The notes beneath the pieces are model-generated. The model was given only the letters and a program-made list of their open reading frames with translations, was not told the origin of the DNA and did no database searches. DNA of 64,000 nt from Cyanobium sp. ATX 6F1 (GTDB lineage: Bacteria; Cyanobacteriota; Cyanobacteriia; PCC-6307; Cyanobiaceae): contig NZ_JAGQCS010000004.1 of the NCBI RefSeq assembly GCF_024346315.1, forward strand, positions 124,001 to 188,000. The letters run 5' to 3'. How positions within the stretch are numbered: position 1 is the first letter of the stretch; each line of letters starts with the position of its first letter. The translations under genes were made by a program, and so were the position numbers. Shown one piece after another: positions 1-64,000 of the stretch.

Positions 1-156
1 GCCGGCAGCTGCCTGGTGCTCAGCCGCGCTGATTTCGATCAGCTCCGCCGCAGTGACCCCGAGGCGATGAACGAACTGTTGCTGGCCCTGATCCGCGACG
101 TCGGTCAGAAGCTTTCGCTCACCAGCCATCAGCTCACGCAGATGGAGCACCTCTGA
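1..156 (+). CDS. C-terminal end of a probable cNMP-binding-domain protein (partial)
   Basis: Reading frame 1 is open from the window edge to a TGA at 154-156 and gives 51 residues. It contains SCLVLSRADFDQL followed by an amphipathic helix (LLLALIRDVGQKLSLTSHQL). This matches the last beta strand and C-helix of a cyclic-nucleotide-binding domain. In cyanobacteria such an ending is common on SulP-type anion transporters with STAS and cNMP domains, but the transporter part lies outside the window, so the parent family is a guess. The cNMP assignment rests on a short segment. Confidence 0.5.
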   Translation, partial: AGSCLVLSRADFDQLRRSDPEAMNELLLALIRDVGQKLSLTSHQLTQMEHL

Positions 157-255
157 TCTTTTGCCTGCGCGCGGTGAGGATCCGTGTCGGGGCTTGGTTG
201 GAAGGAACCACGCTCCATAGGGTGGACCTCTCCGTGCCCCATGCCGCAGACAGCC

Positions 256-684
256 ATGGCCATCCAACTGATCTCATCGAAACGCCTCTGGGTCTCCGGC
301 CTGGCGGCCCTCGCTGTTCTGCTCAGCGCCACAGCCGCCTTCGCCACCCCGGCCGGCACCCTGCTCAAGGGCCTCAAGTTGCCGGGCGGGCTCACCACGC
401 TGTTCGCGGCCAATGCCGTGGGTCAGACCAGCCTCAACGGCCAGCTGGGCGGCACTCCAGAATCACTCCTGGTGAAGGCCAAGGCCTTGCTCAGTGTTCA
501 GGGCTACAAGGAACGCACCATCAACACCGTGGTCGGGCCGTGGGGGTTCAACCTGGTGCTCGATCCCCCGGCCGGCACCACCGTGGATGGCACCCCGTCC
601 GGCAAGACGGCGGCCCTGGTGCTGCAGTCCACTGCTCTGGGCCCCGGCAAGCTCAACCTCAACGTGCGTTTCGAAGCCCTGTAG
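256..684 (+). CDS. Small exported protein of unknown function
   Basis: This is a 142-residue protein that I do not recognise. The N-terminus has the charged-hydrophobic-polar order of a signal peptide (SSKRLW, then ALAVLLSATAAFA, with likely cleavage after AFA). The mature part is rich in Gly, Thr and Leu without Cys, consistent with a periplasmic or surface-exposed beta-type fold. I chose ATG 256 because it puts the signal peptide at the very N-terminus. Earlier in-frame starts at 184 (GTG) and 241 (ATG) would add a tail unlike a signal sequence. It is followed by the SIMPL-domain gene 39 bp downstream on the same strand. Confidence 0.55.
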   Translation: MAIQLISSKRLWVSGLAALAVLLSATAAFATPAGTLLKGLKLPGGLTTLFAANAVGQTSLNGQLGGTPESLLVKAKALLSVQGYKERTINTVVGPWGFNLVLDPPAGTTVDGTPSGKTAALVLQSTALGPGKLNLNVRFEAL

Positions 685-723
685 GCCGCCAGCCATAGCG
701 TGGGAAGCGGTTGCCCCCTGCCG

Positions 724-1449
724 ATGCCCCGCCCCCGTAACGCTCCTCTCCTGGTTGGCTCGCTGACGGGCCTGCTGGCGCTGCCAACACTGATCGCCCT
801 GGCGCCGGCTGCGGCCCGCGCCGAGGGCCAGGTGCAGCTGCGCTGCGACGGCACCTTGGTGGAGGCGCGGGGCTCGGCCGAAGGCAAGCGCCCCACCCAG
901 CGCCTGCGCGTTTCCCTGGGGATCGAGGCCGAGGGCCTCAACGCCGATGCTGCCCTCGGTTTGCTGCAGGAGCGCCTGGCGGCCGTGCGCCAGGGCCTGC
1001 AGCGCCTGGGGGTGCAGGAATTGGAGGTCACCTCCCCCAACACCTGGGATCGCCCTTCTGCGCCGCGCATGCCCGCCCAGGTGACGGCGAACGTGCAGGT
1101 GAGCGGTCGCTTGGCCCCCGACAACCTGCAGGCGCTGATCCGTGGGGTGGGGGCACTGCCGGGGGTGCGCTTGGCACCGGTGGCCGCCGAGGCCGATCCC
1201 CGTGGTGATGCCGCCAGCCGCGGCGTGTTGCTGCGGGCGGCCTACCAGGACGCCCTGACCCAGGCGCGGGAGTTGGCGGCCGCCATCGGCCTGGCCCGGC
1301 TCACACCGTTGGAGGTGCAGGTGGAGGGTGGGTTTCGGCCGGTGATGATGAAGGCCATGGCCGCCGACAGCGCCGCCCCCTTTGACCCAGCCGAATTGCC
1401 CAAGCCCACTGAGCGCACCAGCCTCCTGGCCCGTTTCTGCGCTCGCTGA
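724..1449 (+). CDS. SIMPL-domain (DUF541) periplasmic protein
   Basis: The product has 241 residues. A signal peptide (LLVGSLTGLLALPTLIALAPAAARA) is followed by a region that looks like the SIMPL/DUF541 fold: an initial strand with EARGSAEGKRPTQRLRV, a helix with AALGLLQERLAAVRQGLQRLGV, a VTANVQVSGRL strand, and a second half with AYQDALTQARELAAAIG. Members of this family are periplasmic or outer-membrane proteins of poorly defined role, oligomeric in a few studied cases. ATG 724 is preferred to GTG 700 because it places MPRPR directly before the hydrophobic core of the signal. The next gene, mscS-like, is convergent. Confidence 0.7.
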   Translation: MPRPRNAPLLVGSLTGLLALPTLIALAPAAARAEGQVQLRCDGTLVEARGSAEGKRPTQRLRVSLGIEAEGLNADAALGLLQERLAAVRQGLQRLGVQELEVTSPNTWDRPSAPRMPAQVTANVQVSGRLAPDNLQALIRGVGALPGVRLAPVAAEADPRGDAASRGVLLRAAYQDALTQARELAAAIGLARLTPLEVQVEGGFRPVMMKAMAADSAAPFDPAELPKPTERTSLLARFCAR

Positions 1450-1469
1450 GGCCTCAGCGGGTAGGCAAG

Positions 1470-2951
1470 TCAGCCGAGCAGCGAACTGAACAGCTCACGC
1501 ATGCGCTCGAACAGCTGCTTGTCATGGAGGGGTGTCGCTTCGTTTTCGAGGCGTTCGAGCTGGGCCCGGCGGGCATTCACCAGGCCCGCCAGCTCCTCCA
1601 GCAGGGCGGTGTCGTCGGCCAGTAAGGGCTGCAGCGCTGCACGACTCACCTCCAGCAGCAGGCATTCCTCGAGGGTGCGCACGGTGGCACTGCGGGGGGC
1701 ATCGAGGCAGAGGGTCATCTCCCCGAAGATCTCCCCCGCTCCGAGCCGGGCGACGGAGGTGGGGCTGCCGTCGGCGTTTGCTTTGAGCACTTCCACCTGG
1801 CCTTGCACCAGTTGATACAGCGAGTCCCCGGCATCGCCCTCGCGCACGATCGTTTCGCCGGGACCAAAGCGCCGCGTCAGGCTCAGGGAGGCCAGGGTGC
1901 TCAGCTGCTCTTCCCCCAGAAGCGCGAACAGGTGGTTGGAGCGCAGCAACCGCTGCCGCTGCTCCAGCGATGTGAGCGAGGGATCCGCGTCGGCGCTCGC
2001 CTGACGCTTGCGGCGCAATTCGCGCACCGGATAGGGAATGCTGTGGCCTGCCCGCTGGAGTGCGAACCAGAACTGTTCCAGCAGTTCACTGCGGATCTGG
2101 AGGCGGCTGGCTTCTCCTGCACCGAGGTGCCACACCATCAGCTCGTAGGTGATCGCGCTCTCGGCGTAGGCCCCCACCCAGACCCGCGATTCCTCACTGC
2201 TGAGCACGCGGGGGTGCTGGCGGACCACCTGCAGAAGCAGCTGCCGGGCCTGGGCGGGAGACAGGGCGTAATCGAGGCCGAGGCTGAAGCGGTTGCCCAC
2301 CGGATCGTTCGGACCGAATCGCTTCAGCACATCTGAGGCCACCTTGCTGTTGGGGAGCACTTGCAGGGACCCGTCCATGCCCTTGACGATCGTGTTCATC
2401 AGGGTGAGTGAAACCACGAAGCCCTTGAACCCGTCCACCTCGATCCAGTCGCCTTCACGAAAGGGATTGTCGATCTGAAGAGTGATGCCCGCGAACAGGT
2501 CTTTGAGGGTTTCCTGGGCCGCGAGGCCGATCACGGCGGTGAGCACCGCTGAGGTGGTCACCAGTCCCACCAGGTTGATGCGGGCCTGTTGTTGCAGCAC
2601 CACCACCGTGAGCGCTGCCCCCACGGCCAGGATGCCCAGATCGCGAAGGATCTTGGGAGGTTTGGCCCACAGGCCCAGGGCCGCGGGCAGTTCCAGGAAC
2701 GCCCACTCCCCCAGGCTGATCAGGGCGTAGCTGATCAGCAGTACGGACGAGGTGCTCCACCAGGGGCGGAGGGCCTCCGGCAGCCAGACCAACGGCAGGC
2801 TGCTGCTCAGGAACCAGGCCAAGATCGCCGCCAGGGGCAGACGGGTGGGGGGGGAGGCGAGGCCTCGCGGATGGCGACGGCTGAGGACCCGCAGCAGGAT
2901 CAGGCTGGCGGTGAGACCGAGGGCCAGCAGCAGCCGTTGCAGCACGTCCAT
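1470..2951 (-). CDS. MscS-type mechanosensitive channel with C-terminal cNMP-binding domain
   Basis: The product has 493 residues. The N-terminal third holds about four hydrophobic membrane helices. The MscS core follows, with a pore-lining helix and beta domain readable as AAQETLKDLFAGITLQIDNPF, GDWIEVDGFKGFV and VLPNSKVASDVL. The last 150 residues are a cyclic-nucleotide-binding domain: FGPGETIVREGDAGDSLY, then the phosphate-binding cassette FGEMTL with the Arg-containing APRSATV. MscS proteins open under membrane tension. Fusions to cNMP domains occur in bacteria and are expected to tune gating by cAMP or cGMP. Three cyclase genes in the same window make a ligand supply plausible. ATG 2951 lies 51 bp from the divergent downstream gene at 3003. 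Confidence 0.9.
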   Translation of the reverse strand: MDVLQRLLLALGLTASLILLRVLSRRHPRGLASPPTRLPLAAILAWFLSSSLPLVWLPEALRPWWSTSSVLLISYALISLGEWAFLELPAALGLWAKPPKILRDLGILAVGAALTVVVLQQQARINLVGLVTTSAVLTAVIGLAAQETLKDLFAGITLQIDNPFREGDWIEVDGFKGFVVSLTLMNTIVKGMDGSLQVLPNSKVASDVLKRFGPNDPVGNRFSLGLDYALSPAQARQLLLQVVRQHPRVLSSEESRVWVGAYAESAITYELMVWHLGAGEASRLQIRSELLEQFWFALQRAGHSIPYPVRELRRKRQASADADPSLTSLEQRQRLLRSNHLFALLGEEQLSTLASLSLTRRFGPGETIVREGDAGDSLYQLVQGQVEVLKANADGSPTSVARLGAGEIFGEMTLCLDAPRSATVRTLEECLLLEVSRAALQPLLADDTALLEELAGLVNARRAQLERLENEATPLHDKQLFERMRELFSSLLG

Positions 2952-3002
2952 GGCGGCTCAGGTCATGGCGGGGCATCCTGGACGGGCCGGGCGGCCCAAG
3001 CC

Positions 3003-3350
3003 ATGTTTCCAGACCCCTCCCATCACCCGCATGCGCTGGACCTGTTCCTGATGCTGGCCATGGGGCATTTCGTGGGGGACTTCGCTCTGCAGAGCGACCG
3101 GATGGCCACAGAAAAGTGTCCGGGCCATGATGTCACGCTTCCTTGGTACTGGTGGCTGGGCTCCCATGCCGCCATCCATGGCTTCCTGGTGGGTGCGATC
3201 ACCGGCGTGCCCCTGCTGGGGTTGGCGGAATGGGTGGCCCACGCCCTCACCGACTTCGGCAAGTGCCGGCATCTCTACCGCCTGCCGGGTGATCAGGCCA
3301 TCCACCTGACCACCAAGCTTTTTTGGACCTGGCTGGTGGTGCGATCCTGA
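3003..3350 (+). CDS. DUF3307-like integral membrane protein
   Basis: The product has 115 residues and three hydrophobic stretches. Conserved-looking motifs are HFVGDFALQSDRMA near the N-terminus, HAAIHGFLVG in the middle and EWVAHALTDFGKC in the second half. This H..DF.LQ / H / E..H...D..K pattern matches the DUF3307 membrane family, whose biochemical role is unknown. I chose ATG 3003 because upstream in-frame sequence is antisense to the divergent mscS-like gene. The intergenic space to the divergent gene is only 51 bp, so the two promoters must be compact or overlap. Confidence 0.65.
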   Translation: MFPDPSHHPHALDLFLMLAMGHFVGDFALQSDRMATEKCPGHDVTLPWYWWLGSHAAIHGFLVGAITGVPLLGLAEWVAHALTDFGKCRHLYRLPGDQAIHLTTKLFWTWLVVRS

Positions 3351-3385
3351 GCGGGTGGATTCAACGACCTTCATCCGATCCAGCG

Positions 3386-4036
3386 ATGGCCCTCTTTGAT
3401 CGCAAACCCGCCCGCCGCTGGCTCCATGTCCTGCTCCTGGCGGCGGTGAGCCTTGAGGCCAGCGCTGCCCTGGCCCAGCCGAACCTGCGCAGTACGTTTC
3501 CCGGCCGTCGCATCGGTGGCGGCACCCGCGGTGAGTGCGCCGCACGGGTGCTGGCCCACCTGGTGCCCAGCGACAGCGTCTTCGCCCCCGGCCCCGCCCT
3601 GACAGTGGCTCTGCTCGAGGGACCCACGGCCAACCCCCGGCCCCTGCAGGTTCAGTTCCGGCCCCAGGGCCCTGGCGGCACGGCCGCCGGCCCCGCCGTG
3701 AAACGGGAGCTGCCGGCTGCTCCGGCGGGGATCACCCTGCTCAAGCTGGCCAGCTTCAAGGGTTCCCAGGTCTGGGAATCCACCTTCCGCTGCGATGACG
3801 GCGCTCCGCCCGCCACCAACGATCCGCTCAGCTTCGTCGAAACGGTCTCACCACCAGCCCTGAGCCTGCTCGTCACCGAAGGCTCGGCCGACGACCGCAG
3901 CATCCAGGCGGCGTTGCAGAAGCTCAAGGGCCTCTGCGGTTCCCAGTTGTCCAAGGCTCAGCTGGCCCAATCCTTCGGCCTCGAAGATGTCATCGGGGCG
4001 GATTGGCCGGCGACGCTGCCGGTGCGCTGCCCCTGA
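3386..4036 (+). CDS. DUF928-like exported protein
   Basis: The product has 216 residues with an N-terminal signal peptide (WLHVLLLAAVSLEASAALAQ). The mature protein opens with FPGRRIGGGTRGEC, the GRR.GGG.RG.C signature I associate with cyanobacterial DUF928 proteins, followed by LAHLVPSDS and a beta-rich domain. A second Cys region is TFRCDDG, and the C-terminus contains LKGLCGSQLS. DUF928 proteins are typically neighbours of CHASE2, CHAT and TPS genes in cyanobacteria, as here, but their function is unknown. The last 47 bp overlap the 3' end of the convergent CHASE2 cyclase gene. ATG 3386 is chosen for the signal peptide. Confidence 0.7.
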   Translation: MALFDRKPARRWLHVLLLAAVSLEASAALAQPNLRSTFPGRRIGGGTRGECAARVLAHLVPSDSVFAPGPALTVALLEGPTANPRPLQVQFRPQGPGGTAAGPAVKRELPAAPAGITLLKLASFKGSQVWESTFRCDDGAPPATNDPLSFVETVSPPALSLLVTEGSADDRSIQAALQKLKGLCGSQLSKAQLAQSFGLEDVIGADWPATLPVRCP

Positions 4037-5891
4037 GCTCCCAGACGTCGAGGGGTTCCGTTCGGCCCTTCACCTGCAGGCTGCCCCAGGGTTCCCAATT
4101 CATCGTGTTGGCGCCGTTCTGAAGCACCAGATCGCGCGTCACCGAGGAAACCAGCACCCGGCAGAGGCCGTTCTGACGCGCTTTCTCGGAGCTTTCCAGC
4201 CGTGAGGCGCAGTTGACCGTGTCACCGATGATCGCGTATTCCAGCCGCTCGCTGCTTCCCATCGAGCCCGCCAGCACAGCGCCGGAATGAATCCCGATGC
4301 GCATGCGCATCGGCGGCTCGCCGTCGGCGGCCAGGTCGCGGTTGAGTTGCTCCAGGCCGTGCTGGATCGCCAGGGCGGCGTCGATCGCTTCGCTCGCGTC
4401 GGCCACCTCCCCCTTGCCCAACGGTGCCCCGAACACCGCCAGGAACCCATCGCCGGTGAACTTGTTGACCATGCCGCCGCGCTCGGTGATGGCGGGGACG
4501 CAGAGGGCCATGCCGCGGTTCAGCCAGGCCAGCAGATCCGCCGGTTTGAGGCGCTCGGAAAGGGTGGTGAAATCGCAGGTGTCGGAGAAGATCACGGTGA
4601 CCGCCAGCAGGCGCCCCTCAAAGCGCCCGTCGCTGAGCAGTTCATCCCGTTGCTCCCAGAGCTGCTGGGCCACCGCCGGTGAGGTGGTCTGGCCGAGCAG
4701 CCGTTGGATCTGCTGGCGCTGTTGCTGGCTGGCGGCCCCGCGGCGCAACCAGGCCGCCCCCGCCATCAGCGTCAGGCCCGCCAGGGGCAGGGTGGTTTGC
4801 AGCCACACCCCGTTCAGCAGCAGGGCTACCGCGCCGCCCAGGCCCAGCAGCAGCACCGCCGTCACGGCGAGGATGCTGCGCCGCAGGGTGGCGAAGCTTT
4901 CCCCCAGGGCTACTCCGAGCCCCAGGCCCAGCACCAGCAGCAGCATGCCGCTCCAGCCCGGCAGGGCCCGCAGCCCAAGGGGTCGCCCGTCGGCGAGCGC
5001 CAGCAGGGCGGCGGTGCGGTTGGCATGGAGTTCCACGCCGGGCATCTGCATCTGGCGGGCCGTCAGCACGAAGCGGGTGTAAGGAACGTTGAACAGATCG
5101 CGCAGGGAGGGGGCGGTGCTGCCGATCAGCACGATCCGCCCGCGGATCTGTGCTTGGGGCACCTGCCGGTTGAGCAGCTGATCGAGGCTCCAGAGGGGAA
5201 AACTGCCCGGCCGATGGAACGCCAGCATCTGCTGGTAGCCGGCGGCATCGAGGTTGAAGTATCCGCCTGAATCGCGCTCGAGCCAACCCTCGGCGTTGGG
5301 GCTGGTGTCCAGCCGGCTGCGCAGCTCGCCGTTGCCGCGGAACACTTCTACCAGCCGCAGGGGGAGGGCCACGGTGGCGGCGTCCTGGCCGGCCACATGG
5401 AGCAGGTCCCGGCGTACCACCCCATCGGCGTCCACCACCAGGTCGTTGAAGGCCTGGCGATCGCTCGGGGTGCCCGGGATCGGGCCGATCGATTCGGCCA
5501 CATTGAAGATCGACACCAACCGCGGGTTGCTGCGTGCCTGGCGGCGCAGGCACTCCTGCTGGGGGCCGACGCCCTTGTTGCGGTAGAGATCGAAGCCGAT
5601 CGCCCGGGCGCCATCGGCGCTGAGGGTGTCGATCGCCCGGCAGAGCAGCTGGTCATCGATCGGCCAGCCGAAGCGCGAGATGTCTCCTTCGCTGATCCCG
5701 ATGAGCGTGATCGGTGTGGTGGTACCGGCGGGAGCAGGCCGCAGGTAGGTGATCAGGTCGTAGAGCAGCAGGTTGAGCGATTCACCGATGCCCGTGAAGC
5801 GCAGGGCCGCCACCAACAGCGCCGCCGCTCCGTAGGGGGCCGTCAGCAGCAGCGCCCGGCTTAAACGATTGGGTCGCGACGATCGGCCCAT
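3990..5891 (-). CDS. CHASE2-domain adenylate cyclase (class III)
   Basis: The product has 633 residues. One N-terminal membrane helix (LLLTAPYGAAALLVAAL) is followed by a large extracytoplasmic CHASE2 sensor domain (ITLIGISEGDISRFGWP, GFDLYRNKG, RGRIVLIGSTAPSLRDLF), then about three helices near residues 330-420. A C-terminal class III cyclase domain follows: metal-binding Asp in FSDTCDFT and TGDGFLAVFG, and catalytic Asn/Arg in DTVNCASRLE. The Lys of NKFTGD and the Thr of GDTVN are the pair that usually specifies ATP over GTP, so cAMP is the likely product. It begins 8 bp after the TpsB stop and should be co-transcribed with it. ATG 5891 removes an upstream extension that overlaps TpsB. Confidence 0.9.
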   Translation of the reverse strand: MGRSSRPNRLSRALLLTAPYGAAALLVAALRFTGIGESLNLLLYDLITYLRPAPAGTTTPITLIGISEGDISRFGWPIDDQLLCRAIDTLSADGARAIGFDLYRNKGVGPQQECLRRQARSNPRLVSIFNVAESIGPIPGTPSDRQAFNDLVVDADGVVRRDLLHVAGQDAATVALPLRLVEVFRGNGELRSRLDTSPNAEGWLERDSGGYFNLDAAGYQQMLAFHRPGSFPLWSLDQLLNRQVPQAQIRGRIVLIGSTAPSLRDLFNVPYTRFVLTARQMQMPGVELHANRTAALLALADGRPLGLRALPGWSGMLLLVLGLGLGVALGESFATLRRSILAVTAVLLLGLGGAVALLLNGVWLQTTLPLAGLTLMAGAAWLRRGAASQQQRQQIQRLLGQTTSPAVAQQLWEQRDELLSDGRFEGRLLAVTVIFSDTCDFTTLSERLKPADLLAWLNRGMALCVPAITERGGMVNKFTGDGFLAVFGAPLGKGEVADASEAIDAALAIQHGLEQLNRDLAADGEPPMRMRIGIHSGAVLAGSMGSSERLEYAIIGDTVNCASRLESSEKARQNGLCRVLVSSVTRDLVLQNGANTMNWEPWGSLQVKGRTEPLDVWELRGSAPAASPANPPR

Positions 5892-5899
5892 GGAGGCCC

Positions 5900-7597
5900 T
5901 CAGAACCGGTATTGCACCTTGCCGTAGAAGCCCTTGCTCAGGGTCCAGTCGGCCCATGGGCCGACGTTGGTGTTGGCGCCGAGCTGATTCACCCAGCCGG
6001 CCTCCAACGTCCACTTGTCGCCGGCCAGCCAGCGGGTGAGAACGCCGGTGGAGCCGATGTAGTCGGTGAAGTTGAGGCCCTGCAGCTTGGTGTTGATGCC
6101 GCCGTAGCCGAAGAAGGGCACCAGTTGCAAGGCGTTCTTTTTCTTCTGCCAGAAGGTCCAGACCACCTCACTGGTGCCCAGCCAGCCGTTGTCGCCGCTG
6201 ATCAGCTGACCGGGCAGGCCGCGCAGGCCCACGTCGGAGCCGAGGGTGAACTGCATCGAGGGGGTGAGCGGGTTGAAGGCCACCTGCCCCCCGGCCCGCA
6301 GGTTCAGTTGCCAGTTGGGGGCGAAACCCCAGGCCGCTGACACCAGACCCCCCAGGGCCGTGGCCTGGCCCGGGACAACGCCCACCTGGGTCAATTCGTT
6401 GATCTGCTTGTCGGGGGTGAGGGCACCGATGCCCTGCAACAGGTAGACGTTGCCACTCCAGCCCACGGAGTTGCTCAGCCCGCTGCCGCTCAGCCCCACC
6501 CGCAGGTAGCCCGTGCGCGGGGAGCGCACACTCTCGGGCAGGAAACTGGGCAGGGCCTGGCCCGAGAGGTAGGTGTCGCTGCGGTTGATGCTCAGGCCGG
6601 CGAAGGCAGCCCAGCGCTGGGTCAGGGTTTCCTTGAACACCCACTCCAGCTGCCCGAGGCCCTGGAACTGCCGGGTGCTGAAGTCGTTCGCCGGGGCGGG
6701 GAGCTCGATCAGGTTGCGGCGGCTGTAGCCGAAGGAGCCCGTGAGGTTGACCTGGTCGCTCAGCGGGTAGGTGTAGCTGGCGGATGTGATCAAGGCCCCC
6801 AGGGAGGGGTCGTTGTTGAAGTCGAGTTCGCCGTAGAGCAACAGGATGTCGCCGGGGGCGGCGAGCCCCCCCTTCACCAGGGTGGCCACGGCCCGGCCCT
6901 CGCCGGAGCCGCTGGAGCCGTCGTTGCGCAGGGAGAGGTCACCTTGGAGGGGCTGGCTGCCCAACTCCACATTCACCGTCAGTACGGCCTGGGTGGGGTC
7001 GCTGCCCAGGCGCGAGAGGTTGCTGCGGATGCTCTTGATGCCCGCCTGGCGCTGCAGCAGCCGCAGTTGGCGCTCCACCTCGGCCAGGTTGAGCACCTCG
7101 CCCTGGAGCGGCCGCAGCAGCCGGGTCACCCGGCGACTCAGCCAGGCACTCTTGGCGTTGACCCGCACCTCCACGATCTTCCCTTCCACCACCTCCAGGC
7201 GGCCGGGCGCCGGGCTGGTTTCGACGAAGACGCGGCTGTTGACGTAGCCATCGGCCACCAACCGGGCGGTGAGGCTGGCGGCGCAGGCCTTCAGACGCTC
7301 GGCTGGATCGCTGATCGCCAGGCAGGGCGCGAGGATCTTGCTCAGTTCGGCACTGGAATAGCGCTTGAAACCGCGGATTTCGGGCAGCGCCTGGCGGCTG
7401 GTGCTGGGTGCGCCGGGGCCGGTGGGAGTTGGCACGGGGGTGGCCGGGACCTCTGGCTCCACCGGCAGCCCATCAATCTTCGGGGCCGGACGGTCCCGAT
7501 CGGGTCGTTGCTCGGTGGCGCCCGGCCCCGGCAACCGTACCGGCCCCTGCTGAACTGGTGGGGCCACCAGCTGGGCCAGCAAGGGCAGAGTGAACAT
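5900..7597 (-). CDS. TpsB outer-membrane transporter, ShlB/FhaC/HecB family
   Basis: The product has 565 residues. A hydrophobic leader is followed by a Pro-rich linker and then POTRA domains (IRGFKRYSSAELSKILAP, GYVNSRVFVET, GRLEVVEGKIVEVRV). A C-terminal beta barrel ends in Phe (FYGKVQYRF), as outer-membrane proteins do. The LRGLPGQLISGDNG segment corresponds to the VRG(F/Y) loop motif of Omp85/TpsB transporters. It should secrete TpsA proteins across the outer membrane. It is the only TpsB in the window and is divergent from tpsA1, so it probably serves all three TpsA proteins. ATG 7597 or TTG 7624 could be the start; neither leader has good positive charge, so the N-terminus is uncertain. 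Confidence 0.9.
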   Translation of the reverse strand: MFTLPLLAQLVAPPVQQGPVRLPGPGATEQRPDRDRPAPKIDGLPVEPEVPATPVPTPTGPGAPSTSRQALPEIRGFKRYSSAELSKILAPCLAISDPAERLKACAASLTARLVADGYVNSRVFVETSPAPGRLEVVEGKIVEVRVNAKSAWLSRRVTRLLRPLQGEVLNLAEVERQLRLLQRQAGIKSIRSNLSRLGSDPTQAVLTVNVELGSQPLQGDLSLRNDGSSGSGEGRAVATLVKGGLAAPGDILLLYGELDFNNDPSLGALITSASYTYPLSDQVNLTGSFGYSRRNLIELPAPANDFSTRQFQGLGQLEWVFKETLTQRWAAFAGLSINRSDTYLSGQALPSFLPESVRSPRTGYLRVGLSGSGLSNSVGWSGNVYLLQGIGALTPDKQINELTQVGVVPGQATALGGLVSAAWGFAPNWQLNLRAGGQVAFNPLTPSMQFTLGSDVGLRGLPGQLISGDNGWLGTSEVVWTFWQKKKNALQLVPFFGYGGINTKLQGLNFTDYIGSTGVLTRWLAGDKWTLEAGWVNQLGANTNVGPWADWTLSKGFYGKVQYRF

Positions 7598-7881
7598 GAG
7601 AGTCGTGTAAAAGTTTATGAGCAAAACTTATCGGAGATTTGTCTGAATTTCAGCGCGACGGACCCCTTGGTTGATCGTCCCTGCACGACCCAGCGTTCCG
7701 TTGCTGGGGCGGTGGCCGCCGGATCGATGCGGGCCAAACGATTCAGGTCATTCTTTGGGCGCTGATTGAAATGGGCGCTTGAACGTCTGTTGCCCGATGA
7801 CGCCCCGAACATGTCCTCCGCTTAGTGTTTATTTCACCTGGTGTGGGTTTTGAACCCCCGCTTTTTGTTGGCGTCCTTTCC
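7598..7881. promoter_or_regulatory. Divergent promoter region between tpsB and tpsA1
   Basis: This is a 284 bp gap between divergent tpsB and tpsA1 with an AT-rich patch around 7605-7660 in an otherwise GC-rich setting. Two inverted repeats are visible. AAGTTT at 7611-7616 pairs with AAACTT at 7624-7629 across 7 bases, close to the tpsB start. CCCAGC at 7689-7694 pairs with GCTGGG at 7703-7708 across 8 bases. Either could be an operator or RNA hairpin. I could not assign a convincing -35/-10 pair. The region does not resemble the promoter segment shared by tpsA2 and tpsA3. Confidence 0.4.
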
Positions 7882-10800
7882 ATGGCGACGCGTTCCCGGA
7901 TGAAGCAATCGCATGGCCAGGGCGTCTCAGTGGCCCTGGGCCTCTCGGCCCTGCTGGCCGCTGTTCCGGTGTGCGCGGGCGAAGTGAGCGCCACCGGCGG
8001 CGTCCTGGGCCTGGGCACGGCGGTGAATGGCCAGCTGGGCGGCAGCTGCGCAGCTGGCCTGTGCCAAGTGGGCGGCGGCACGGCGGCAGGCAGCAACCTC
8101 TTTCACCGCTTTTCGGCCTTTGATACGCGCGGCGGCATCACCGGGGTGAACTTCGCCACCGGCGGCGCCAGCAATGTGTTTGTTGGTGTGACCAGCCCCC
8201 TGGGCAGCTTCATCGACAAACTTGTCTCGTTCTCTAGCCCCGGCAACCTGTTCTGGCTCTCCCCGGGCGGCATCGCCATCAGCGGCGCCGGTGGTTTCGC
8301 CAACATCCAGCAGCTGAACCTCAGCACCGCCACCGGCTGGCGGCTGAGCAACGGCGTGTTCGATGCGGCAGGCACCACCGCCGGCCAGGCGGCGTTGCTC
8401 AGCGGCGCTCCCCTGCAGGGGGCGGCGGGGCCGCTCAGCGATCCGGCCAGCCTGGCGGCGATCGGCCTGCAGAAGAACGGCGATCTGAGCCTTTCCGGCG
8501 GCCTGCTCACGGTGGATCAGAGCCTGCTGCTCGATGCCCAGGGCGGCAACGTGCTCCTGCAGGCCGCCGGGATCCAGGCGCCGGGGGGGCAGGTGGCGAT
8601 CAGTGGGGCCACGGTGGACCAAGGCGCCACATCGATTGATGTGAGTTCTGTCAGCGGACCCGGCGGCCGGATCACGATTACGGGCGGCGCGGTGCTCCAG
8701 ACCGCGGCTCTCAACGCCAGCGGCAGCAGCGGTGGCGAGGTGACCCTGCAGGCGAACCAGCTGCTCAGTGCGGCGCCGATCCAGGCCATCGGCAGCCAGG
8801 GCTCTGGGGGCCGCATCACCAGCGCCAGCACCGCCTCCACGGTGCAGACCCTCAGCGGCCTGTGGGATGTCAGCGGACTCTCGGCGGGGGGCTCGATCAC
8901 CCTCAGCGCCGGCACCGAACTGTTCAGCTCCGGCAGCTACCTCGCCCAGGGCACCGGTGGAGCGGCCCAGGGCGGTCGTATCGATCTGCTCGCCTCCACG
9001 ATCACCCTGGCTGCGGCCCAACTCGATGCCTCCGGCGTCGGCGGCGGCGGCCAGGTGCACGTGGGCGGCGGCTTCCAGGGGGCCGACCTCGGCCTGGGCG
9101 CGAATGCCCGCAAGGTCACGGTGACCCCCGGCACCGGCCTCCGGGCCGATGCCACGGCCCTGGGGAATGGCGGTCAGGTGGTGGTCTGGTCGGAAGATGC
9201 CACTCGGTTTGCTGGCGCCGTCAGCGCCAAGGGAGGCGCCTTGGGAGGGAACGGCGGTGTGCTGGAGGTGTCGGGCAAGGCCGATCTGTTCTTCGGTGGC
9301 ACGGCCGACGCCTCAGCTCCCGCCGGCAGCCCCGGCAGCCTGCTGCTCGATCCCAAGAACATCTACATCGAGAACACCACGGTCGGGGGCTACGGCTACG
9401 ACGCGCAGAACATCGTCTACCCCGGCTCCGATGCAGCCGGTCCGACGGCGCTGGTGGAGCAGCTGGGCACGGCGGCCACTAGCCCGATCCTGGTGAACGT
9501 GCCCACGGGCGGCCTCCCCGGCCAGGAGGGGGTCACCTACCTGTTCGATGGCAGCACCTACGGCCTGCTGAGCGCGCTCTATGGCACCGATGCGATCAGC
9601 AGCCAGAAGGCGAACTACTCCCCGTCGGGTGTCTCAGCGGGATTGCTGGCGCTGATCAGCCCCGGCTGGAACAACGGGGCGACGCTCGATGCCGGGGCGG
9701 CCACCTGGATCAACACCGCCACGGGCAAATTCGCCAATGGCACCACCAGCGGTGTCATTGGCAGCGGCAACTCCTTGCTGGGCAGCACCACGGGTGATTT
9801 CAACCAGGCCTCGGTGCGCTTCCTGACTTCCGGCCAAGCCCTGGTGTTCACCCCCCGCTGGGACAACGGAGCCAGCGTCGATGCCGGCGGTCTCACCTGG
9901 CTGAGTGGCAGCACCGGCAAGCTCGCCGATGCCAGCACGGGCGGAGCGATTGGCATTGGCAACTCCCTTCTGAACACGGCCTCGGCGGCCTATCTGCCAC
10001 AGGCGGGCTGCACCGGTTGCAGTTCCTACGTGAATCAAACCGTGCGCGAGTACGGCGGCGGAAATCTGTTGATCTACAGCGGCGCCTGGGCCAATGGCGC
10101 CGTGCCGAATGCGGGGGCACTCACCTGGTTGAACGGCACAACGGGCGCCCTGGCCAACGGCGCCACCGGTGGCGTGATCGACGCGGGCAACTCTCTTGTG
10201 GGCTCCAGTGCGGGGGATCTCAATCCCTTCGGTGGTCTGGTTCCCAACACCTATGACCCTAACTACTTCTTTCAGCAGGGAGGGACGAACCTCGTCTACG
10301 ACCAGACGGCCGCGGCCGCCCCGCTGGCCCTGTTCCGCTTCACCACCTGGGACAACACCGCCACAGGAGCCACCGACGCCGGCGCCCTCACCTGGATTGA
10401 TGTGGCCACCGGCAAGCTCGGCAATGGAGCGGCCGCTGTCGGAGCGATCGGAGCGGCCAATTCCCTGGTGGGGAGCTCCACGAACGATCGGGTCGGCTCC
10501 TCTTACCAGCAATTGGGGTACTACTCCAGCACCTCCCGGGATTATTTCGTCTTCCTCAATCCCACCTGGGATGCCAGTGCCACCGCCGCCGACGCCGGTG
10601 CCCTCACCTGGATCCGCGGCAGCACCGGACGACTCGCTACGAACGCCCCGATCATCGGCACCTTGGACGCCAGCAACTCCTTGGTGGGCATCACGGCCGG
10701 CGACCGGGTGGGTGGATCCTACGAAGGCATCACAACTGGTTATTACTCTTCGACCATCACCAACCTCTGGCTCACCACCGGTGGTTGGGACAATGGTGCG

Positions 10801-13800
10801 AGTGCCGATGCCGGCGCCTTCACTTGGATCCAGGGCTCCACCGGCAGCTTGGCGGATGGCTCTCCGGCGGTGGGGGCGATCGGGGTGGCTAATTCACTGG
10901 TGGGCAGCAGTGCCAGCGATTTCAGCGGCAGCAGTGTGTCACGTCTGTATTCGTCGTCCTATTACTACACCAACAAATTCCAGAACCTGCTGGTGTTCAC
11001 CCCCAACTGGGATAACGGCGCCGCCACCGACGCCGGCGCCCTCACCTGGGTGGATGGCAACACGGGCAAGCTCGCCACCGGAGCGAGCGCCTTCGGTGCC
11101 CTGGGTGCCACCACCTCGTTGGTGGGTAGCCATGTGGGCGACGCCATCGGTCAGCGGTCGTTGATCGATACCAACTACTACTCTTATGACGGTCCGGAGC
11201 TCTACCCCAACGTGCTGGCCCGCAATCCCCAGTGGTCGGGGAACACGGGTGCCGCCACCTTTATTAATGGCAGCACCGGTGCGCTGGCCGATGGAGCCCC
11301 GGCGGTGGGAGCGATTGGCACGGCCAATTCTCTGGTGGGAAGCACCCCCGGCGATCGAGTTGGTTCAGCTGCCTTGAGCCTGCGCTCCAGTTTGAGCGGT
11401 CAGCCGCCGGACAACTTCCTGCTGGCCAGCCCCGATTGGAGCAGCGGCGCGGGAGCGATCACCTGGATCAACGGCGACACCGGCAAGCTTGCCGATGGCA
11501 ACAACCCCTTTGGCGTGGTCAGTGGAGCGAATGCCCTGGTGGGAAGCAGCCCTGGCGATGGCCTTGGTTCGGCGGCCTCGATCACGATCACCGGCGATTA
11601 CTACTACAGCCTCAGAAACGTTCTTCTGCGCAATCCACTCTGGGACAACGGCTTGGCCACGGATGCTGGAGCCGTCACCTGGATTAATGGCTCCACGGGC
11701 CTGCTGAGCAACGGCGCGGTTGCCCTGGGACCGATCGGTCCCACCACGTCGTTGGTGGGCAGCAGCAGCGGTGACGCCATCGGAGCGTTGGCGACGGGTG
11801 TCGGCTACTACGACGACCCCGGTGGCACCAACCTGGTGTTGCGGAGCCCCTCCTGGGACAACGGCGTGGCCACCGATGCCGGCGCGGTCACCTGGTTGAA
11901 CCTCGGTACGGGCCAACTGGCCGATGGCAGTGATGCGTTCGGGGCCATTGGTGCCGCCAACTCCCTGGTGGGCAGCAGCTCCGGTGATCGGGTGGGCGAC
12001 GGTTTCCTCACCAGCGGATCGTTCTACAGCACGCCCGGTGTCAACCTGCTGTTGCTCTCCCCGCTCTGGGACAACACCTCGGCCGGTGCCACTGATGCCG
12101 GTGCGGTGACCTGGATCGCCGGTGCCACTGGAAAGCTCGCCGACGGAGCCAGCAACCCCTTCGGGGCCATCGGCAGTCGAAATTCCCTGGTGGGCAGCAC
12201 CAGCGCCGACGGAGTGGGCGGGCTCTATGACCGCTACTTCGGCTCTACTGAAACCCTGCTGCTGCGGAGCACTGCCTGGGACAACACCGCCACGGGGGCC
12301 ACCGACGCCGGCGCCGTCACATGGTTGAACCTGTCCATAGGCAAGTTGGCCGGTGGCATCAACAACAGCTTCGGTGACATCAGCTCCGTCAATTCATTGG
12401 TGGGCAGCAGCACCAATGATCGTGTCGGCCTGACCATCGAAACCAGCGGCGGGCAGTACGCCTTCATCGGCAGTCCTAATTGGGATGGCGGCAGCACCGT
12501 CGATGCAGGTGCCATCACCTGGATGGACCGCCAGCTCGGTCAAACCGTTGGTGGTGACAACGCGATCGGCACAGTTGGAACGGCGAATTCCCTAGTGGGC
12601 TCGTCGAGCGGCGATCAGCTGGGGACCTTCTCCATCACGCAAGCCTGCACCGCCGGAGCCGCCTGCACCAACCAGGACTATTTGGTGCCCTTTGACTTCG
12701 GCTCATCAGTGCTGATCGGCAGCCCCCTCTGGGATAACGGAGCCCGGGCCGATGCCGGGGCCATCACGGCCGTGCGTCTCCTCGACGGCCGTCTGGTGGG
12801 TACCTCCAACTACGCCACAGGCCCCCTGAGCTCCTCAAATGCCCTTGTAGGCAGTTCGGCCGGAGAGCAACTGGGGATTTTCAGCCGCAACGACCAGCTT
12901 CCCGATGGCACGCCGGTGATCGAAACCAACGTCGGCACCCTCTCCAACGGCGCCGCCCTGGTGGCCAGCCCCCGCTGGGACAGCGCCACCACCGCCGATG
13001 TCGGTGCCGTGGCCCTGATCCCCACCACCACGCCCCGGGTGGGCAGCCTCGATGCCAGCAACGCCCTGGTGGGCAGCAGTGCCGGTGATTTCACGGGCTT
13101 CTCAGCCCGCAGCCTGGGCAGCAACGCGCTGCTGTTCACCCCGAACTGGAGCAATGGTGCGGTGGCAAGTGCCGGCGCGGTGACCTGGATCAATGGCACC
13201 ACTGGAGCCTTGGGCAATGGCTCCTTTGGCGGAGCCATAGGAGCTGGTACGTCGCTGGTGGGTAGCAGCAGCGGTGATTTTGCCGACTACAACACCTCTC
13301 AGTTTGGCACGGGTGCCTTCGTGCACCTGCCGAGCTGGAACAGTGGTGCCGTAGCCGATGCGGGAGCCCTCGGCTGGATCAACAGCAGCACCGGGGCCCT
13401 GGCGGATGGCAGCCCCGGTGGTGCGGTGGGGCCAGGCAATGCCTTGCTGGGCAGCCAGAGCGGTGATCTGGCCAGCTACCAGCTCAGATCCCTTTCGGGC
13501 GGCAATCTGCTTGTTTCCACTCCCTCCTGGGACAACGGCGCGGTTGCCGATGCCGGTGCCCTCACCTGGTTGAACGGCACCACCCCGGCGCTTGCGAACA
13601 ACCCCACCGGCGTGGCCGGCCTGGGGGCCATTGGTCCGAGCAACTCGATTGTCGGTGGTGCAACGGGCGACCTCAATGGCTATTACCTGCGCCAGCTGAG
13701 CGCCACTGCCGACAGCAACGTGCTGGTGGTGACGCCGTTCTGGAACGGCGCCACGGCGAATGGCGGAGCGATCACCTGGTTGAACAGCGCCACCGGCAAA

Positions 13801-16800
13801 CTCTCCGACGGCAGCAGCGGTGGCGTGATCGGCCCCACCAACTCTTTGCTCGGCACGGGCCAGGGCACGCTGGGCCGCGGCGATCTGGCCGACACCACCA
13901 ATCCCTACCGGGAGTCTCCCAGCGGCAACGTGGTGATCTACAGCTCCGCCTGGGGTTTCAGCTCAGCCTCGGGCAGCGGGATCGGCTCCCTCACCTGGCT
14001 CAACGGCAAGACGGGCGCCCTGGCCAATGGCGCGACGGGCGGTTTGATCGGTGCGGCAAATTCTCTGGTGGGCAGCGCCGTCGGCGATCTGGCCCCTCAG
14101 TACGACGACAGCAACTACTACCGCTTCGTGCCCGTCGCCGCCAACTTCTTCAAATACAACACCAATTCCTCGGGCGACGGAATCCTGTTCCGCAACGTCG
14201 CCTGGAACAGTCGTGCCGGGGCCGTCACCTGGCTGAACACCAGCACCGGCAAGCTCGCCGATGGCAACCCAGCGGTTGGGGTGATCGGTGCCGCCAATTC
14301 CCTGGTGGGCAGCACCGCCAACGATGGCATCGGCAACTTCTACAACACAGTCACCAAGGGCGTCAGCGGGCTGGCCTTGTTCAGTGGCTACTGGGACAAC
14401 GGCGCCGCCGAAGATGCCGGGGCGGTCACCTGGCTGAACGTGGCCACAGGCAAGTTGGCCAACGGCAGTGCCGCGATCGGGCCGATCAGCGCCGCCAATT
14501 CCCTGGTGGGCAACACCAGCTACGACAACATCGGCACCAACTATGACGCCTATTCGTTTGGCAACGGCGTCGCCCTGTTCAGCGGCTCCTGGGACAACGG
14601 CGCTGCCATCGATGCAGGAGCTTTCACCTGGCTGAACGGCGCCACCGGCACCCTGGCGAATGGGGCCGTGGCCATCGGGCCGATCAGTGCCGCTAATTCA
14701 CTGGTGGGCAGCAGCAGCAGTGATGACGTCGCGCTCTCCCGGCGCACCTTCTCCAGTTCTCTCGGCAGCAACATCGGCCTGATCAGCCCCAACTGGGACA
14801 ACGGTGCGGCGGTTGACGCGGGCGCCGTCACCTGGATCAGCGGCAGCTCAGGGCTGCTGGCCAACGGTGCGGCAGCGATCGGACCCATCAGCGCTGCCAA
14901 TTCCCTGGTGGGCAGCACCGCCGGTGACCGGATCGGCGCCACAGCCCTGGAGGTGGGGTCCTATTACTCCCAGATCGGCTCCAACCTGCTGGTGTTGAGC
15001 GGCTCCTGGGACAACGGTCCGCTGGTGGATGCCGGCGCGGTCACCTGGATCAGCGGCCTCACCGGCCAGCTCCTTGACGGCAGCGCCGCGATCGGGGCGG
15101 TGAGCGCCAACTTCTCGATCGTGGGTACGTCCGCAGGTGACCAGGTGGGTGCGCTCTATGCGCCGATGGGTTCGCTGTACAGCTATGCAGGCCTCAACGT
15201 GCTATTGCAAAGCCCCAACTGGGATGCCTTGATCGCGGGCGGGCCGCTCGTCGATGCCGGTGCCGTCACCTGGGTGAATGGAGCCAATGGGCTGATGGTG
15301 GATGAATCCGGCAAGGGGGGGCTGAGCGCCAAAAACTCCCTGATCGGCAATTCCATCGGTGACCAGGTCGGCAGAAGTGTTGATGTGGTCGCGCCGGACA
15401 CCTTCTTCGTCAACGGTCCGGGGGCCTCCCTGGTCGGTACACCTCCCGTCACGGCCAACGTGGTGGCCCAGAAGGTGCGAATCGTCCCTGAACCGCTCTA
15501 TCCCTTGGTCGCTCCGGGCCTCAACTTCGCTGACGCCGGCGACGCTTCGGTCACCATCTCCCCCAGCCAGATCGCGGCGATCACCAACACCGGCACCGCC
15601 CTGGTGCTCCAGGCCAGCAACGACATCCTGCTGCGTCCGCTCTCCGATCTCACCTTCAATAATCCGCGGGGCAATGGCGGCGACCTCACGCTCCAGGCTG
15701 GTCGCAACATTGCTCTCAATTCCAGCATCAGCACCGACAACGGCAATCTCACCCTGATCGCCAACGACCCTGGCGCCATTCCCGGTGTGCGCGAACCCGG
15801 TGACGGAGGGATCGTTCAGCGCACTGGCACCAGCCTCAATGCCGGCACCGGCACGGTCACCCTCGCCGTTCGCCCCTCCACCGCCACGGCCACCGCAGGC
15901 ACCATCGCCCTCTCCCAGGTCAGCGCCGGTGCCATCGACATCAGTGCCGTCAACCTCTCGCTCTCGGGGACCACCTTGAGCGCCAACGGCTCCCCGACGG
16001 CCGCCGGGTCGCTGTCGGTGACCAGCACAGGAGTGTTGTCCGTGGCCAACAGCACCTTCAATGCCAGCAGCCCCACGGGCGATGGCGGCAGCATCACCCT
16101 TGATGGCACGGTGTTGCAGATCGGTGGCAGCACCTTCAATGCCTTCGGCACGGGCTCCGGGAATGGCGGCACCATCGCCCTGGGCGCCCTCTCCACCCCA
16201 TTCGTGCCCACATCCCTCTCCCTGACCAGTTCCCTGCTCGATGCCCGTGGTGGCACCGCTGTCTTGCCTTTGCCCCTCAGCAATGGCGGCACGATCACGG
16301 TGGACGGTGGGGCCATCGCCTTGGCCGGCGCAACGCTGAACACCTCCGGTGGCGCCACTGGCGGCACGATCGCCATTGGCATGGCGGCCACGAACAATCC
16401 CACCAGCGTCTCGATCGTGAACTCCAACTTGATCGCCGACCCGGCAGCCACGGGCGGATCGATCGCCGTTGGCGGGACGACGATCTTCACGTCCGGCAGC
16501 CTCTACAACGTATTTGGTGCCAGCGGAGGTTTCCTGGCCCTCGGCTCGCCCCTGACCAATGCCCTGATCTTCGGCGCCGGCACCAGCGTGCTCGGAGGTG
16601 GCAGCGGCAGCTTCACCTACCAGGGCACCACGATTTATGACCCCCAGTTCGCCCCCTATTCCGGTGGCACGTTGCGGATCATCGGCACGATCTTCTCCCC
16701 TGCCGTCCCCACGACTCCAACCACTCCCACCTCTCCAACGGCGCCGATTTCCCCCACGGCCGGGGCGGCCGGGCTGTTGGCTAGCCCCCTGGCCACCAGC

Positions 16801-17409
16801 TCTCCTCTGTCGGGTCTGACGTCCGCTCTGATCGCCTCCAGCCTGCTCAACACCAATTTCAATCTGTTGCTAGTAACCGGTCTGAACGGCACCACCAACC
16901 AGTCGGCCGGCACATCCTTACCACCTGTGGCCACCGGGCTGTTCAGCAGCGCCGATCCCAGCCTGTTCGCAGGGCTTCCTTTGCAGCTCACCCTCGATCA
17001 GAGTTCCCTCCTGTACGTGGATGGTTATCTCGATCCGGTGCTGGATCCGTCGCTCCTGGGCCTCGATGCCTTGGATCTGCAGAAGCGCGCCGCCAGCTCG
17101 GCGGGTCAAACAGGCAGCGAGGCGACGGGTGACCTCAGCGTCGATGAGCAGCTCAAGCTCCCCGGCCTTGGCCAGGGCGGCAACCCCGCCGATCGGGACG
17201 ATCGTGACCGGGTCTCGGTCACGGATCTGGATCCCTCTCAAGCCGAGGCCCTGTTCCTCAAGGGCGAACAGGCGGCCGAGAGCAACGCCACCATCAAGCT
17301 GGGAGTTGAGCCTGAACCCGATAAAGAGGCCATCAACGTGTTGCAGCTGCAGCAGTGGCTGCGTCAGGTGGTGCCGTACGTCCAGCAACGGCTCCAGTCG
17401 GGGCGCTGA
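7882..17409 (+). CDS. TpsA1: giant TPS exoprotein with 27-copy repeat array
   Basis: The product has about 3175 residues from ATG 7882 (ATG 7825 and ATG 7900 are alternatives). A signal peptide ends near PVCAG. The TPS (filamentous haemagglutinin N-terminal) domain covers about residues 35-175 with GLGTAVNGQLGG, NLFHRFSAFD and NLFWLSPGGIAIS. A passenger with GGNGGVLEVSGKADL and SPGSLLLDPKNIYIE follows. Then comes a 27-unit repeat array (about residues 587-2498), a Gly/Ser/Thr-rich beta region, a short Thr-Pro linker near 16700, and a charged, probably helical tail (SQAEALFLKGEQAAES, LQQWLRQVVPYVQQRL) related to the ends of TpsA2 and TpsA3. It should be a secreted or surface-anchored fibrous adhesin exported by TpsB. 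The CHAT gene starts 4 bp after its stop. Confidence 0.9.
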   Translation: MATRSRMKQSHGQGVSVALGLSALLAAVPVCAGEVSATGGVLGLGTAVNGQLGGSCAAGLCQVGGGTAAGSNLFHRFSAFDTRGGITGVNFATGGASNVFVGVTSPLGSFIDKLVSFSSPGNLFWLSPGGIAISGAGGFANIQQLNLSTATGWRLSNGVFDAAGTTAGQAALLSGAPLQGAAGPLSDPASLAAIGLQKNGDLSLSGGLLTVDQSLLLDAQGGNVLLQAAGIQAPGGQVAISGATVDQGATSIDVSSVSGPGGRITITGGAVLQTAALNASGSSGGEVTLQANQLLSAAPIQAIGSQGSGGRITSASTASTVQTLSGLWDVSGLSAGGSITLSAGTELFSSGSYLAQGTGGAAQGGRIDLLASTITLAAAQLDASGVGGGGQVHVGGGFQGADLGLGANARKVTVTPGTGLRADATALGNGGQVVVWSEDATRFAGAVSAKGGALGGNGGVLEVSGKADLFFGGTADASAPAGSPGSLLLDPKNIYIENTTVGGYGYDAQNIVYPGSDAAGPTALVEQLGTAATSPILVNVPTGGLPGQEGVTYLFDGSTYGLLSALYGTDAISSQKANYSPSGVSAGLLALISPGWNNGATLDAGAATWINTATGKFANGTTSGVIGSGNSLLGSTTGDFNQASVRFLTSGQALVFTPRWDNGASVDAGGLTWLSGSTGKLADASTGGAIGIGNSLLNTASAAYLPQAGCTGCSSYVNQTVREYGGGNLLIYSGAWANGAVPNAGALTWLNGTTGALANGATGGVIDAGNSLVGSSAGDLNPFGGLVPNTYDPNYFFQQGGTNLVYDQTAAAAPLALFRFTTWDNTATGATDAGALTWIDVATGKLGNGAAAVGAIGAANSLVGSSTNDRVGSSYQQLGYYSSTSRDYFVFLNPTWDASATAADAGALTWIRGSTGRLATNAPIIGTLDASNSLVGITAGDRVGGSYEGITTGYYSSTITNLWLTTGGWDNGASADAGAFTWIQGSTGSLADGSPAVGAIGVANSLVGSSASDFSGSSVSRLYSSSYYYTNKFQNLLVFTPNWDNGAATDAGALTWVDGNTGKLATGASAFGALGATTSLVGSHVGDAIGQRSLIDTNYYSYDGPELYPNVLARNPQWSGNTGAATFINGSTGALADGAPAVGAIGTANSLVGSTPGDRVGSAALSLRSSLSGQPPDNFLLASPDWSSGAGAITWINGDTGKLADGNNPFGVVSGANALVGSSPGDGLGSAASITITGDYYYSLRNVLLRNPLWDNGLATDAGAVTWINGSTGLLSNGAVALGPIGPTTSLVGSSSGDAIGALATGVGYYDDPGGTNLVLRSPSWDNGVATDAGAVTWLNLGTGQLADGSDAFGAIGAANSLVGSSSGDRVGDGFLTSGSFYSTPGVNLLLLSPLWDNTSAGATDAGAVTWIAGATGKLADGASNPFGAIGSRNSLVGSTSADGVGGLYDRYFGSTETLLLRSTAWDNTATGATDAGAVTWLNLSIGKLAGGINNSFGDISSVNSLVGSSTNDRVGLTIETSGGQYAFIGSPNWDGGSTVDAGAITWMDRQLGQTVGGDNAIGTVGTANSLVGSSSGDQLGTFSITQACTAGAACTNQDYLVPFDFGSSVLIGSPLWDNGARADAGAITAVRLLDGRLVGTSNYATGPLSSSNALVGSSAGEQLGIFSRNDQLPDGTPVIETNVGTLSNGAALVASPRWDSATTADVGAVALIPTTTPRVGSLDASNALVGSSAGDFTGFSARSLGSNALLFTPNWSNGAVASAGAVTWINGTTGALGNGSFGGAIGAGTSLVGSSSGDFADYNTSQFGTGAFVHLPSWNSGAVADAGALGWINSSTGALADGSPGGAVGPGNALLGSQSGDLASYQLRSLSGGNLLVSTPSWDNGAVADAGALTWLNGTTPALANNPTGVAGLGAIGPSNSIVGGATGDLNGYYLRQLSATADSNVLVVTPFWNGATANGGAITWLNSATGKLSDGSSGGVIGPTNSLLGTGQGTLGRGDLADTTNPYRESPSGNVVIYSSAWGFSSASGSGIGSLTWLNGKTGALANGATGGLIGAANSLVGSAVGDLAPQYDDSNYYRFVPVAANFFKYNTNSSGDGILFRNVAWNSRAGAVTWLNTSTGKLADGNPAVGVIGAANSLVGSTANDGIGNFYNTVTKGVSGLALFSGYWDNGAAEDAGAVTWLNVATGKLANGSAAIGPISAANSLVGNTSYDNIGTNYDAYSFGNGVALFSGSWDNGAAIDAGAFTWLNGATGTLANGAVAIGPISAANSLVGSSSSDDVALSRRTFSSSLGSNIGLISPNWDNGAAVDAGAVTWISGSSGLLANGAAAIGPISAANSLVGSTAGDRIGATALEVGSYYSQIGSNLLVLSGSWDNGPLVDAGAVTWISGLTGQLLDGSAAIGAVSANFSIVGTSAGDQVGALYAPMGSLYSYAGLNVLLQSPNWDALIAGGPLVDAGAVTWVNGANGLMVDESGKGGLSAKNSLIGNSIGDQVGRSVDVVAPDTFFVNGPGASLVGTPPVTANVVAQKVRIVPEPLYPLVAPGLNFADAGDASVTISPSQIAAITNTGTALVLQASNDILLRPLSDLTFNNPRGNGGDLTLQAGRNIALNSSISTDNGNLTLIANDPGAIPGVREPGDGGIVQRTGTSLNAGTGTVTLAVRPSTATATAGTIALSQVSAGAIDISAVNLSLSGTTLSANGSPTAAGSLSVTSTGVLSVANSTFNASSPTGDGGSITLDGTVLQIGGSTFNAFGTGSGNGGTIALGALSTPFVPTSLSLTSSLLDARGGTAVLPLPLSNGGTITVDGGAIALAGATLNTSGGATGGTIAIGMAATNNPTSVSIVNSNLIADPAATGGSIAVGGTTIFTSGSLYNVFGASGGFLALGSPLTNALIFGAGTSVLGGGSGSFTYQGTTIYDPQFAPYSGGTLRIIGTIFSPAVPTTPTTPTSPTAPISPTAGAAGLLASPLATSSPLSGLTSALIASSLLNTNFNLLLVTGLNGTTNQSAGTSLPPVATGLFSSADPSLFAGLPLQLTLDQSSLLYVDGYLDPVLDPSLLGLDALDLQKRAASSAGQTGSEATGDLSVDEQLKLPGLGQGGNPADRDDRDRVSVTDLDPSQAEALFLKGEQAAESNATIKLGVEPEPDKEAINVLQLQQWLRQVVPYVQQRLQSGR
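9640..15375 (+). repeat. 27 degenerate tandem protein repeats (about 71 aa each) in TpsA1
   Basis: I counted 27 successive copies of a unit of roughly 210 bp (length varies). The consensus is SP.WDNGA..DAGAVTWLNG, then STGKLADG..A.GAIGAANS and LVGSSSGD.VG, followed by a variable, often Tyr/Ser-rich stretch. Units 8, 9, 16 and 22 are shortened, having lost the DNGA.xDAGA part or the TW core. This repeat resembles one I recall only as a domain of unknown function in very large bacterial exoproteins (possibly DUF5649; not verified). Copies differ at many codons, so the array is old rather than freshly expanded. It probably forms an elongated beta structure. Confidence 0.85.
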
Positions 17410-17413
17410 CGCT

Positions 17414-18691
17414 ATGGCACCCCTGATTCGGCCACTCATTTCCCTGGTTCTGCTGGCCTTGGTGGCTCCCAATGGCCCCGCCCGTTCGGCCACGCCCGTG
17501 GCGGTACCGGTCCCAGACGGCCCGGCCAAGACCGTCCTGGCACCGGCGGTCTACCGGCCGGGGATTCTGCGTCTGGCCTTCTCCAGCGCCCCACAAGCGG
17601 TCAACCCCCAGGAGAAGGCCCCACCGGGCGCCTCCACAAACGAGGGCTTCATCGATCTCAGCTTCGTTCCTCCCGAGGGCCCGGTGATCGGCAAGCGGGT
17701 GCAGCTGAACGTGAAGCAGTTCGCCGAGCTCCTCAAGGGCCTCTACGTGCGCCTGGCCCGGTTCGAATCCCTGGATGTGGGCAACCCAGCCTCACCCTCC
17801 CGGCGACTGCACGCCCTGTTGATCGCGCCGATCGAGCCTGAGCTGAAACAGCGGGGGATCACCACCCTGCTGATCTCGGTGGATGCCGGCCTCCAGGCTC
17901 TCCCCCTGGCAGCTCTCCACGACGGCAAGGCTTATTTCGGCCAGACCTACGCCTTTTCCATCACCCCGTCCCTGGGGCTGATGGTCAAGGATGTGCCCCT
18001 CGCCCAACCGGATAAGCGGGTGTTGAGTGCGGGTGCCTCGGTGTTCGAGGGGCTCTCCCCGTTGCCCTTGGTGCCCAAGGAACTGGCCAATACCTCGGCG
18101 CCCGGGCGCACGGATCTCTTCCTCAATCGGGCCTTCACCCCCGATGTGGTGCTGGTGAAGGCGGGCGATTCCCAGTACCAGCGCGTGCACGTGGCCACCC
18201 ATGCCGAATTCCTGCCCGGGGGGCCGGACAAGTCGATGATCTTCTCAGGGACGGGCCCAGTCTCCCTGGCGCGCTTTGCCGCCCTGCGGCAGCGACGCCA
18301 GGGGGTACCGCTGGATCTGTTCTCCCTGAGCGCCTGCCGTACGGCGCTTGGCAATTCAGATTCGGAGCTGGGCTTTTCCGGCCTGGCGTTGCAGTCGGGC
18401 TCCCGCAGCGCCCTGGGCACCCTCTGGTACGTGGATGATGTGGCTGCCGCCGCCTTCTTCATTCAGTTCTACCGGCATCTGGATCGCGGTCTGCCCAAGG
18501 CAGAAGCCCTCCAGCGCACGCGTTCGGCCTTCATCGATGGCCAGGTGCGCCTGCAGGGGGATCAGTTGCTGGGACCGGGCCCTCAGCCCCTGCTGACGGA
18601 TCTCACCCTCGCCGAGCAACGCCGGGTCAGCCGTGGTCTGCAGCATCCCTTTTATTGGGCGGGAATCGAGCTGCTGGGAACGCCCTGGTGA
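17414..18691 (+). CDS. Exported CHAT-domain caspase-like protein (CHAT1)
   Basis: The product has 425 residues. The signal peptide is MAPLIRPLISLVLLALVAPNGPARSA. An N-terminal domain (YRPGILRLAFSS, GFIDLSFVPPEGP, LLKGLYVRLARFESLDV) precedes the CHAT peptidase domain (ITTLLISVDAGLQALPLAAL). The catalytic pair is intact: His263 in HVATHAEF and Cys308 in LSACRTALG. It ends with FYWAGIELLGTPW, the usual CHAT C-terminus. CHAT proteins are clan CD cysteine proteases related to caspases and separase. Export is unusual for the defence-linked CHATs and suggests a periplasmic or surface target. ATG 17414 lies 4 bp after the tpsA1 stop, so the genes form an operon; the mature TpsA1, perhaps its helical tail, is an obvious candidate substrate (inference). 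Confidence 0.88.
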   Translation: MAPLIRPLISLVLLALVAPNGPARSATPVAVPVPDGPAKTVLAPAVYRPGILRLAFSSAPQAVNPQEKAPPGASTNEGFIDLSFVPPEGPVIGKRVQLNVKQFAELLKGLYVRLARFESLDVGNPASPSRRLHALLIAPIEPELKQRGITTLLISVDAGLQALPLAALHDGKAYFGQTYAFSITPSLGLMVKDVPLAQPDKRVLSAGASVFEGLSPLPLVPKELANTSAPGRTDLFLNRAFTPDVVLVKAGDSQYQRVHVATHAEFLPGGPDKSMIFSGTGPVSLARFAALRQRRQGVPLDLFSLSACRTALGNSDSELGFSGLALQSGSRSALGTLWYVDDVAAAAFFIQFYRHLDRGLPKAEALQRTRSAFIDGQVRLQGDQLLGPGPQPLLTDLTLAEQRRVSRGLQHPFYWAGIELLGTPW

Positions 18692-18748
18692 GTGGCGAGT
18701 TCGGTGGGCCAACTTAAGGTTGGATCTAGCTGATCAGGCGGTTCGCCC

Positions 18749-20608
18749 ATGACCGACACGGCCTTCTCCCGCCCCGCAGCTGCTCCGAGCGGGCCGTCGG
18801 ATCAGACCCTGGTGGAGATCCTGAACATCGCCACCGCCCTCAGCGGTGCCGGCGATCTGCGCACCCTGTTGCACCTGATCCTGACCAAATCCCGCCAGCT
18901 CACGGGCAGTGATGCCGGCAGCATCTTTTTGGTGGAGCGCGTGGATCAGCGCAAGGATCCTGGTGGTGTGGACAAGCTCTGGTTCGCGGTTTCCCAGAAC
19001 GCCAGCCTGGCGAGCCGATCGAGGCTGGCTGGTCAGCAGGATGACATCCATGAGGAGCTCTCCGATCTGCGTTTCCCGCTCACCTCCGAGCGCTTGGTGG
19101 GCTGGAGTGCCCTCACCGGCGAGGTGCTCAACATCCCCGACGTCTATCAGCTCGATCCAGCCCTGCCTTACCGCTTCGACAGCACCGTCGACAAGGAACT
19201 GGGTTACCGGGCCGTGTCGATGCTCACCGTGCCGATGCGCTCCACCTCAGGCGAAACGGTGGGGGTGATGCAGCTGATCAACCGCAAGATTGACCCCGCC
19301 ACCGTGATCAGCGCTGAAACGGCCCAGACGCTGGTGCGTCCGTTCGATGCCTTTGATCAGAGCCTGATTGAGGCCCTGGCCTCTCAGGCGGCGGTTTGCG
19401 TCGAGCGCACCCAGTTGCTGGAGGCCCAGCGGCAGCTGATCGATTCGATGATCACCCTGCTGGCGGGGGCCATCGATGCCAAGAGCCCCTACACCGGCGG
19501 CCACTGCGCCCGGGTGCCGGAATTGGCGCTGATGCTGGCCCGAGAGGCCGAAGAGACCACGGCGGGCCCCCTGGCTGAGTTCTCGCTCGGCGGAGAGGAG
19601 GACTGGCGTGAGTTCCGCATCGGCGCCTGGCTGCACGACTGCGGCAAGATCACCACCCCTGAATACGTGGTCGACAAGGCCACCAAACTTGAAACCAACT
19701 ACAACCGCATCCACGAAATCCGCACCCGTTTCGAGGTGCTGCTGCGGGATGCCCGCATTGTCTGGTTTGAAGGGGTGATCAACGGAGCGGATCGCGAACA
19801 GCTGGACAAGGCCTACAAGCAGCGGGAGGCAGAGCTCAAGGACCAGTTCACCTTCGTGGCTGAGTGCAACCTCGGGGGTGAGTTCCTGGGCCCTGAGCTG
19901 GTGGAGCGCCTGCATGCCATCGGTGCCCAGAGCTGGCAGCGCCATTTCGACAGTTCCCTGGGCCTGGCCTGGGAGGAGCTTTCACGCCACACCCAACTGC
20001 TTCAGACGCTGCCCGCGGAGGAGTCCCTGCTGGCGGATAAGTCGTGTCACATCATCCCCCGCGAGGACAGCCAGATCCCTGACGCCCGCTACGGCTTCAA
20101 GATGGAGGTTCCCGAGCACCTCTACAACCTCGGGGAACTGCACAACCTCTCGGTCTCCCGCGGCACCCTCACCGACGAGGAGCGCTACAAGATCAACGAG
20201 CACATCGTGCAGACGATCATCATGCTCGAGGCTCTGCCGTTCCCCGCCAATCTCTCGCGGGTGGCGGAGTATGCGGGTACCCACCACGAGACCCTCGACG
20301 GCAAGGGCTACCCGCGCAAGCTCACGGGCGAGCAGCTTTCGGTGCCGTCGCGGATCATGGCGATCGCCGACATCTTCGAGGCGCTCACGGCATCCGATCG
20401 CCCCTACAAGAAGGCCAAGTCGTTGTCGGAATGCCTCAAGATCCTGGCCGGCTTCCGCGACCGCCAGCACATTGACGCCGACCTGTTCGAGCTGTTCCTG
20501 CGCTCCGGCATCTACCAGAACTATGCCGATCTCTTCCTGCTGCCTGAGCAGATCGACGAGGTGGATGTGGAGATATTCCTGCGCCCAGCTGCCAAGGGCG
20601 GTAGTTGA
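18749..20608 (+). CDS. GAF / HD-GYP domain protein, putative c-di-GMP phosphodiesterase
   Basis: The product has 619 residues. Residues about 15-215 form a GAF sensor domain (TLVEILNIATALSGAGDLRTLL, DAGSIFLVERV, GYRAVSMLTVPMRS, VGVMQLINRK). The HD-GYP part begins near residue 235 (LLAGAIDAKSPYTGGHCARV). It has His296-Asp297 in WLHDCGKI, HHETLDGKGYP at residues 512-522 including Gly520-Tyr521-Pro522, and a DIFEALTASDRPYKK ending. An insertion of about 190 residues separates the two HD-GYP halves, longer than in minimal HD-GYP proteins. HD-GYP enzymes hydrolyse cyclic di-GMP and so favour release from surfaces. It starts 57 bp after chat1. A degenerate piece of its 5' end recurs at 31893. Confidence 0.88.
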   Translation: MTDTAFSRPAAAPSGPSDQTLVEILNIATALSGAGDLRTLLHLILTKSRQLTGSDAGSIFLVERVDQRKDPGGVDKLWFAVSQNASLASRSRLAGQQDDIHEELSDLRFPLTSERLVGWSALTGEVLNIPDVYQLDPALPYRFDSTVDKELGYRAVSMLTVPMRSTSGETVGVMQLINRKIDPATVISAETAQTLVRPFDAFDQSLIEALASQAAVCVERTQLLEAQRQLIDSMITLLAGAIDAKSPYTGGHCARVPELALMLAREAEETTAGPLAEFSLGGEEDWREFRIGAWLHDCGKITTPEYVVDKATKLETNYNRIHEIRTRFEVLLRDARIVWFEGVINGADREQLDKAYKQREAELKDQFTFVAECNLGGEFLGPELVERLHAIGAQSWQRHFDSSLGLAWEELSRHTQLLQTLPAEESLLADKSCHIIPREDSQIPDARYGFKMEVPEHLYNLGELHNLSVSRGTLTDEERYKINEHIVQTIIMLEALPFPANLSRVAEYAGTHHETLDGKGYPRKLTGEQLSVPSRIMAIADIFEALTASDRPYKKAKSLSECLKILAGFRDRQHIDADLFELFLRSGIYQNYADLFLLPEQIDEVDVEIFLRPAAKGGS

Positions 20609-20630
20609 GCGCTGATCGGGGATCCCCAAC

Positions 20631-22634
20631 GTGAGTGAACTGACTTCGGGGCAGGCCGGACCTGGGCAGGCGCAGCCTGCAGACCAGGGGATTGCAGCGG
20701 CGATCAATCGAGCCTTGGACGCCTTGGCCAAAGGAGAGGTGGCGCAGGCACGAACCCTGCTGGAGGAGGCCATCACGCTCGATCCAAGCCATCCGGCCCC
20801 CCGCCACAACCAGGCGGAACTGGAGTTCCGCACGGGCCAGATCGATCGAGCCCAGGCCCTGTTCGAGCAGCTTGTCAACGGTTGGCCGAGTTTTCTGCCC
20901 GCCTACCCCTCCTTTCTGGCCCTGCTGGAGCAACGCCAGGCCAGTGGGGTGGCGGCCTCAGCTGAGTTGCGGCCGGTGCTGCTGAACAACTTCGGCAATG
21001 CCCTGCTGGCTGCTGGCCAGATCGGGGCGGCTGAAGGGGCCTACCGCCAGGCCCTCGGCCTGCGGCCGGATTACGCCAACGCCCTCGCGAACCTCTCCAA
21101 TGCCCTGCGCCTGTTGGGACGGTTGTCGGAGGCGGAGCTGGCGGCCCGTGGGGCTCTGGCGTTGCAGGCAGGCCATGCCGGTGCCTGGGTGAACCTGGGC
21201 TGCGCCCTCGAGGAATTGGCCTTCCACGCCGAAGCCGAGGCCTGCCATCGCCGCGCCCTGGAGCTCCAGGGCGACCAGCCGGAGGCCCTGCACAACCTGG
21301 GCAGCGGCCAGCTGATGCGGGACCTCTACCGCTCCGACCTCAGTGAGGCCGAGTTGCTGGAGCGCCACCGCGCCTGGGGGGAGGCCCTGATGGCCAGGAA
21401 GGCCCCTGGGGTTGTCAGCCCAGCGCCCCAGGATCAGACCCGGCCCCCCAGCCCCAGCGGCAAGCCACGACTGGGGTTCCTCTCCAGCGACCTGCGCCGC
21501 CATGCGGTGAGCACCTTTCTGGAGCCGTTGCTGGAGCACCTGGACCGGGAGCGCTACGAGGTGGTCTGTTTCGCCAGCCAGCAAGAGAACGATGAAGTGA
21601 GCGAGCGGCTGCGGCGGTTGCCCCTGGAGTGGCACCCCTGCCATCACCTCGATGACGGCGACTTGGCCAGCTTGATCCGCAGCGAAGGCATCGATCTGCT
21701 CGTCGAGCTCAATGGCCACACCCGTGGCACCCGTTTGGGGGCGCTGGCCACACGGCCGGCAACGGTCCAGGTCTCCTGGCTCGGTTACCCCTTCCGCACC
21801 GGGCTGCCCACGATTGACTACCGCCTCAGCGATGCCTGGGTGGAGGCTGGCTCGGGTCAGGATTGGCAGGATCCAGATCAGGGCAAATCTGAGCGTGCGG
21901 TGCTGATGGACCGCTGCCAGTTCGTCTACCGCCCGGCGTGCGAAGCCCCGGAGGTTTCCCCGTTGCCGGCCCTGGAGGCGCCGGGGATCACGTTTGGATC
22001 CCGCAGCAACCTCAACAAGCTCAGCCGTGAGGTCGTTGCCCTCTGGAGCCGCTTGCTGCTCAGCTGCCTGGGCAGCCGCCTGCTGTTGCAGTACAGCCAG
22101 CTGGAGGATCCCTTTTGGCGCGGCCGCATCCTGGGGGCGTTCTCCGCCCATGGGGTGCCGGCAGAGCGGCTGGCGCTGCTCCCACGCAACCCCAACCATG
22201 GGCACATGGGGGCTTACCACGCCATCGACATCGCCCTCGATCCCTTCCCCTACAACGGTGTGACCACCACCTGCGATGCCCTCTGGATGGGTGTGCCCGT
22301 TGTGGCACTGCGTGGCCAGCTGCCCCAGGCGCGCGGCGGTGTGAGCCTGCTGGAGGCCCTGGGCCGTCCCGAGTGGATTGCCGATGATCCGGAGGCTTAC
22401 CTGGCGATTGCCCTGAAGCTCGCGGCGGATCCCGTGGGGCTCAGCGCCGAGCGCAAGGGTCTGCGAGCCCTTATGGAAGCGTCGCCCCTGCGGCAGGAGG
22501 CGGACCATGCCCGGGCGTTCGAGCGTTGTGTGGAGCGCATGCTCGCAGGGCCAGCCGGTAGAGATCAGCCGGGAGGGAAAGGGGCGCGTCAGCGGGTGCC
22601 CCGGCCGCGCAACGTTCGCTCAGGTCAAGCCTGA
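20631..22634 (+). CDS. TPR / GT41 glycosyltransferase, OGT-SPINDLY-like
   Basis: The product has 667 residues and a GTG start 22 bp after the HD-GYP stop. Residues about 20-240 are TPR repeats (ALDALAKGEVAQARTLLEEA, NNFGNALLAAGQIGAAEGAYRQ, ALANLSNALRLLGRLSEAEL). The catalytic GT41 half begins at PRLGFLSSDLRRHAV and contains ELNGHTRGTRLGALATRPA, VQVSWLGYPF, IDYRLSDAWVE, ITFGSRSNLNKLS and DPFPYNGVTTTCDALWMGVP. GT41 enzymes transfer a sugar from a nucleotide donor to Ser/Thr, or to Asn in the HMW1C subgroup. Lying downstream of a TPS adhesin it may glycosylate it. The last 164 bp overlap the convergent GT2-like gene; the last 30 residues look non-conserved. Confidence 0.88.
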   Translation: MSELTSGQAGPGQAQPADQGIAAAINRALDALAKGEVAQARTLLEEAITLDPSHPAPRHNQAELEFRTGQIDRAQALFEQLVNGWPSFLPAYPSFLALLEQRQASGVAASAELRPVLLNNFGNALLAAGQIGAAEGAYRQALGLRPDYANALANLSNALRLLGRLSEAELAARGALALQAGHAGAWVNLGCALEELAFHAEAEACHRRALELQGDQPEALHNLGSGQLMRDLYRSDLSEAELLERHRAWGEALMARKAPGVVSPAPQDQTRPPSPSGKPRLGFLSSDLRRHAVSTFLEPLLEHLDRERYEVVCFASQQENDEVSERLRRLPLEWHPCHHLDDGDLASLIRSEGIDLLVELNGHTRGTRLGALATRPATVQVSWLGYPFRTGLPTIDYRLSDAWVEAGSGQDWQDPDQGKSERAVLMDRCQFVYRPACEAPEVSPLPALEAPGITFGSRSNLNKLSREVVALWSRLLLSCLGSRLLLQYSQLEDPFWRGRILGAFSAHGVPAERLALLPRNPNHGHMGAYHAIDIALDPFPYNGVTTTCDALWMGVPVVALRGQLPQARGGVSLLEALGRPEWIADDPEAYLAIALKLAADPVGLSAERKGLRALMEASPLRQEADHARAFERCVERMLAGPAGRDQPGGKGARQRVPRPRNVRSGQA

Positions 22635-23499
22635 GGTCCGTCAGGGTGTCAAGGGTGGGCCCCAGGGCCCGCTGCAGGCTGTCATCGACGGCCACCCGCA
22701 GCCCATCCGCCGTTGGTTGCGTGGGATCGCCCCCGGGCAGCCAGCTGTGGCGGGCCCAGAACGATTCGAGGCTCCTCAGCTCCTCCAATCGCGCGATCAT
22801 CTGGTGTTGCCAGTTGTACCAGGGAGCCATGCCGTCGGCGATCGTGCGGCGGCCCATCGCCGCCTTGCGCGCCAGCCGCCCGCGGCTGAGCAGGGGCAGG
22901 TGGGCGCACCTCAGGTGCTGGCGGTGGGCGAACAGGCTCTGGGCGCGGATGGATGGGCGCAGTTCGTGGGCGCCGGCCGCGAGCCAGGCCGAGGCGGTGT
23001 TGCGGAAGATCACCTTGCCACCGAACGGCAGGCGGAAATAGTTGAACGAACCCGCGATGATCGCTTCCACCAGACGTGGATCCAGCGAGGGTGAGAAGGG
23101 TTGATCCGGCAGGGAGCGCACCTGAAGAACGCGGTAGTGATTGAGGTTGGTCTCATCAAAATCCGACGTGGAAAGCCAGTTTTCCACCTGGTAATGCAGG
23201 GCGTTGATGGTGTCGGGCAGGCTTTCAATCAGCTCCCGTAGCCCTGACGGAGCGATCAGAATTTCATCGGCATCAAAGGGGTAGAACCACTCGGGAGCGG
23301 AGGCCTGGGCCACCTCCACCAGGGCGTTCATGAACGCCTCTTCGATGAAAGCTTCCTCCTCGAAGCGCACCACATGGATTCGTGCACCCAACGGCGACGC
23401 CTGCAAGGCCGCCAGGCCAGTGGCGGTGCCATCGCTGCTGCCGTGGTCGAGCACATAGGCCACATCAACGTGGTGCTGGAGGGCGTACACCAGCGCCAC
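22471..23499 (-). CDS. GT2-like glycosyltransferase; true start probably upstream
   Basis: The frame gives 342 residues from GTG 23499. It has the GT-A features HGSSDGTATGL (nucleotide-sugar region) and WFYPFDADEILI with the metal-binding DAD, then FRLPFGGKVIFRN and HRQHLRCAHLPLLSRGR, typical of large-cyanobacterial GT2_4-type enzymes. The frame stays open upstream to a TAA at 23575-23577 and encodes PRIIGLLKVKNEWPLAAV, the expected first beta strand of the fold, but with no ATG, GTG or TTG there. The start is therefore either a rare ATT/ATC codon near 23539-23544 or the gene is 5'-truncated. It overlaps the GT41 gene tail-to-tail by 164 bp. A damaged copy lies at 31955-32178. Confidence 0.75.
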   Translation of the reverse strand: MALVYALQHHVDVAYVLDHGSSDGTATGLAALQASPLGARIHVVRFEEEAFIEEAFMNALVEVAQASAPEWFYPFDADEILIAPSGLRELIESLPDTINALHYQVENWLSTSDFDETNLNHYRVLQVRSLPDQPFSPSLDPRLVEAIIAGSFNYFRLPFGGKVIFRNTASAWLAAGAHELRPSIRAQSLFAHRQHLRCAHLPLLSRGRLARKAAMGRRTIADGMAPWYNWQHQMIARLEELRSLESFWARHSWLPGGDPTQPTADGLRVAVDDSLQRALGPTLDTLTDLRLDLSERCAAGAPADAPLSLPADLYRLALRACAPHNARTPGHGPPPAAGATLP

Positions 23500-23693
23500 C
23501 GCCGCCAGGGGCCACTCGTTTTTGACCTTCAGCAGGCCAATGATGCGCGGCGCTGGGGAGATGGCTTGAAACCGTTAGGGGGCAAGGATAGGTGCGCCAT
23601 TGGGCACGACGATGAAGCCATGTTTAGTAGCGAGGGCTACGGATTAGCTGCTGCAGTGATGCAGCACTTAGCAGATTCTCAGTGATCAATTAT
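23414..23693. repeat. Duplicated segment, copy 1: GT2 5' end plus tpsA2 leader
   Basis: About 280 bp here are nearly identical to 32018-32297. The copy starts inside the GT2-like coding region (around its SDGTATGL codons), runs through the start of that gene and stops shortly before the tpsA2 start. Only a handful of substitutions are visible, for example GTACACCAGCG against GTGCACCAGGG. This block marks one edge of the tandem duplication that created tpsA3 or tpsA2. Confidence 0.9.
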
Positions 23694-23758
23694 GGATCAA
23701 CCGCTAAAAAAGCTGATTGGGCTTTAGCTTCTGGAGCTAGTCGCGAACGGCCCCACCC
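23578..23758 (+). promoter_or_regulatory. tpsA2 upstream region with conserved hairpin
   Basis: This is a 181 bp AT-richer region before tpsA2. It contains a perfect hairpin, GCTGCA-GTGA-TGCAGC at 23650-23665, and a long block (GTTTAGTAGCGAGGGCTACG onward to TCTCAGTGATC) that is identical upstream of tpsA3. It also lies between divergent GT2 and tpsA2, so it may serve both. I could not place -35/-10 boxes or a good ribosome binding site: the nearest GGAG is about 23 bp before the ATG. Confidence 0.45.
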
Positions 23759-26700
23759 ATGGCGCTGCGTCATGCCATCGGTCTTTGGGCGCTAATCCTG
23801 GCTGGAGCGCCTGCCATGGCGGGCGAAGTGAGCGCCAGCGGCGGCGCCCTGGGCCTGGGCACCGCGGTGAACGGCCAGCTGGGCGGCAGCTGCGCATCGG
23901 GCCTCTGCCAGGTGGGCGGCGGCACGGCGGCGGGCCGTAACCTTTTTCACCGCTTTTCCGCCTTCGACACGCGCGGCGGCATCACGGGGGTGAATTTCTC
24001 CACCGGCGGCGCCCAAAACGTGTTCGTTGGGGTGACGAGCCCCCTGGGCAGCTTCATCGACAAACTTGTCTCGTTCTCTAGCCCCGGCAACCTGTTCTGG
24101 CTCTCCCCGGGCGGCATCGCCATCAGCGGCGCCGGCGGTTTCGCCAACATCCAGCAGCTGAACCTGAGCACCGCCACCGGCTGGCGCGTGGGCAACGGTG
24201 TATTCGATGCGGCGGGCACCACAGCCGGCCAGGCGGCCCTGCTCAGCGGCACACCGGGCCTAGGGGCGGCTGGTGCCCTCACCGATCCGGCCAGCCTGGC
24301 GGCGCTCGGCCTGCAGAAGAACGGCGATCTGAGCCTTTCAGACGGCCTGCTCACCGTCGATCAGAGCCTGCTGCTCGATGCCCAGGGCGGCAACGTGCTG
24401 CTGCAGGCGGCCGGGATCCAGGCGCCCGGGGCCCAGGTGGCGATCACCGGGGCCTCGGTTTCACTGCAATCCAGCACGGTGGATGTGAGCGGCTCCAGCG
24501 GCGGCGGCACGGTGCGCCTGGGCGGTGGCCTGCTGGGAGCCGATCCCACGATCACCAACGCCCAACGCACGAGCGTGGATGGGGCCAGCGCGGTCCGCGC
24601 CGATGCCACGGCCCAGGGTTCGGGCGGCACCGTGGTGGTCTACGGCACCGACAGCATCAAGGTGGAAGGCGCCCTCTCGGCCCGCGGGGGCCCCCAGGGC
24701 GGCGATGGCGGCCTGGTGGAAACCTCCAGCCGCGGCGAGCTGGTGGTGAACCAGGCGCCGGACGCTTCCGCCCCGAAGGGCCAAGGCGGCACGTGGCTGA
24801 TCGATCCCAACAACGTCACGATCCAGGCAACGGGGCCCGACAGCAACGTCACCGCCCCGCCGGCCGTGATCACCACCGGCGACAGCGCGGTGCTCACCAC
24901 CAGCACCCTTGAGACCGCGCTCAATGCCGGCACCAACGTGAGTGTGGTGACCAGCGCCGGCGGCACCCAGGCGGGCGACATCACCGTGGCCTCACCGATC
25001 AGCAAAACGGCGGGGGGTAACGCCACGCTCACGCTCACGGCCTACAACAACATCAACCTCAACGCGAACATCAGCAGCAGCGTTGGACAGCTGAATCTCA
25101 CGCTCAACCCCGACAGTGATGCCAGTGGCGGTGGGACCACCAGCCTGGCTACTGGTGCCACCCTCGCCCTCAATGGCGGCACGGCGGCCTTCAACGGCAG
25201 CACTTCCTTGGCGGGCACGATCAGCGGCAGCACGATCACCGGGTCAGAGATTGCCTCAAGTAACGCAACGCTGAGCAACATCACGTTCGGCTCGAATCTG
25301 TCGACCACAGGGGGGTTGAATCTTTCTGGAACGATCGGGCTGGCCAATGGAATCACGTTGAACAAAGGCATCAGCAGCGACTGGTATGCAGCCCCGGGCA
25401 CGCAGTTAACGACTGGCGGGACTGCTGTGATCAACAGCAGCGGCGGTAACATCATTGCGGGCAATGGCGGTCCTGGAACGTTCGGAATCGGCAGCGGCGT
25501 GACGCTGCAGGGCTATGGCACGTTGACGACCAACTCATCGGCAACGCTGAACAACCAGGGCACGATTCGTGCCTCCACGGCTGGGCAGGTGTTCTCGATT
25601 AAACCAACGACGCTGAACAACACGGGTACCATTGCTACCACCTTGGGAAGTATCGGGATCTTCCCCACCAATCCCTTCTCCAATGCTGGTGTTCTAGAGA
25701 TCGGCCCGAACACCAGCATCAGCGCGAAAAGCTTCACCAATGCGGCGGGCGGCATCATCCGCGGCGGTTTAGGTCTGGCGCAGGGGAGCCTCTTACTCCA
25801 AGGCGATAGTACTTCTCCTTCTGCTACTCTCACCAACCTCGGCACCATCAGCCCCGGAGGCGATGGCGTCGCGGGCTGGCTGACCCTGTCTGGGGGCGAC
25901 CTTGTCCTGGGCAGCACCTCAGTCCTTAATCTCGAAATTGGCGGGCCCATTAATGGCAGCCAATTCGACTGGATAACAGTTAGTGGCAACGTGAGCCTCG
26001 GTGGCACGATCAACACCCAACTTATCAATGGTTTTAGCCCAAGCCTTGGCCAGAGCTTCGATGTGATCTCAAACGACCCATTAACGGTCACAGGCAGCTT
26101 TGCTACCTCGAATCTGCCCTCGGGGTTCAACGGCGCGATCGTGGGCAGCGTCTACCGCCTCACCAACTCAGGTCTGAGCTGTCTTGGCATTTGCTGGGAT
26201 GGCGGTGACGGCACCACCGCCTGGGAAAACCCGGCGAATTGGACAAGTGATCAGTTGCCCACCACCAGCGATGTGGCCTACCTGAACCTGGTGGCTGGTG
26301 TCGATGTGACCCTCTCCAGCAGCCAGAGCATCAAGGGGTTGAACAGCAACGCCGGCAACAACCTCACGATCAATCCTGGTGGCACGTTGACGCTGAATGA
26401 TCCAGGAACAAGCTCGCTATTGGATGGTGGGCTGACCATCAGTGGTGGCACGTTGACCACCAAAGGAGCCTTAACACTGAACGGATCCTCGGTGTGGGCC
26501 GGCGGCACCCTTGATGGAACGGGAACGCTGACGGTGTCTCCAGCGGCCAAATTGGTGGTGAACGGCGGCGGCACCTATGGCTTGAGCCAACTGACGAATC
26601 AGGGGATAGTGCAATGGACGAGCGGCAATGTTGATTTTAGTGCAAATGGAGTGATCACTAACTCACTTTTGTTCGACGTGCAGACCGATAGCATCTGGGG

Positions 26701-29700
26701 CAACAAAGGCTTGTTCGCGATTGAGTTCAATAACCTGAACGGAATACTGCGCAAGAGTGCTGGTACGGGTACTGCGACCTTGGGAGCAGGGGGCAATCGA
26801 GTGAATCTGACGAACCGCGGATCAGTGGAGGTGAGCGCGGGAACGCTGGCGATCAGCCCTGCGTCGGCAATGCAGAACAATGGCATAATCGAAATTGCAT
26901 CGGGAGCAACTTTCCAGGTTGCTTCAGGAGGCCTCACCAACAACGGCATTCTTTCGGGCTTTGGCACCATTGATGTGGGCGCCGGCAATACGCTCACCAA
27001 CCTCTTGTTCATCTACCCCGGCAGCGCTAGCACTAGTACTGCGGGAACCCTGAGTCTCATCGGCGACCTAGCTCTGGGCGGGGCCTCCGTGCTCAACCTC
27101 GACCTGGGCGGTGCCACACCCGGTAGCCAATACGACCGGCTAGCGGTTTCGGGCAACGTGAGCCTTGGTGGCACGATCAACACCCAGCTGATCAATGCCT
27201 ACGCCCCTAGCCCCGGTCAAAGCTTCGATGTGATCACATCCGGCGGAACGGCCACCGGCAGCTTTGCCAGCTCGAATCTGCCTTCGGGTGTCAACGGGGC
27301 GATCGTGGGCAGCGTCTACCGCCTCACCAACTCCGGCCTGAGCTGCCTGGGCGTCTGCTGGGATGGCGGTGGCGGCACCACCGGCTGGGAAACCCTGGCG
27401 AATTGGACAAGCGATAAGTTGCCCACCACCACCGATGTGGCCTACCTGAATCTGGTAGCTGGTGTCGATGTGACCCTCTCCAGCAGCCAGAGCATCAAGG
27501 GGTTGAACAGCATCTCCGGCAACAGCCTCACGATCAATTCCGGGGGGGCGTTGACGCTGAACGATCCAGGAACGGCCTCCAACCTTGCTGGCAATCTCAC
27601 GGTCAGTGGCACCCTGAACATTCAATCGCCCCTCAGCGCATCGTCGTTGGCCCTCAGTGGCGGAGCGTTGGCCGGCAGCGGCAGCCTCACGGTTTCTAAT
27701 GCCTTCTCGCGTACGGGCGGAACTACGGGCACCACCCTCACCGGGGTCACGCTCAACCAGGCCAGCGGTGATCTCAGCCCGGGCGCCTGGACCGTTAATG
27801 GACCGGTGTCGTTTACGGCGGCGGCAGGAAACCTGCTCGTCGATGGACCCGTGACGGCCACCACCCTGCTGGGCCGCGGTGCCACAGGGCTGACGCTGCA
27901 GCCCGGTGTCGTGCTGAACGCCACGGCAAGCACGGGGAGTGCCTTGGTGCTCGATGCCGGCACGGGCGCCTTCACCAACCTGGCCGGCGCCGGGGCGCTA
28001 GCGGTGGCACCAGGGGCGCGCTGGTTGGTCTATTCCGCCAGCCCCCTCACCGACAACCGCGGCGGCTTGAGCTATGCCTTCAAGCAATACGGCATCACTT
28101 ACGGCAGCGCGAGCCCTGTATTGGGCGCCGGCAATGGCTTCCTCTACAGCGCCACGCCAACGGTCACGGCCAGCCTCACCGGCAGCATCAGCAAGACCTA
28201 CGACGGCACCGTGGCCGCCCCGATCGCCGCTGGCAACTATCTCGTCAGTGGCGCGATCGATGGCGACACCGTACAGGTGAACAATTCCACGCTCGGCACG
28301 TACACAACGGCCGGGACCGGGGGGCGTGGTGCGAAGGATGTTGGCAGTGGAAAGGATGTCTCCGTTTCTGGGGTGACGATTTCCGGCGCCAGCGAGGGTG
28401 CGGTTGCGGTGTATGGCTACCAGTTGGCCAGCTCAACAGCGAGCGGTACCGCCCTGGGCACGATCAATCCGCTCGCGCTCGCCGGTGCCGCGATTGCGCC
28501 CTCCAGTTCCATCTACGGCGCGGCCCTCAGCCCCGGTGCAGTCAGCTTCTCCAATCTCTTCTCCGGCGATCTCGTCGGTTCTGCCACCTCCGTCAATACC
28601 TCAACCCTCAGCACCGGCGGCACCCCCATCGTTGGTACCTACACCCAAACGGCCAGCGCCACCCTCAGCGGTAGCGATGCGGCGAACTACAGCTTCTCAG
28701 GCTTCACATCAACTCCCAACTACACGATCAATCCCCTCAGCCTCTCGGTCACGGGCGTTACCCCCCTCAGCAAGACCTACGACGGCACCACTCAGGCCAC
28801 CCTCAACAATACCGCCGCCGCCGTGTCAGGCCTCTTAGGCACCGACGGTGTGACGCTTAACGGCCTAACCGCAACCGGTCAATTCGCCGATCCCAACGCC
28901 GGCCTGGCCAAGCCCGTTGCCGTCTCCGGCTTCGTGATCAGTGGCCCCGATGCGGCCAATTACACCCTTCTTCAGCCGGGCGGCCTGACCGCCGACATCA
29001 CCATCCGCCCCCTCGGCACCTGGAGCGCCTCCACCCCTGGCAACTGGAGCGATGCGGCCAACTGGGATGTCCTGCCCAGTGGCTCTAACGTGGCCGTCGT
29101 GGTGATCCCCGTGGGTAGCGGCGCCCTCACTTACGACGCCGCCGCCGGTAGCACCAACCTGCAGAGCCTCATCATCGACCAGAGCCTCAGCATCACCGGT
29201 GGTTCCCTGGCGGTGAGCGGTGCGACATCCGTGGCCAGCGGCGCCAGCTTGAGTCTCAGTGGTGGCAATTTTTCGACCACCTCCCTGAGCAACCAGGGGC
29301 TGGTGAACGGCAGCAGTCCGCTCGTGGTGAATGGCTCCTACACCGAGAGCGGCGGCAGTCTCGGTAGCGGTTTCTCCAGCGTTGCGATCACCCAGGCCAG
29401 CGGCGACCTCAACCTCAGCAGCGTGGGATCCACGGGCCCGGTGAGCCTGACCAGCAGCGCTGGCGCCCTCAACCTCAGCGGCGCTGTGAGCTCAGCCGGT
29501 GGGCCCATCAACCTGATCGCCACCGGCGCCACGGATCTTTCCTCCACCGCGTCGCTCATCAGCCCCGGCGCTCTGATCTCCGTGAGCAGCGGCGGTCCGC
29601 TGAGCCTGAACGGCGCTCGCATCGATGCCAGCGGAGCCAGTGCCGCCGGCACGGTGCAGCTCGATGGCAGCAGCATCACCCTCACCAACGCCACGGTGAA

Positions 29701-30520
29701 CACTTCTGGTGCCAGCGAAGGTGGTTCGATTCAGCTGGGCCTGAAATCCCTGCCCAGTAGCGTTACGCTCACCAACTCCAGCCTGGTGGCGGATCCCCCT
29801 GGTCTTGGCGGTTCCATCTCCATCGACGGCCTTGCCATCGCCTTGGTTGGCTCCACCTTGAACGTGGTGGGCTTGAGCGGCGGTTCCATCCTGCTGGGTT
29901 CTGCCAATACCGCCACCTTGAGCCTCGATGCTGCCACCTCTCTCGTGGGCGGTGGTGATGGCACCTTCAGCCTGTTCGGCGGTTCGATTCTCAACAACGC
30001 CAGCATCATCGGTGGCCGGTTGTTTTTGAATGGGGTGGGATTGGGCGCTGTGAGTGTGTTGCCTAATCTGCCCTTGAGCGCTGTTTTGTCCCCCATCGTC
30101 GCGCTGCCCTCTGAGGTGGCGTTCCAGCTCAGCGTCGATCTCGGTCAGAGCTCTCCGCTCTCCAGCGTTGATTACACGGCGCCGGGTTCGTTGCTGGTCG
30201 CCCAGTGGGAGCAGCTGGGGATCGATCCGCTTTCTATCACCCTCACGGAATCGGCCTTCCTCTATGCCAATTTCTTATTGAATGAAGGTCTTTCAACCAG
30301 TGGTCTGTGGACGTTCGATCCATCCGTGCAGCAGCTCACCCCCTCACAGGTGGAAGAGCAGTTCACCGCTTCCGAGCAGCGAGCGATGGAAGCAACGGCG
30401 GCGAAACTAGGTCTTGACCCCACTGACGGCCTATTGGCGCCTACTCCTGCTCAATTGCAGGCGAGCCTGCAGAAGGTGATCAAAGCTGTGCGCGGGCGGA
30501 TCCGAGGAGGTCAGCCATGA
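23759..30520 (+). CDS. TpsA2: giant TPS exoprotein with YDG/MBG modules
   Basis: The product has 2253 residues. The signal peptide is MALRHAIGLWALILAGAPAMA. Its TPS domain (about 25-175) is almost identical to that of TpsA1 and TpsA3. In order there follow a GGDGGLVETSSRGEL / WLIDPNNVTI segment, beta-helix-like filler, two WDGG/NW modules (about 784-880 and 1177-1267; SGLSCLG.CWDGG, LPTT.DVAYLNLV), a YDG module (about 1470), one MBG-like module (about 1574-1659), a second YDG module (SKTYDGTTQATL, about 1660), and a WSASTPGNWSDAANW module. The C-terminal tail reads PSQVEEQFTASEQRAMEATA then LQKVIKAVRGRIRGG. YDG and MBG modules are known from large bacterial adhesins. Its TGA overlaps the ATG of chat2 (ATGA), implying translational coupling. 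Confidence 0.9.
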   Translation: MALRHAIGLWALILAGAPAMAGEVSASGGALGLGTAVNGQLGGSCASGLCQVGGGTAAGRNLFHRFSAFDTRGGITGVNFSTGGAQNVFVGVTSPLGSFIDKLVSFSSPGNLFWLSPGGIAISGAGGFANIQQLNLSTATGWRVGNGVFDAAGTTAGQAALLSGTPGLGAAGALTDPASLAALGLQKNGDLSLSDGLLTVDQSLLLDAQGGNVLLQAAGIQAPGAQVAITGASVSLQSSTVDVSGSSGGGTVRLGGGLLGADPTITNAQRTSVDGASAVRADATAQGSGGTVVVYGTDSIKVEGALSARGGPQGGDGGLVETSSRGELVVNQAPDASAPKGQGGTWLIDPNNVTIQATGPDSNVTAPPAVITTGDSAVLTTSTLETALNAGTNVSVVTSAGGTQAGDITVASPISKTAGGNATLTLTAYNNINLNANISSSVGQLNLTLNPDSDASGGGTTSLATGATLALNGGTAAFNGSTSLAGTISGSTITGSEIASSNATLSNITFGSNLSTTGGLNLSGTIGLANGITLNKGISSDWYAAPGTQLTTGGTAVINSSGGNIIAGNGGPGTFGIGSGVTLQGYGTLTTNSSATLNNQGTIRASTAGQVFSIKPTTLNNTGTIATTLGSIGIFPTNPFSNAGVLEIGPNTSISAKSFTNAAGGIIRGGLGLAQGSLLLQGDSTSPSATLTNLGTISPGGDGVAGWLTLSGGDLVLGSTSVLNLEIGGPINGSQFDWITVSGNVSLGGTINTQLINGFSPSLGQSFDVISNDPLTVTGSFATSNLPSGFNGAIVGSVYRLTNSGLSCLGICWDGGDGTTAWENPANWTSDQLPTTSDVAYLNLVAGVDVTLSSSQSIKGLNSNAGNNLTINPGGTLTLNDPGTSSLLDGGLTISGGTLTTKGALTLNGSSVWAGGTLDGTGTLTVSPAAKLVVNGGGTYGLSQLTNQGIVQWTSGNVDFSANGVITNSLLFDVQTDSIWGNKGLFAIEFNNLNGILRKSAGTGTATLGAGGNRVNLTNRGSVEVSAGTLAISPASAMQNNGIIEIASGATFQVASGGLTNNGILSGFGTIDVGAGNTLTNLLFIYPGSASTSTAGTLSLIGDLALGGASVLNLDLGGATPGSQYDRLAVSGNVSLGGTINTQLINAYAPSPGQSFDVITSGGTATGSFASSNLPSGVNGAIVGSVYRLTNSGLSCLGVCWDGGGGTTGWETLANWTSDKLPTTTDVAYLNLVAGVDVTLSSSQSIKGLNSISGNSLTINSGGALTLNDPGTASNLAGNLTVSGTLNIQSPLSASSLALSGGALAGSGSLTVSNAFSRTGGTTGTTLTGVTLNQASGDLSPGAWTVNGPVSFTAAAGNLLVDGPVTATTLLGRGATGLTLQPGVVLNATASTGSALVLDAGTGAFTNLAGAGALAVAPGARWLVYSASPLTDNRGGLSYAFKQYGITYGSASPVLGAGNGFLYSATPTVTASLTGSISKTYDGTVAAPIAAGNYLVSGAIDGDTVQVNNSTLGTYTTAGTGGRGAKDVGSGKDVSVSGVTISGASEGAVAVYGYQLASSTASGTALGTINPLALAGAAIAPSSSIYGAALSPGAVSFSNLFSGDLVGSATSVNTSTLSTGGTPIVGTYTQTASATLSGSDAANYSFSGFTSTPNYTINPLSLSVTGVTPLSKTYDGTTQATLNNTAAAVSGLLGTDGVTLNGLTATGQFADPNAGLAKPVAVSGFVISGPDAANYTLLQPGGLTADITIRPLGTWSASTPGNWSDAANWDVLPSGSNVAVVVIPVGSGALTYDAAAGSTNLQSLIIDQSLSITGGSLAVSGATSVASGASLSLSGGNFSTTSLSNQGLVNGSSPLVVNGSYTESGGSLGSGFSSVAITQASGDLNLSSVGSTGPVSLTSSAGALNLSGAVSSAGGPINLIATGATDLSSTASLISPGALISVSSGGPLSLNGARIDASGASAAGTVQLDGSSITLTNATVNTSGASEGGSIQLGLKSLPSSVTLTNSSLVADPPGLGGSISIDGLAIALVGSTLNVVGLSGGSILLGSANTATLSLDAATSLVGGGDGTFSLFGGSILNNASIIGGRLFLNGVGLGAVSVLPNLPLSAVLSPIVALPSEVAFQLSVDLGQSSPLSSVDYTAPGSLLVAQWEQLGIDPLSITLTESAFLYANFLLNEGLSTSGLWTFDPSVQQLTPSQVEEQFTASEQRAMEATAAKLGLDPTDGLLAPTPAQLQASLQKVIKAVRGRIRGGQP

Positions 30521-31797
30521 TCCGGCCAGCACGTCATTGGCCGAGCCGTTACCTGGTGGCCTCGCTGCCGTTGTTCCTCGGTCTCCCTGTAACGACACCA
30601 GTTGCCTTGGCGGCTCCGCCAGCCGCCGCTGTGCAGCTGGCGCGCGCTTCCGATGGTGCTTCCCCCTTCAATCCGGCCCTCTACAACCCGGCGATCCTGC
30701 GCATCGGCTTCAGCGAAGCCAAGGGCAAGTCCGCCAATCCCGAGGCCGATTCCTTCCTCGACATCACCTTGGTGCCACCCGATGGGGATGTGCATGGTGC
30801 CCGCAGTGAGGTTTCGCTCAAGAGCTTCAACGAGCTGCTGCGCAAGCTCTATGGCCAACTGGCGAGTCAATCGCCGCTGGATGTCAACGATCCGAACTCA
30901 CCGGCTCGGCAGCTGTATTCGATTCTGATCCAGCCGATTGCCGCGCAGCTGCAAAAGCACAAGATCACCACGCTGCTGATCTCCGCCGATGCGGGGCTGC
31001 AGGCTGTGCCGTTCGCGGCCCTCCACGACGGCCAGAGCTACCTGGGTGAGCGCTACGGCCTCGGCATGACGCCGGCCCTGGGGCTCACCAAGCTGGCAGT
31101 GCTGCCCGAGAAAGCCCAACCACAACTGCTGGCGGCCGGGGCCTCCGAGTTCGTGGGCCTCAATGCCCTGCCTCTGGTGCCCCAGGAGCTCGACCGGGTG
31201 GGCAAGGGCAGGGCGAACCAGAGCTTCCTCAACAGGAGCTTTACGCCCCAAGTGCTGCTCCAGAAGGCGGGCGATCCACTGATCGATCGGGTGCACATCG
31301 CCACCCACGCCGAATTCCTGCCCGGCGGGCCAGCGGCGGCTCGCCTGTACTCAGGCACCGGTCCGATGTCCCTGCGTCAGTTATCCCAGCTGCGCCAACG
31401 CCGCGGTGAGGGTCAGCTGGATGTGTTCAGCCTCAGCGCCTGCCGCACCGCCCTCGGTGATGCCGACAGCGAACTGGGTTTCGCGGGGTTGGCGCTCCAG
31501 GCGGGCTCCCGCAGTGCGATCGGCAGCCTCTGGTACATCGACGATGTGGCCACTTCGGCGCTGTTCGTGCAGTTCTACCGCTACCTGGACCAGGGCCTTC
31601 CCAAGGCCGAGGCGCTGCAATTCACCCGGCGCGCCATGGCGAACGGCCGGATGCGGCTCGTGGGCGACCAGGTGATCGGGGCCGGGGGCGATGTGCTCCT
31701 CTCCAAACTGACCACGTCCCAGCAACGTCGCATCAGCACAGGTCTGCAGCACCCCTTCTTCTGGGCGGGCATCCAGTTGCTGGGAACGCCTTGGTGA
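30517..31797 (+). CDS. Exported CHAT-domain caspase-like protein (CHAT2)
   Basis: The product has 426 residues and is a paralogue of CHAT1 along its whole length. A signal peptide (LVASLPLFLGLPVTTPVALAA) is followed by the N-terminal domain (YNPAILRIGFSEAKG, FLDITLVPPDGD, LLRKLYGQLASQSPLDVNDP) and the CHAT domain (ITTLLISADAGLQAVPFAAL). The dyad is intact: His264 in HIATHAEF and Cys309 in LSACRTALGDADSE. It ends with FFWAGIQLLGTPW. The start ATG 30517 overlaps the tpsA2 stop by 4 bp, so synthesis of both products is coupled. The target is unknown; a cis-encoded TpsA is the simplest guess. Unlike the chat1 locus, what follows is gene debris, not an intact HD-GYP gene. Confidence 0.88.
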   Translation: MIRPARHWPSRYLVASLPLFLGLPVTTPVALAAPPAAAVQLARASDGASPFNPALYNPAILRIGFSEAKGKSANPEADSFLDITLVPPDGDVHGARSEVSLKSFNELLRKLYGQLASQSPLDVNDPNSPARQLYSILIQPIAAQLQKHKITTLLISADAGLQAVPFAALHDGQSYLGERYGLGMTPALGLTKLAVLPEKAQPQLLAAGASEFVGLNALPLVPQELDRVGKGRANQSFLNRSFTPQVLLQKAGDPLIDRVHIATHAEFLPGGPAAARLYSGTGPMSLRQLSQLRQRRGEGQLDVFSLSACRTALGDADSELGFAGLALQAGSRSAIGSLWYIDDVATSALFVQFYRYLDQGLPKAEALQFTRRAMANGRMRLVGDQVIGAGGDVLLSKLTTSQQRRISTGLQHPFFWAGIQLLGTPW

Positions 31798-31892
31798 TTA
31801 GCGATTCTGGCCGTCCTTCCCCTTGCCCTGGGGATGGCTGATCCTGCGTTTATCCAGATGAGATATTCGGCATTGCACAACGCCTGAGTAGA

Positions 31893-31945
31893 CCTGAGCG
31901 GCTGTCGGACAAGACCCTGGTGGAGATCATGAACAACGTGCTGGA
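31893..31945 (+). pseudogene. Remnant of the 5' end of the GAF/HD-GYP gene
   Basis: The stretch GTCGGACAAGACCCTGGTGG continues into GAGATCATGAAC and matches 18785-18840 in the intact HD-GYP gene (SDKTLVEIMN here, SDQTLVEILN there). It lies at the same position relative to chat2 as the intact gene does relative to chat1, so homology by duplication is the best explanation. Everything downstream of about codon 30 is missing, and the sequence runs directly into a GT2 remnant on the other strand. Confidence 0.7.
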
Positions 31946-31954
31946 ACTCCACAC

Positions 31955-32178
31955 CCAGCCCTCGCGCAGCGATCAGAACTACATCGGCATCGAAGCGATA
32001 GAGCCAGTCAGGTGCGGAGGCCAGCGGCGGTGCCATCGCTGCTGCCGTGGTCGAGCACATAGGCCACATCAACGTGGTGCTGGAGGGCGTGCACCAGGGC
32101 CACCGCCGCCAGGGGCCACTCGTTTTTGACCTTCAGCAGGCCAATGATGCGCGGCGCTGGGGAGATGGCTTGAAACCG
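31955..32178 (-). pseudogene. Remnant of the GT2-like glycosyltransferase gene
   Basis: Read on the minus strand this encodes PRIIGLLKVKNEWPLAAV, then VDVAYVLDHGSSDGTAAGL, then after an internal deletion and frame change APDWLYRFDADVVLIAARGL. The matching parts of the gene at 22471-23574 read VDVAYVLDHGSSDGTATGL and APEWFYPFDADEILIAPSGL. About 50 codons between the two blocks are gone and the rest of the gene is absent, so it cannot make an enzyme. As in the intact copy, the frame is closed by a TAA (32179-32181) without an ATG before the conserved region. Confidence 0.8.
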
Positions 32179-32297
32179 TTAGGGGGCAAGGATAGGTGCG
32201 CCGTTGGGCAAGTCGATGAAGTCATGTTTAGTAGCGAGGGCTACGGATTAGCTGCTGCAGTGATGCAGCACTTAGCAGATTCTCAGTGATCGATCAA
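32018..32297. repeat. Duplicated segment, copy 2: GT2 5' end plus tpsA3 leader
   Basis: This is the partner of 23414-23693. The near-identity runs from the SDGTAAGL codons of the GT2 remnant across its start and through the hairpin GCTGCA-GTGA-TGCAGC (32254-32269) to the TCTCAGTGATC block. Past it, the two tpsA leaders diverge for about 60 bp before similarity resumes in the signal-peptide codons. Confidence 0.9.
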
Positions 32298-32351
32298 GGA
32301 TCAACCGCCAAAAGGTCTGACATAGGCCTTAGTTTCTTGAAACGGACTCGA
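32182..32351 (+). promoter_or_regulatory. tpsA3 upstream region with the shared hairpin
   Basis: A 170 bp leader before tpsA3 conserves the block and hairpin (32254-32269) found before tpsA2, so both genes probably share transcriptional or post-transcriptional control. No clear -35/-10 pair or ribosome binding site could be assigned by eye. Confidence 0.45.
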
Positions 32352-35300
32352 ATGGCCCCATCCATCGCGCTGCGTCATGCCATCGGCCTTTGGGCTCTGA
32401 TCCTGGCGGGGGGTCCTGTCGTCGCCGGCGAAGTGAGCGCCACCGGCGGCGCCCTGGGCCTGGGCACCGCGGTGAACGGCCAGCTGGGCGGCAGCTGCGG
32501 CTTAGGCCTGTGCCAGGTGGGCGGTGGCACGGCAGCAGGCCGCAACCTCTTCCATCGCTTTTCCGCCTTCGACACGCGCGGCGGCATCACGGGGGTGAAT
32601 TTCTCCACCGGCGGCGCCCAAAACGTGTTCGTTGGGGTGACGAGCCCCCTGGGCAGCTTCATCGACAAACTTGTCTCGTTCTCGAGCCCCGGCAACCTGT
32701 TCTGGCTCTCCCCGGGCGGCATCGCCATCAGCGGCGCCGGCGGTTTCGCCAACATCCAGCAGCTGAACCTGAGCACCGCCACGGGCTGGCGGGTGGGCAA
32801 TGGTGTGTTCGATGCGGCGGGCACCACAGCCGGTCAGGCGGCCCTGTTGAGCGGAGCGCCTGTGAGCGGCCTTGCCGGTGCGGTGAACGATCCGGCAACT
32901 CTTGCGGCCCTGGGGATCCAGAAGAACGGCGATCTCAGCATCGCCGGCGGTCTGCTGACGGTGGATCAGGGCCTGCTGCTGGATGCCCAGGGGGGCAACG
33001 TGCTGCTGCAGGCGGCGAGGCTGCAGGCGAAGGGCGGGTCGGTGGAGATCCAGGGCCAGTCCGTTCGGCAGGACGCACCGATCGAATCCAGCGGCACGAG
33101 CGGTGGCTCGGTGACGATCAACGCGGCGGGCGCTCTCACCAACGGCGCACCGATCCAGGCCAACGGGTCCAGTGCTGGCGGCACCATCAACCTGCAGGCC
33201 GGCACCAGCCTCACGAGTTCGTCCGCGATCACCGCCACGGGTACGGGGCCAATGGCCAAGGGCGGCACGATCGAGCTCACGGCCCCCAGCGTGACCCTTG
33301 CGGCGGCCCAAGTGGATGCCAGCGGCGCCGGCGGCGGCGGTGTGATCAGGGTGGGCGGCGGGGTTCAGGGCAGCCCCCTCAGCCTGGGGGGCGCCAACGC
33401 CATCAACACCATGGTGGACAGCAGCAGCAGCTTGAAGGCCGATACCACCCAGGCGGGCAACGGCGGCCAGGTGGTGGTGTGGGCTGAGAGGGCCACCCTG
33501 GTGGATGGGGCGATCAGCGCCCGCGGCGGCCCGGCGGGCGGTGATGGCGGCTTCGTGGAAACCTCAGGCCGCGAGCAATTGGCGGTCAGTCGGGCGCCGG
33601 ATGCCTCGGCCCCTTTGGGCAAGGGAGGCACCTGGCTGCTGGATCCCAACAACCTCACGGTGAATGCCAGCGGGCCCGACAGCAATGTCAGCGGCTTCCC
33701 CAACGCAACCACCACAGGCGACAGCGCCGTCATCGCCGCCTCCACAATCAATGCAGCCTTGAACGCGGGCACCAGCGTGAGCCTGGCCACCAGTGCCGGT
33801 GGTGCCCAGGCGGGTGACATCACGGTCTCCGCCCCGATCAGCAAAACGGCCGGCGGCGCTGCCTCCCTCAGCCTGAGCGCCCACAACAACATCAACCTCA
33901 ATGCCAACATTTCCTCATTAGCGGGTGCATTGAACCTGAATTTGGTTGCCAATTCGGACAACGTCGGCGGTGGATCCGTACAGAGGCAGACTTCTGGTAC
34001 CTTCATCGACTTGAACGGCGGTAACTTGAACCTTGCTGGCAATGGCGACTTCACGCTAATTGACGACTTTCGGAATCTTCGGTTTGACAAAAGTGGAACA
34101 GGTTCCTACCTGGCGCCCTTCTTCGTTCGGTTGACCGGCGTGACGATTGGCACCGACATGACCTTCAGTAACGAAGTGGGAATCGTCAACGATCTGCTGC
34201 TGGCCAATGGTGTGACGGTGAACAAAGAAGCGAACATCTGGCGCTTTGGAACCACCGGTCTGCGCACCCTGGGGCTGGCCCCAGGGGCCACCAGCGCCAC
34301 CGTCATCAGCAGCGGGGGCTTCATTCTTGCCGGCCAGGGGGTCATCGGCCAGACCCTGACGATCGGCCCTGGCGTGACGCTGCAGAGCTCCGGCGCAGGC
34401 ACCACGCAGCTGAGAGACAGCACCGCCAGCACCATCATCAACAACGGCACAATCGCTTCCACCACTGGTGGCACCTGGTCGATTTTGCCCGCCGGGTTCA
34501 TCAACAACGGTGCGGTGACAGCCAACAACGGCACGGTGTCGATCAGTTCGACGAGTTGGAGCAATGGGAGCACGGGTGTCTTCAATGTTGGCCCTTCGGG
34601 CACATTGAATCTGGGCGGTACGTTCACCAATGCCAACCCAGGTGCCTCCAATCGCACCGGGGGTTCGGTCTTCATTCCCGGCACCTTCGACCTGGCGGGT
34701 GCCACGTTGGATGTGGGCTCGGCGGGCCTGTTCGGCAGCGGTGGGCTGACGCAGCTCAGCGGCACGCTTTTAGGCGGCACGCTGATCAACACCGATACCA
34801 CCCCTGTGCTGACCTCGGGCTTAGGCACGCTCAATGGGATGACGATCGGCTCCAACGTGGGCATCAACGGTACGTTGCGCATCGCCAACGATCTGCTGCT
34901 GACTAATGGCGTGACAGTGAACAAGGGAGCGAATAATTGGAACTTCGTCACCACAGGAGTTCGTACCCTCGGCCTGGCTCCAGGCGCCAGCAGCGCCACG
35001 GTCAGCAGCAGTGGTGGCGCCATCTTCGCCGGGTCGGGGGTCAGCGGCCAGACCCTGACGATCGGCCCTGGCGTGACGCTGCAAAGTTCCGGCGCAGGCA
35101 CCACGACGCTGACCAACAGCTCTGCGGCCCCAATCATCAACAACGGCACAATCGCTTCCACCACCGGCGGCACCTGGTCCATTACGCCCACCAGCTTCAC
35201 CAACGGCGCCACAGGAACACTCGTTGTTTCAGCGGGCTCCACGCTCGCTACCGCTAACAACTCCTTCTCCAGCGATGGCGCGATCCAGGGCAGCGGCACC

Positions 35301-38300
35301 ATCAATGTGGGCACCGGTACGGTAACCAACAACGGCACGATCAAACCCGGCGGTACGGGCGCGGCGGGCACGCTCAACATCACCGGCAATTTCGTCAGCA
35401 GCGCAAGCGGCATCATTGAAGCCGAACTGGGAGGCACCACCGCTGGCAGTCAGTACGACCGGCTGGCGGTTTCAGGCAACGTGACCCTGGGGGGCACCTT
35501 GAACAGCCCCCTGATCAATGGCTTCGTACCCTCCGGGCAAAGCTTTGATGTGATCACCGCCGGCGGCACCGCCACCGGCAGCTTTGCCAGCTCCAATCTG
35601 CCTTCTGGGTTCAACGGGGCGATTGTGGGCAGCGTCTACCGGCTCACTAACTCCGGCCTGGGCTGCCTGGGGATCTGCTGGGATGGCGGCGGTGGTGACA
35701 CCAGCTGGGAAAATGTGGCGAACTGGGGTGGAGATCTTTTACCCACCGCCATTGATGTGGCCTACCTGAACCTGGTGGGCGGTGTCGATGTGACCCTCTC
35801 CAGCAGCCAGAGCGTCAAAGGGCTGAACAGCATCGCTGGAAACAACCTCACGATCAATTCCGGTGGGTCGTTGACGCTGAATGATTCAGGCACGAGTTCC
35901 AGCTTGAACGGTGGACTGACGATCAACGGCGGCACGCTAGGTGGCACGGGTGATGTGACGGTCAGTGGGGCGTTTGACGTCACCTCCTCCAGCTACCTGA
36001 GTGGACCTGGATTGTTCACGACGCAGGGCACCAGCACGGTGAACATGCCCAGTGAGCTCGGAGGCTACTTGAACCTTGAGGGCGGTAAGAACTGGGTGAA
36101 CGAAGGCACACTGACGATCGGTGGTGATGACTTGATCTACTTTGGCTTTGTCGGAGGGGGCGCCAACACGCTGACGAATGCGGTGGGCGCGACCTTGAAT
36201 CTATCGAGCGCCGCTGGCACGCCGCTGAGCTATTGGGCCGGCACAGCGGAGGTGATCAATGCGGGGACATTGAACCAGACGGTGGTCGGTGCGCACACGA
36301 TTGACGTCAACTTCAACAACACGGGCACGGTGAATGTTGATGTGGGCACGCTGTCGATTGGCGGCAGCGGTAGCGACAGCGGCAGCTACGCGGTGGATGC
36401 GGGAACCACGCTCAACTTCAGCAGCGGTACACGCGACCTGAATGCGGGCAGCAACATCACCGGCCTGGGAACGCTGAGCGTCTCGGGTGCGACGGTGAAT
36501 GCCAACAGTGGTCTGACGATCGGCAGCAATCTGCAACTCGATGGCGGCACGCTAGGTGGCACGGGTGATGTGACGGTCAGTGGGGCGTTTGACGTCACCT
36601 CCTCCAGCTACCTGAGTGGACCTGGATTGTTCACGACGCAGGGCACCAGCACGGTGAACATGCCCAGCGTGAGTGGAGGCTCTCTAAACATTTCGAACGG
36701 TAAGAACTGGGTGAACGAAGGCACACTGACGATCGGTGGTGATGACTTGATCTACTTTGGCTTTGTCGGAGGGGGCGCCAACACGCTGACGAATGCGGTG
36801 GGCGCGACCTTGAATCTATCGAGCGCCGCTGGCACGCCGCTGAGCTATTGGGCCGGCACAGCGGAGGTGATCAATGCGGGGACATTGAACCAGACGGTGG
36901 TCGGTGCGCACACGATTGACGTCAACTTCAACAACACGGGCACGGTGAATGTTGATGTGGGCACGCTGTCGATTGGCGGTTCACTGACCCAGTCGGGCGC
37001 GATTGATGTGGCCGCTGGAGCCGTTTTTCAGAAGAGCGGCGGCTTCACCAATGCTTCCACCGGCACCCTCTCGGGCTTTGGCACCATCGATGTGGGCGCC
37101 GGCAACACGCTCACCAACCTCGGCACCATCAGCCCCGGCGGCGATGGCGTGGCGGGTGCTCTCAGCATCACCGGCGTCCTGGCCCTGAGCAGCACCTCCG
37201 TACTCAACCTCGACCTGGGCGGCGCCACGCCTGGCAGTCAATACGACCGGCTGGCGGTTTCGGGCAATGTGAACCTCGGGGGCACGATCAACACCCAACT
37301 CATCAATGGTTTTAGCCCCAGCCTGGGCCAGAACTTTGATGTGATCACATCCGGCGGCACCGCCACCGGTAGCTTTGCCGGCTCGAATCTGCCTTCTGGT
37401 TTCAATGGGGCGATCGTCTTTGGCAGCGTCTACCGGCTCACCAATTCCGGCCTGAGCTGCCTGGGGGTCTGTTGGGATGGCGGCGGTGGTGACACCAGCT
37501 GGGAAACCCTGGCCAACTGGAGTGGCGATCAATTGCCCACCACCAGCGATGTGGCCTACCTGAACCTGGTGGGCGGTGTCGATGTGACCCTCTCCAGCAG
37601 CCAGAGCGTCAAAGGTCTCAATAGCATCGTGGGTAACAACCTCACGATCAATTCCGGTGGTTTGTTGACCCTGAATGATTCAGGAACGAGCTCCACATTG
37701 AATGGTGAACTAGCCATCTACGATGGCGCGTTGACGACCAATGGAGCGCTAACACTGAATGGAAATTCGGTGTGGGCCGGCGGCACCCTTGCTGGAGCGG
37801 GATCATTAACGGTGGGGAGTGGGGCAACGCTGGTGGTGGGTGGCGGGAGTGGGATTGTTCCTGGCACGTATGGCTTGAGTCGGCTGACGAATCAGGGGAC
37901 GGTTCAATGGTTGGCTGAGGGATTAAATTATAGTGCTGATGGTGTAATTGATAACAGCGGCTTGTTCGATGTGGAGATCGGTGATGTCTGGGATGCTGCC
38001 GGATCATTCACGTTCGCGTTCAACAATTTGACTGGAGGAGAGCTGCGCAAGAGTGGGCTGGGAATTAGCTTCTTGGGTAGCGTGAATCTGACCAACAACG
38101 GCTTGGTGGATGTGAGATCTGGCACGTTAGTGGTTAGCCCTAATTCTTTGATACAGAATAATGGGCTGATTCAGACGGCTTCAGATGCAAGCTTTCAGGT
38201 CCAATCCGACTTGACGAATGCCTCCACCGGCACCCTCTCGGGTGGCATTGAAGTCTATTTTGGCACGTTGATCAACTTTGGCACGATCAGCCCCGGTGGT

Positions 38301-41300
38301 GATGGCGTGGTTGGAGTAATAGGCGCCGACAACCTGATCTTGGGCAGCACCTCCGTGCTCAACCTGGACATTGGTGGCGCCACGGGAAGCCAATACGACA
38401 GGCTGTTTACTGCAAACGTCGTCGGCAACGCAAGCCTCGATGGCACGATCAACGCCCAGTTGATCAATGGCTATAGCCCCAGCCCAGGCCAGAACTTCGA
38501 TGTGATCCTCTCCGCCACCACCACCGGCAGCTTTGCCAGCTCGAATCTGCCTTCGGGATTCAACGGCGCGATTGTGGGCAGCGTCTACCGACTCACCAAT
38601 TCCGGCCTGAGCTGCCTGGGCGTCTGTTGGGATGGCGGCGGCGGCACCACCGGCTGGGAAACCCTCGCCAACTGGAGCGGCGATCAATTGCCCACCACCA
38701 CCGATGTGGCCTACCTGAACCTGGTGGGCGGTGTTGATGTGACCCTCTCCAGCAGCCAGAGCGTCAAGGGGCTCAACAGCCTTGTTGCTAACAACCTCAC
38801 AATCAATTCCGGTGGGTCGTTGACACTGAACGATCCAGGCACCGCCTCCAACCTCGCTGGCGATCTCACCGTTAATGGCACCCTGAACATTGAATCGCCC
38901 CTCAGCGCATCGTCGTTGGCCCTCAACGGCGGAGCTTTGGGTGGCAGCGGCAGCCTCACGGTTTCCAATGCCTTCACGCGTACGGGCGGAACCACGGGCA
39001 CCAGCCTCACCGGGGTCACGCTCAACCAGGCCAGCGGTGATCTCAGCCCGGGCGCCTGGAGCGTCAATGGACCGGTGTCGTTCACGGCGGCGGCTGGAAA
39101 CCTGCTGATCGATGGACCCGTGACGGCCACCACCCTGCTGGGCCGCGGTGCCACAGGGCTGACGCTGCAGCCCGGTGTCGTGCTGAACGCCACGGCAAGC
39201 ACGGGGAGTTCCTTGGTGCTCGAGGCCGGCACGGGCGCCTTCACCAACCTGGCCGGCGCCGGGGCGCTAGCGGTCGCACCAGGGGCGCGCTGGTTGGTCT
39301 ATTCCGCCAGCCCCCTGACCGACAACCGCGGCGGCTTGAGCTATGCCTTCAAGCAATACGGCATCACCTACGGCAGTGCGACCCCCGTAGTGGGCGCCGG
39401 CAATGGCTTCCTCTACGGCGCCACGCCAACGGTCACGGCCAGCCTCACCGGCAGCATCAGCAAGACCTACGACGGCACCGTGGCAGCCCCGCTCGCGGCT
39501 GGCAACTATCTCGTCACTGGCGCGATCGACAGCGACACCGTACAGGTGAACAATCCCACGCTGGGCACGTACACATCGGCCGGGACCGGGGGGCGTGGTG
39601 CGAAGGATGCCGGCAGTGGTAAGGATGTCTCCGCTGCTGGGGTGGCGATCACCGGGGCCAGCGAGGGTGCGGTCGCGGTGTATGGCTACCAGTTGGCCAG
39701 CTCAACAGCGACCGGTACCGCCCTGGGCACGATCAATCCCCTCGCGCTCACCGGTGCCGCGATTGCGCCCTCCAGCTCCATTTACGGTTCGGCCCTCAGC
39801 CCCGGTGCGGTCAGCTTCTCCAATGTCTTTTCAGGGGATCTCGTCGGCGCCACGGCTTCCGTCAACACAGGCGGCGTGAGCAGTAGCGGCAACTCCATCG
39901 TTGGCGCCTACACCCAAACGGTCAGCACCACCCTCAGCGGTAGCGATGCGGCGAACTACAGCTTCTCAGGCTTCACATCAACTCCCAACTACACGATCAG
40001 TCCGCTGGCCCTCACAGGCGCTGCGATCGCTTCGGGCAGTTCCATCTACGGCTCAGCACTTGCCCCCGGCGCCGTCAGCTTTGGCAATCTCCTCGTAGGG
40101 GATCTCGTTGGCGCCACGGCTTCCGTCAACACAGGCGGCGTGAGCAGTAGCGGTAACTCCATCGTTGGCGCCTACACCCAATCCGCTGGCACGACCCTCA
40201 TCGGTGGCGATGCGGCGAACTACAGCTTCTCGGGCTTCACCTCAACGCCCAACTACACGATCAGCCCGCTCGCCCTCACAGGCGCGGCGATCGGCTCGGG
40301 CAGTTCCATCTACGGCTCAGCGCTCACCCCAGGCGCGGTGAGCTTTGGCAACCTCTTCTCCGGTGATCTCGTCGGAGCTGCCGCTGCGGTCAACACCTCC
40401 ACCTTGAGCACGGGCGGCAACCCGATCGTTGGTGCCTACACCCAATCCGCCAGCACGGCCCTCAGCGGCTCTGATGCGGCGAACTACAGCTTCTCGGGCT
40501 TCACATCAACGCCTAACTACACAATCAGCCCGCTGGCGCTCACAGGCGCAGCGATTGCTTCGGGCAGTTCGACCTACGGCTCTGCCCTCACCCCAGGCGC
40601 GGTGAGCTTTGGCAATCTCTTCTCCGGTGATCTCGTCGGCTCTGCCATCTCCGTCAACACCTCCATCCTCAGCACCGGCGGCCAAGCCATCGTTGGCGGT
40701 TACACCCAATCCGCCAGCACGGCCCTCAGCGGCTCTGATGCGGCGAACTACTCCTTCTCGGGCTTCACGTCAGCGTCCATCTACACGATCAGTCCCCTAG
40801 ACCTCACGGCCACGGGGGTTCTCGCGAACAACAAGGTCTACGACGGCAACACCGTGGCGACGATCAGCACCAGCGGCGCGACCCTTACGGGTCTGATCGC
40901 GGGTGACCGTGTGGCCCTTGCTGGTGGCACAGGTCTGTTCGCCGATGCCAACGTGGGCCTGGCCAAGCCCGTGGCCGTCAGCGGCTTGGGCCTTGGTGGC
41001 ACCGACGCTGCCAACTACAGCCTGCTGCCTTCCAGCAGCCTCTCCGCCGACATCGCCATCCGCCCCCTCGCCACCTGGAGCGCCTCCACTGCCGGCAACT
41101 GGAGCGATCCGGCCAACTGGGATGCCCTGCCCAGCGGCTCCAACGTGGCCGCCGTGGCGATCCCAGTCGGCAGCGGCGCCCTCACCTATGACGCCGCCGC
41201 CGGCAGCACCAACCTGCAAAGCCTCTTCAACGATCAAAACCTCAGCATCACCGGTGGTTCCCTGGCGGTGAGTGGTGCCACATCCGTGGCCAGCGGCGCC

Positions 41301-43229
41301 AGCTTGAGCCTCAATGGCGGCAGCTTCTCCACCGCCACGTTGATCAACGAAGGGCTGGTGAACGGCAGCGGCCCACTCGCGCTTAATGGGACCTACACGG
41401 AGAACGGCGGCAGCCTTGGCAGCAACTTCTCCAGCGTTGCGATCACCCAGACCAGCGGCGACCTGAACCTCAGTGGCGTGGGGGCTACGGGCCCCGTGAG
41501 CCTCTCCAGCAGCGCCGGCGGCCTCAATCTCAGCGGCGCTGTGAGCTCCGCTGGTGGTCCCATCAGCCTCAGCTCCAGCGGCCCCACCTTGCTTGCCTCC
41601 GGTTCATTGCTCACCAGCCCCGGCGCTCTGATCTCCGTGAGCAGCGGCGGCCCCCTGAGCCTTCTGGGTGCCCGCGTCGATGCCAGCGGCAGCAGTGCCG
41701 GCGGCACGGTGCAGCTTGATGGCAGCTCGCTCACACTCACCAACGCCACGCTGAACACCTCCGGTGCCAGCGACGGTGGTTTGATTCAGCTGGGTCTCAA
41801 AACCCTGCCGAGCAGCACCACCATTACCAACAGCAGCCTGGTGGCCGATCCGCCGGGCCTGGGCGGCACGATCACCATCGACGGCCGTGCCATCGCCCTG
41901 GTCGGCTCCACATTGAACGTGGTCGGTCTCAGTGGTGGCTCGATCCTGTTGGGTTCGGCCAACACCGCCACCTTGAGTCTCGATGCCGCCACATCCCTGG
42001 TCGGCGGCGGTGGGGCGTCGTTCAGCCTGTTCGCCGGCTCAATCGTTAACAACGCCAGCATCATCGGCGGCCGTCTGTTCGTGAACGGCGTGGACTTGGG
42101 CGCCGTGACGGTGCTGCCTGATCTGCCCTCGATCGAGGCGCTGCCCGCTGAGGTGGCATTCCAGTTCAGCGTCGATCTTGGTCAGAGCTCTCCGCTCTCC
42201 AGCGTTGATTACACGGCACCGGGTTCGTTGCTGGTCGCCCAGTGGGAGCAAGTGGGGATCGATCCGCTCTCGATCAGCCTGAGCGAATCGGCGTTCCTGT
42301 TCGCCGACACTTGGATGACGTCAGCTCAGGGTCCCCTGGCGGTGTGGGACAGCCCCACGTCGGGAAGTTTCGCTGAGCTCTTCAGCGATCTGGCCCTCGC
42401 TTCGCCCTATGGCCAGCCCCTGCAGCTTGATCCCGAACTGCTGAGCAACCCGGTGTTCGCCCTGGAGGCCGCTCGCTCTTTCGGCGAACTGATGAACCTT
42501 CGCCTGGCCCAGGACCTGTTCCCCTCGGCCGGGGCCGGGGCCGGGGCCGGGGCTGTGGCGGAGGCGGCCCCTTCACTGCTGGCGTCTCTGATGCCGGCTG
42601 TCGAGCCCAGCGCCCTGCGGCTCTATCAGGATCTGTACCCGTCAGCGGCGATCAGCACGGCCTGGCCCCCGGGTCCCGTGCTCGGTGGGGTGGTGGACGC
42701 GTCGACCGTGGCGGAGCGTTCGATTCAGTTGCTCTCATCCCTGCAGGTGATGGAGCAGTTCACGGCGGCGGATCAGCGGGCCCTGGCGGAATCGGCCGTC
42801 CTGCTGGCCGATGGCTCGATCTACAGCCAGCCGGTGCAGCTCAATCTCGAATGGACACGGCCCATTCCGTCTGCCCCCGCGGCCGCCCCCTCGGCCGCCT
42901 TGGCCGCAACGGGGGCCACTGCGGATCCGTTCAGCCTGCGCTTGCTGCAAGCGCTGTTCCCCTCTACGGCCTTCAATCAGACCTGGCCTTCCGGCGCGGT
43001 GCTCAGCCTTTCGGGCGGCCCCCAGGGCCTGTTTGATCGGGCCGTGCAGCAGTTGTCTCCCCAGCAGGTGAACGATCAATTCACGTCCTCAGAGCAGAAG
43101 GCGCTGGAAGACACCGCCTCCAAGCTCGGCCTGGAGGGCGGAGGCAGGGTGGCCCCAAGCCCGGCCCAGCTGCAGCAGAGCCTGCGGGAGGTGATTCAGG
43201 CGGTGCGTCGCCGGATCAGCGGCCGTTGA
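32352..43229 (+). CDS. TpsA3: giant TPS exoprotein with expanded MBG array and C-terminus, no CHAT partner
   Basis: The product has 3625 residues from ATG 32352 (ATG 32286 would add 22 residues before the signal peptide). The signal peptide and TPS domain are nearly those of TpsA2. Then come beta-repeat regions including two near-identical 437 bp blocks, three WDGG/NW modules (about residues 1083, 1680 and 2064), a YDG module (about 2366), four tandem 88-residue MBG-like units (about 2466-2817), another YDG module (NNKVYDGNTVATI) and a WSASTAGNWSDPANW module. The C-terminal 375 residues are larger than in TpsA2 and repeat short motifs: LRLAQDLFPSA, LRLYQDLYPSA, LRLLQALFPST, and two QFTA.xQ.AL helices. 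It ends 9 bp before the convergent speA. Confidence 0.9.
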   Translation: MAPSIALRHAIGLWALILAGGPVVAGEVSATGGALGLGTAVNGQLGGSCGLGLCQVGGGTAAGRNLFHRFSAFDTRGGITGVNFSTGGAQNVFVGVTSPLGSFIDKLVSFSSPGNLFWLSPGGIAISGAGGFANIQQLNLSTATGWRVGNGVFDAAGTTAGQAALLSGAPVSGLAGAVNDPATLAALGIQKNGDLSIAGGLLTVDQGLLLDAQGGNVLLQAARLQAKGGSVEIQGQSVRQDAPIESSGTSGGSVTINAAGALTNGAPIQANGSSAGGTINLQAGTSLTSSSAITATGTGPMAKGGTIELTAPSVTLAAAQVDASGAGGGGVIRVGGGVQGSPLSLGGANAINTMVDSSSSLKADTTQAGNGGQVVVWAERATLVDGAISARGGPAGGDGGFVETSGREQLAVSRAPDASAPLGKGGTWLLDPNNLTVNASGPDSNVSGFPNATTTGDSAVIAASTINAALNAGTSVSLATSAGGAQAGDITVSAPISKTAGGAASLSLSAHNNINLNANISSLAGALNLNLVANSDNVGGGSVQRQTSGTFIDLNGGNLNLAGNGDFTLIDDFRNLRFDKSGTGSYLAPFFVRLTGVTIGTDMTFSNEVGIVNDLLLANGVTVNKEANIWRFGTTGLRTLGLAPGATSATVISSGGFILAGQGVIGQTLTIGPGVTLQSSGAGTTQLRDSTASTIINNGTIASTTGGTWSILPAGFINNGAVTANNGTVSISSTSWSNGSTGVFNVGPSGTLNLGGTFTNANPGASNRTGGSVFIPGTFDLAGATLDVGSAGLFGSGGLTQLSGTLLGGTLINTDTTPVLTSGLGTLNGMTIGSNVGINGTLRIANDLLLTNGVTVNKGANNWNFVTTGVRTLGLAPGASSATVSSSGGAIFAGSGVSGQTLTIGPGVTLQSSGAGTTTLTNSSAAPIINNGTIASTTGGTWSITPTSFTNGATGTLVVSAGSTLATANNSFSSDGAIQGSGTINVGTGTVTNNGTIKPGGTGAAGTLNITGNFVSSASGIIEAELGGTTAGSQYDRLAVSGNVTLGGTLNSPLINGFVPSGQSFDVITAGGTATGSFASSNLPSGFNGAIVGSVYRLTNSGLGCLGICWDGGGGDTSWENVANWGGDLLPTAIDVAYLNLVGGVDVTLSSSQSVKGLNSIAGNNLTINSGGSLTLNDSGTSSSLNGGLTINGGTLGGTGDVTVSGAFDVTSSSYLSGPGLFTTQGTSTVNMPSELGGYLNLEGGKNWVNEGTLTIGGDDLIYFGFVGGGANTLTNAVGATLNLSSAAGTPLSYWAGTAEVINAGTLNQTVVGAHTIDVNFNNTGTVNVDVGTLSIGGSGSDSGSYAVDAGTTLNFSSGTRDLNAGSNITGLGTLSVSGATVNANSGLTIGSNLQLDGGTLGGTGDVTVSGAFDVTSSSYLSGPGLFTTQGTSTVNMPSVSGGSLNISNGKNWVNEGTLTIGGDDLIYFGFVGGGANTLTNAVGATLNLSSAAGTPLSYWAGTAEVINAGTLNQTVVGAHTIDVNFNNTGTVNVDVGTLSIGGSLTQSGAIDVAAGAVFQKSGGFTNASTGTLSGFGTIDVGAGNTLTNLGTISPGGDGVAGALSITGVLALSSTSVLNLDLGGATPGSQYDRLAVSGNVNLGGTINTQLINGFSPSLGQNFDVITSGGTATGSFAGSNLPSGFNGAIVFGSVYRLTNSGLSCLGVCWDGGGGDTSWETLANWSGDQLPTTSDVAYLNLVGGVDVTLSSSQSVKGLNSIVGNNLTINSGGLLTLNDSGTSSTLNGELAIYDGALTTNGALTLNGNSVWAGGTLAGAGSLTVGSGATLVVGGGSGIVPGTYGLSRLTNQGTVQWLAEGLNYSADGVIDNSGLFDVEIGDVWDAAGSFTFAFNNLTGGELRKSGLGISFLGSVNLTNNGLVDVRSGTLVVSPNSLIQNNGLIQTASDASFQVQSDLTNASTGTLSGGIEVYFGTLINFGTISPGGDGVVGVIGADNLILGSTSVLNLDIGGATGSQYDRLFTANVVGNASLDGTINAQLINGYSPSPGQNFDVILSATTTGSFASSNLPSGFNGAIVGSVYRLTNSGLSCLGVCWDGGGGTTGWETLANWSGDQLPTTTDVAYLNLVGGVDVTLSSSQSVKGLNSLVANNLTINSGGSLTLNDPGTASNLAGDLTVNGTLNIESPLSASSLALNGGALGGSGSLTVSNAFTRTGGTTGTSLTGVTLNQASGDLSPGAWSVNGPVSFTAAAGNLLIDGPVTATTLLGRGATGLTLQPGVVLNATASTGSSLVLEAGTGAFTNLAGAGALAVAPGARWLVYSASPLTDNRGGLSYAFKQYGITYGSATPVVGAGNGFLYGATPTVTASLTGSISKTYDGTVAAPLAAGNYLVTGAIDSDTVQVNNPTLGTYTSAGTGGRGAKDAGSGKDVSAAGVAITGASEGAVAVYGYQLASSTATGTALGTINPLALTGAAIAPSSSIYGSALSPGAVSFSNVFSGDLVGATASVNTGGVSSSGNSIVGAYTQTVSTTLSGSDAANYSFSGFTSTPNYTISPLALTGAAIASGSSIYGSALAPGAVSFGNLLVGDLVGATASVNTGGVSSSGNSIVGAYTQSAGTTLIGGDAANYSFSGFTSTPNYTISPLALTGAAIGSGSSIYGSALTPGAVSFGNLFSGDLVGAAAAVNTSTLSTGGNPIVGAYTQSASTALSGSDAANYSFSGFTSTPNYTISPLALTGAAIASGSSTYGSALTPGAVSFGNLFSGDLVGSAISVNTSILSTGGQAIVGGYTQSASTALSGSDAANYSFSGFTSASIYTISPLDLTATGVLANNKVYDGNTVATISTSGATLTGLIAGDRVALAGGTGLFADANVGLAKPVAVSGLGLGGTDAANYSLLPSSSLSADIAIRPLATWSASTAGNWSDPANWDALPSGSNVAAVAIPVGSGALTYDAAAGSTNLQSLFNDQNLSITGGSLAVSGATSVASGASLSLNGGSFSTATLINEGLVNGSGPLALNGTYTENGGSLGSNFSSVAITQTSGDLNLSGVGATGPVSLSSSAGGLNLSGAVSSAGGPISLSSSGPTLLASGSLLTSPGALISVSSGGPLSLLGARVDASGSSAGGTVQLDGSSLTLTNATLNTSGASDGGLIQLGLKTLPSSTTITNSSLVADPPGLGGTITIDGRAIALVGSTLNVVGLSGGSILLGSANTATLSLDAATSLVGGGGASFSLFAGSIVNNASIIGGRLFVNGVDLGAVTVLPDLPSIEALPAEVAFQFSVDLGQSSPLSSVDYTAPGSLLVAQWEQVGIDPLSISLSESAFLFADTWMTSAQGPLAVWDSPTSGSFAELFSDLALASPYGQPLQLDPELLSNPVFALEAARSFGELMNLRLAQDLFPSAGAGAGAGAVAEAAPSLLASLMPAVEPSALRLYQDLYPSAAISTAWPPGPVLGGVVDASTVAERSIQLLSSLQVMEQFTAADQRALAESAVLLADGSIYSQPVQLNLEWTRPIPSAPAAAPSAALAATGATADPFSLRLLQALFPSTAFNQTWPSGAVLSLSGGPQGLFDRAVQQLSPQQVNDQFTSSEQKALEDTASKLGLEGGGRVAPSPAQLQQSLREVIQAVRRRISGR
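35928..36364 (+). repeat. 437 bp direct repeat in tpsA3, copy 1
   Basis: This copy is nearly identical to 36543-36979, spaced exactly 615 bp. It encodes GGTLGGTGDVTVSGAFDVTS through ANTLTNAVGATLNLSS to NNTGTVNVDVGTLSIGG. The only clear divergence is a patch at about 36052-36086 (LGGYLNLEGG against SGGSLNISNG). Confidence 0.95.
36543..36979 (+). repeat. 437 bp direct repeat in tpsA3, copy 2
   Basis: This is the second copy of the block at 35928-36364. The spacing of 615 bp is a multiple of three, so loss or gain of one unit by recombination would keep the frame of tpsA3. Confidence 0.95.
39747..40802 (+). repeat. Four tandem 264 bp MBG-like units in tpsA3
   Basis: The unit start (CTCACAGGCGC or close variants) falls at 39747, 40011, 40275 and 40539, with the next segment at 40803. 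The period is thus exactly 264 bp, or 88 codons, four times. Each unit reads LTGAAI..GSSIYGSAL.PGA, VSFGNLFSGDLVGA, then GSDAANYSFSGFTSTPNYTI. TpsA2 has a single unit (about 28480-28735). The high DNA identity and exact period point to recent expansion by recombination. Confidence 0.95.
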
Positions 43230-43238
43230 GCCTCGCCC

Positions 43239-45218
43239 TCACTGCAGGTAGGTGATCTGCCCCAGACTGCTCTCCAGGTGGTCCATCAGCCGCTGGGCGT
43301 CGTTGATGCGCAGATCGCCGCGGCTGATCGCCGCCTCACTGGCCACACGTAGCCGTTCCAGCAGCAACTCAGGCTGGTGCTCCATCGCCTGGAGCACATC
43401 GGCGTTGGTGTCGCCCCGCACCACGTGATCCAGGCGGTAGCCGCCGCCGGCGGCCAGGCGGATGTGTACGGCGTTGGTGCTGCCGAACAGGTTGTGCAGG
43501 TTGCCCATCACCTCCTGGTAGGCCCCGCCCAGGAACAAGCCGATCCAGTAGGGCTCGCCTGGCTTGAGCGCGTGCAGTTCCAGCAGCGGCTTCACCTGAC
43601 CGCGGTCGATGAAGCGGGCCAGCTTGCCGTCGGAGTCGCAGGTGAGGTCGGCGAAGCTGCCGAGCTGATCGGGTCGTTCGCCCAGCCGGTGGATCGGCAT
43701 CACCGGGAACAGCTGATCGATCGCCCAGGTGTCGGGCGCTGAACGGAACACCGAGAGGTTGGCGTAGTAGGTGCTGGCCAGGGCGGCCTGTAGCCCCTTG
43801 AGCTCATCGGGTACGCCGACGGCTGGTAGCCGTTGGGCGATCGCCTGGCAGCAGGCCCAGGTGAGCTGCTCCGCCAGGGCCCGTTCCGGCAGGCTCAGGT
43901 AGCCGAGGCGGAAGGCCGAGAGGGCGTCTTCCTTGAACTTGAGCGCGTCGTTCCAGGCCTCCTGCAGGTGCCGGGTGTCGCCGTGCTCCGTGGCGTTGAT
44001 GCCGGCCAGGGTGTCACGCAGGTTGCGCACGATCAGCGGTTCACCCTCCAGCGCTTCGGGCACCGCGTCCGGCACGCCGGCGGCGCCGAGCACATCGAAC
44101 ACCAACACGCTGAAGTGGCTGGCGAGCGCCCGGCCGCTCTCACTCACCAGGGTGGGCAGGGCAACGCCCAGGGGTTCGCAGCACTCCCGCACCGTGGCCA
44201 CCACGTCGTTGGCGTAGTTCTGCAGCGAGTAGTTGGTGGAGGCGGCGGTGGCGGTGCGGCTGCCGTCGTAGTCGATGCCCAGGCCACCGCCCACATCGAG
44301 GTAGCCCATGGGCGCCCCCAGCTGGGCCAGCTGAACGTAGATCTGGCCCGCCTCCTGCAGGGCGTCCTTGAGCACGGCGATGTCGTTGATCTGGCTGCCC
44401 ACGTGGAAGTGCAGCAGGCGCAGCTCCCCCAGCAGCCCCGCGGCCCTCAGGCGCTCCACCGTGGTGAGCAGGTCGGGGATCGAGAGGCCGAACTTGGCAC
44501 GATCCCCCACCGAACTTCCCCAGCGCCCGGTGCTGCGGACCGAAAGTTTGGCGCGCACGCCGATGAACGGTGCTGCCCCCAGGGCCGCACTCGCCTCGAT
44601 GATCCGCTCGACCTCATCGGCCTGCTCGATCACCACCACCGGCTGGCGCCCAAGCCGCCGGGCCAGGATCGCCGTTTCGATGTAGCGACGGTCCTTGTAG
44701 CCATTGCAGATCAGCAGTGCCTCCGGGTCATCGAGCAGGGAGAGGGCGATCAGCAGCTCCGCCTTGCTGCCCGCCTCCAGACCGAAATGCCAGCGCCGGC
44801 CGCTCTCCACCAGCTGCTCGACCACGTGGCGCTGCTGGTGGCATTTCACCGGGAACACCCCCTGGTAGCGGCCGGAGTAGCCGTACTGGGCGATCGCCCG
44901 CTCGAAGGCGGCGTGCAGCCGCTCCAGCCGGTCCTCGAGGATGTCATCAAAGCGAATCAGCAGCGGCAGGCCCAGGTTCCGTCCCTGCAGCCCCTGCACC
45001 AGCTCGACTAGATCCAACGAGCCCCCCCGGTCGCCCCGGGGTTGCACCATCACGTGGCCGCGGCCATTGATCGAGAAGTAGGGCTCCCCCCAGCCATCGA
45101 GCCCATAGAGGTGGGCGCTGTCCGCCACCGACCAGGTTGTCCCGCCCGCAGTGGGGTCTGCAATGGCGCCGTAATTGGCGTCAGCAGCGGCATCAGCAGC
45201 GGTGCTCGAGGCGACCAT
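43239..45218 (-). CDS. speA: Biosynthetic arginine decarboxylase
   Basis: The product has 659 residues, normal for cyanobacterial SpeA. It decarboxylates arginine to agmatine, the first step of the agmatine route to putrescine and spermidine, using PLP. Lys125 in GVFPVKCHQ is the PLP-binding lysine. Further signatures are LLHFHVGSQIND, LDVGGGLGIDYDGS, VSESGRALASHFSV and the active-site Cys region LTCDSDGKLARF. ATG 45218 is chosen because the open frame upstream runs antisense to ndk and other genes. It is convergent with tpsA3 (9 bp gap) and divergent from ndk. Confidence 0.96.
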   Translation of the reverse strand: MVASSTAADAAADANYGAIADPTAGGTTWSVADSAHLYGLDGWGEPYFSINGRGHVMVQPRGDRGGSLDLVELVQGLQGRNLGLPLLIRFDDILEDRLERLHAAFERAIAQYGYSGRYQGVFPVKCHQQRHVVEQLVESGRRWHFGLEAGSKAELLIALSLLDDPEALLICNGYKDRRYIETAILARRLGRQPVVVIEQADEVERIIEASAALGAAPFIGVRAKLSVRSTGRWGSSVGDRAKFGLSIPDLLTTVERLRAAGLLGELRLLHFHVGSQINDIAVLKDALQEAGQIYVQLAQLGAPMGYLDVGGGLGIDYDGSRTATAASTNYSLQNYANDVVATVRECCEPLGVALPTLVSESGRALASHFSVLVFDVLGAAGVPDAVPEALEGEPLIVRNLRDTLAGINATEHGDTRHLQEAWNDALKFKEDALSAFRLGYLSLPERALAEQLTWACCQAIAQRLPAVGVPDELKGLQAALASTYYANLSVFRSAPDTWAIDQLFPVMPIHRLGERPDQLGSFADLTCDSDGKLARFIDRGQVKPLLELHALKPGEPYWIGLFLGGAYQEVMGNLHNLFGSTNAVHIRLAAGGGYRLDHVVRGDTNADVLQAMEHQPELLLERLRVASEAAISRGDLRINDAQRLMDHLESSLGQITYLQ

Positions 45219-45311
45219 CGGTGCGCTCAGGGGGCATGAAGCGTTTCCACTGTGCTTGCCAAGGGGGCCGACTGGCGCGGACGATGGTCCGGATTTGTGG
45301 ATCAAGCACCC

Positions 45312-45770
45312 ATGACCAGCGAACGCAGCTTCATCGCGATCAAGCCCGATGGGGTCCAGCGGGGCCTGGTGGCGGAAATCCTCGGCCGCTTCGAGCGCAA
45401 GGGCTTCAAGTTGGTGGGCCTCAAGCAGCTCACCCCCAGCCGTGAGCTGGCCGAGAGCCACTACGGCGTGCACCGCGAGCGCCCCTTTTTCGCGGGCCTG
45501 GTGGAGTTCATCACCAGCGGCCCCGTGGTGGCCATGGTGTGGGAGGGCGACGGCGTGATCGCCAGCGCCCGCAAGCTGATCGGCGCCACCAAGCCCCTGG
45601 AGGCCGAACCCGGCACCATCCGCGGTGATCTGGCGATCAACATCGGCCGCAATGTGATCCACGGCTCCGACGCCCCGGAAACGGCCGCTTTCGAGATCGG
45701 CCTGTGGTTCCGCCCCGAGGAACTCAGCGACTGGACCCCTTCCGACCAGACCTGGCGCAGCGAAGGCTGA
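45312..45770 (+). CDS. ndk: Nucleoside diphosphate kinase
   Basis: The product has 152 residues, the standard length. The N-terminal strand [16 protein letters not shown] contains the conserved Lys and the family motif. His117 in [12 protein letters not shown] is the phosphorylated catalytic residue. It balances NTP pools by passing phosphate from ATP to other NDPs. It is divergent from speA (93 bp between starts). ATG 45312 begins [12 protein letters not shown], the expected start. Confidence 0.97.
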
Positions 45771-45854
45771 GCCAGCCGCGGGCTGACTTTTGGCTTGGGC
45801 CAGTTCCGGCCCTTGCCGGGGTTGGCAGGCTGGGGGGACTTGTGCGTCTTCGCC

Positions 45855-46580
45855 ATGAAGGTCCGCGGACGTCCCCTGGTGCTGGCCACCGCGATCAGCG
45901 CCGCCCTGGCCGCTGGATGGGCTGACGCGGCAACGCCTACGAAAAAGCCCAGCTCCCGGATCGTCGATGTGGCCGCCCGGCCCGCCTTCAAACGCGCGGC
46001 AGGGGCCTCCGAGGTGGCAGCCAAACCCGGACAGCTGCTCGCCCCCGGCACGGTGCTGCGCACCCAGAGCCCCGGACGGCTGCAGGTGCGCCTGGCCGAT
46101 GGCCGCAGCTTCCGCCTCGGCGGTGATGCCGAACTGCATCTGGCTGGTGAGGAGCTGGACCTGCGCCGGGGCCAGATCATTGCCTGGATCAATCCCGCTC
46201 AGAAGGGCGGTTGGCCGCCGCTGCGCATCCGCACCCGGGTGGCCACCGCCTCGATCGTGGGCACCACGGTGTTCATCGATGCCAGCGCGGAGAGGGTGTT
46301 GTTCCTGAGCTGGGAGGGTCTCGTCAAGGTGGCCACCGACGACGGCAAGCGCATCCAGCTCAAAGGCGGCCAGGTCATGACCAAGACCGGTGACACCTGG
46401 GCCCTGCCCCGCCCGCTCAGCCCCGTGGAGGCCCGCGGCCGGCGCGAGCGCAACCCGCTTTTCCAGAGCTTCAGCACGCCGATGGACACCCTGCCGTTGA
46501 TCGATCGGCAGATCGACGCCCTCCATTCAGCCCCCAGGAGCGCAGCTCCAGCCCAAGCCCCAGCCGCCGGGCACCGTTGA
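45855..46580 (+). CDS. FecR-domain exported protein 1
   Basis: The product has 241 residues. The signal peptide KVRGRPLVLATAISAALAAGWADA is followed by a FecR-like domain: GTVLRTQSPGRLQVRLADG, FRLGGDAELHL, DLRRGQIIAWINP, TRVATASIVGTTVFID and FLSWEGLVKVA. FecR domains here are extracytoplasmic and probably bind or present a ligand. The Ala/Pro-rich C-terminus may sit in the envelope. Its stop overlaps the TTG start of the CHASE2 cyclase (TTGA at 46577-46580), so the two proteins are co-made and likely work together. ATG 45855 starts the signal peptide. Confidence 0.8.
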   Translation: MKVRGRPLVLATAISAALAAGWADAATPTKKPSSRIVDVAARPAFKRAAGASEVAAKPGQLLAPGTVLRTQSPGRLQVRLADGRSFRLGGDAELHLAGEELDLRRGQIIAWINPAQKGGWPPLRIRTRVATASIVGTTVFIDASAERVLFLSWEGLVKVATDDGKRIQLKGGQVMTKTGDTWALPRPLSPVEARGRRERNPLFQSFSTPMDTLPLIDRQIDALHSAPRSAAPAQAPAAGHR

Positions 46581-48391
46581 GGCGGCCGCCCCTGTGGGGT
46601 CTGGCGCTGCTGGCGCCGTTGCTCCTGGCTCTTCCGGCCCTGCGCACCAGCCCCGTCGGCCTCGCCCTGGTGGCCGCCGATGCCGCGATCGGGGCCCAGT
46701 TCTTTCGCCTTCGCGGCCCGCGCCCGGCGCCGCCGTCGCTGGTGGTGCTGGCGGTGGATGGCGATTCGCTCGCCCTCGATCGGTTGCTGGGCCCCGAGGA
46801 GCGACAGCGATCGCCGCTGTGGCGGCGCATGGGCCCCTGGCCCTGGCCGCGGGCCCTGCAGGCGGAGCTGGCGGCGGCGGTGCTGGAGCGGGGGGCAGCC
46901 CGGGTGGTGTTCAACGTCGTCTACGGCCAGCCCAGCCGCTATGGCCCCGCCGATGACAAGGCCTTCAGCGCGCGCCTGGCCCCCTGGCGTGATCGGGTGA
47001 TTCTGGCGGCGGCCTATGGCCGCGAAAGCCAGGACGGGGTGGAGCGTTCCCAGCTGGACCGCCCGATCTACCCCTTCCTCCACAGCGGTCTCACCACCCT
47101 GTTGCAGAGCCCCCAGGGCCTCAGCGACGCCATTCCAGGCCTGGAGTGGCTGGAGAGCAACCTGGCGGCGTTCGCCCCGCCCCGCCCCGATCCCCTGCCG
47201 TTTGTGGCCACGGGCCGGCGGCCGCCGCGTCAGCCCCTGGGCATCAACTTTCCTGGCCCCGCCGGCCGTGTGGCCAGCGTGCCGGCCTGGCGGGTGCTGG
47301 AGCAGCCCGAAGGCTTCTGGCGTGGGCGCACCGTGCTGATCGGCGCCACCGCTCCCGAACTCGGCGGCCTGCTGGAGACGGCCTACGGACCCCAGAGCGG
47401 CACGGAGGTGCAGGCGGCCGCCCTGGCCAGCGTGCTGCGGGGCGACGGCCTGGCGCGGCCGGAGCCCGCCCTGGAAACCCTGCTGCTGCTGGCTTGGGGC
47501 TTGGCCACAGCGCTGCTGTTGCGCCGCGGCCCCAATGCCTCCGCCAGCCTGGTCACGGGCCTGGCCCTGGCGGCGGCGGCCCTGGGGCTGGGGGCCCTGC
47601 TCTGGGCCCGGGCCTTCCTGGTGCTGCCCTGGGCCGCCCTGGTCGCCATGCCCCTGGCGGCGGGTGCCGTGCGGGGCGGCGGCCAGTGGCTCAAGGAGAG
47701 CCGCGAGCGCGCCTACCTGCACCAGGTGCTGGCCCGGCGCATCTCCCCCACCCTGCTCAAGGACATCCTGCGGGAGCCGGGGCCGCTCTGGACCCAGGTG
47801 GGGGGCAGCCGCGCCGACTGCGTGGTGCTGTTCACCGACCTGGTGGGGTTCACCCCCCTGAGCGCCCAGCTGGAGCCAGCGGCCCTCTTTGCCTTGCTCA
47901 ACAATTACTTCGAAGCGATCGCCACCGCTGTGATCGAGGAGCAGGGGCTGCTGGACAAGTTCATCGGCGATTCGCTGATGGCGGAGTTCGGGGTGCCCCG
48001 CAGCCGCGGCGACCGCCAGGAGGCCCTGGCGGCGGCACGGGCCGCCCTGGCCATGCGCAGCAGCCTGGAGGCCCTCAACGCCGAGCTGGAGCGTGAGGGC
48101 CGCCCGACCCTGCGCCAGGGCATCGGCCTGCACTTCGGTGAGGTGATCGCTGGCAACCTGGGCTCCTCCCAGCGCCTGGAGTTCACGGTGGTGGGATCGA
48201 GCGTGAATGTGGCCAGCCGCCTGGAAGGGCTCACCCGCCGCTTCCCGGAGCACTCGATCCTGATCAGCGGCGAGCTCTTGGCCCTGCTGGGGGAACGGGC
48301 GGAGGTGGTGCCGCTCGGTGAGCACACGGTCAAGGGCTGGCCGACGCCCCTGGCGGTGTATGCCTTGGAGGGTCTGCGGCCGGAGGCTTGA
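46577..48391 (+). CDS. CHASE2-domain adenylate cyclase 2
   Basis: The product has 604 residues from a TTG start that overlaps the fecR1 stop. A first membrane helix (LWGLALLAPLLLALPAL) is followed by the CHASE2 domain (LVVLAVDGDSLALDRL, WPRALQAELAAAVLERGAA, RGRTVLIGATAPELGG), further helices near residues 295-365, and a class III cyclase domain. Metal Asp residues are in LFTDLVGFT and FIGDSLMAEFG; VVGSSVNVASRLEG supplies the catalytic Asn and Arg. Lys of LDKFIGD with the Ser of GSSVN fits adenylate specificity. It should make cAMP in response to an extracytoplasmic cue perhaps relayed by FecR. Confidence 0.88.
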   Translation: MRRPPLWGLALLAPLLLALPALRTSPVGLALVAADAAIGAQFFRLRGPRPAPPSLVVLAVDGDSLALDRLLGPEERQRSPLWRRMGPWPWPRALQAELAAAVLERGAARVVFNVVYGQPSRYGPADDKAFSARLAPWRDRVILAAAYGRESQDGVERSQLDRPIYPFLHSGLTTLLQSPQGLSDAIPGLEWLESNLAAFAPPRPDPLPFVATGRRPPRQPLGINFPGPAGRVASVPAWRVLEQPEGFWRGRTVLIGATAPELGGLLETAYGPQSGTEVQAAALASVLRGDGLARPEPALETLLLLAWGLATALLLRRGPNASASLVTGLALAAAALGLGALLWARAFLVLPWAALVAMPLAAGAVRGGGQWLKESRERAYLHQVLARRISPTLLKDILREPGPLWTQVGGSRADCVVLFTDLVGFTPLSAQLEPAALFALLNNYFEAIATAVIEEQGLLDKFIGDSLMAEFGVPRSRGDRQEALAAARAALAMRSSLEALNAELEREGRPTLRQGIGLHFGEVIAGNLGSSQRLEFTVVGSSVNVASRLEGLTRRFPEHSILISGELLALLGERAEVVPLGEHTVKGWPTPLAVYALEGLRPEA

Positions 48392-48452
48392 GGCCGAGGG
48401 GGCCAGGCCTGGTCACCGGGGGCAGAATGGCGCCCCTTGCCACTGGCTGACG

Positions 48453-49205
48453 ATGGTCGCTTCCCTCCGGCGCCGCTCCGCTGGCCTGGGCTCCCTTTCC
48501 GCTTCAGGGCTCCTGGTGGGCCTCGCCCTGGCCATGGGCTTGGACGCGGGCACCGGCTCTGCCGCCCGCGCCGCCGATGCCGCCACGGTGCAGGAAATCC
48601 TCGATGGCAAGGAGCTCTACATCGACAGCAAGCCGGCACGGGTGAAGGACAAAGCGGCTTCCCCCCAGCAGGTGAGCACCGGCAGCAGCCGCGCCCAGCT
48701 GGCCTTCGAGGGGGGTGCCGCCGGCCGCTTGAACCGCTTTTCCCAGCTCAAGCTGGGTGCCAGCTGCTTCCTGCTCGATAAGGGGCAGATCCTGGTCTCC
48801 GGCAAGCAGAACGGCTGCACCAAGTCGTCGCGGATGAGCGTGCGCGGCACCAACTACGTGATTGACGTCTCCGAGAGCGGCGACGCCGAACTCTCGGTGC
48901 TGGAGGGTTCGGTGGAGGTGGCCCCCAGCCTTGATGGCGAGCCCACCGGGGCCCCCAGCACCACGGTGGAGGCGGGGCAGAAGGTGCAGCTCTCGCCCGT
49001 GGGGGTGGTGCTGGCGATCCTGCGTCTGTCGCCTTCGGACTACACCAGCGTTCTGAACGGTCCCCTGTTCTCAGGTTTCAGTTCCTCCCTGCCTGGATTC
49101 AGCTCGCTGGAGAGCTACATCCGCAGTTATGTGCCGGGGGTGTCGATTCCATCGGTCCCCTATGCGCCGTCGGTGCCCAGCTTCGGCTTCCCCCGTTTCT
49201 TCTGA
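48453..49205 (+). CDS. FecR-domain exported protein 2
   Basis: The product has 250 residues. The signal peptide (LGSLSASGLLVGLALAMGLDAGTGSAARA) is followed by a FecR-type domain: STGSSRAQLAFEGGAAGRL, LKLGASCFLLDKGQILVSG, SRMSVRGTNYVIDV and AELSVLEGSVEVAP. The C-terminal 60 residues are Ser/Pro-rich with a repeated SxPxxP texture (VSIPSVPYAPSVPSFGFP). It lies 46 bp before CHASE2 cyclase 3, repeating the FecR-cyclase arrangement just upstream. Its sequence is quite different from FecR 1, so the two cassettes are not a recent duplication. Confidence 0.8.
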   Translation: MVASLRRRSAGLGSLSASGLLVGLALAMGLDAGTGSAARAADAATVQEILDGKELYIDSKPARVKDKAASPQQVSTGSSRAQLAFEGGAAGRLNRFSQLKLGASCFLLDKGQILVSGKQNGCTKSSRMSVRGTNYVIDVSESGDAELSVLEGSVEVAPSLDGEPTGAPSTTVEAGQKVQLSPVGVVLAILRLSPSDYTSVLNGPLFSGFSSSLPGFSSLESYIRSYVPGVSIPSVPYAPSVPSFGFPRFF

Positions 49206-49251
49206 TGGGGGCCTTCGCTGGGGCTTGGCTGCTGACCACTGAGAGGCGGCG

Positions 49252-51144
49252 ATGAAACGCCCCGCCGTGATCGCCCTGGCCTCCGGCGCGATCGTGCTGC
49301 TGGTGGGGGGGCTGGGCGGTTGGCCCCTGGGCCCCTGGAAGAGCTGGGAGCGAGGTCTTGAAAACCAGTTGGTGCGCTGGCGGGGCCCGCGCCAACCGCC
49401 CAGGTCGGTGATGGTCGTGGCGATCGACGATGCCACCCTGCAGCAGGGGGCCTGGTTCGAGGGCCATGGCGCCATGCCCGATTGGGCCCGGGGCATTGGC
49501 ACCCTCCCCTGGCCGCGGGCCAGCTATGGCCAACTGGCCAGTCGATTGCTGGAGGCGGGTGCCGATGCGGTGGCCCTCAACGTGGTCTTCGAGGGCTCCA
49601 GCAGCCGTGGGTTCGCCGATGACACCGCCCTGGCCCGCTCCCTGGCTTCGCAACGCGGCAAGGTGGCCCTGGCCGCCGAGATGCTCGAGCCCCAGGATGC
49701 CCAGGTGGGCAGTGGGCTCACCCTGGTGCGCCCGGAGCGTTTCATGACCCCCGTTGGCGGATCGGGTGCCCTGGGGCTCACCAACACCCTGCCCGCCCAG
49801 GCGGGTGATCCCGACCGACACCCGGAGGCCTACGGCCGCAGACTGCTGCCGGCCAATGGCCTCAAGCCCCAGCCTTCCTTGGCGGCCACGTTGCTCCAGC
49901 TGGGGGGACGGTCTTCCCGCCAGAACGATCCGGCCATGGCCCTGGATTTTTATGGGCCAGAGGGCAGCTTCACGCGCCTGTCGGCCTGGGAAGTGCTCGA
50001 TCCGGCCCGCTGGAGCCGCCATCCCCTGCGGGGTTCCCTGAAGAACGCCCTGGTGGTGGTGGGGCCCGTGGTCTCCCAGGGGGAGGCGGGCAACCCCACC
50101 CCCTTCGGCAACCTCTCCGGCCTGGAGCTGCTGGCCACCGCCACCGCCAATTCCCTGGCCGGCGATGGCCTGGCCCCCTGGCCCACCACGGCTCCCTGGC
50201 GGGCGCTGCTGGCCCTGGCGCCGGTGCTGCTGGTGGCCGCCCTCGGCCTCTGGCGCGGCGGCATCGGCTGGCGCCTCGCCCTCGTGGGCGCCGCCCTGGT
50301 GCTGGTGGTCACCGCGGGCTTCTTCGCCCTGCAGCGCAGTCACCGCTGGCTGCCCCTGCTGGCCCCCGCCTCAGGGCTCGTGGTGCTCGGGCTGCTCTAT
50401 GGCGGCGATGCCTACCTGCAGGAGGAGCGGGAGCGGCGGCGCCTGCGGCGCACCTTCGAGCGCTACGTGGCCCCCAGCGTGGTGGCGGAGATCCTTTCCG
50501 ATCCCAAGGCGGCCGACGGCATCCTGCGGGGCCGCGTGCTGCGGGTGACGGTGCTGTTCTCGGATCTCAAGGGCTTCACCCAGCTCACCCGCCAGCGCAC
50601 CCTCGACGGCCAGAGCGAGCTGCTGGTGAGTCAACTGAACGAATACCTGGGCGAGATGGTGGAGGTGATCACGGCCCACGGCGGCACCGTCGACAAGTTC
50701 ATCGGCGATGCGGTGATGGCGGTGTTTGGCTCGCCCGTGAGCCGCGGCGAGCAGCAGGAGGCCCTGGCGGCGGTGCGCTGCGCCCGGGCGATGCGCGAGG
50801 CGCTCGAACGGCTCAACCTGGGTTGGGCCCAGCGCGACATCGAGCCTCTGGGCAACGGCGTCGGGCTGGCCAGCGGCGATGTGGTGGTGGGCCAGATCGG
50901 CAGCCCCCGCCGCCTCGATTTCACCGTGATCGGCGACACGGTCAACCTGGCCAGCCGGTTGGAGGGTCTCACCCGCACCCTGGAGGTGCCGGTGCTGTTC
51001 GATCAGGTCACCGCAGACCTGGTGCGCGATGAACTGGCGCCCCAATCGAAGGGTTCACCGCCGGTGAAGGGCATGGGGCCCACGCCGGTGTTCACCCTGC
51101 CGGAGTCACCGCCGGCATCCCCGCCGCCGGCGCCCGGGGGCTGA
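49252..51144 (+). CDS. CHASE2-domain adenylate cyclase 3
   Basis: The product has 630 residues. A membrane helix (VIALASGAIVLLVGGLGGWPL) is followed by the CHASE2 domain (VMVVAIDDATLQQGAWFEG, WPRASYGQLASRLLEAGADAV, LKNALVVVGPVVSQGEAGN) and two to three membrane helices near residues 320-385. The class III cyclase domain has Asp residues in LFSDLKGFTQLT and FIGDAVMAVFG, and VIGDTVNLASRLEG. The Lys of VDKFIGD and Thr of GDTVN match adenylate cyclases. The Pro-rich tail (SPPASPPPAPGG) overlaps the convergent thiO gene by 53 bp. Partnered with FecR 2 by position. Confidence 0.88.
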   Translation: MKRPAVIALASGAIVLLVGGLGGWPLGPWKSWERGLENQLVRWRGPRQPPRSVMVVAIDDATLQQGAWFEGHGAMPDWARGIGTLPWPRASYGQLASRLLEAGADAVALNVVFEGSSSRGFADDTALARSLASQRGKVALAAEMLEPQDAQVGSGLTLVRPERFMTPVGGSGALGLTNTLPAQAGDPDRHPEAYGRRLLPANGLKPQPSLAATLLQLGGRSSRQNDPAMALDFYGPEGSFTRLSAWEVLDPARWSRHPLRGSLKNALVVVGPVVSQGEAGNPTPFGNLSGLELLATATANSLAGDGLAPWPTTAPWRALLALAPVLLVAALGLWRGGIGWRLALVGAALVLVVTAGFFALQRSHRWLPLLAPASGLVVLGLLYGGDAYLQEERERRRLRRTFERYVAPSVVAEILSDPKAADGILRGRVLRVTVLFSDLKGFTQLTRQRTLDGQSELLVSQLNEYLGEMVEVITAHGGTVDKFIGDAVMAVFGSPVSRGEQQEALAAVRCARAMREALERLNLGWAQRDIEPLGNGVGLASGDVVVGQIGSPRRLDFTVIGDTVNLASRLEGLTRTLEVPVLFDQVTADLVRDELAPQSKGSPPVKGMGPTPVFTLPESPPASPPPAPGG

Positions 51145-52255
51145 AGCGGTCCCAACGGAACGCCTCTAGCAGGCCCCGATCCGCCGCCTGCAGCTCATCC
51201 CCCAGCAGCCTGGCCGTGATGAGCTCGGCGGTGATCGCCGCCAGCAGCACGCCGTTGCGGTGGTGGCCGGTGGCCAGCTCCAGGCCTGCGAGCGGGCTCG
51301 CCCCCAGCAGGGGCCCCTGGTCGGGGGTGCAGGGGCGAAAGCCCCACCAGCGCTCCATCGGCGGCCACTGAGCCGCCTCCGGCAGCAGGGCGTCGATTCC
51401 CGCCTGTAGCTGCCGCTGGCCGGCCGGGGTGAGGCCCTCAGCGAAACCCGCCTCCGGTTCACAGGTGGCGCCCACCACCAGCAGGCCGTCCTCCCTCGCC
51501 ACCAGGTAGGTGCCGGGGCCGAACACCACCCGTGCCAGGGCCCCGATCGGCCCCTGCAGCGACAGCATCTGTCCTTTGACCGGAAACACCGACAGCTCGC
51601 TCAGCAACCGGGCGCTCCAGGCGCCGCAGGCCAGCACGGCCTTGCCACAGCTCAAAAGCTGCTCGTCCCCTTCCGCCCGCCGCAGCCGCACCCCCGTCAG
51701 CCGGGGGGCCGTGGCCTGGGCCTCCTGGTGCAGGTCCAGCACCTCGGCGCCCTCCTGGAAGGCCACCCCGTGGGCGCTGCAGGCGCGTTCGAGGGCCCGC
51801 ATCAGCTGGCGGCGGTTGTCGATCTGGCCGTCCTGCTCGAACAGCAGGGCCGCCTGGAAGCCAGGCCCGATGCCGGGGATCTCGCGCTCGAGGTCGGGGC
51901 GATCCAATGGCGTGCCCAGGCTGGCGGTGGGATAGGCGTCCCGCTCGGTGGCGCTGGCGAACGGCACCACGATCCCGCAGGGCCGCAGGCCGCAGCTCAG
52001 GCCGCTGTCGGCTTCGATCTGCTCCACCCAAGCCGGAATGGCCTCCAGGCTGCGCTGGCCCAACGCCAGCAGGGCCCCCGAGAGCCCTTCCGCATGGGGC
52101 GCCAGCATCCCCGCCGCCACGAAGCCCGCCGCCTCGCTGCGGCTCCGGCTCAGCACGGTCACCGCCTGGCCGCGGCGGGCTAGCTGGTGGGCGATCGCCA
52201 GCCCCATCAGGCCGCCCCCCAGGATCAGGATCGGTTCGCCTGTGGCCCCAGTCAT
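51092..52255 (-). CDS. thiO: FAD-dependent glycine oxidase-like enzyme (thiamine biosynthesis)
   Basis: The product has 387 residues. The dinucleotide-binding motif ILGGGLMGLAIAHQLARRG is followed by AAGFVAAGMLAPHAE, and the C-terminal half has FPVKGQMLSLQG and TGHHRNGVLLAAITAELI, the usual ThiO/DAO pattern. ThiO oxidises glycine to iminoglycine used to build the thiazole of thiamine. The 3' end overlaps cyclase 3 (53 bp). Its ATG at 52255 overlaps the ATG of the divergent PPC-domain gene at 52254, an unusually tight head-to-head arrangement. Confidence 0.88.
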   Translation of the reverse strand: MTGATGEPILILGGGLMGLAIAHQLARRGQAVTVLSRSRSEAAGFVAAGMLAPHAEGLSGALLALGQRSLEAIPAWVEQIEADSGLSCGLRPCGIVVPFASATERDAYPTASLGTPLDRPDLEREIPGIGPGFQAALLFEQDGQIDNRRQLMRALERACSAHGVAFQEGAEVLDLHQEAQATAPRLTGVRLRRAEGDEQLLSCGKAVLACGAWSARLLSELSVFPVKGQMLSLQGPIGALARVVFGPGTYLVAREDGLLVVGATCEPEAGFAEGLTPAGQRQLQAGIDALLPEAAQWPPMERWWGFRPCTPDQGPLLGASPLAGLELATGHHRNGVLLAAITAELITARLLGDELQAADRGLLEAFRWDRFSPRAPAAGMPAVTPAG

Positions 52256-52688
52256 GACGACAACCTATCCACCCGGATCAGCGGCGCCGACAGGGCTGCT
52301 CAGCCTGCGGCTGTCGCCGGGGGCCGACCTGCGCGGGGCTCTGGAGGCCCTGGTGAACGAACGCGCCATCGCCGCCGCCTGGGTGGCCTCGGCCATCGGC
52401 AGCCTCCAGGGGCTGGTGTTCCGCCCCGCCGGCAGCGACCGGGTTCTGGAGCTGGAGGGCCCCTGGGAACTGCTCAGCCTCCAGGGCAGCCTCGGCCCCG
52501 GCGGCGTTCACCTGCATCTCACAGCCGCCGATCAGGGCGGCCACTGCCGCGGCGGCCATCTGCTGGCGGGCAACGTCATCCGCACCACCGCCGAGATCGC
52601 CCTGCTGCTGCCGCTGGCGGTGCGCTTCGAGCGCCAGCTCGATGCCCTCAGCGGTTACCGGGAGCTGACGTTTGAGGCCGCTGCCTAG
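52254..52688 (+). CDS. PPC (DUF296)-domain protein
   Basis: The product has 144 residues. The PPC/DUF296 fold is visible in LRGALEALVNERAIAAAWV, SAIGSLQGLVFRPAG, GPWELLSLQGSLGPGGVHLHL and the signature GGHCRGGHLLAGNVIRTTAEI with clustered His residues. In plants the domain accompanies AT-hooks; bacterial single-domain members are trimers of unknown role. The ATG shares bases with the divergent thiO start codon, which makes the start less certain, but no later ATG preserves the domain. The gatB gene follows after 32 bp. Confidence 0.82.
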   Translation: MTTTYPPGSAAPTGLLSLRLSPGADLRGALEALVNERAIAAAWVASAIGSLQGLVFRPAGSDRVLELEGPWELLSLQGSLGPGGVHLHLTAADQGGHCRGGHLLAGNVIRTTAEIALLLPLAVRFERQLDALSGYRELTFEAAA

Positions 52689-52720
52689 GATCGCCCCCTC
52701 AGCCAAGGGAGTGAAGCGGT

Positions 52721-54191
52721 ATGGCGTCGGCGATCGGCCACGGGAGCTGGGAGGCCGTGATCGGCCTGGAAACCCATGTGCAGCTGGCCACCGCCAGCAA
52801 GATCTTCTCGGCCGCCTCCACCAACTTCGGCGATGACCCCAACACCCATATCGATCCGGTGGTGCTGGGGCTGCCCGGCACCCTGCCGGTGTTGAACCAG
52901 AAGGTGCTGGAGTACGCGGTCAAGGCCTCGCTGGCACTCAATTTGCAGGTGGCCGAGCACTGCAAGTTCGACCGCAAGCAGTACTTCTACCCCGACCTGC
53001 CCAAGAACTTTCAGATCTCCCAGTTCGATCAGCCGATCGCCGAGAACGGCTGGATCGAGGTGGAGGTGGCCGAAAAGGGCAAGGACACTTACACCAAGCG
53101 CATCGGCATCGAGCGCCTGCACATGGAAGAGGATGCCGGCAAGCTCGTGCACGCCGGCAGCGACCGCCTGGCGGGCTCCACCCACTCGTTGGTGGACTAC
53201 AACCGCGCCGGTGTGGCCCTGGCGGAGATCGTCTCCAAGCCGGATCTGCGCACGGGCCGCGAGGCGGCTGAGTATGCCTCCGAGATCCGCCGGATCATGC
53301 GCTACCTCGGTGTCTCCGACGGCAACATGCAGGAGGGCTCCCTGCGCTGCGACGTCAACATCTCCGTGCGCCGCGGGCCCGATGAACCCTTCGGGGTGAA
53401 GGTGGAGATCAAGAACATGAACTCCTTCTCGGCGATCCAGAAGGCCTGCGATCACGAGATCGAACGCCAGATCAAAGCAATCGAGGCCGGGGAGCCGATC
53501 TTCCAGGAAACCCGCCTCTGGGATGAGGGCAAACAGCTCACCAAGAGCATGCGCAGCAAGGAGGGCAGCAGCGACTACCGCTACTTCCCCGAACCCGATC
53601 TCGGCCCGATCGAGGTGACGCCCCAGCGGCGTGAAGCCTGGCGCGCCGAATTGCCGGAGCTGCCGGCCGCCAAGCGCCACCGCTACGCCGAACAGCTGGG
53701 GCTCTCGATCTACGACGCCCGCGTGCTCACCGATGAGCGGCCGATGGCGGAGTACTTCGAGGCCGCGGTGGCGGCCGGCGCCGACCCCAAGGGGGCGGCC
53801 AACTGGATCACCGGCGACATCGCCGCCCATGTCAACGCCAACCGCCTCGCCTACGGCGAAATGCTCCTGCGGCCCCAGCAGCTCGCGGAGCTGGTGCAAC
53901 TGATCGAGGGCGGCACGATCAGCGGCAAGATCGCCAAGGAGATCCTGCCGGAGCTGTTGGAGCAAGGCGGCTCCCCCGCCGCGATCGTCGAGGAACGGGG
54001 CCTGGGGATGATCAGCGACCCGGCGGCGATCACGGCGATTGTCGAGGAGCTGCTGGCGGCCCACCCGGCTGAGGTGGAGGCGTTCCGTGGCGGCAAGACC
54101 AAGCTCCAGGGCTTTTTTATAGGTCAGCTGATGCAGCGCACCGCCGGCAAGGCCGACCCGAAGCTGGCCAACCAGGTGCTCGTGGCCAAGC

Positions 54192-54202
<11 letters not shown>
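52721..54202 (+). CDS. gatB: Aspartyl/glutamyl-tRNA(Asn/Gln) amidotransferase subunit B
   Basis: The product has 493 residues, the normal length. It starts WEAVIGLETHVQLATASKIF, the GatB signature, and contains YFYPDLPKNFQISQFD, IGIERLHMEEDAGKL, LVDYNRAGVALAEIV, DGNMQEGSLRCDVNISV and VEIKNMNSF, followed by the C-terminal helical and tail domains. With GatA and GatC it converts Glu-tRNA(Gln) to Gln-tRNA(Gln), and Asp-tRNA(Asn) where present. gatA and gatC are not in this window. The stop overlaps the convergent coaE stop by 11 bp. Confidence 0.97.
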
Positions 54203-54806
<604 letters not shown>

Positions 54807-54899
54807 GGAGGGGCGAAAGGGATGGCGGGGTGAACGTCATCATCAACTCGACAGGCCCCGAGGGCATCGGTAGGGTCCAATCCGCCGACGGCTTGCGCC

Positions 54900-57608
54900 T
54901 TGCAACTGTTCAGTGCCTGGTCGGAGCGTCAGGCCCATCTCACCCGCTGGGTGCTGCTGCTGGGCTGGCTGGGGTTGATCGTCTCGCTGCTGATCCCGAA
55001 CGTCGATCCCTGGCCGTTCAACATCAACCACTGCGGCCAGCTCCTGGAATGCCACACCCATGAGGGCAACCAGATCTTCTGGGGCCTGGTGGTGCCCAGC
55101 GGTCTGCTGACCCTGGTGGTGTTGAGCCATGAGCTCTGGCGCCGGATCTGCCCCTTGGCGTTCATCTCCCAGCTGTTCCGGGCCCTGCACTGGCAGCGCA
55201 CCGTGGCCGGCAAGGGCAGCCGTAGGGAGGTGGTGAAGATCGAGGCCAACTCCTGGCTGGGCCAACACCACGTGCAGTTGCAGTGGAGCCTGTTCATCGC
55301 CGGCCTCAGCCTCCGTCTGTTGGTGGTCAACAGCAGCACCGTGGGCCTGGGTCTGTTCCTGCTGCTCACGGTGGCGGCGGCCCTGGTGGTGGGCTGGGCC
55401 TATGGCGGCAAGGCCTGGTGCCAGTACTTCTGCCCGATGGCGCCGGTGCAGACCGTGGTCACGGGCCAGCGCAGCCTGCTGGGAAGCCCCGCCCACATGG
55501 ACACCAGCTCCAAGATCACCCAGTCGATGTGCCGCACCTACGGCGACAAGGGCAAGCTCCAGAGCGCCTGTGTGGCCTGCCAGGCCCCCTGCATCGACAT
55601 CGATTCGGAACGGGCCTACTGGCAGACCTTCAGCGCCAAGCGTGGCCTCGACTGGGCCTGGTTGTCCTATCCCGGCTTGGTGCTGGGCTTTTTCCTGCTC
55701 ATCCGCGCCGAGTCCCGCGAGGGCGTCGATTACCTGCGCACGGGCCTGTGGGCCTACGACGCCCGCCATGTTGATGCGATCCTTCAGCCCCTGCAGTTGT
55801 GGGGCTTGAACACGCTGCTGCCGCGGCTGATCTCCCTGCCGGCGCTGCTGGTGCTGGCGGCTGTCCTCTCGGTGCTGATCTTCTCCTGGCTGCAACGGCA
55901 GCTGGAACGCCGGCTGGCGGCCCTCGGGGAGCGGGCCGCCGATGTGGCCCGGCAGCGCACCCGCCTGCTGGCCAGCTTCCTGGCGGTGAACGTCTTCTTC
56001 TGGTTTGCTGATCCCTCCCTGGGGGCGTTGGGGGGCAAGGGCGGCCAGCTCATCCGCTCCGTGGTGCTGATCGCCAGCGGCATGTGGCTCTACCGCGGCT
56101 GGTCCCGGGACAAGGCCACCTACACCCGCGAGAGCACCAGCGCCAGCCTGCGCAAGCAGCTCGAGAAGCTCATGCCCGAGCTGGACGCCTTGCTTGAGGG
56201 GCGCTCGCTCCAGGAGCTCAGCGCCAACGAGGTGTTCACCCTCGCCAAGGTGCTGCCGGTCCAGATCAGCGCCACCAAGCGCGGCATCTACCGGGAGGTG
56301 ATGTCCGACCTGTTCGACACCGGCCGACTGGACCGGGCCGCGGCCCTGGTGCAGTTGGAGGAGCTGCGCCAATCCCTGGGGCTGGTGGAGGAGGACCACC
56401 ACGCCGCCGTGCGCGAACTGGCGATCACCGACCCGCGCATCCTGCAGCTGGACTACCGCCAGAGGGAGATCCGTGGCCTGCGCCAGGAGGCCGCCGCCGA
56501 GGCGATCGAAGATCTGCTCGAGGCCAGCCGCAGCCTCGACCTCAGTGCCGCCCTCGCCTCCCCCAGCCATCAGGAGGGCCTGGAGCGCATCCGCGCTGAA
56601 TTCGTGCTCGATGAGGCCAGCTGGGGGGAGCTGCTGGCCCGTTTTGGCCCCACCTCGGCCTTCTCCCGCCAGCGCCTCGAGGAGGAATGGGAGGAGCTGC
56701 GCGCCCAGCTTGCGGCCCGCATCAGCCTGGAGCAGGCCACCGCCAGCGATCCTCTGATCCGCCCTTTGCTGCCGGTGATCGACCGACGCCTCACCAGCCT
56801 GTTCGTGATCATCTGGCCCGGTCTTGCACATTTCAGCGACGACGACCCCTTGGTGCGGCGTTTCGCGGCGCTGCTGCCCCTGGCGCCGCCGTTGGTGTTG
56901 AGCCAGCTCAGGCGCAGGGAGCAGCGCCTGGTGATGGAGCCAGGGGAGGGCTCCATCAACCTGGAGCCCTTGCCCGATCCCTCCGATGCCCTCGAAGCCC
57001 TCTGGCGCGATCCCGATCCCGACACCGCCCTGTGGGTGCTGTGGGTGCAGGACCGGCGCGCGCCGGAGCGGGCCGCCGCCCTGCGCCGGCAGCCGCGGGT
57101 GGGTCTGCCGGACAGCCCGGCCCTGCGCCAGTTGCTGGCGGGGGTGGATGTGCCCCACAGCGATCGGCTCACCCAGCTGCTCCAGGTCCCCCTGGGGGCC
57201 GACCTCTCCCCGGCGGCCCTGTTCAGCATGTTGCGCTGGGGAGACCAGCGGCGGCTCGAGCCCGGTGAGGCTCTGTTCAGCGTCGGCGATCAACCCGACA
57301 TCGTCGCGATCCTGCTGGAGGGCAGCTGTGAGGTCTACCGCGACGACGGAGTGGGGAATCCGATGGCCCTGATGGCCCAGATCCGCGTGGGCGAGCCGAT
57401 CGGCGAGGTGGCTTTCTTCACCGATCATCCCCGCCGGGCCGAGGTGCGCGCCGGCGCCGAACCCGCGACGGTGCTGGTGTTCACCGCGTCCCATTTCGAA
57501 GAGCTGCTGTCGCAATCGACCGAGTTCAGCCGCAGCCTGCTGGAGCAGCTGTCGGTTCGGCTGGAAGATCTCTACGCCAAGGTGGGCCCGGCCAGCGTGT
57601 ACCGCTGA
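54900..57608 (+). CDS. NapH/CcoG-like membrane iron-sulfur protein fused to a cNMP-binding domain
   Basis: The product has 902 residues from TTG 54900. The first 330 residues hold several membrane helices and Cys motifs CPLAF, WCQYFCPMAPVQ and, as a ferredoxin-like group, CRTYGDKGKLQSACVACQAPC, resembling polytopic ferredoxin-type proteins (NapH, CcoG). Further helices follow to about residue 400. A long soluble region of about 350 residues, mostly predicted helical and containing a coiled-coil-like part, leads to a C-terminal cNMP-binding domain (about 770-890; LEPGEALFSVGDQPD, GEPIGEVAFFTDHPRRAEVRA). It would be a redox membrane protein controlled by a cyclic nucleotide, but the function is unknown. 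I recall similar cyanobacterial proteins but could not check. Confidence 0.75.
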   Translation: MQLFSAWSERQAHLTRWVLLLGWLGLIVSLLIPNVDPWPFNINHCGQLLECHTHEGNQIFWGLVVPSGLLTLVVLSHELWRRICPLAFISQLFRALHWQRTVAGKGSRREVVKIEANSWLGQHHVQLQWSLFIAGLSLRLLVVNSSTVGLGLFLLLTVAAALVVGWAYGGKAWCQYFCPMAPVQTVVTGQRSLLGSPAHMDTSSKITQSMCRTYGDKGKLQSACVACQAPCIDIDSERAYWQTFSAKRGLDWAWLSYPGLVLGFFLLIRAESREGVDYLRTGLWAYDARHVDAILQPLQLWGLNTLLPRLISLPALLVLAAVLSVLIFSWLQRQLERRLAALGERAADVARQRTRLLASFLAVNVFFWFADPSLGALGGKGGQLIRSVVLIASGMWLYRGWSRDKATYTRESTSASLRKQLEKLMPELDALLEGRSLQELSANEVFTLAKVLPVQISATKRGIYREVMSDLFDTGRLDRAAALVQLEELRQSLGLVEEDHHAAVRELAITDPRILQLDYRQREIRGLRQEAAAEAIEDLLEASRSLDLSAALASPSHQEGLERIRAEFVLDEASWGELLARFGPTSAFSRQRLEEEWEELRAQLAARISLEQATASDPLIRPLLPVIDRRLTSLFVIIWPGLAHFSDDDPLVRRFAALLPLAPPLVLSQLRRREQRLVMEPGEGSINLEPLPDPSDALEALWRDPDPDTALWVLWVQDRRAPERAAALRRQPRVGLPDSPALRQLLAGVDVPHSDRLTQLLQVPLGADLSPAALFSMLRWGDQRRLEPGEALFSVGDQPDIVAILLEGSCEVYRDDGVGNPMALMAQIRVGEPIGEVAFFTDHPRRAEVRAGAEPATVLVFTASHFEELLSQSTEFSRSLLEQLSVRLEDLYAKVGPASVYR

Positions 57609-57661
57609 GGGCGCGGCCTGCGCCCCCGCCCTGGCGTTGAACGGGCCGCCGCCCCGGCAGG

Positions 57662-58936
57662 ATGCACCCAGAGCGATCCCTCGCCTTGACCCTTCCGACC
57701 CCCTGGCAGCCCATCGCCGGTGGCATCACCGCTCCGGCGGGCTTCCTCGCCGCCGGCGCCACCGCTGGCCTCAAAGCCTCCGGCAAGAGCGACCTCTCCC
57801 TGCTGCTGGCGCCCGTTGGGGCCGTTTGCGCCGGCAGCTTCACCACCAACCGGGTGCGGGCCGCCTGTGTGGACCTCTGCGCCGAACGGCTGGCCGCCAG
57901 CGGTGGCCGCGCCCGGGCGGTGCTCACCAACTCAGGCCAGGCCAATGCCTGCACCGGATCACGGGGCCTGGCCGACAGCCTGACGGCTACGGCCGAACTG
58001 GCCCATCGCCTGGGTCTGGCCGCCGAGGAGGTGCTGATCTGCTCCACCGGCGTGATCGGGGTGCCGATCCCGATCGACACCCTGGTGGCGGGCCTCGATC
58101 CCCTGGTGGCGGCCCTGGGCCCCGAGGGGGGCGCCGCCGCCGCCACGGCGATCCTCACCACCGACCTGACGAACAAGCAGATCGCCCTGGAGGCCCACCT
58201 GGGTGGCCGGCGGGTGCGCCTCGGCGGCATGGCCAAGGGCTCCGGGATGATCCACCCCCAGATGGCCACGATGCTGGGCTATCTCACGTGCGATGCGGGT
58301 GTGCCGGCGGAGTTGTGGCGCGCCATGGTGCAGCGGGCGGTGGAGCGCTCCTTCAACGCGATCACGGTGGACGGCGACACCAGCACCAACGACACGTTCC
58401 TGGCCTTTGCCGCCGGTGCGCCCCTGCCACCGGAGCACTTCGAGGCGCTGGAGGCCGGCCTGACGGCGGTGTCGCAGCACCTGGCCCAAGCGATTGCCCG
58501 TGATGGTGAGGGGGCCACCTGCCTGATCGAGGTGCGGGTGGAGGGTGCCGCCAGCGACGCCGACGCCCGCGCCATCGCCCGCACCGTCTGCGGCTCGTCG
58601 CTGGTGAAATGCGCCGTCCACGGCCGCGACCCCAACTGGGGCCGGATCGTGGCCGCGGCGGGCCGGGCCGGGGCGGCCTTCGATCCGGAGGCGGTGGCCC
58701 TCTGGCTCGGGGAGCACCAACTGATGGCGGCGGGTCAGCCCCTGGTGTTCGATCGACCGGGGGCCTCCAGCTATCTCAAGGCCCGTGCCGAAGGTGACTA
58801 CCTGGGCGGCACGGGCCCCGGCGGCGACACGGTGCTCATTCGGCTGCGGGTGGGGGAGGGGTCCGGCACGGGCATCGCCTGGGGCTGTGACCTATCGGAT
58901 CAATACGTGCGCATCAACGCCGACTACACCACCTGA
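57662..58936 (+). CDS. argJ: Bifunctional ornithine acetyltransferase / N-acetylglutamate synthase
   Basis: The product has 424 residues. Motifs of ArgJ are AGSFTTNRVRAACV, NSGQANACTGSRG, ILTTDLTNKQ, GMAKGSGMIHPQMATML and VDGDTSTNDTF, with GRDPNWGRIVAAAGRAG near the end. The protein self-cleaves before the catalytic Thr of the MATML motif (Thr203), giving alpha and beta chains. It recycles the acetyl group between N-acetylornithine and glutamate in arginine synthesis. It lies 53 bp after the 902-residue gene on the same strand. Confidence 0.96.
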   Translation: MHPERSLALTLPTPWQPIAGGITAPAGFLAAGATAGLKASGKSDLSLLLAPVGAVCAGSFTTNRVRAACVDLCAERLAASGGRARAVLTNSGQANACTGSRGLADSLTATAELAHRLGLAAEEVLICSTGVIGVPIPIDTLVAGLDPLVAALGPEGGAAAATAILTTDLTNKQIALEAHLGGRRVRLGGMAKGSGMIHPQMATMLGYLTCDAGVPAELWRAMVQRAVERSFNAITVDGDTSTNDTFLAFAAGAPLPPEHFEALEAGLTAVSQHLAQAIARDGEGATCLIEVRVEGAASDADARAIARTVCGSSLVKCAVHGRDPNWGRIVAAAGRAGAAFDPEAVALWLGEHQLMAAGQPLVFDRPGASSYLKARAEGDYLGGTGPGGDTVLIRLRVGEGSGTGIAWGCDLSDQYVRINADYTT

Positions 58937-58946
58937 GCGGGTTGAA

Positions 58947-59171
58947 TCACTCCGAAGACTGCTTCTCGCTGAGGATCGCGTGGCAGTTCGGCTCGTTGGA
59001 GATGGCCCACTCGAGCAGGTAGGCAGCGAGATTGCTCAGGGAACGTCCCTGTTCGCGCGAGATGGCGATCAGTCGTTCGTTGACGCTTTCGGGGATCGTG
59101 ATGCTGATGCGCGCGGGTGCCTTGAACTGGGTGTTGTGTCCGACCCGCGATTTCGCCACAACCACCCCCAT
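58947..59171 (-). CDS. Ribbon-helix-helix (CopG/Arc-type) small protein
   Basis: The product has 74 residues from ATG 59171. The sequence APARISITIPESVNERL is the N-terminal beta strand of a ribbon-helix-helix fold, and SREQGRSLSNLAAYLLEWAI forms its two helices. Such proteins are dimeric DNA-binding regulators, often antitoxins, but I see no toxin gene beside it. It is convergent with argJ (10 bp gap) and divergent from the gene at 59330. The open frame extends upstream to 59312, but that part has no RHH character. Confidence 0.7.
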   Translation of the reverse strand: MGVVVAKSRVGHNTQFKAPARISITIPESVNERLIAISREQGRSLSNLAAYLLEWAISNEPNCHAILSEKQSSE

Positions 59172-59329
59172 TTGTCTTGGACTGAGCGTAGGTTGCCCGG
59201 TCTCGTTTGGATCCCTGGCGCCAGGGCCGGATCCCCGCCACTGACCTTCATCTTGAAGGGCTGAGAGATCCGCCTGGGGCAGGATGGGTCGGCGCACCGC
59301 TGCCCCCCGCACCGCCGCCCCACCGCCCT

Positions 59330-59842
59330 ATGCCCATGGCCCAGGCCAGTGCCGCCCCCACCCGTGCCGCCCGCCCCGGGAACCCCTGGAGTGGTCCCCT
59401 GGTGATCGGGCTCGGCTTCGCCCTGGGGTTCGGCCTCACCCAGCGGTTGCAGGTCCTGGACGGGACCCCTTCGATCGACCTGGGCCACCGTTTCGACGCA
59501 CAGCCCTTGCCCGGCATCAGCCTGGAGAGCCTGAGGATGCGCTACGGCGCCCAGAATGAATCCCTGCGCGGGGATCCCAACCCGCCCGCGAAAACAGACC
59601 CCGCAGACCAGCTGCCTGAGCCGCTGCCGGGGGCGGAGCCCGACAGCAACGGCGCCCCCGATCCCCTCGCGCCCACGGAGAGCGCCGCCCCGACGGCCCC
59701 ATCACAGCCCCCGAAGGCCAAGCCACAGCCCCCGAGTGCCAAGCCACAGCCCCGGAGTGCCGACGACGGCGCCCTCGACCCGCTGCCCCCTCTGGACGCA
59801 CCAGCGCCCCCCGTTCTGCCCGAGGCGACTCCCGCCCGCTAG
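59330..59842 (+). CDS. Single-pass membrane protein with Pro-rich C-terminus, unknown function
   Basis: The product has 170 residues from ATG 59330 (ATG 59336 is equally possible). After a short N-terminal Ala/Thr-rich stretch comes one membrane helix (SGPLVIGLGFALGFGLTQRLQ). A short conserved-looking region (IDLGHRFDAQPLPGISLESLRMRYG) follows, then a low-complexity Pro/Ala/Ser tail of about 90 residues. I do not recognise a family. Codon use is like its neighbours. The 158 bp before it, shared with the divergent RHH gene, hold no other gene. Confidence 0.5.
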   Translation: MPMAQASAAPTRAARPGNPWSGPLVIGLGFALGFGLTQRLQVLDGTPSIDLGHRFDAQPLPGISLESLRMRYGAQNESLRGDPNPPAKTDPADQLPEPLPGAEPDSNGAPDPLAPTESAAPTAPSQPPKAKPQPPSAKPQPRSADDGALDPLPPLDAPAPPVLPEATPAR

Positions 59843-59896
59843 ATCCCCGCCGGGGATTCCGATCTGCCACAGTTTGGCCAGCACAGCAGGCCCAGG

Positions 59897-60244
59897 ATGA
59901 GCGCCCCGCAATCCCTGCTTCAAGCCGCCGTCAATCGGCTCTCGGCGCGCCTCCAGAGCGGCGTGGCCGAGGCCCTGTCCGCCCTGACCAGCCTGGCGGA
60001 GCTGGCGCCCGAGCGTCTGCAACAGGAATGGAGCTTGTTCGTCGAGGAGGTGGAGCAGGAGGCCGAGCGCCTGGAACGGGGTGAAACGGCGCCCTCTGAT
60101 GCCACTCCCGGTGCCGCAGCCCCACCTGCGGACATTGGGGTCCAGGGCCAGTCCTCCGGTGCCAGCCCGAACCCCCAGGATCAGATCGATGCCCTGCGGG
60201 CCCAGGTGGCCGGGCTCGCCTCGCGGCTCGAGGATCAGCCTTGA
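59897..60244 (+). CDS. Small acidic coiled-coil protein, unknown function
   Basis: The product has 115 residues. The first 60 residues look helical (LQAAVNRLSARLQSGVAEAL, ELAPERLQQEWSLFVEEVEQEAERLERG), and the end forms another helix (DQIDALRAQVAGLASRLEDQ), separated by an Ala/Pro/Gly linker. I do not recognise a named family. Its TGA overlaps the TTG start of the ABC1 kinase (TTGA at 60241-60244), so it is probably translated with it and could be a partner. Confidence 0.6.
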   Translation: MSAPQSLLQAAVNRLSARLQSGVAEALSALTSLAELAPERLQQEWSLFVEEVEQEAERLERGETAPSDATPGAAAPPADIGVQGQSSGASPNPQDQIDALRAQVAGLASRLEDQP

Positions 60245-61917
60245 TCGGCCCTTTGCGGCGCCGGCTGCGGGAACTGGCCCGCAGCGTTCAGGTGTGGTGG
60301 GTGGTGGTGGCGATGGTGGTGGGCCTCTGGTGGGACGGGGCCGCCTGGAGCTATCCCGGTGGTGTCACCGAGGAAGGCCGCGCCCAGCGCCAACGACAAC
60401 GGGCCCGCTGGCTCACGGCCCGTCTGCTCGATCTGGGGGCGGCCTTCATCAAGCTCGGTCAGCTGCTCTCCGCTCGCCCGGATGTGCTGCCCGCTGGCTA
60501 TGTGGAGGAGCTGGCGCATCTCCAGGACAAGGTGCCGGCCTTCCCCTTCGCCGTGGCCCAGGGCCTGCTGGAGCAGGAATTGGGGGAGCGTTGCGCCGAG
60601 ATCATCGATCTGGAGGCTGAGCCCCTGGGCGCCGCCAGCCTCGCCCAGGTGCACCGGGCCAGCCTGCGCAGCGGCCGGCAGGTGGTGTTCAAGATCCAGC
60701 GCCCCGGCCTGGAACGCCTCTTCCGCCTCGATCTCGACATCCTCCAGCAGGTGGCTGCGTTGTTCCAGCGCCATCCCCGTTGGGGGGAAGGCCGCGACTG
60801 GGTGGGCATCGCCCAGGAATGCCGCCGGGTGCTGATCCGCGAGCTGGACTTCCGCACCGAGGCCGAACATGCGGCCCGCTTCCGCCAACAGTTCCTCGAT
60901 GATCCGCTCATCCGTGTGCCGGCGGTGGTCTGGGAACTGAGCACCCGCCGGGTGCTCTGCCTCGACTACCTGCCCGGCATCAAGATCACCGACCGTGCGG
61001 CCCTGATCGAGGCCGGCATCGATCCGGCCGCCGTGGCCGAGCGGGGGGCGGCCAGTTACCTGCAGCAACTGGTGCGCTACGGGTTCTTCCACGCCGACCC
61101 CCATCCGGGGAATCTGGCGGTGGCGGCCGATGGCGCCCTCATCTACTACGACTTCGGGATGATGGGTCAGATCTCCCAGCGGCTGCGCAGCCGCCTGGGG
61201 CGCATGGTGCGGGCCGCCGCCGCCCGCGATGCCTCCGGCCTGGTGGAGGAGTTGCAGGCGGCCGGGGTGATCGCCCAGGGCATCGATCAGGGGCCCGTGC
61301 GCCGGCTGGTGCGGGTGATGCTCAACGACGCCCTGACGCCGCCCTTCTCCAGCAACGTGATCGAGAAGCTCTCGGGGGATCTCTATGACCTGGTCTATGG
61401 CCAGCCGTTCCGCCTGCCGGTGGAGCTGATCTTCGTTATGCGGGCCCTCTCGACCTTCGAGGGGGTGGGCCGCAGCCTCGATCCGGCCTTTAGCCTGGTG
61501 GCGATTGCCCGCCCCTACCTGCTGCCTCTGATGTCCGCCAGCGGTAACGGTCCCAACGACTTCATCAACGAACTCGGTCGCCAGGCGGCCGAGGTGGGCA
61601 GCCGTGCCCTCGGCATCCCCCGGCGCCTGGAGGAGAGCCTGGCCCGCGTCGAGCAAGGCGATCTGCAGGTGCAGATTCGCGCCGGTGAAACCGACCGGCT
61701 GCTGCGGCGGTTGGCGGTCAGTCAGCAACTGGCCAGTCAGTCGGTGTTGCTGGGGGCCCTGGTGGTGGCCGCTTCCCTGCTGGCCAGCAGTGGTCGGCCG
61801 CTGCTCTCGGCCCTTCCCCTGCTGGCGGGTGTTCCCGTGGGGGTCGGCTGGATCAAGCTCCAGGCGAAGCTGCGCCGTGACAGCCGCCTGGAGCAGCTCC
61901 CCGGCACCCGCAGCTGA
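60241..61917 (+). CDS. ABC1/AarF (UbiB)-family atypical kinase
   Basis: The product has 558 residues from TTG 60241. It carries the ABC1 hallmarks: FIKLGQLLSARPDVLP (Lys71 of the KxGQ motif), LGAASLAQVHRA, the ATP-binding Lys151 in VVFKIQRP, HADPHPGN (residues 284-291) and the metal-binding Asp304 of YYDFGMMG. A membrane helix lies near the C-terminus (SVLLGALVVAASLLASS). Family members in cyanobacteria and plastids act in quinone or lipid homeostasis, but which substrate this one has is unknown. It converges on eno, with 6 bp between their ends. Confidence 0.9.
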   Translation: MIGPLRRRLRELARSVQVWWVVVAMVVGLWWDGAAWSYPGGVTEEGRAQRQRQRARWLTARLLDLGAAFIKLGQLLSARPDVLPAGYVEELAHLQDKVPAFPFAVAQGLLEQELGERCAEIIDLEAEPLGAASLAQVHRASLRSGRQVVFKIQRPGLERLFRLDLDILQQVAALFQRHPRWGEGRDWVGIAQECRRVLIRELDFRTEAEHAARFRQQFLDDPLIRVPAVVWELSTRRVLCLDYLPGIKITDRAALIEAGIDPAAVAERGAASYLQQLVRYGFFHADPHPGNLAVAADGALIYYDFGMMGQISQRLRSRLGRMVRAAAARDASGLVEELQAAGVIAQGIDQGPVRRLVRVMLNDALTPPFSSNVIEKLSGDLYDLVYGQPFRLPVELIFVMRALSTFEGVGRSLDPAFSLVAIARPYLLPLMSASGNGPNDFINELGRQAAEVGSRALGIPRRLEESLARVEQGDLQVQIRAGETDRLLRRLAVSQQLASQSVLLGALVVAASLLASSGRPLLSALPLLAGVPVGVGWIKLQAKLRRDSRLEQLPGTRS

Positions 61918-61923
61918 GCTGGA

Positions 61924-63249
<1,326 letters not shown>

Positions 63250-63336
63250 TTATGGGCCTCCCCCGCCCGCCCATTTGTGCCGGTTGGCACGGATCTCGGG
63301 CCTCTGGTCAGAATGGCTTCGCCCCACCCCCTGGCC

Positions 63337-63738
63337 ATGCGACTGCTTCACACCATGCTGCGGGTGGGGGATCTGGAGCGCTCGCTCGCCTTCTACACGG
63401 ATGTGCTCGGCATGCGGCTGCTGCGCCGCAAGGATTACCCGTCGGGCCGTTTCACCCTGGCCTTCGTGGGTTACGGCGACGAGCGCGACACCGCTGTGCT
63501 CGAGCTGACCCACAACTGGGACACCGCCAGCTACGAGATCGGCAGTGGTTACGGCCACATCGCCCTGGGGGTGGAGGACATCCAGGCGCTCTGTGATCAG
63601 ATCCGCGCCAAGGGCGGCCGGGTGACCCGTGAGCCTGGACCGATGAAGCACGGCAGCACCGTGATCGCCTTCGTGGAGGATCCCGATGGCTACAAGGTGG
63701 AATTGATTCAAACCTCCCCCCGGCACGATGCGGACTGA
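63337..63738 (+). CDS. gloA: Lactoylglutathione lyase (glyoxalase I)
   Basis: The product has 133 residues from ATG 63337, which gives the standard start [23 protein letters not shown] 63313 would add 8 residues. It has [47 protein letters not shown] and [14 protein letters not shown], with the metal ligands His, Glu, His and Glu in their expected places. It detoxifies methylglyoxal as the glutathione hemithioacetal. Its stop overlaps the next gene by 11 bp. Confidence 0.95.
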
Positions 63739-64000
63739 CCCTTCCCCCCCGGGCAGCCTCACCGCCGAACCGGACCGTTTCAGCGACGCCGCCTGGGACC
63801 TGCTGCTGGCCAGCCAGGACCAGGCCCGTCGCTGGCGCCATGGCCAGCTGGATGTGGAGCATCTGTTGCAGGTGCTGTTCAGCGATGCCCGTTTCGCCGC
63901 TTGGGTGGATCCGCTGCCGATCAGCGTCGACCGGGTGCTCGATCGCCTCGAGGCCTTCTGCGCCGATCAGCCCGCGGGCAGTGGCGGTGAGCTGTTCATC
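63728..64000 (+). CDS. ClpB/ClpA-like AAA+ chaperone, N-terminal part (partial)
   Basis: The frame starts at ATG 63728 inside the gloA stop region and stays open to the window edge (91 codons). The protein reads [20 protein letters not shown], then [14 protein letters not shown], which is the Clp N-domain with its first repeat. In picocyanobacteria the gene after gloA is commonly a ClpB-type ATPase (recalled). Which Clp class it is cannot be told from this fragment. Confidence 0.75.

What the first reader, a model, noticed from the sequence alone, without database searches (positions are those of the whole stretch)
3386..32178. A TPS adhesin-CHAT protease-glycosyltransferase-second messenger locus
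Within one stretch are TpsB with a CHASE2 adenylate cyclase, a DUF928-like protein, TpsA1 with CHAT1, an HD-GYP phosphodiesterase, a GT41 enzyme and a GT2-like enzyme, then TpsA2 with CHAT2. Sequence shows the families and close spacing. Known: cyanobacteria often carry TPS, CHAT, CHASE2 and DUF928 genes together, but I know of no characterised pathway joining them. I infer a surface-adhesion system in which the adhesin is exported by TpsB, glycosylated by GT41 and processed by CHAT, with cAMP and c-di-GMP enzymes tuning expression or release.
Basis: partly seen in the sequence, partly recalled or inferred. Interest (0 to 1): 0.82.

Follow-up and report, generated by a model that had tools for sequence, protein, structure and literature searches.

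The report
Adhesin secretion locus with built-in protease
This cyanobacterial locus makes giant secreted surface proteins, each paired with a caspase/separase-like protease that most relatives carry as the tail of the same protein, so cyanobacteria probably cut or release these surface proteins themselves, a widespread arrangement for which I found no description.

Summary
The genes are there, with corrections. The link is strong: in 151 genomes of the same family, TPS-type CHAT and TpsB occur together in 30 and apart in only 4 (odds ratio 877). In most relatives TpsA and CHAT are one polypeptide (33 fused, 12 split); 17 of 20 sampled complete genomes from other cyanobacterial families carry TPS and CHAT domains in one ORF. 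In this window CHAT is split off, and all 12 split CHATs carry a predicted signal peptide, placing CHAT in the envelope. Predicted structures match TPS domains (HMW1, FHA; Z 21.5) and Craspase/separase proteases (Z 23-24). Best reading: CHAT is the periplasmic maturation or anchor/release protease of TPS exoproteins, acting near the conserved TpsA tail (inferred). CHASE2-cyclase and the DUF928-like protein are regular partners; HD-GYP is a linked accessory (8 of 8 genomes that hold both). GT41 glycosylation is not supported: GT41 is SPINDLY/OGT-like and near CHAT in only two genomes. No paper on TPS-CHAT was found in the open library.

The parts
5900..7624 (-). TpsB outer-membrane transporter (ShlB/FhaC/CdiB type with POTRA); the only strong one in the genome
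   Evidence: PF03865 3e-14, PF08479; CdiB 6wim 9e-12; single strong copy
3990..5891 (-). CHASE2-class III adenylate cyclase, same strand as TpsB; start placed at the internal ATG, just past the TpsB stop
   Evidence: PF05226 1e-48, PF00211 4e-21; a cyclase of this type near 23 of 28 related loci
3386..4036 (+). small secreted protein with four invariant cysteines, remote DUF928-like
   Evidence: no PF06051 hit; hhalign 88% vs a DUF928 alignment; conserved in 22 of 28 loci; cysteines in alignment A2
7825..17409 (+). TpsA1: TPS secretion domain, about 26 DUF5650 repeats, C-terminal tail
   Evidence: PF18888, 26 stretches; N-domain in structural alignment A4
17215..17406 (+). conserved C-terminal tail of TpsA1 (approximate limits)
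   Evidence: tail alignment
17414..18691 (+). CHAT1, predicted signal peptide MAPLIRPLISLVLLALVAPNGPARSA then CHAT with His-Cys dyad; 4-bp gap after the TpsA1 stop
   Evidence: PF12770 3e-47; signal peptide; junction
18749..20608 (+). GAF-HD-GYP phosphodiesterase-like protein; accessory, linked in 8 of 8 genomes that hold both
   Evidence: PF13487 3e-44; linkage
20631..22634 (+). TPR-GT41, SPINDLY/OGT type; probably not part of the system
   Evidence: SPINDLY 1e-84; 3 of 41 loci
22471..23499 (-). GT2-like glycosyltransferase (Glyco_tranf_2_4); not conserved with the locus
23759..30520 (+). TpsA2: TPS domain, YDG repeats, tail
   Evidence: PF18657; N-domain model Z 21-22 to HMW1/FHA/HxuA
30326..30517 (+). 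conserved C-terminal tail of TpsA2 (approximate limits)
30517..31797 (+). CHAT2, predicted signal peptide then CHAT; start ATG overlaps the TpsA2 stop (ATGA)
   Evidence: PF12770 1e-52; model pLDDT 84, Z 24.4 to Csx29 and 22.8 to separase; junction
32286..43229 (+).
1470..2951 (-). MscS-type channel with C-terminal cyclic-nucleotide-binding domain; candidate cAMP effector, near 8 of 28 loci
   Evidence: PF00924, PF00027

Best explanation
The locus is a two-partner secretion system whose exoproteins come with a dedicated separase-like cysteine protease (CHAT). Shown by sequence and predicted structure: TpsB, TpsA proteins with a true TPS secretion domain, and CHAT proteases with an intact His-Cys dyad. 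Most relatives carry CHAT as the C-terminal domain of the same TpsA polypeptide; the window has the split form, with each CHAT carrying its own predicted Sec signal peptide and abutting or overlapping its TpsA gene. Inferred: TpsA crosses the outer membrane through TpsB N-end first, while its C-terminal tail, and CHAT in the fused form, stays in the periplasm. CHAT folds there and acts as anchor and maturation protease, cutting near the conserved tail so that the exoprotein is trimmed or released from the cell. More weakly inferred: the CHASE2 sensor and the DUF928-like protein, which face the same compartment, report envelope or adhesin state; the cyclase passes this on as cAMP (c-di-GMP in relatives where the neighbour is CHASE2-GGDEF-EAL), possibly to the nearby cNMP-binding channel. 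GT41 is not part of it.
For: Co-occurrence of TPS-type CHAT and TpsB in 151 genomes: 30 both, 2 CHAT only, 2 TpsB only, 117 neither. TpsA-CHAT fusion in 33 of 45 CHATs and in 17 of 20 complete genomes from other cyanobacterial families, with PF05860 and PF12770 in one ORF in those scanned with Pfam (also L110 and L001). The fused/split state changes at least 4 times on the tree, 6 by parsimony, with fused outgroups; all 12 split CHATs keep a predicted signal peptide. A conserved tail precedes CHAT in fused proteins and ends TpsA in split ones. His and Cys motifs intact in 45 of 45. Folds: CHAT2 vs Csx29 Z 24.4, separase 22.8, gingipain R 18.7; TpsA2 N-domain vs HMW1 21.6, FHA 21.5, HxuA 21.1. 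Core neighbours TpsB 23, CHASE2-cyclase 23, DUF928-like 22 of 28 loci of at least 17 kb, including small-genome Prochlorococcus loci with no arginine decarboxylase gene alongside, so shared synteny alone does not explain it. A second unlinked TpsA-CHAT pair in this genome has no GT or HD-GYP near it. Precedents: HMW1/HxuA C-terminal periplasmic anchors and CdrA tail cleavage by LapG (PMC5422565); FhaB prodomain processing (PMC8263021).
Against: No protease activity or cleavage site is shown here or in papers found. The signal peptide calls come from a simple hydrophobicity rule, not SignalP, and two of the 12 (L106, L120) rely on GTG or TTG starts. Whether CHAT in the fused form stays in the periplasm or reaches the surface is not shown. 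TpsA3 has the tail but no CHAT of its own (it could share one). In L165 and L168 a CHAT with signal peptide persists with no TPS gene beside it, so CHAT may have other substrates. The cyclase link could be partly shared chromosomal position (arginine decarboxylase neighbourhood).
Confidence: 0.5

Rival explanations
1. CHAT is a surface or extracellular protease displayed on a TPS stalk, acting on foreign or neighbouring proteins (gingipain-like), and the TPS part is only its carrier.
For: Fused at the C-terminus of exported proteins in most relatives; fold also matches secreted gingipain R, Z 18.7; CHAT with signal peptide survives alone in L165 and L168.
Against: Split CHATs have a signal peptide but no TPS domain, so they should stop in the periplasm; repeated splits would destroy display on a stalk; the TpsA tail is kept after splitting.
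Confidence: 0.2
2. CHAT is a contact-delivered effector, like the C-terminal toxin of CdiA, with the DUF928-like protein as immunity factor.
For: C-terminal position in a TPS exoprotein; caspase-like domains are known as toxin or release domains in polymorphic toxins (PMC3482391); a small secreted protein follows directly in the Prochlorococcus loci.
Against: The C-terminal domain is conserved, not swapped, while the middle varies; split CHATs could no longer be delivered by TpsA; the T5SS row in PMC3482391 lists HINT, not caspase; DUF928-like is absent beside the unlinked TpsA4-CHAT3 pair.
Confidence: 0.1
3. One reading: TpsA glycosylated by GT41, with cAMP and c-di-GMP both tuning it.
For: CHAT1, HD-GYP and GT41 are tightly spaced on one strand (gaps of 57 and 22 bp); HD-GYP linked in 8 of 8 genomes that hold both; G069 also has GT41 after HD-GYP.
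Against: GT41 near 3 of 41 CHAT loci, SPINDLY/OGT-like rather than HMW1C-like, missing from the G107 locus, from TpsA4-CHAT3 and from G001 next to CHAT1.
Confidence: 0.05
4. Only TpsB-TpsA-CHAT is functional; cyclase, DUF928-like, HD-GYP and channel are neighbours by shared chromosomal position.
For: The locus often sits beside arginine decarboxylase and further CHASE2 cyclases; 10 genomes have a strong CHASE2 protein without CHAT.
Against: The four-gene core recurs in Prochlorococcus and other small-genome loci without arginine decarboxylase alongside (L002, L005-L008, L100, L122); DUF928 lies near TPS-CHAT in distant cyanobacteria more often than expected, 7 of 144 vs 1.2, a lower bound; CHASE2-GGDEF-EAL is divergent to TPS-CHAT in L162 and L163.
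Confidence: 0.2

Closest known systems
CdrA/CdrB with LapG-LapD (Pseudomonas aeruginosa)
   Same: TPS adhesin whose periplasmic C-terminal tail is cut by a periplasmic cysteine protease under second-messenger control (PMC5422565)
   Different: LapG is a transglutaminase-like protease encoded apart and used on other adhesins (own knowledge); here the protease is a CHAT (separase-like) domain, usually fused to the adhesin itself, with CHASE2-cyclase rather than LapD
FhaB/FhaC with DegP, CtpA and SphB1 (Bordetella)
   Same: TPS exoprotein with C-terminal part processed by regulated proteolysis (PMC8263021)
   Different: proteases are general or unlinked; here dedicated, linked and often fused
HMW1A/HMW1B/HMW1C (Haemophilus influenzae)
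   Same: TPS secretion domain fold (Z 21.6); a GT41 enzyme in the neighbourhood
   Different: the GT41 here is SPINDLY/OGT-like and not conserved with the locus; HMW1 has no CHAT
Craspase TPR-CHAT (Csx29) and separase
   Same: CHAT fold and His-Cys dyad (Z 24.4 and 22.8); both cut a dedicated partner
   Different: cytoplasmic or nuclear and regulated by RNA or securin; here predicted exported, with no TPR part
CdiA/CdiB and polymorphic toxins
   Same: TPS export with a C-terminal catalytic domain (PMC3482391)
   Different: here the C-terminal domain is conserved and the middle is variable; no swapping toxin tips

Membership tests
Two-partner secretion (TpsA) | N-terminal TPS secretion domain with right-handed beta-helix fold | tested here: met
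   TpsA2 N-domain model pLDDT 96.4, Z 21.6 HMW1, 21.5 FHA, 21.1 HxuA; sequence models alone miss it or are weak (TIGR01901 E 0.0097)
Two-partner secretion (TpsB) | POTRA + ShlB-type barrel transporter encoded nearby | tested here: met
   PF03865 3e-14, PF08479; CdiB structure hit
CHAT protease (clan CD) | CHAT fold with His and Cys catalytic motifs | tested here: met
   PF12770; Z 24.4 Csx29; motifs in 45 of 45
CHAT protease (clan CD) | proteolytic activity | not testable with these tools
   needs purified protein
DUF928 (PF06051) | match above Pfam cut-off | tested here: not met
   no hit at E 10 in own genome, no hit in the window gene and four relatives; remote similarity only
HMW-type adhesin glycosylation system | HMW1C-like GT41 linked to TpsA/TpsB | tested here: not met
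   SPINDLY 1e-84 vs HMW1C-like 2e-4; 3 of 41 loci
CdiA-type contact-dependent toxin | variable C-terminal toxin tip with cognate immunity gene | tested here: not met
   C-terminal CHAT conserved, middle variable; split CHATs with own signal peptide
CdrA/LapG-type release | periplasmic protease cutting the TpsA C-terminal tail | not testable with these tools
   tail and predicted periplasmic CHAT present; cleavage not tested
Class III adenylate cyclase with CHASE2 | CHASE2 domain plus cyclase domain | tested here: met
   PF05226 1e-48, PF00211 4e-21; substrate specificity read from sequence only

The most novel reading that the evidence does not exclude
A large family of cyanobacterial TPS adhesins carries its own separase-like release switch: CHAT folds in the periplasm as C-terminal plug and cuts the adhesin free on a signal, and the CHASE2 cyclase and DUF928-like protein in the same compartment turn that event into a cAMP or c-di-GMP signal.
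Probability: 0.3. Interest if true: 0.8.

Novelty: new variant of a known kind. Interest (0 to 1): 0.6.

Why it matters
A homologue of this CHAT is present in 158 of 194 sampled genomes of the class, and TPS-CHAT fusions are common among those examined, often several copies per genome, yet I found no paper describing the combination in the open library. If right, cyanobacteria, including Prochlorococcus, use a caspase/separase-like protease not for cell death or CRISPR but to mature or shed giant surface proteins, with a linked second-messenger enzyme. The split and fused forms make the question directly testable in culturable strains with one active-site mutant.

Tried and rejected
Pfam and NCBIfam alone missed the TPS domain in the window's own TpsA proteins, resolved by structure prediction. 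PF06051 did not recognise the DUF928-like gene. Six paper searches for CHAT with TPS/hemagglutinin terms, or TPS with Prochlorococcus, found nothing on TPS-CHAT; subscription papers and protein-architecture databases were not covered, so 'undescribed' means not found here. A first regular expression for the His motif was wrong and was corrected. Profile search of PDB sequences with CHAT found no relative by sequence. Considered and set aside: frameshift or assembly error as cause of the split (rejected because every split CHAT begins with a predicted signal peptide, and fused and split states recur across the tree). The tree shows at least 4 changes of state; that fused is ancestral rests on three outgroup rows and on class-level prevalence, not on a rooted test.
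Full report
What is there. The window is from a 2.96 Mb, GC-rich picocyanobacterium (G000:C4:124001-188000); its closest named relatives by CHAT2 are Synechococcus, Vulcanococcus and Prochlorococcus. On the minus strand lie TpsB (5900-7624) and, directly after it, a CHASE2-class III cyclase (3990-5891). The residues read from the sequence, FSD, NKFTGDG and IGDTVN...R, suit an adenylate cyclase (family knowledge). A small secreted protein (3386-4036 +) runs convergent to the cyclase. On the plus strand lie TpsA1 (7825-17409), CHAT1 (17414-18691), GAF-HD-GYP (18749-20608), TPR-GT41 (20631-22634), then TpsA2 (23759-30520), CHAT2 (30517-31797) and a third TpsA (32286-43229). A GT2-like gene (22471-23499) is on the minus strand.

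The TPS assignment needed structure. Pfam's TPS model did not hit the window's TpsA proteins, and TIGR01901 hit TpsA2 only at E 0.0097. An alignment of 25 N-domains from related loci (A4) gave a model with pLDDT 96.4, which matches the secretion domains of HMW1 (Z 21.6), FHA (21.5) and HxuA (21.1). Two relatives in the same family (L110, L001) also pass PF05860 directly.

CHAT is an intact separase-like protease by fold. The CHAT2 model (pLDDT 84) matches Csx29 of Craspase (Z 24.4), separase (22.8) and gingipain R (18.7) over nearly its whole length. The His and Cys motifs are kept in 45 of 45 sequences of the set. Activity was not tested.

TpsA and CHAT belong together. In 151 genomes of the family, TPS-type CHAT and TpsB occur together in 30, CHAT alone in 2, TpsB alone in 2, neither in 117 (Fisher p 6e-27; shared ancestry is not removed). 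In most relatives they are one ORF with TPS domain at the N-end and CHAT at the extreme C-end: 33 fused and 12 split in the set used for the tree. Outside the family, 17 of 20 sampled complete genomes have TPS and CHAT in one ORF, and 158 of 194 genomes have a CHAT of this kind. The tree needs 6 changes between fused and split, at least 4 forced by well-supported branches, with fused outgroups.

Splitting keeps CHAT in the envelope. All 12 split CHATs begin with a positively charged, then hydrophobic stretch some 45-75 residues before the CHAT core (simple rule, not SignalP; L106 and L120 only with GTG or TTG starts). In the window CHAT2's ATG overlaps the TpsA2 stop, and CHAT1 starts 4 bp after TpsA1. 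A split CHAT has a signal peptide but no TPS domain, so it should end in the periplasm. That is the main reason to place CHAT action there in the fused form too, where secretion runs N-end first and the C-end is last. The segment just before CHAT in fused proteins is the same conserved tail that ends TpsA in split loci, a natural candidate for the cut site or docking site; this step is inferred.

Partners. Among 28 loci of at least 17 kb, TpsB is present in 23, the CHASE2 cyclase in 23 and the DUF928-like gene in 22. For G062 and G054, TpsB (and in G054 the cyclase) lies just outside the stretch. Prochlorococcus and other small-genome loci keep these genes without the arginine decarboxylase neighbour seen elsewhere, so shared position is not the whole explanation. 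In distant cyanobacteria the gene divergent to TPS-CHAT is twice a CHASE2-GGDEF-EAL protein, which hints that the sensor is kept while the messenger changes. The DUF928-like protein has four invariant cysteines and a remote match to DUF928.

HD-GYP and GT41. The HD-GYP orthologue occurs in 12 of 151 genomes as a near full-length match; 8 of these also have TPS-CHAT, and in all 8 it lies within 5 kb of the locus, in different positions. It is an accessory. GT41 is different: within 20 kb of 3 of 41 CHAT loci, two being in this window, closest to SPINDLY, and missing from G107's locus and from the second TpsA-CHAT pair of this genome. I reject the glycosylation step as part of the system.

Mechanism and rivals. 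I favour CHAT as the periplasmic anchor/maturation protease of TPS exoproteins (0.5). Precedents with other proteases are CdrA-LapG and the HMW1/HxuA anchors (PMC5422565) and the FhaB prodomain (PMC8263021). A surface protease on a stalk (0.2) and a delivered effector (0.1) remain. The stand-alone CHATs at the accD-hemC site in L165 and L168, where L166, L167 and L174 have fusions, show that CHAT can persist without its passenger (gene names at that site are read by eye) and warn against assuming TpsA is its only substrate.

Novelty. TPS export and CHAT proteases are known separately, and domain databases may list the combination, but I found no description of it. I rate it a new variant of a known kind, interest 0.6.

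Noticed in passing
window 46577-51144: Two further CHASE2-cyclases flanking a FecR protein, a cluster repeated beside arginine decarboxylase in relatives (L112, L133).
   Followed up: partly
window 1470-2951: MscS-type channel with cyclic-nucleotide-binding domain; similar genes near 8 of 28 related loci, a possible cAMP effector.
   Followed up: partly
L057 5842-15428 (G000:C11): Second, unlinked TpsA-CHAT pair in the same genome (CHAT 91% to CHAT2) with no TpsB, cyclase or glycosyltransferase nearby.
   Followed up: yes
L165 11683-13302 and L168 12053-13534: CHAT with signal peptide alone at a site where relatives L166, L167 and L174 have a TPS-CHAT fusion: the passenger seems to have been lost.
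   Followed up: partly
L179 17046-19406: CHAT-CHASE2 fusion protein of 786 aa.
   Followed up: no
L162 6149-8854 and L163 6121-8754: CHASE2-GGDEF-EAL protein divergent to a TPS-CHAT fusion gene.
   Followed up: partly
window 7825-17409: TpsA1 passenger is about 26 DUF5650 repeats of roughly 70 aa, also found with YDG repeats in the fused 3679-aa protein of L118.
   Followed up: no
alignment A4, window 23822-24721: Two nearly invariant cysteines (GSCxxGxC) near the start of the TPS domain in this family.
   Followed up: no
L034 8672-12831: A Rhodobacteraceae contig with CHAT fragments next to a CHASE2-type cyclase.
   Followed up: no

Follow-up and report, generated by a model that had tools for sequence, protein, structure and literature searches.

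What is a predicted exported protease doing directly behind the gene of a giant surface protein? The 64,000-nucleotide stretch of Cyanobium sp. ATX 6F1 analyzed here (the window) raises this question twice, since it contains three giant exoprotein open reading frames (ORFs), TpsA1, TpsA2, and TpsA3, one tpsB gene, and two genes coding for CHAT proteins. TpsA proteins exit via TpsB, and some of them keep their C-terminal part in the periplasm, where it is cut by proteases. A sequence-only reading of the locus had proposed that each CHAT processes or releases the TpsA made just before it, perhaps at a conserved C-terminal tail. The window genome comprises 2.96 Mb and is congeneric with genome G001.

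Putative exported CHAT proteases are encoded next to giant exoproteins

The exoprotein, transporter, and protease features of the window are as follows.

5900..7624, minus strand: TpsB outer membrane transporter (PF03865, 53.5 bits against a cut-off of 22.7, plus PF08479, POTRA)
7825..17409, plus strand: TpsA1, ORF of 3194 aa with 27 DUF5650 repeats; likely start at ATG 7882
17414..18691, plus strand: CHAT1, predicted exported CHAT protease of 425 aa (PF12770, E 1.4e-47; dyad)
17414..17491, plus strand: predicted Sec signal peptide of CHAT1, ~26 aa with an ARSA end (by hydropathy; cleavage site placed by eye)
18200-18202 and 18335-18337, plus strand: CHAT1 catalytic codons, His263 and Cys308
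23759..30520, plus strand: TpsA2, 2253 aa
30517..31797, plus strand: CHAT2, predicted exported CHAT protease of 426 aa (PF12770, E 1e-52; dyad)
31306-31308 and 31441-31443, plus strand: CHAT2 catalytic codons, His264 and Cys309
32286..43229, plus strand: TpsA3, 3647 aa, not followed by a CHAT of its own; likely start at ATG 32352

The tight spacing that had been described for both gene pairs was confirmed: the ATG of CHAT1 (17414) lies 4 bp past the tpsA1 stop codon (17407-17409), and that of CHAT2 (30517) overlaps the tpsA2 stop as ATGA, the TpsA2 ORF ending at 30520. Likewise, the dyads His263/Cys308 of CHAT1 and His264/Cys309 of CHAT2 are intact, exactly as claimed. PF12770 scored 162.9 bits in CHAT1 and 179.8 bits in CHAT2 (curated cut-off, 24) and was the sole Pfam domain detected in either protein; in particular, Pfam found no TPR. 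The signal peptides attributed to both proteins held up by hydropathy, as both have Sec-like N termini with positive n-regions, and their 11-residue hydropathy maxima were 3.15 (CHAT1) and 2.27 (CHAT2), compared to a 95th percentile of 1.95 for internal stretches. Among CHATs encoded by separate genes, 16 of 17 had an N terminus whose hydrophobicity lay above the 95th percentile for stretches inside these proteins. Export of CHAT is supported by these signal-peptide-like N termini.

Across the family, His and Cys were both intact in 150/150 rows having both columns (alignment of 157 rows; the 7 rows without a dyad column are fragments or second stretches), and dN/dS was 0.13 to 0.27 in four CHAT pairs. 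Conservation of the dyad and these ratios argue against a purely structural CHAT.

The TPS domain PF05860 reached 33.6 bits with neighbors in TpsA1, barely above the cut-off of 33.5, and stayed below this curated cut-off in TpsA2 (27.9 bits, E 2.7e-6) and TpsA3 (32 bits, E 1.5e-7). Genome-wide, there are three tpsB genes and five CHAT genes, three of them short (two in the window and one on contig C11) and two long (C12). The C11 copy forms a third tpsA-CHAT pair, and every short CHAT of the genome sits behind a TpsA. Two further TpsAs (C2 and C3) are located beside their own TpsB and lack a CHAT. Downstream of CHAT1 lies a GAF-HD gene, and TpsA3 follows CHAT2.

Exoprotein and CHAT occur in fused and split forms

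When 200 genomes of the order were searched, 74 contained matches, most of the weak ones being long CHAT proteins of another kind. From the regions around all matches of at least 98 bits outside the window (n = 58), two with long CHATs (L050 and L053) were removed, and the remaining 56 relative regions were classified. In 33 of them, exoprotein and CHAT share one frame (1111 to 3679 aa), which has a TPS domain, recognized by our own profile, at its N terminus and CHAT at its C terminus (one of these frames, L059, runs into the contig start). Fifteen regions are split, with CHAT encoded by a separate, signal-peptide-bearing gene that immediately follows an ORF with a TPS domain or tail. The rest comprise 1 stand-alone CHAT (L106), 4 broken regions (L100, L102, L104, and L105), and 3 that were left unclassified, either because they run into a contig start (L074 and L091) or because no TPS domain was recognized (L092). 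In the 15 split pairs, which include the one on C11, the end of tpsA and the beginning of CHAT share 4 bases (10/15) or 1 base (3/15) or are separated by 4 bases (1/15) or 73 bases (1/15). Given the third pair on C11 and the further split pairs, the coupling of CHAT to tpsA is more than chance.

Beyond the family, we took the best match per genome from the first 40 genomes by score. Of these class-level regions, 23 are fused (20 by our own profile and 3 more, L196, L197, and L199, by Pfam), 1 is split (L210), and 12 contain short CHATs without a TPS neighbor; 2 are cut by a contig end (L209 and L220), and in the remaining two, L200 and L201 (696 and 732 aa), a TPS domain was not found. PF05860 scored far above its cut-off in 11/11 long class-level fused proteins tested.

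A quick tree built from 93 CHATs, with many weak inner branches, requires the form to have changed between fused and split at least five times within the family (L074, L091, L092, L100, L102, L104, L105, and a duplicate copy in L097 were left out). Judged by gene organization, the TPS exoprotein plus CHAT is one unit in two forms across picocyanobacteria. Repeated fusion of otherwise separate genes, in one or both directions, is strong evidence that TpsA and CHAT work together. The functional pairing that had been suggested for CHAT and the preceding TpsA is therefore well founded, as the two are one polypeptide in 33/56 regions and have changed form repeatedly; that CHAT also processes TpsA is plausible. 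As 12/40 class-level and 1/56 family CHATs lack an adjacent TPS protein, such a CHAT can work without one.

The TpsA tail matches the segment preceding CHAT in fused proteins

TpsA1, TpsA2, and TpsA3 have a C-terminal tail in common, and this tail aligns with the segment that precedes CHAT in the fused relatives (the pre-CHAT module). To avoid circularity, a profile was built from fused proteins only (33 rows, none from the genus of the window), and it located the tails as follows.

17182..17406, plus strand: TpsA1 C-terminal tail, pre-CHAT module (fused-only profile, E 7.6e-5, residues 3129-3183)
30293..30514, plus strand: TpsA2 C-terminal tail, pre-CHAT module (fused-only profile, E 2.6e-15)
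43017..43223, plus strand: TpsA3 C-terminal tail, pre-CHAT module (fused-only profile, E 3.5e-16)

In TpsA1, a profile of split tails matched residues 3120-3194. The fused-only profile matched the extreme end of all four CHAT-type TpsAs of the genome, including the one on C11 (E 1.1e-12), and had no match in the two other TpsAs (C2 and C3). When profiles were compared, split tails matched the segment ahead of CHAT in fused proteins with a probability of 97.5 (E 7e-12), and this fused segment matched the class-wide pre-CHAT module with a probability of 84 (E 8e-6). Directly compared, split tails and the class-wide module matched only weakly (probability 12, E 0.0025), so the link between them runs through the fused proteins of the family.

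The conservation of the tail noted in the sequence-only reading was thus confirmed, whereas its interpretation as a cut site has to be modified, since the tail matches the pre-CHAT segment and, by fold range, the N-terminal helices of the separase/Csx29 type of protease. Docking on CHAT or switching it would account for this conservation, which need not mark a cut site. Rather than serving only as a cleavage site, the tail of TpsA probably supplies a part that the protease itself lacks.

By alignment range, the tail would take the place of the activation region of Csx29

AlphaFold models were obtained for CHAT2 (pLDDT 86.4, pTM 0.84) and for the C-terminal 480 residues of L068, a fused relative and not a protein of the window (pLDDT 89.5, pTM 0.90). 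The module helices of the L068 model (residues 23-45 and 58-73) are mostly confident: mean pLDDT by block was 97, 94, 81, 86, and 97, then 78 at residues 71-80, with values of at least 90 in blocks 21-40 and 61-70. Values below 50 were confined to residues 94-98, located between the module and CHAT. Compared with solved structures, both models matched TPR-CHAT/Csx29 (Z 22-29) and separase (Z 15-25) (VIA), followed by gingipains, DdvA (an anti-sigma factor, Z about 20), and caspases. For CHAT2, Z was 26.1 to TPR-CHAT 8d9g (302 residues, 3.3 Å) and 24.4 to separase 5fc2, and the modeled protein has the pseudo-caspase plus active-caspase fold of a CHAT/separase-type protease. A sequence search of solved structures with CHAT profile A3 recovered no chain at E 0.01, and fold comparison alone matched.

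Including the module moved the start of the match on Csx29 (8EEY) from residue 421 to residue 342, and on Craspase chains from about 397 to about 306. In Csx29, the allosteric activation region AR2 comprises aa 356-411, and its movement is described as relaying target-RNA binding to the catalytic pair (PMC10028731). Since the shift from 421 to 342 spans AR2, the TpsA tail would, by range, take the place of this region; helix-by-helix equivalence and contact with CHAT are extrapolated from the alignment end points.

A proposed model for anchoring and cutting of TpsA by a dedicated CHAT

We propose that the exoprotein and a dedicated separase-like CHAT form a unit in which CHAT would hold TpsA at the surface via the tail and cut it, a reading to which we assign a probability of roughly 45%. 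TpsA and CHAT would both reach the periplasm through Sec, and TpsA would thread out via TpsB with its C terminus last. The helical tail would stay or pause in the periplasm and dock on CHAT, so that the protease fold would be complete at its N-terminal side, and the folded tail-CHAT complex would keep TpsA at the surface. Positioned or switched on by the tail, CHAT might then cut TpsA in cis, resulting in trimming or release, perhaps in answer to a signal. A split CHAT that carries only a Sec signal is expected to reside in the periplasm, and a fused CHAT, for the same job, should meet the same compartment, which argues for a tail pausing in the periplasm.

A more specific version of this model is possible, if rather doubtful: the activation region, at the place of Csx29 AR2, would have been relocated to the exoprotein tail, so that CHAT becomes competent only once the tail arrives in the periplasm, and the state of the tail (tension, full translocation, or a cAMP-linked signal) would choose between anchoring and release. 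Because the split would fall exactly between the activation region and the catalytic lobes, a single CHAT might be shared by several TpsAs, for example TpsA3, in which the tail is present and a CHAT of its own is absent.

The proposed arrangement resembles characterized systems in part. In Pseudomonas aeruginosa, the TpsA protein CdrA is released from the surface when its periplasmic tail is cut by LapG, a protease of the periplasm (PMC5422565); the likeness lies in a TpsA C-terminal tail combined with a periplasmic protease, as proposed here for CHAT. The candidate protease in our case is, however, a CHAT encoded in the same gene or in the coupled next gene, and Pfam detected no LapG-family domain in CHAT1 or CHAT2, which may act in a LapG-like manner and are not members of that family. 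In Bordetella, the C-terminal part of FhaB is cut by DegP and CtpA in the periplasm, and SphB1 acts at the surface (PMC8263021). Here, too, the C-terminal end of a TpsA undergoes regulated processing in the periplasm, but the FhaB proteases are general or encoded elsewhere (for SphB1, PMC5422565), and no CHAT is among them. A 2017 review states that maturation protease genes appear to lie outside TPS operons (PMC5422565). Csx29/TPR-CHAT of type III-E CRISPR (Craspase) and eukaryotic separase have, judging from the models, the same fold and dyad as CHAT1 and CHAT2; they are, however, cytoplasmic, TPR bearing, and controlled by RNA or securin, whereas CHAT1 and CHAT2 are predicted to be exported, are linked to exoproteins, and have no TPR by Pfam. 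Among known defense-system CHATs (PADLOC), CHAT2 had no match and CHAT1 matched only BovA (126 residues, 22 bits); neither PADLOC nor NCBIfam yielded anything useful for filing the locus as a defense system.

The locus is evidently of a known cAMP-related island kind

Two genes adjoining tpsB in the window are conserved neighbors in the family.

3990..6014, minus strand: CHASE2 adenylate/guanylate cyclase (homologue in 43/56 relative regions)
1470..2951, minus strand: cyclic-nucleotide-binding MscS-type channel (homologue in 21/56 relative regions)

A TpsB homologue is likewise present in 43/56 relative regions. At class level, the cyclase was found in only 1/40 regions. Such an assembly has been reported before: the island module Syn_GI122 of marine Synechococcus/Cyanobium is described as combining uncharacterized surface proteins and "secreted CHAT domain-containing proteins" with adenylate cyclases and a mechanosensitive channel regulated by cAMP (PMC7522525, 2020). 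The window evidently is of this kind, with the same four components together, so that the co-occurrence of CHAT with cAMP genes is not new. The Syn_GI122 passage, unlike the present analysis, mentions neither two-partner secretion nor a fusion, a tail, or a mechanism (PMC7522525). The statement that exported CHATs are little studied is accordingly fair, with the qualification that secreted CHAT proteins are already in print for such islands. Among the open full-text papers listed, we found no report linking CHAT to two-partner secretion or hemagglutinins; domain-architecture tables of public databases may well contain TPS-CHAT fusions. A text search gave no mention of CHAT in the main texts of three exoproteome papers (PMC4949707, PMC5839243, and PMC7994388) or in a metacaspase survey (PMC3501461).

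Alternative functions of CHAT

The cAMP neighborhood invites a different view, in which binding or breakage of the surface fiber would be relayed via the tail to CHAT, and CHAT would feed the neighboring cAMP circuit by cutting some other protein of the periplasm or membrane. We regard such a sensor as unlikely, if the least unlikely of the alternatives: the cyclase and the cyclic-nucleotide-gated channel accompany 43/56 and 21/56 relative regions, respectively, Csx29 is activated via the corresponding region and then cuts another protein (PMC10028731), and the models match the anti-sigma factor DdvA (Z about 20), for which no literature linking it with CHAT was found. The cyclase neighborhood is missing from 39/40 class-level regions, however, so this circuit would not be general. 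Less probable still is a delivered effector, i.e., a TpsA stick presenting CHAT to, or injecting it into, other cells (a competitor, a grazer, or a phage-infected neighbor). CdiA delivers its C-terminal toxin, and contact-dependent inhibition systems (CdiA/BcpA) share with the fused exoproteins an enzyme domain at the C terminus of a TpsA; giant surface proteins of marine Synechococcus have, moreover, been classed as interaction proteins (PMC4949707). Delivery into other cells suits the fused form but not the split form, in which CHAT itself carries a Sec signal and lacks any visible route across the outer membrane. Furthermore, the C terminus is conserved rather than polymorphic, and an immunity gene was not seen: in the window, CHAT1 is followed by the GAF-HD gene and CHAT2 by TpsA3. 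The commonest gene behind fused CHATs (about 130-150 aa), which we take to resemble DUF3307, was considered as an immunity gene and rejected. It occurs at many distances, on either strand, and also upstream, and its varying place and strand make it look like a chromosomal neighbor.

Two further explanations remain to be weighed against anchoring and cutting by CHAT. If CHAT were a structural plug or anchor for TpsA, with proteolysis secondary or lost, docking would account equally well for the pairing and for the homology between tail and pre-CHAT segment; retention of His and Cys in every row with both columns makes this improbable. The view that CHAT is a mere operon neighbor, a general exported protease unlinked to TpsA, can appeal to the existence of stand-alone exported CHATs, but we consider it very improbable in view of fusion in 33/56 regions, adjacency in 15/56, and the repeated changes of form.

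Implications for cyanobacterial surface proteins

In the arrangement described here, a two-partner secretion exoprotein comes with a separase-like protease, either built in or coupled, and itself bears what is presumably the activation region of that protease. Such a combination points to a self-contained switch by which a surface protein would be anchored, trimmed, or released. A protease with the predicted separase/Csx29 fold is fused or coupled to an exoprotein in many cyanobacteria, including marine picocyanobacteria, and the CHAT fold would thereby gain a role outside the cytoplasm. The split form would offer nature's own division of a separase-like protease, with the presumed activation region on the partner. 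Since Synechococcus WH7803, which carries a fused form with its CHAT part at about residues 1841-2216, can be mutated by CRISPR (PMC10651935), the release of surface proteins in ocean cyanobacteria would become testable in this strain.

Domain composition of the exoproteins and genes around the TpsA-CHAT units

Most of TpsA1, the giant two-partner-secretion (TPS) exoprotein encoded at positions 7825-17409 of the window, is formed by 27 DUF5650 repeats (PF18888), whereas TpsA2 and TpsA3 carry YDG domains. In TpsA3, an additional, partial copy of the pre-CHAT tail, the C-terminal module homologous to the segment preceding CHAT in fused TPS-CHAT proteins, was found at 42708-42797, ∼75 residues ahead of the terminal copy. 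Judged from this second copy, the C terminus of TpsA3 looks as if it had been duplicated.

CHAT1, the exported CHAT protein behind TpsA1, is followed after 57 bases by:

18749-20608, GAF-HD protein (HD_5)

This protein may be a cyclic-di-nucleotide phosphodiesterase; homologues were present in 13 of the 56 relative regions. Between the two TpsA-CHAT units, a GT41/TPR glycosyltransferase gene (+) and a GT2 family open reading frame (-) overlap tail to tail (22471-22634). Two further CHASE2 cyclases lie downstream (46577-48391 and 49252-51144), bringing the total in the window to three.

TPS-CHAT units in relatives

In the fused TPS-CHAT protein of Synechococcus WH7803 (L094/L168; 2216-aa frame), a long array of acidic repeats separates the exoprotein from CHAT, and a fused protein from a genome outside the family (L221) shows the domain order TPS, DUF4347, CHAT. 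Another CHAT, 52% identical to CHAT2, is encoded on a contig labelled as a Crocinitomicaceae MAG (L154); this contig is probably misbinned and of picocyanobacterial origin. In four relatives (L100, L102, L104, and L105), CHAT copies were frameshifted or truncated; the TPS-CHAT unit thus undergoes decay in addition to duplication.

Follow-up and report, generated by a model that had tools for sequence, protein, structure and literature searches.

The closest described counterpart of the locus presented here is the set of tpsA and tpsC cassettes of Neisseria meningitidis, which it resembles in having several tpsA-related copies near one tpsB gene and in the exchange of sequence between those copies (PMC3848433). 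In meningococcus, recombination between tpsA and the tpsA-related cassettes is documented as a rare event, the tpsC cassettes are shorter, and the exchange affects the 3' end of tpsA (PMC3848433). In our search of the literature, no paper was found that combines cyanobacterial CHAT proteins with two-partner secretion or hemagglutinin.

The window, the whole 64-kb stretch of DNA that was analyzed, is part of contig C4 of a 2.96-Mb genome (G000), and the relatives used for comparison are picocyanobacteria, among them the genome of a sister species (G001). In order, the window contains tpsB (minus strand), tpsA1, chat1, HD-GYP, GT41, GT2 (minus strand), tpsA2, chat2, a stretch of gene debris, tpsA3, and speA (minus strand), with the following features.

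5900..7624, minus strand: tpsB (Pfam ShlB, E 3e-14), the only such gene that this genome was found to have
7825..17409, plus strand: tpsA1, with DUF5650 repeats
17414..18691, plus strand: chat1 (Pfam CHAT, E 2.6e-47); the start at 17414 is probable, and the frame is open from 17021
18749..20608, plus strand: intact HD-GYP gene (GAF and HD-GYP)
20631..22634, plus strand: intact GT41 gene (TPR and Glyco_transf_41)
22471..23555, minus strand: GT2 gene, with coding likeness to the GT2 of Synechococcus sp. CS-1328 up to 23555
23759..30520, plus strand: tpsA2, putative giant two-partner-secretion exoprotein (PF05860, E 5e-6, below the curated cut-off) with YDG repeats, collinear with the tpsA on contig C13 of G001
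30517..31797, plus strand: chat2, CHAT protease gene (Pfam CHAT, E 1e-52), overlapping the tpsA2 stop
31798..31895, no strand assigned: spacer after chat2, weakly like the chat1-HD-GYP spacer (54 of 102 columns, z about 3 versus shuffles)
31896..31938, plus strand: HD-GYP 5' fragment (LSDKTLVEIMN), equivalent to 18787-18830, 86% identical over 44 columns
31938..31958, plus strand: GT41 scrap, the first seven codons from a GTG start (GTG CTG GAA CTC CAC ACC CAG, MLELHTQ)
31957..32022, minus strand: GT2 fragment 1, equivalent to 23240-23305, 82% identical over 66 bases
32018..32159, minus strand: GT2 fragment 2 (5' part of the gene), equivalent to 23414-23555, inside a 323-bp match
32160..32351, no strand assigned: spacer common to tpsA2 and tpsA3, a copy of 23556-23758, about 95 to 96% identical up to 23700
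32352..43229, plus strand: tpsA3, 3,625 amino acids (TPS domain, E 1.2e-5)

Both ShlB and POTRA_2 scored above the cut-off in tpsB, and the gene is divergent from tpsA1, which places the cognate TpsB transporter gene nearby; one copy of tpsB was found in each of G000, G001, and G069. The N-terminal TPS domain of the large exoprotein matched TIGR01901 (E 0.003) as well as PF05860, both below the curated cut-offs. In the genus of the window tpsA and chat are separate genes, with an overlap of 4 bp between tpsA2 and chat2. In many relatives (L033, L034, L036-L038, L041, L042, and L046-L049) CHAT makes up the C-terminal portion of a single long frame of about 950 to 4,218 amino acids, and several of these long frames have TPS-like N termini. 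By eye, the N-terminal stretch of chat2 (30517-31797) resembles a signal peptide, and, if this is true, the CHAT protease is predicted to be exported. There is no chat gene 3' of tpsA3, whose stop lies about 10 bp from that of the convergent speA (43227-43240). Within tpsA3, 35928-36364 and 36543-36979 are 97% identical over 437 bp, a recent expansion of an internal repeat.

The interval between the chat2 stop (31797) and the tpsA3 start (32352) consists of remains of HD-GYP, GT41, and GT2, after which come the GT2-tpsA spacer and the N terminus of tpsA. A BLASTN comparison of 31798-32342 with 17400-24100 gave three plus/plus matches, all collinear with the intact genes and all significant: the HD-GYP piece (E 3e-9), GT2 fragment 1 (E 4e-14), and 32018-32340 against 23414-23735 (94% over 323 bases, E 1e-141), which covers GT2 fragment 2 together with the spacer. 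The HD-GYP match corresponds to the 5' end of the intact gene, which starts at 18749. Thus, the preliminary description was right that an HD-GYP 5' piece on the plus strand and then a GT2 fragment on the opposite strand follow chat2 in the order seen after chat1. Global alignment of 31798-31940 with 18692-18835 gave a z of about 8.7 (500 shuffles), and 31891-31960 scored 56 when compared with the block, whereas the best of 200 shuffles reached 34.

Between these pieces lies the GT41 scrap, with a score of 51 against a shuffle maximum of 23. Of the 28 bases at 31931-31958, 27 are identical to those of the G001 region in which GT41 starts, just 3' of the G001 HD-GYP stop. In G001 the gene begins GTG CTG GGA CTC CAC ACC CAG GGG CAG, and the intact gene of this genome begins GTG AGT GAA CTG ACT TCG GGG CAG. 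The collinearity of the pieces with the intact genes, at scores far beyond chance, shows that the HD-GYP-GT41-GT2 segment was duplicated. The comparison confirms that a second set of these three genes, arranged and oriented like the first, once lay between chat2 and tpsA3.

Other origins of the debris were considered and set aside. Chance matching was ruled out by the E values and shuffles. The sole other HD-GYP match, on contig C3, aligns from residue 206 on and not at the N terminus, and a search of the whole genome with the interval gave no matches beyond the HD-GYP and GT2 places in the window. Debris as a standard feature after chat2-type genes was rejected, since none follows the chat genes on contig C11 of this genome and on contig C13 of G001, and the sequence after either of them has no likeness to 31798..31895.

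The second set of genes was lost through no fewer than three deletions, and two of these lie at 5-bp microhomologies. The joint between HD-GYP and GT41 has the microhomology GAACA, and about two bases are shared at the joint between GT41 and GT2. With a GT41 scrap lying between the HD-GYP and GT2 pieces, at least two deletions must have occurred there. A deletion of about 4.3 kb from the HD-GYP start to the middle of GT2, as proposed earlier, is therefore close in size to the total loss of about 4.4 kb but did not happen in a single step, the scrap having been overlooked. Likewise, a further deletion inside GT2 is real and frameshifting but smaller than the 50 or so codons first estimated: 113 bp (offsets 8717 and 8604), or about 38 codons, were lost at the microhomology AGGCC.

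The debris was originally thought to end at 32178, but the copied stretch extends further, across the spacer and into the part of tpsA3 that encodes its N-terminal TPS region, with about 90% identity between 23414-24424 and 32018-33029, and the same GT2-spacer-TPS junction precedes both tpsA2 and tpsA3. The GT2-tpsA spacer was absent from the 150 other family genomes (151 searched). Identity steps from 82% to the left of the last joint to 94% to its right (Fisher p 0.005), which suggests that, once the deletion had happened, the right part either was held close to its twin or was copied anew. The step could alternatively come from selection on the region upstream of tpsA3, and the two readings look the same in these data. 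No sigma-70-like site was found in 31790-32400, which leaves a promoter explanation for the conserved spacer unsupported. In the GT2 gene of the first unit, there is no in-frame ATG, GTG, or TTG between the upstream stop and 23499, though likeness to the CS-1328 GT2 reaches 23555. The native GT2 start may have been cut off as the gene became linked to the spacer and tpsA, and the GT2 that was called intact may itself be 5' damaged or use an unusual start.

The genes in front of the debris have a different history. The chat2 protein was about 55% identical to that of chat1, 91% identical to the C11 chat protein, and 83 to 86% identical to the G001 C13 chat protein. In the chat tree, chat2 and the C11 chat were sisters (support 99/97) with the G001 C13 gene next (100/100), while chat1 paired with the chat on contig C23 of G001 (100/100); a forced chat1-chat2 clade was rejected (AU test, p = 2.6e-31). 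Collinearity of tpsA2-chat2 with the G001 C13 tpsA-chat pair extends over the known length (24335 to 31798), except for repeat expansions in tpsA2 and one stretch found only in G001. The products of tpsA1 and tpsA2 have in common only the N-terminal 240 or so amino acids (239 amino acids at 87%) and a distant C-terminal stretch (30%), and that of tpsA3 is 68 to 72% identical to that of tpsA2 over most of its body. Together, chat2 and the end of tpsA2 (about 1.5 kb) are 89% identical to C11, whereas C11 is a poor match for the middle of tpsA2, and G001 C13 or tpsA3 is a better one; the tpsA2-chat2 pair is thus a mosaic and no clean copy of any one gene. Likeness to C11 stops at the chat2 stop codon and gives way to the weak resemblance to the stretch after chat1, so a recombination joint lies at the end of chat. 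From these comparisons, the adhesin and protease genes before the debris probably originated elsewhere in the genome and were not copied from tpsA1-chat1.

In G001, contig C23 is unbroken across tpsA1-chat1-HDGYP-GT41psi-GT2psi-speA; it has no second or third unit and is without about 19.7 kb found in the window between 23515 and 43235. The GT41 and GT2 genes of G001 are pseudogenes (L031 10411-11850), the GT2 remnant being cut within about 5 bp of the speA end. The two tpsA loci of G001, one beside tpsB and one at the C11-equivalent place, are each broken by a contig end inside the TPS domain, and the likeness of both to their counterparts (tpsA1 and the C11 locus) extends to the upstream side. 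Since G001 is without the 19.7 kb and has two tpsA loci, tpsA2, chat2, and tpsA3 are extra in this genome. Most simply, they would have been gained here; loss in G001 is a less likely alternative, to which the cut of its GT2 pseudogene right at speA could point.

The preliminary description took the debris as proof of a tandem duplication of the whole TpsA-CHAT-HDGYP-GT41-GT2 unit, which holds for HD-GYP, GT41, and GT2 but goes too far for tpsA and chat. One tandem duplication of the complete tpsA1-chat1-HDGYP-GT41-GT2 unit, with the second copy then diverging and losing its tail, would fit the order and orientation of the pieces and the weak likeness between the spacers after chat1 and chat2. 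We nevertheless consider it extremely unlikely, given that sisterhood of chat1 and chat2 was rejected, that chat2 is younger than the genus split, that the bodies of tpsA1 and tpsA2 are unrelated outside the TPS domain and the distant C terminus, and that the sister genome has none of the extra copies. In its simple form this explanation is already refuted, and it is viable only if tpsA and chat of copy 2 were later replaced in full. Either local copying was confined to the HDGYP-GT41-GT2-TPS segment, or there was a true tandem copy whose tpsA-chat was later replaced from the other tpsA-chat locus, and the debris is no proof of the latter.

The array from tpsA2 to tpsA3 might instead predate the split from the sister species and have been lost in G001 by a deletion from GT2 to speA. 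The GT2 pseudogene without a 5' end, which meets the end of speA to within about 5 bp, is what such a deletion would leave, the identity of the debris (82 to 86%) is near the 82% between both genomes, and the GT41 scrap is G001-like. However, the spacer is absent from G001, and the chat2 and C11 chat genes split after their common ancestor had separated from G001, unless gene conversion made the two alike, which makes an old array unlikely. The G001-like scrap would also suit an insertion of the whole tpsA2-chat2-debris-tpsA3 stretch between GT2 and speA as foreign DNA from a related strain, and the 19.7 kb do form a clean extra segment there. Against this, the GT2 5' part and spacer at both junctions are 94% alike and found in this genome only, and no mobile-element genes were identified between the units; we regard foreign origin as very unlikely.

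An intact second tpsA-chat-HDGYP-GT41-GT2 unit, which the preliminary description proposed to look for in related genomes, was found in none of the 151 family genomes. Full-length HD-GYP genes of this type occurred at most once per genome, and GT2 was present in 3 of the 151, in one copy each. Synechococcus sp. CS-1328 has the order tpsA-chat twice, cyclase (minus strand), HD-GYP, GT41, GT2 (minus strand), and speA (minus strand), such that the cyclase gene separates the TpsA-CHAT genes from the HDGYP-GT41-GT2-speA block. In three other genomes (G197, G077, and G054), HD-GYP abuts speA without GT41, GT2, or adjacent TpsA-CHAT genes, and HD-GYP adjoins speA in several genera. Because HD-GYP lies beside speA without TpsA-CHAT elsewhere, HD-GYP, GT41, and GT2 belong to the speA neighborhood and came to lie beside tpsA-chat. 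The supposed five-gene unit is thus no natural one, and adjacency alone gives no ground for assigning HD-GYP, GT41, and GT2 to the adhesin system.

The reading that we favor, and hold to be somewhat probable as a whole, is that the debris is a decayed second copy of a segment running from HD-GYP through GT41, GT2, and the spacer to the start of tpsA, shaped by TPS exchange, a C11-type tpsA-chat, and deletions. In the order of events that we infer, a tpsA gene and its spacer would first have come to adjoin GT2 at its 5' end, in front of speA. Near-identical TPS-domain stretches of neighboring tpsA genes would then have undergone unequal exchange, which would have duplicated what they enclosed, including HD-GYP, GT41, GT2, and the spacer. 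This genome has one TpsB and four copies of the TPS domain at about 90% amino acid identity, and stretches of this kind are long and similar enough for homologous exchange. Such an exchange would yield the same GT2-spacer-tpsA joint twice, as seen. In copy 2, the tpsA body and chat would have been, or become, those of the C11 tpsA-chat locus, brought in by recombination that used two conserved places, the N-terminal TPS domain and the chat 3' end. The redundant HD-GYP, GT41, and GT2 copies, presumably not under selection, would have decayed through the deletions described above, while the spacer and TPS start were kept alike, perhaps for their role in driving and exporting tpsA3. Several findings stand against this route: the HD-GYP and GT41 scraps measure only 44 and 28 bp, the tpsA2-chat2 pair is a mosaic, and the GT41 scrap is closer to G001 than to the GT41 start of its own genome, which is unexpected under a recent local duplication unless the intact copy has changed since. 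As a more general idea, possible but doubtful, the TPS domain and the chat 3' end could act as paired recombination anchors, whole adhesin-protease cassettes being swapped between loci with one TpsB and non-adhesion neighbors being duplicated and lost as collateral.

In contrast to N. meningitidis, the copies in this locus are giant tpsA genes that are complete and have chat partners, and it is the N-terminal TPS domain that serves as the conserved anchor; neither a growth-inhibition toxin gene nor an immunity gene was identified. The pattern known from bacterial genome evolution in general, in which redundant genes are lost after a tandem duplication, resembles the locus in its collinear pieces, in the microhomology at deletion joints, and in flanking repeats long enough for homologous exchange. 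However, the leading genes of the second unit, tpsA2 and chat2, are in this case no sisters of those of the first. Overall, the locus is a case of ordinary genome evolution that is well documented here, and its scraps record how an array of giant surface-protein genes was built in a picocyanobacterium, by copying and mixing tpsA-chat parts and not by repeating one operon.
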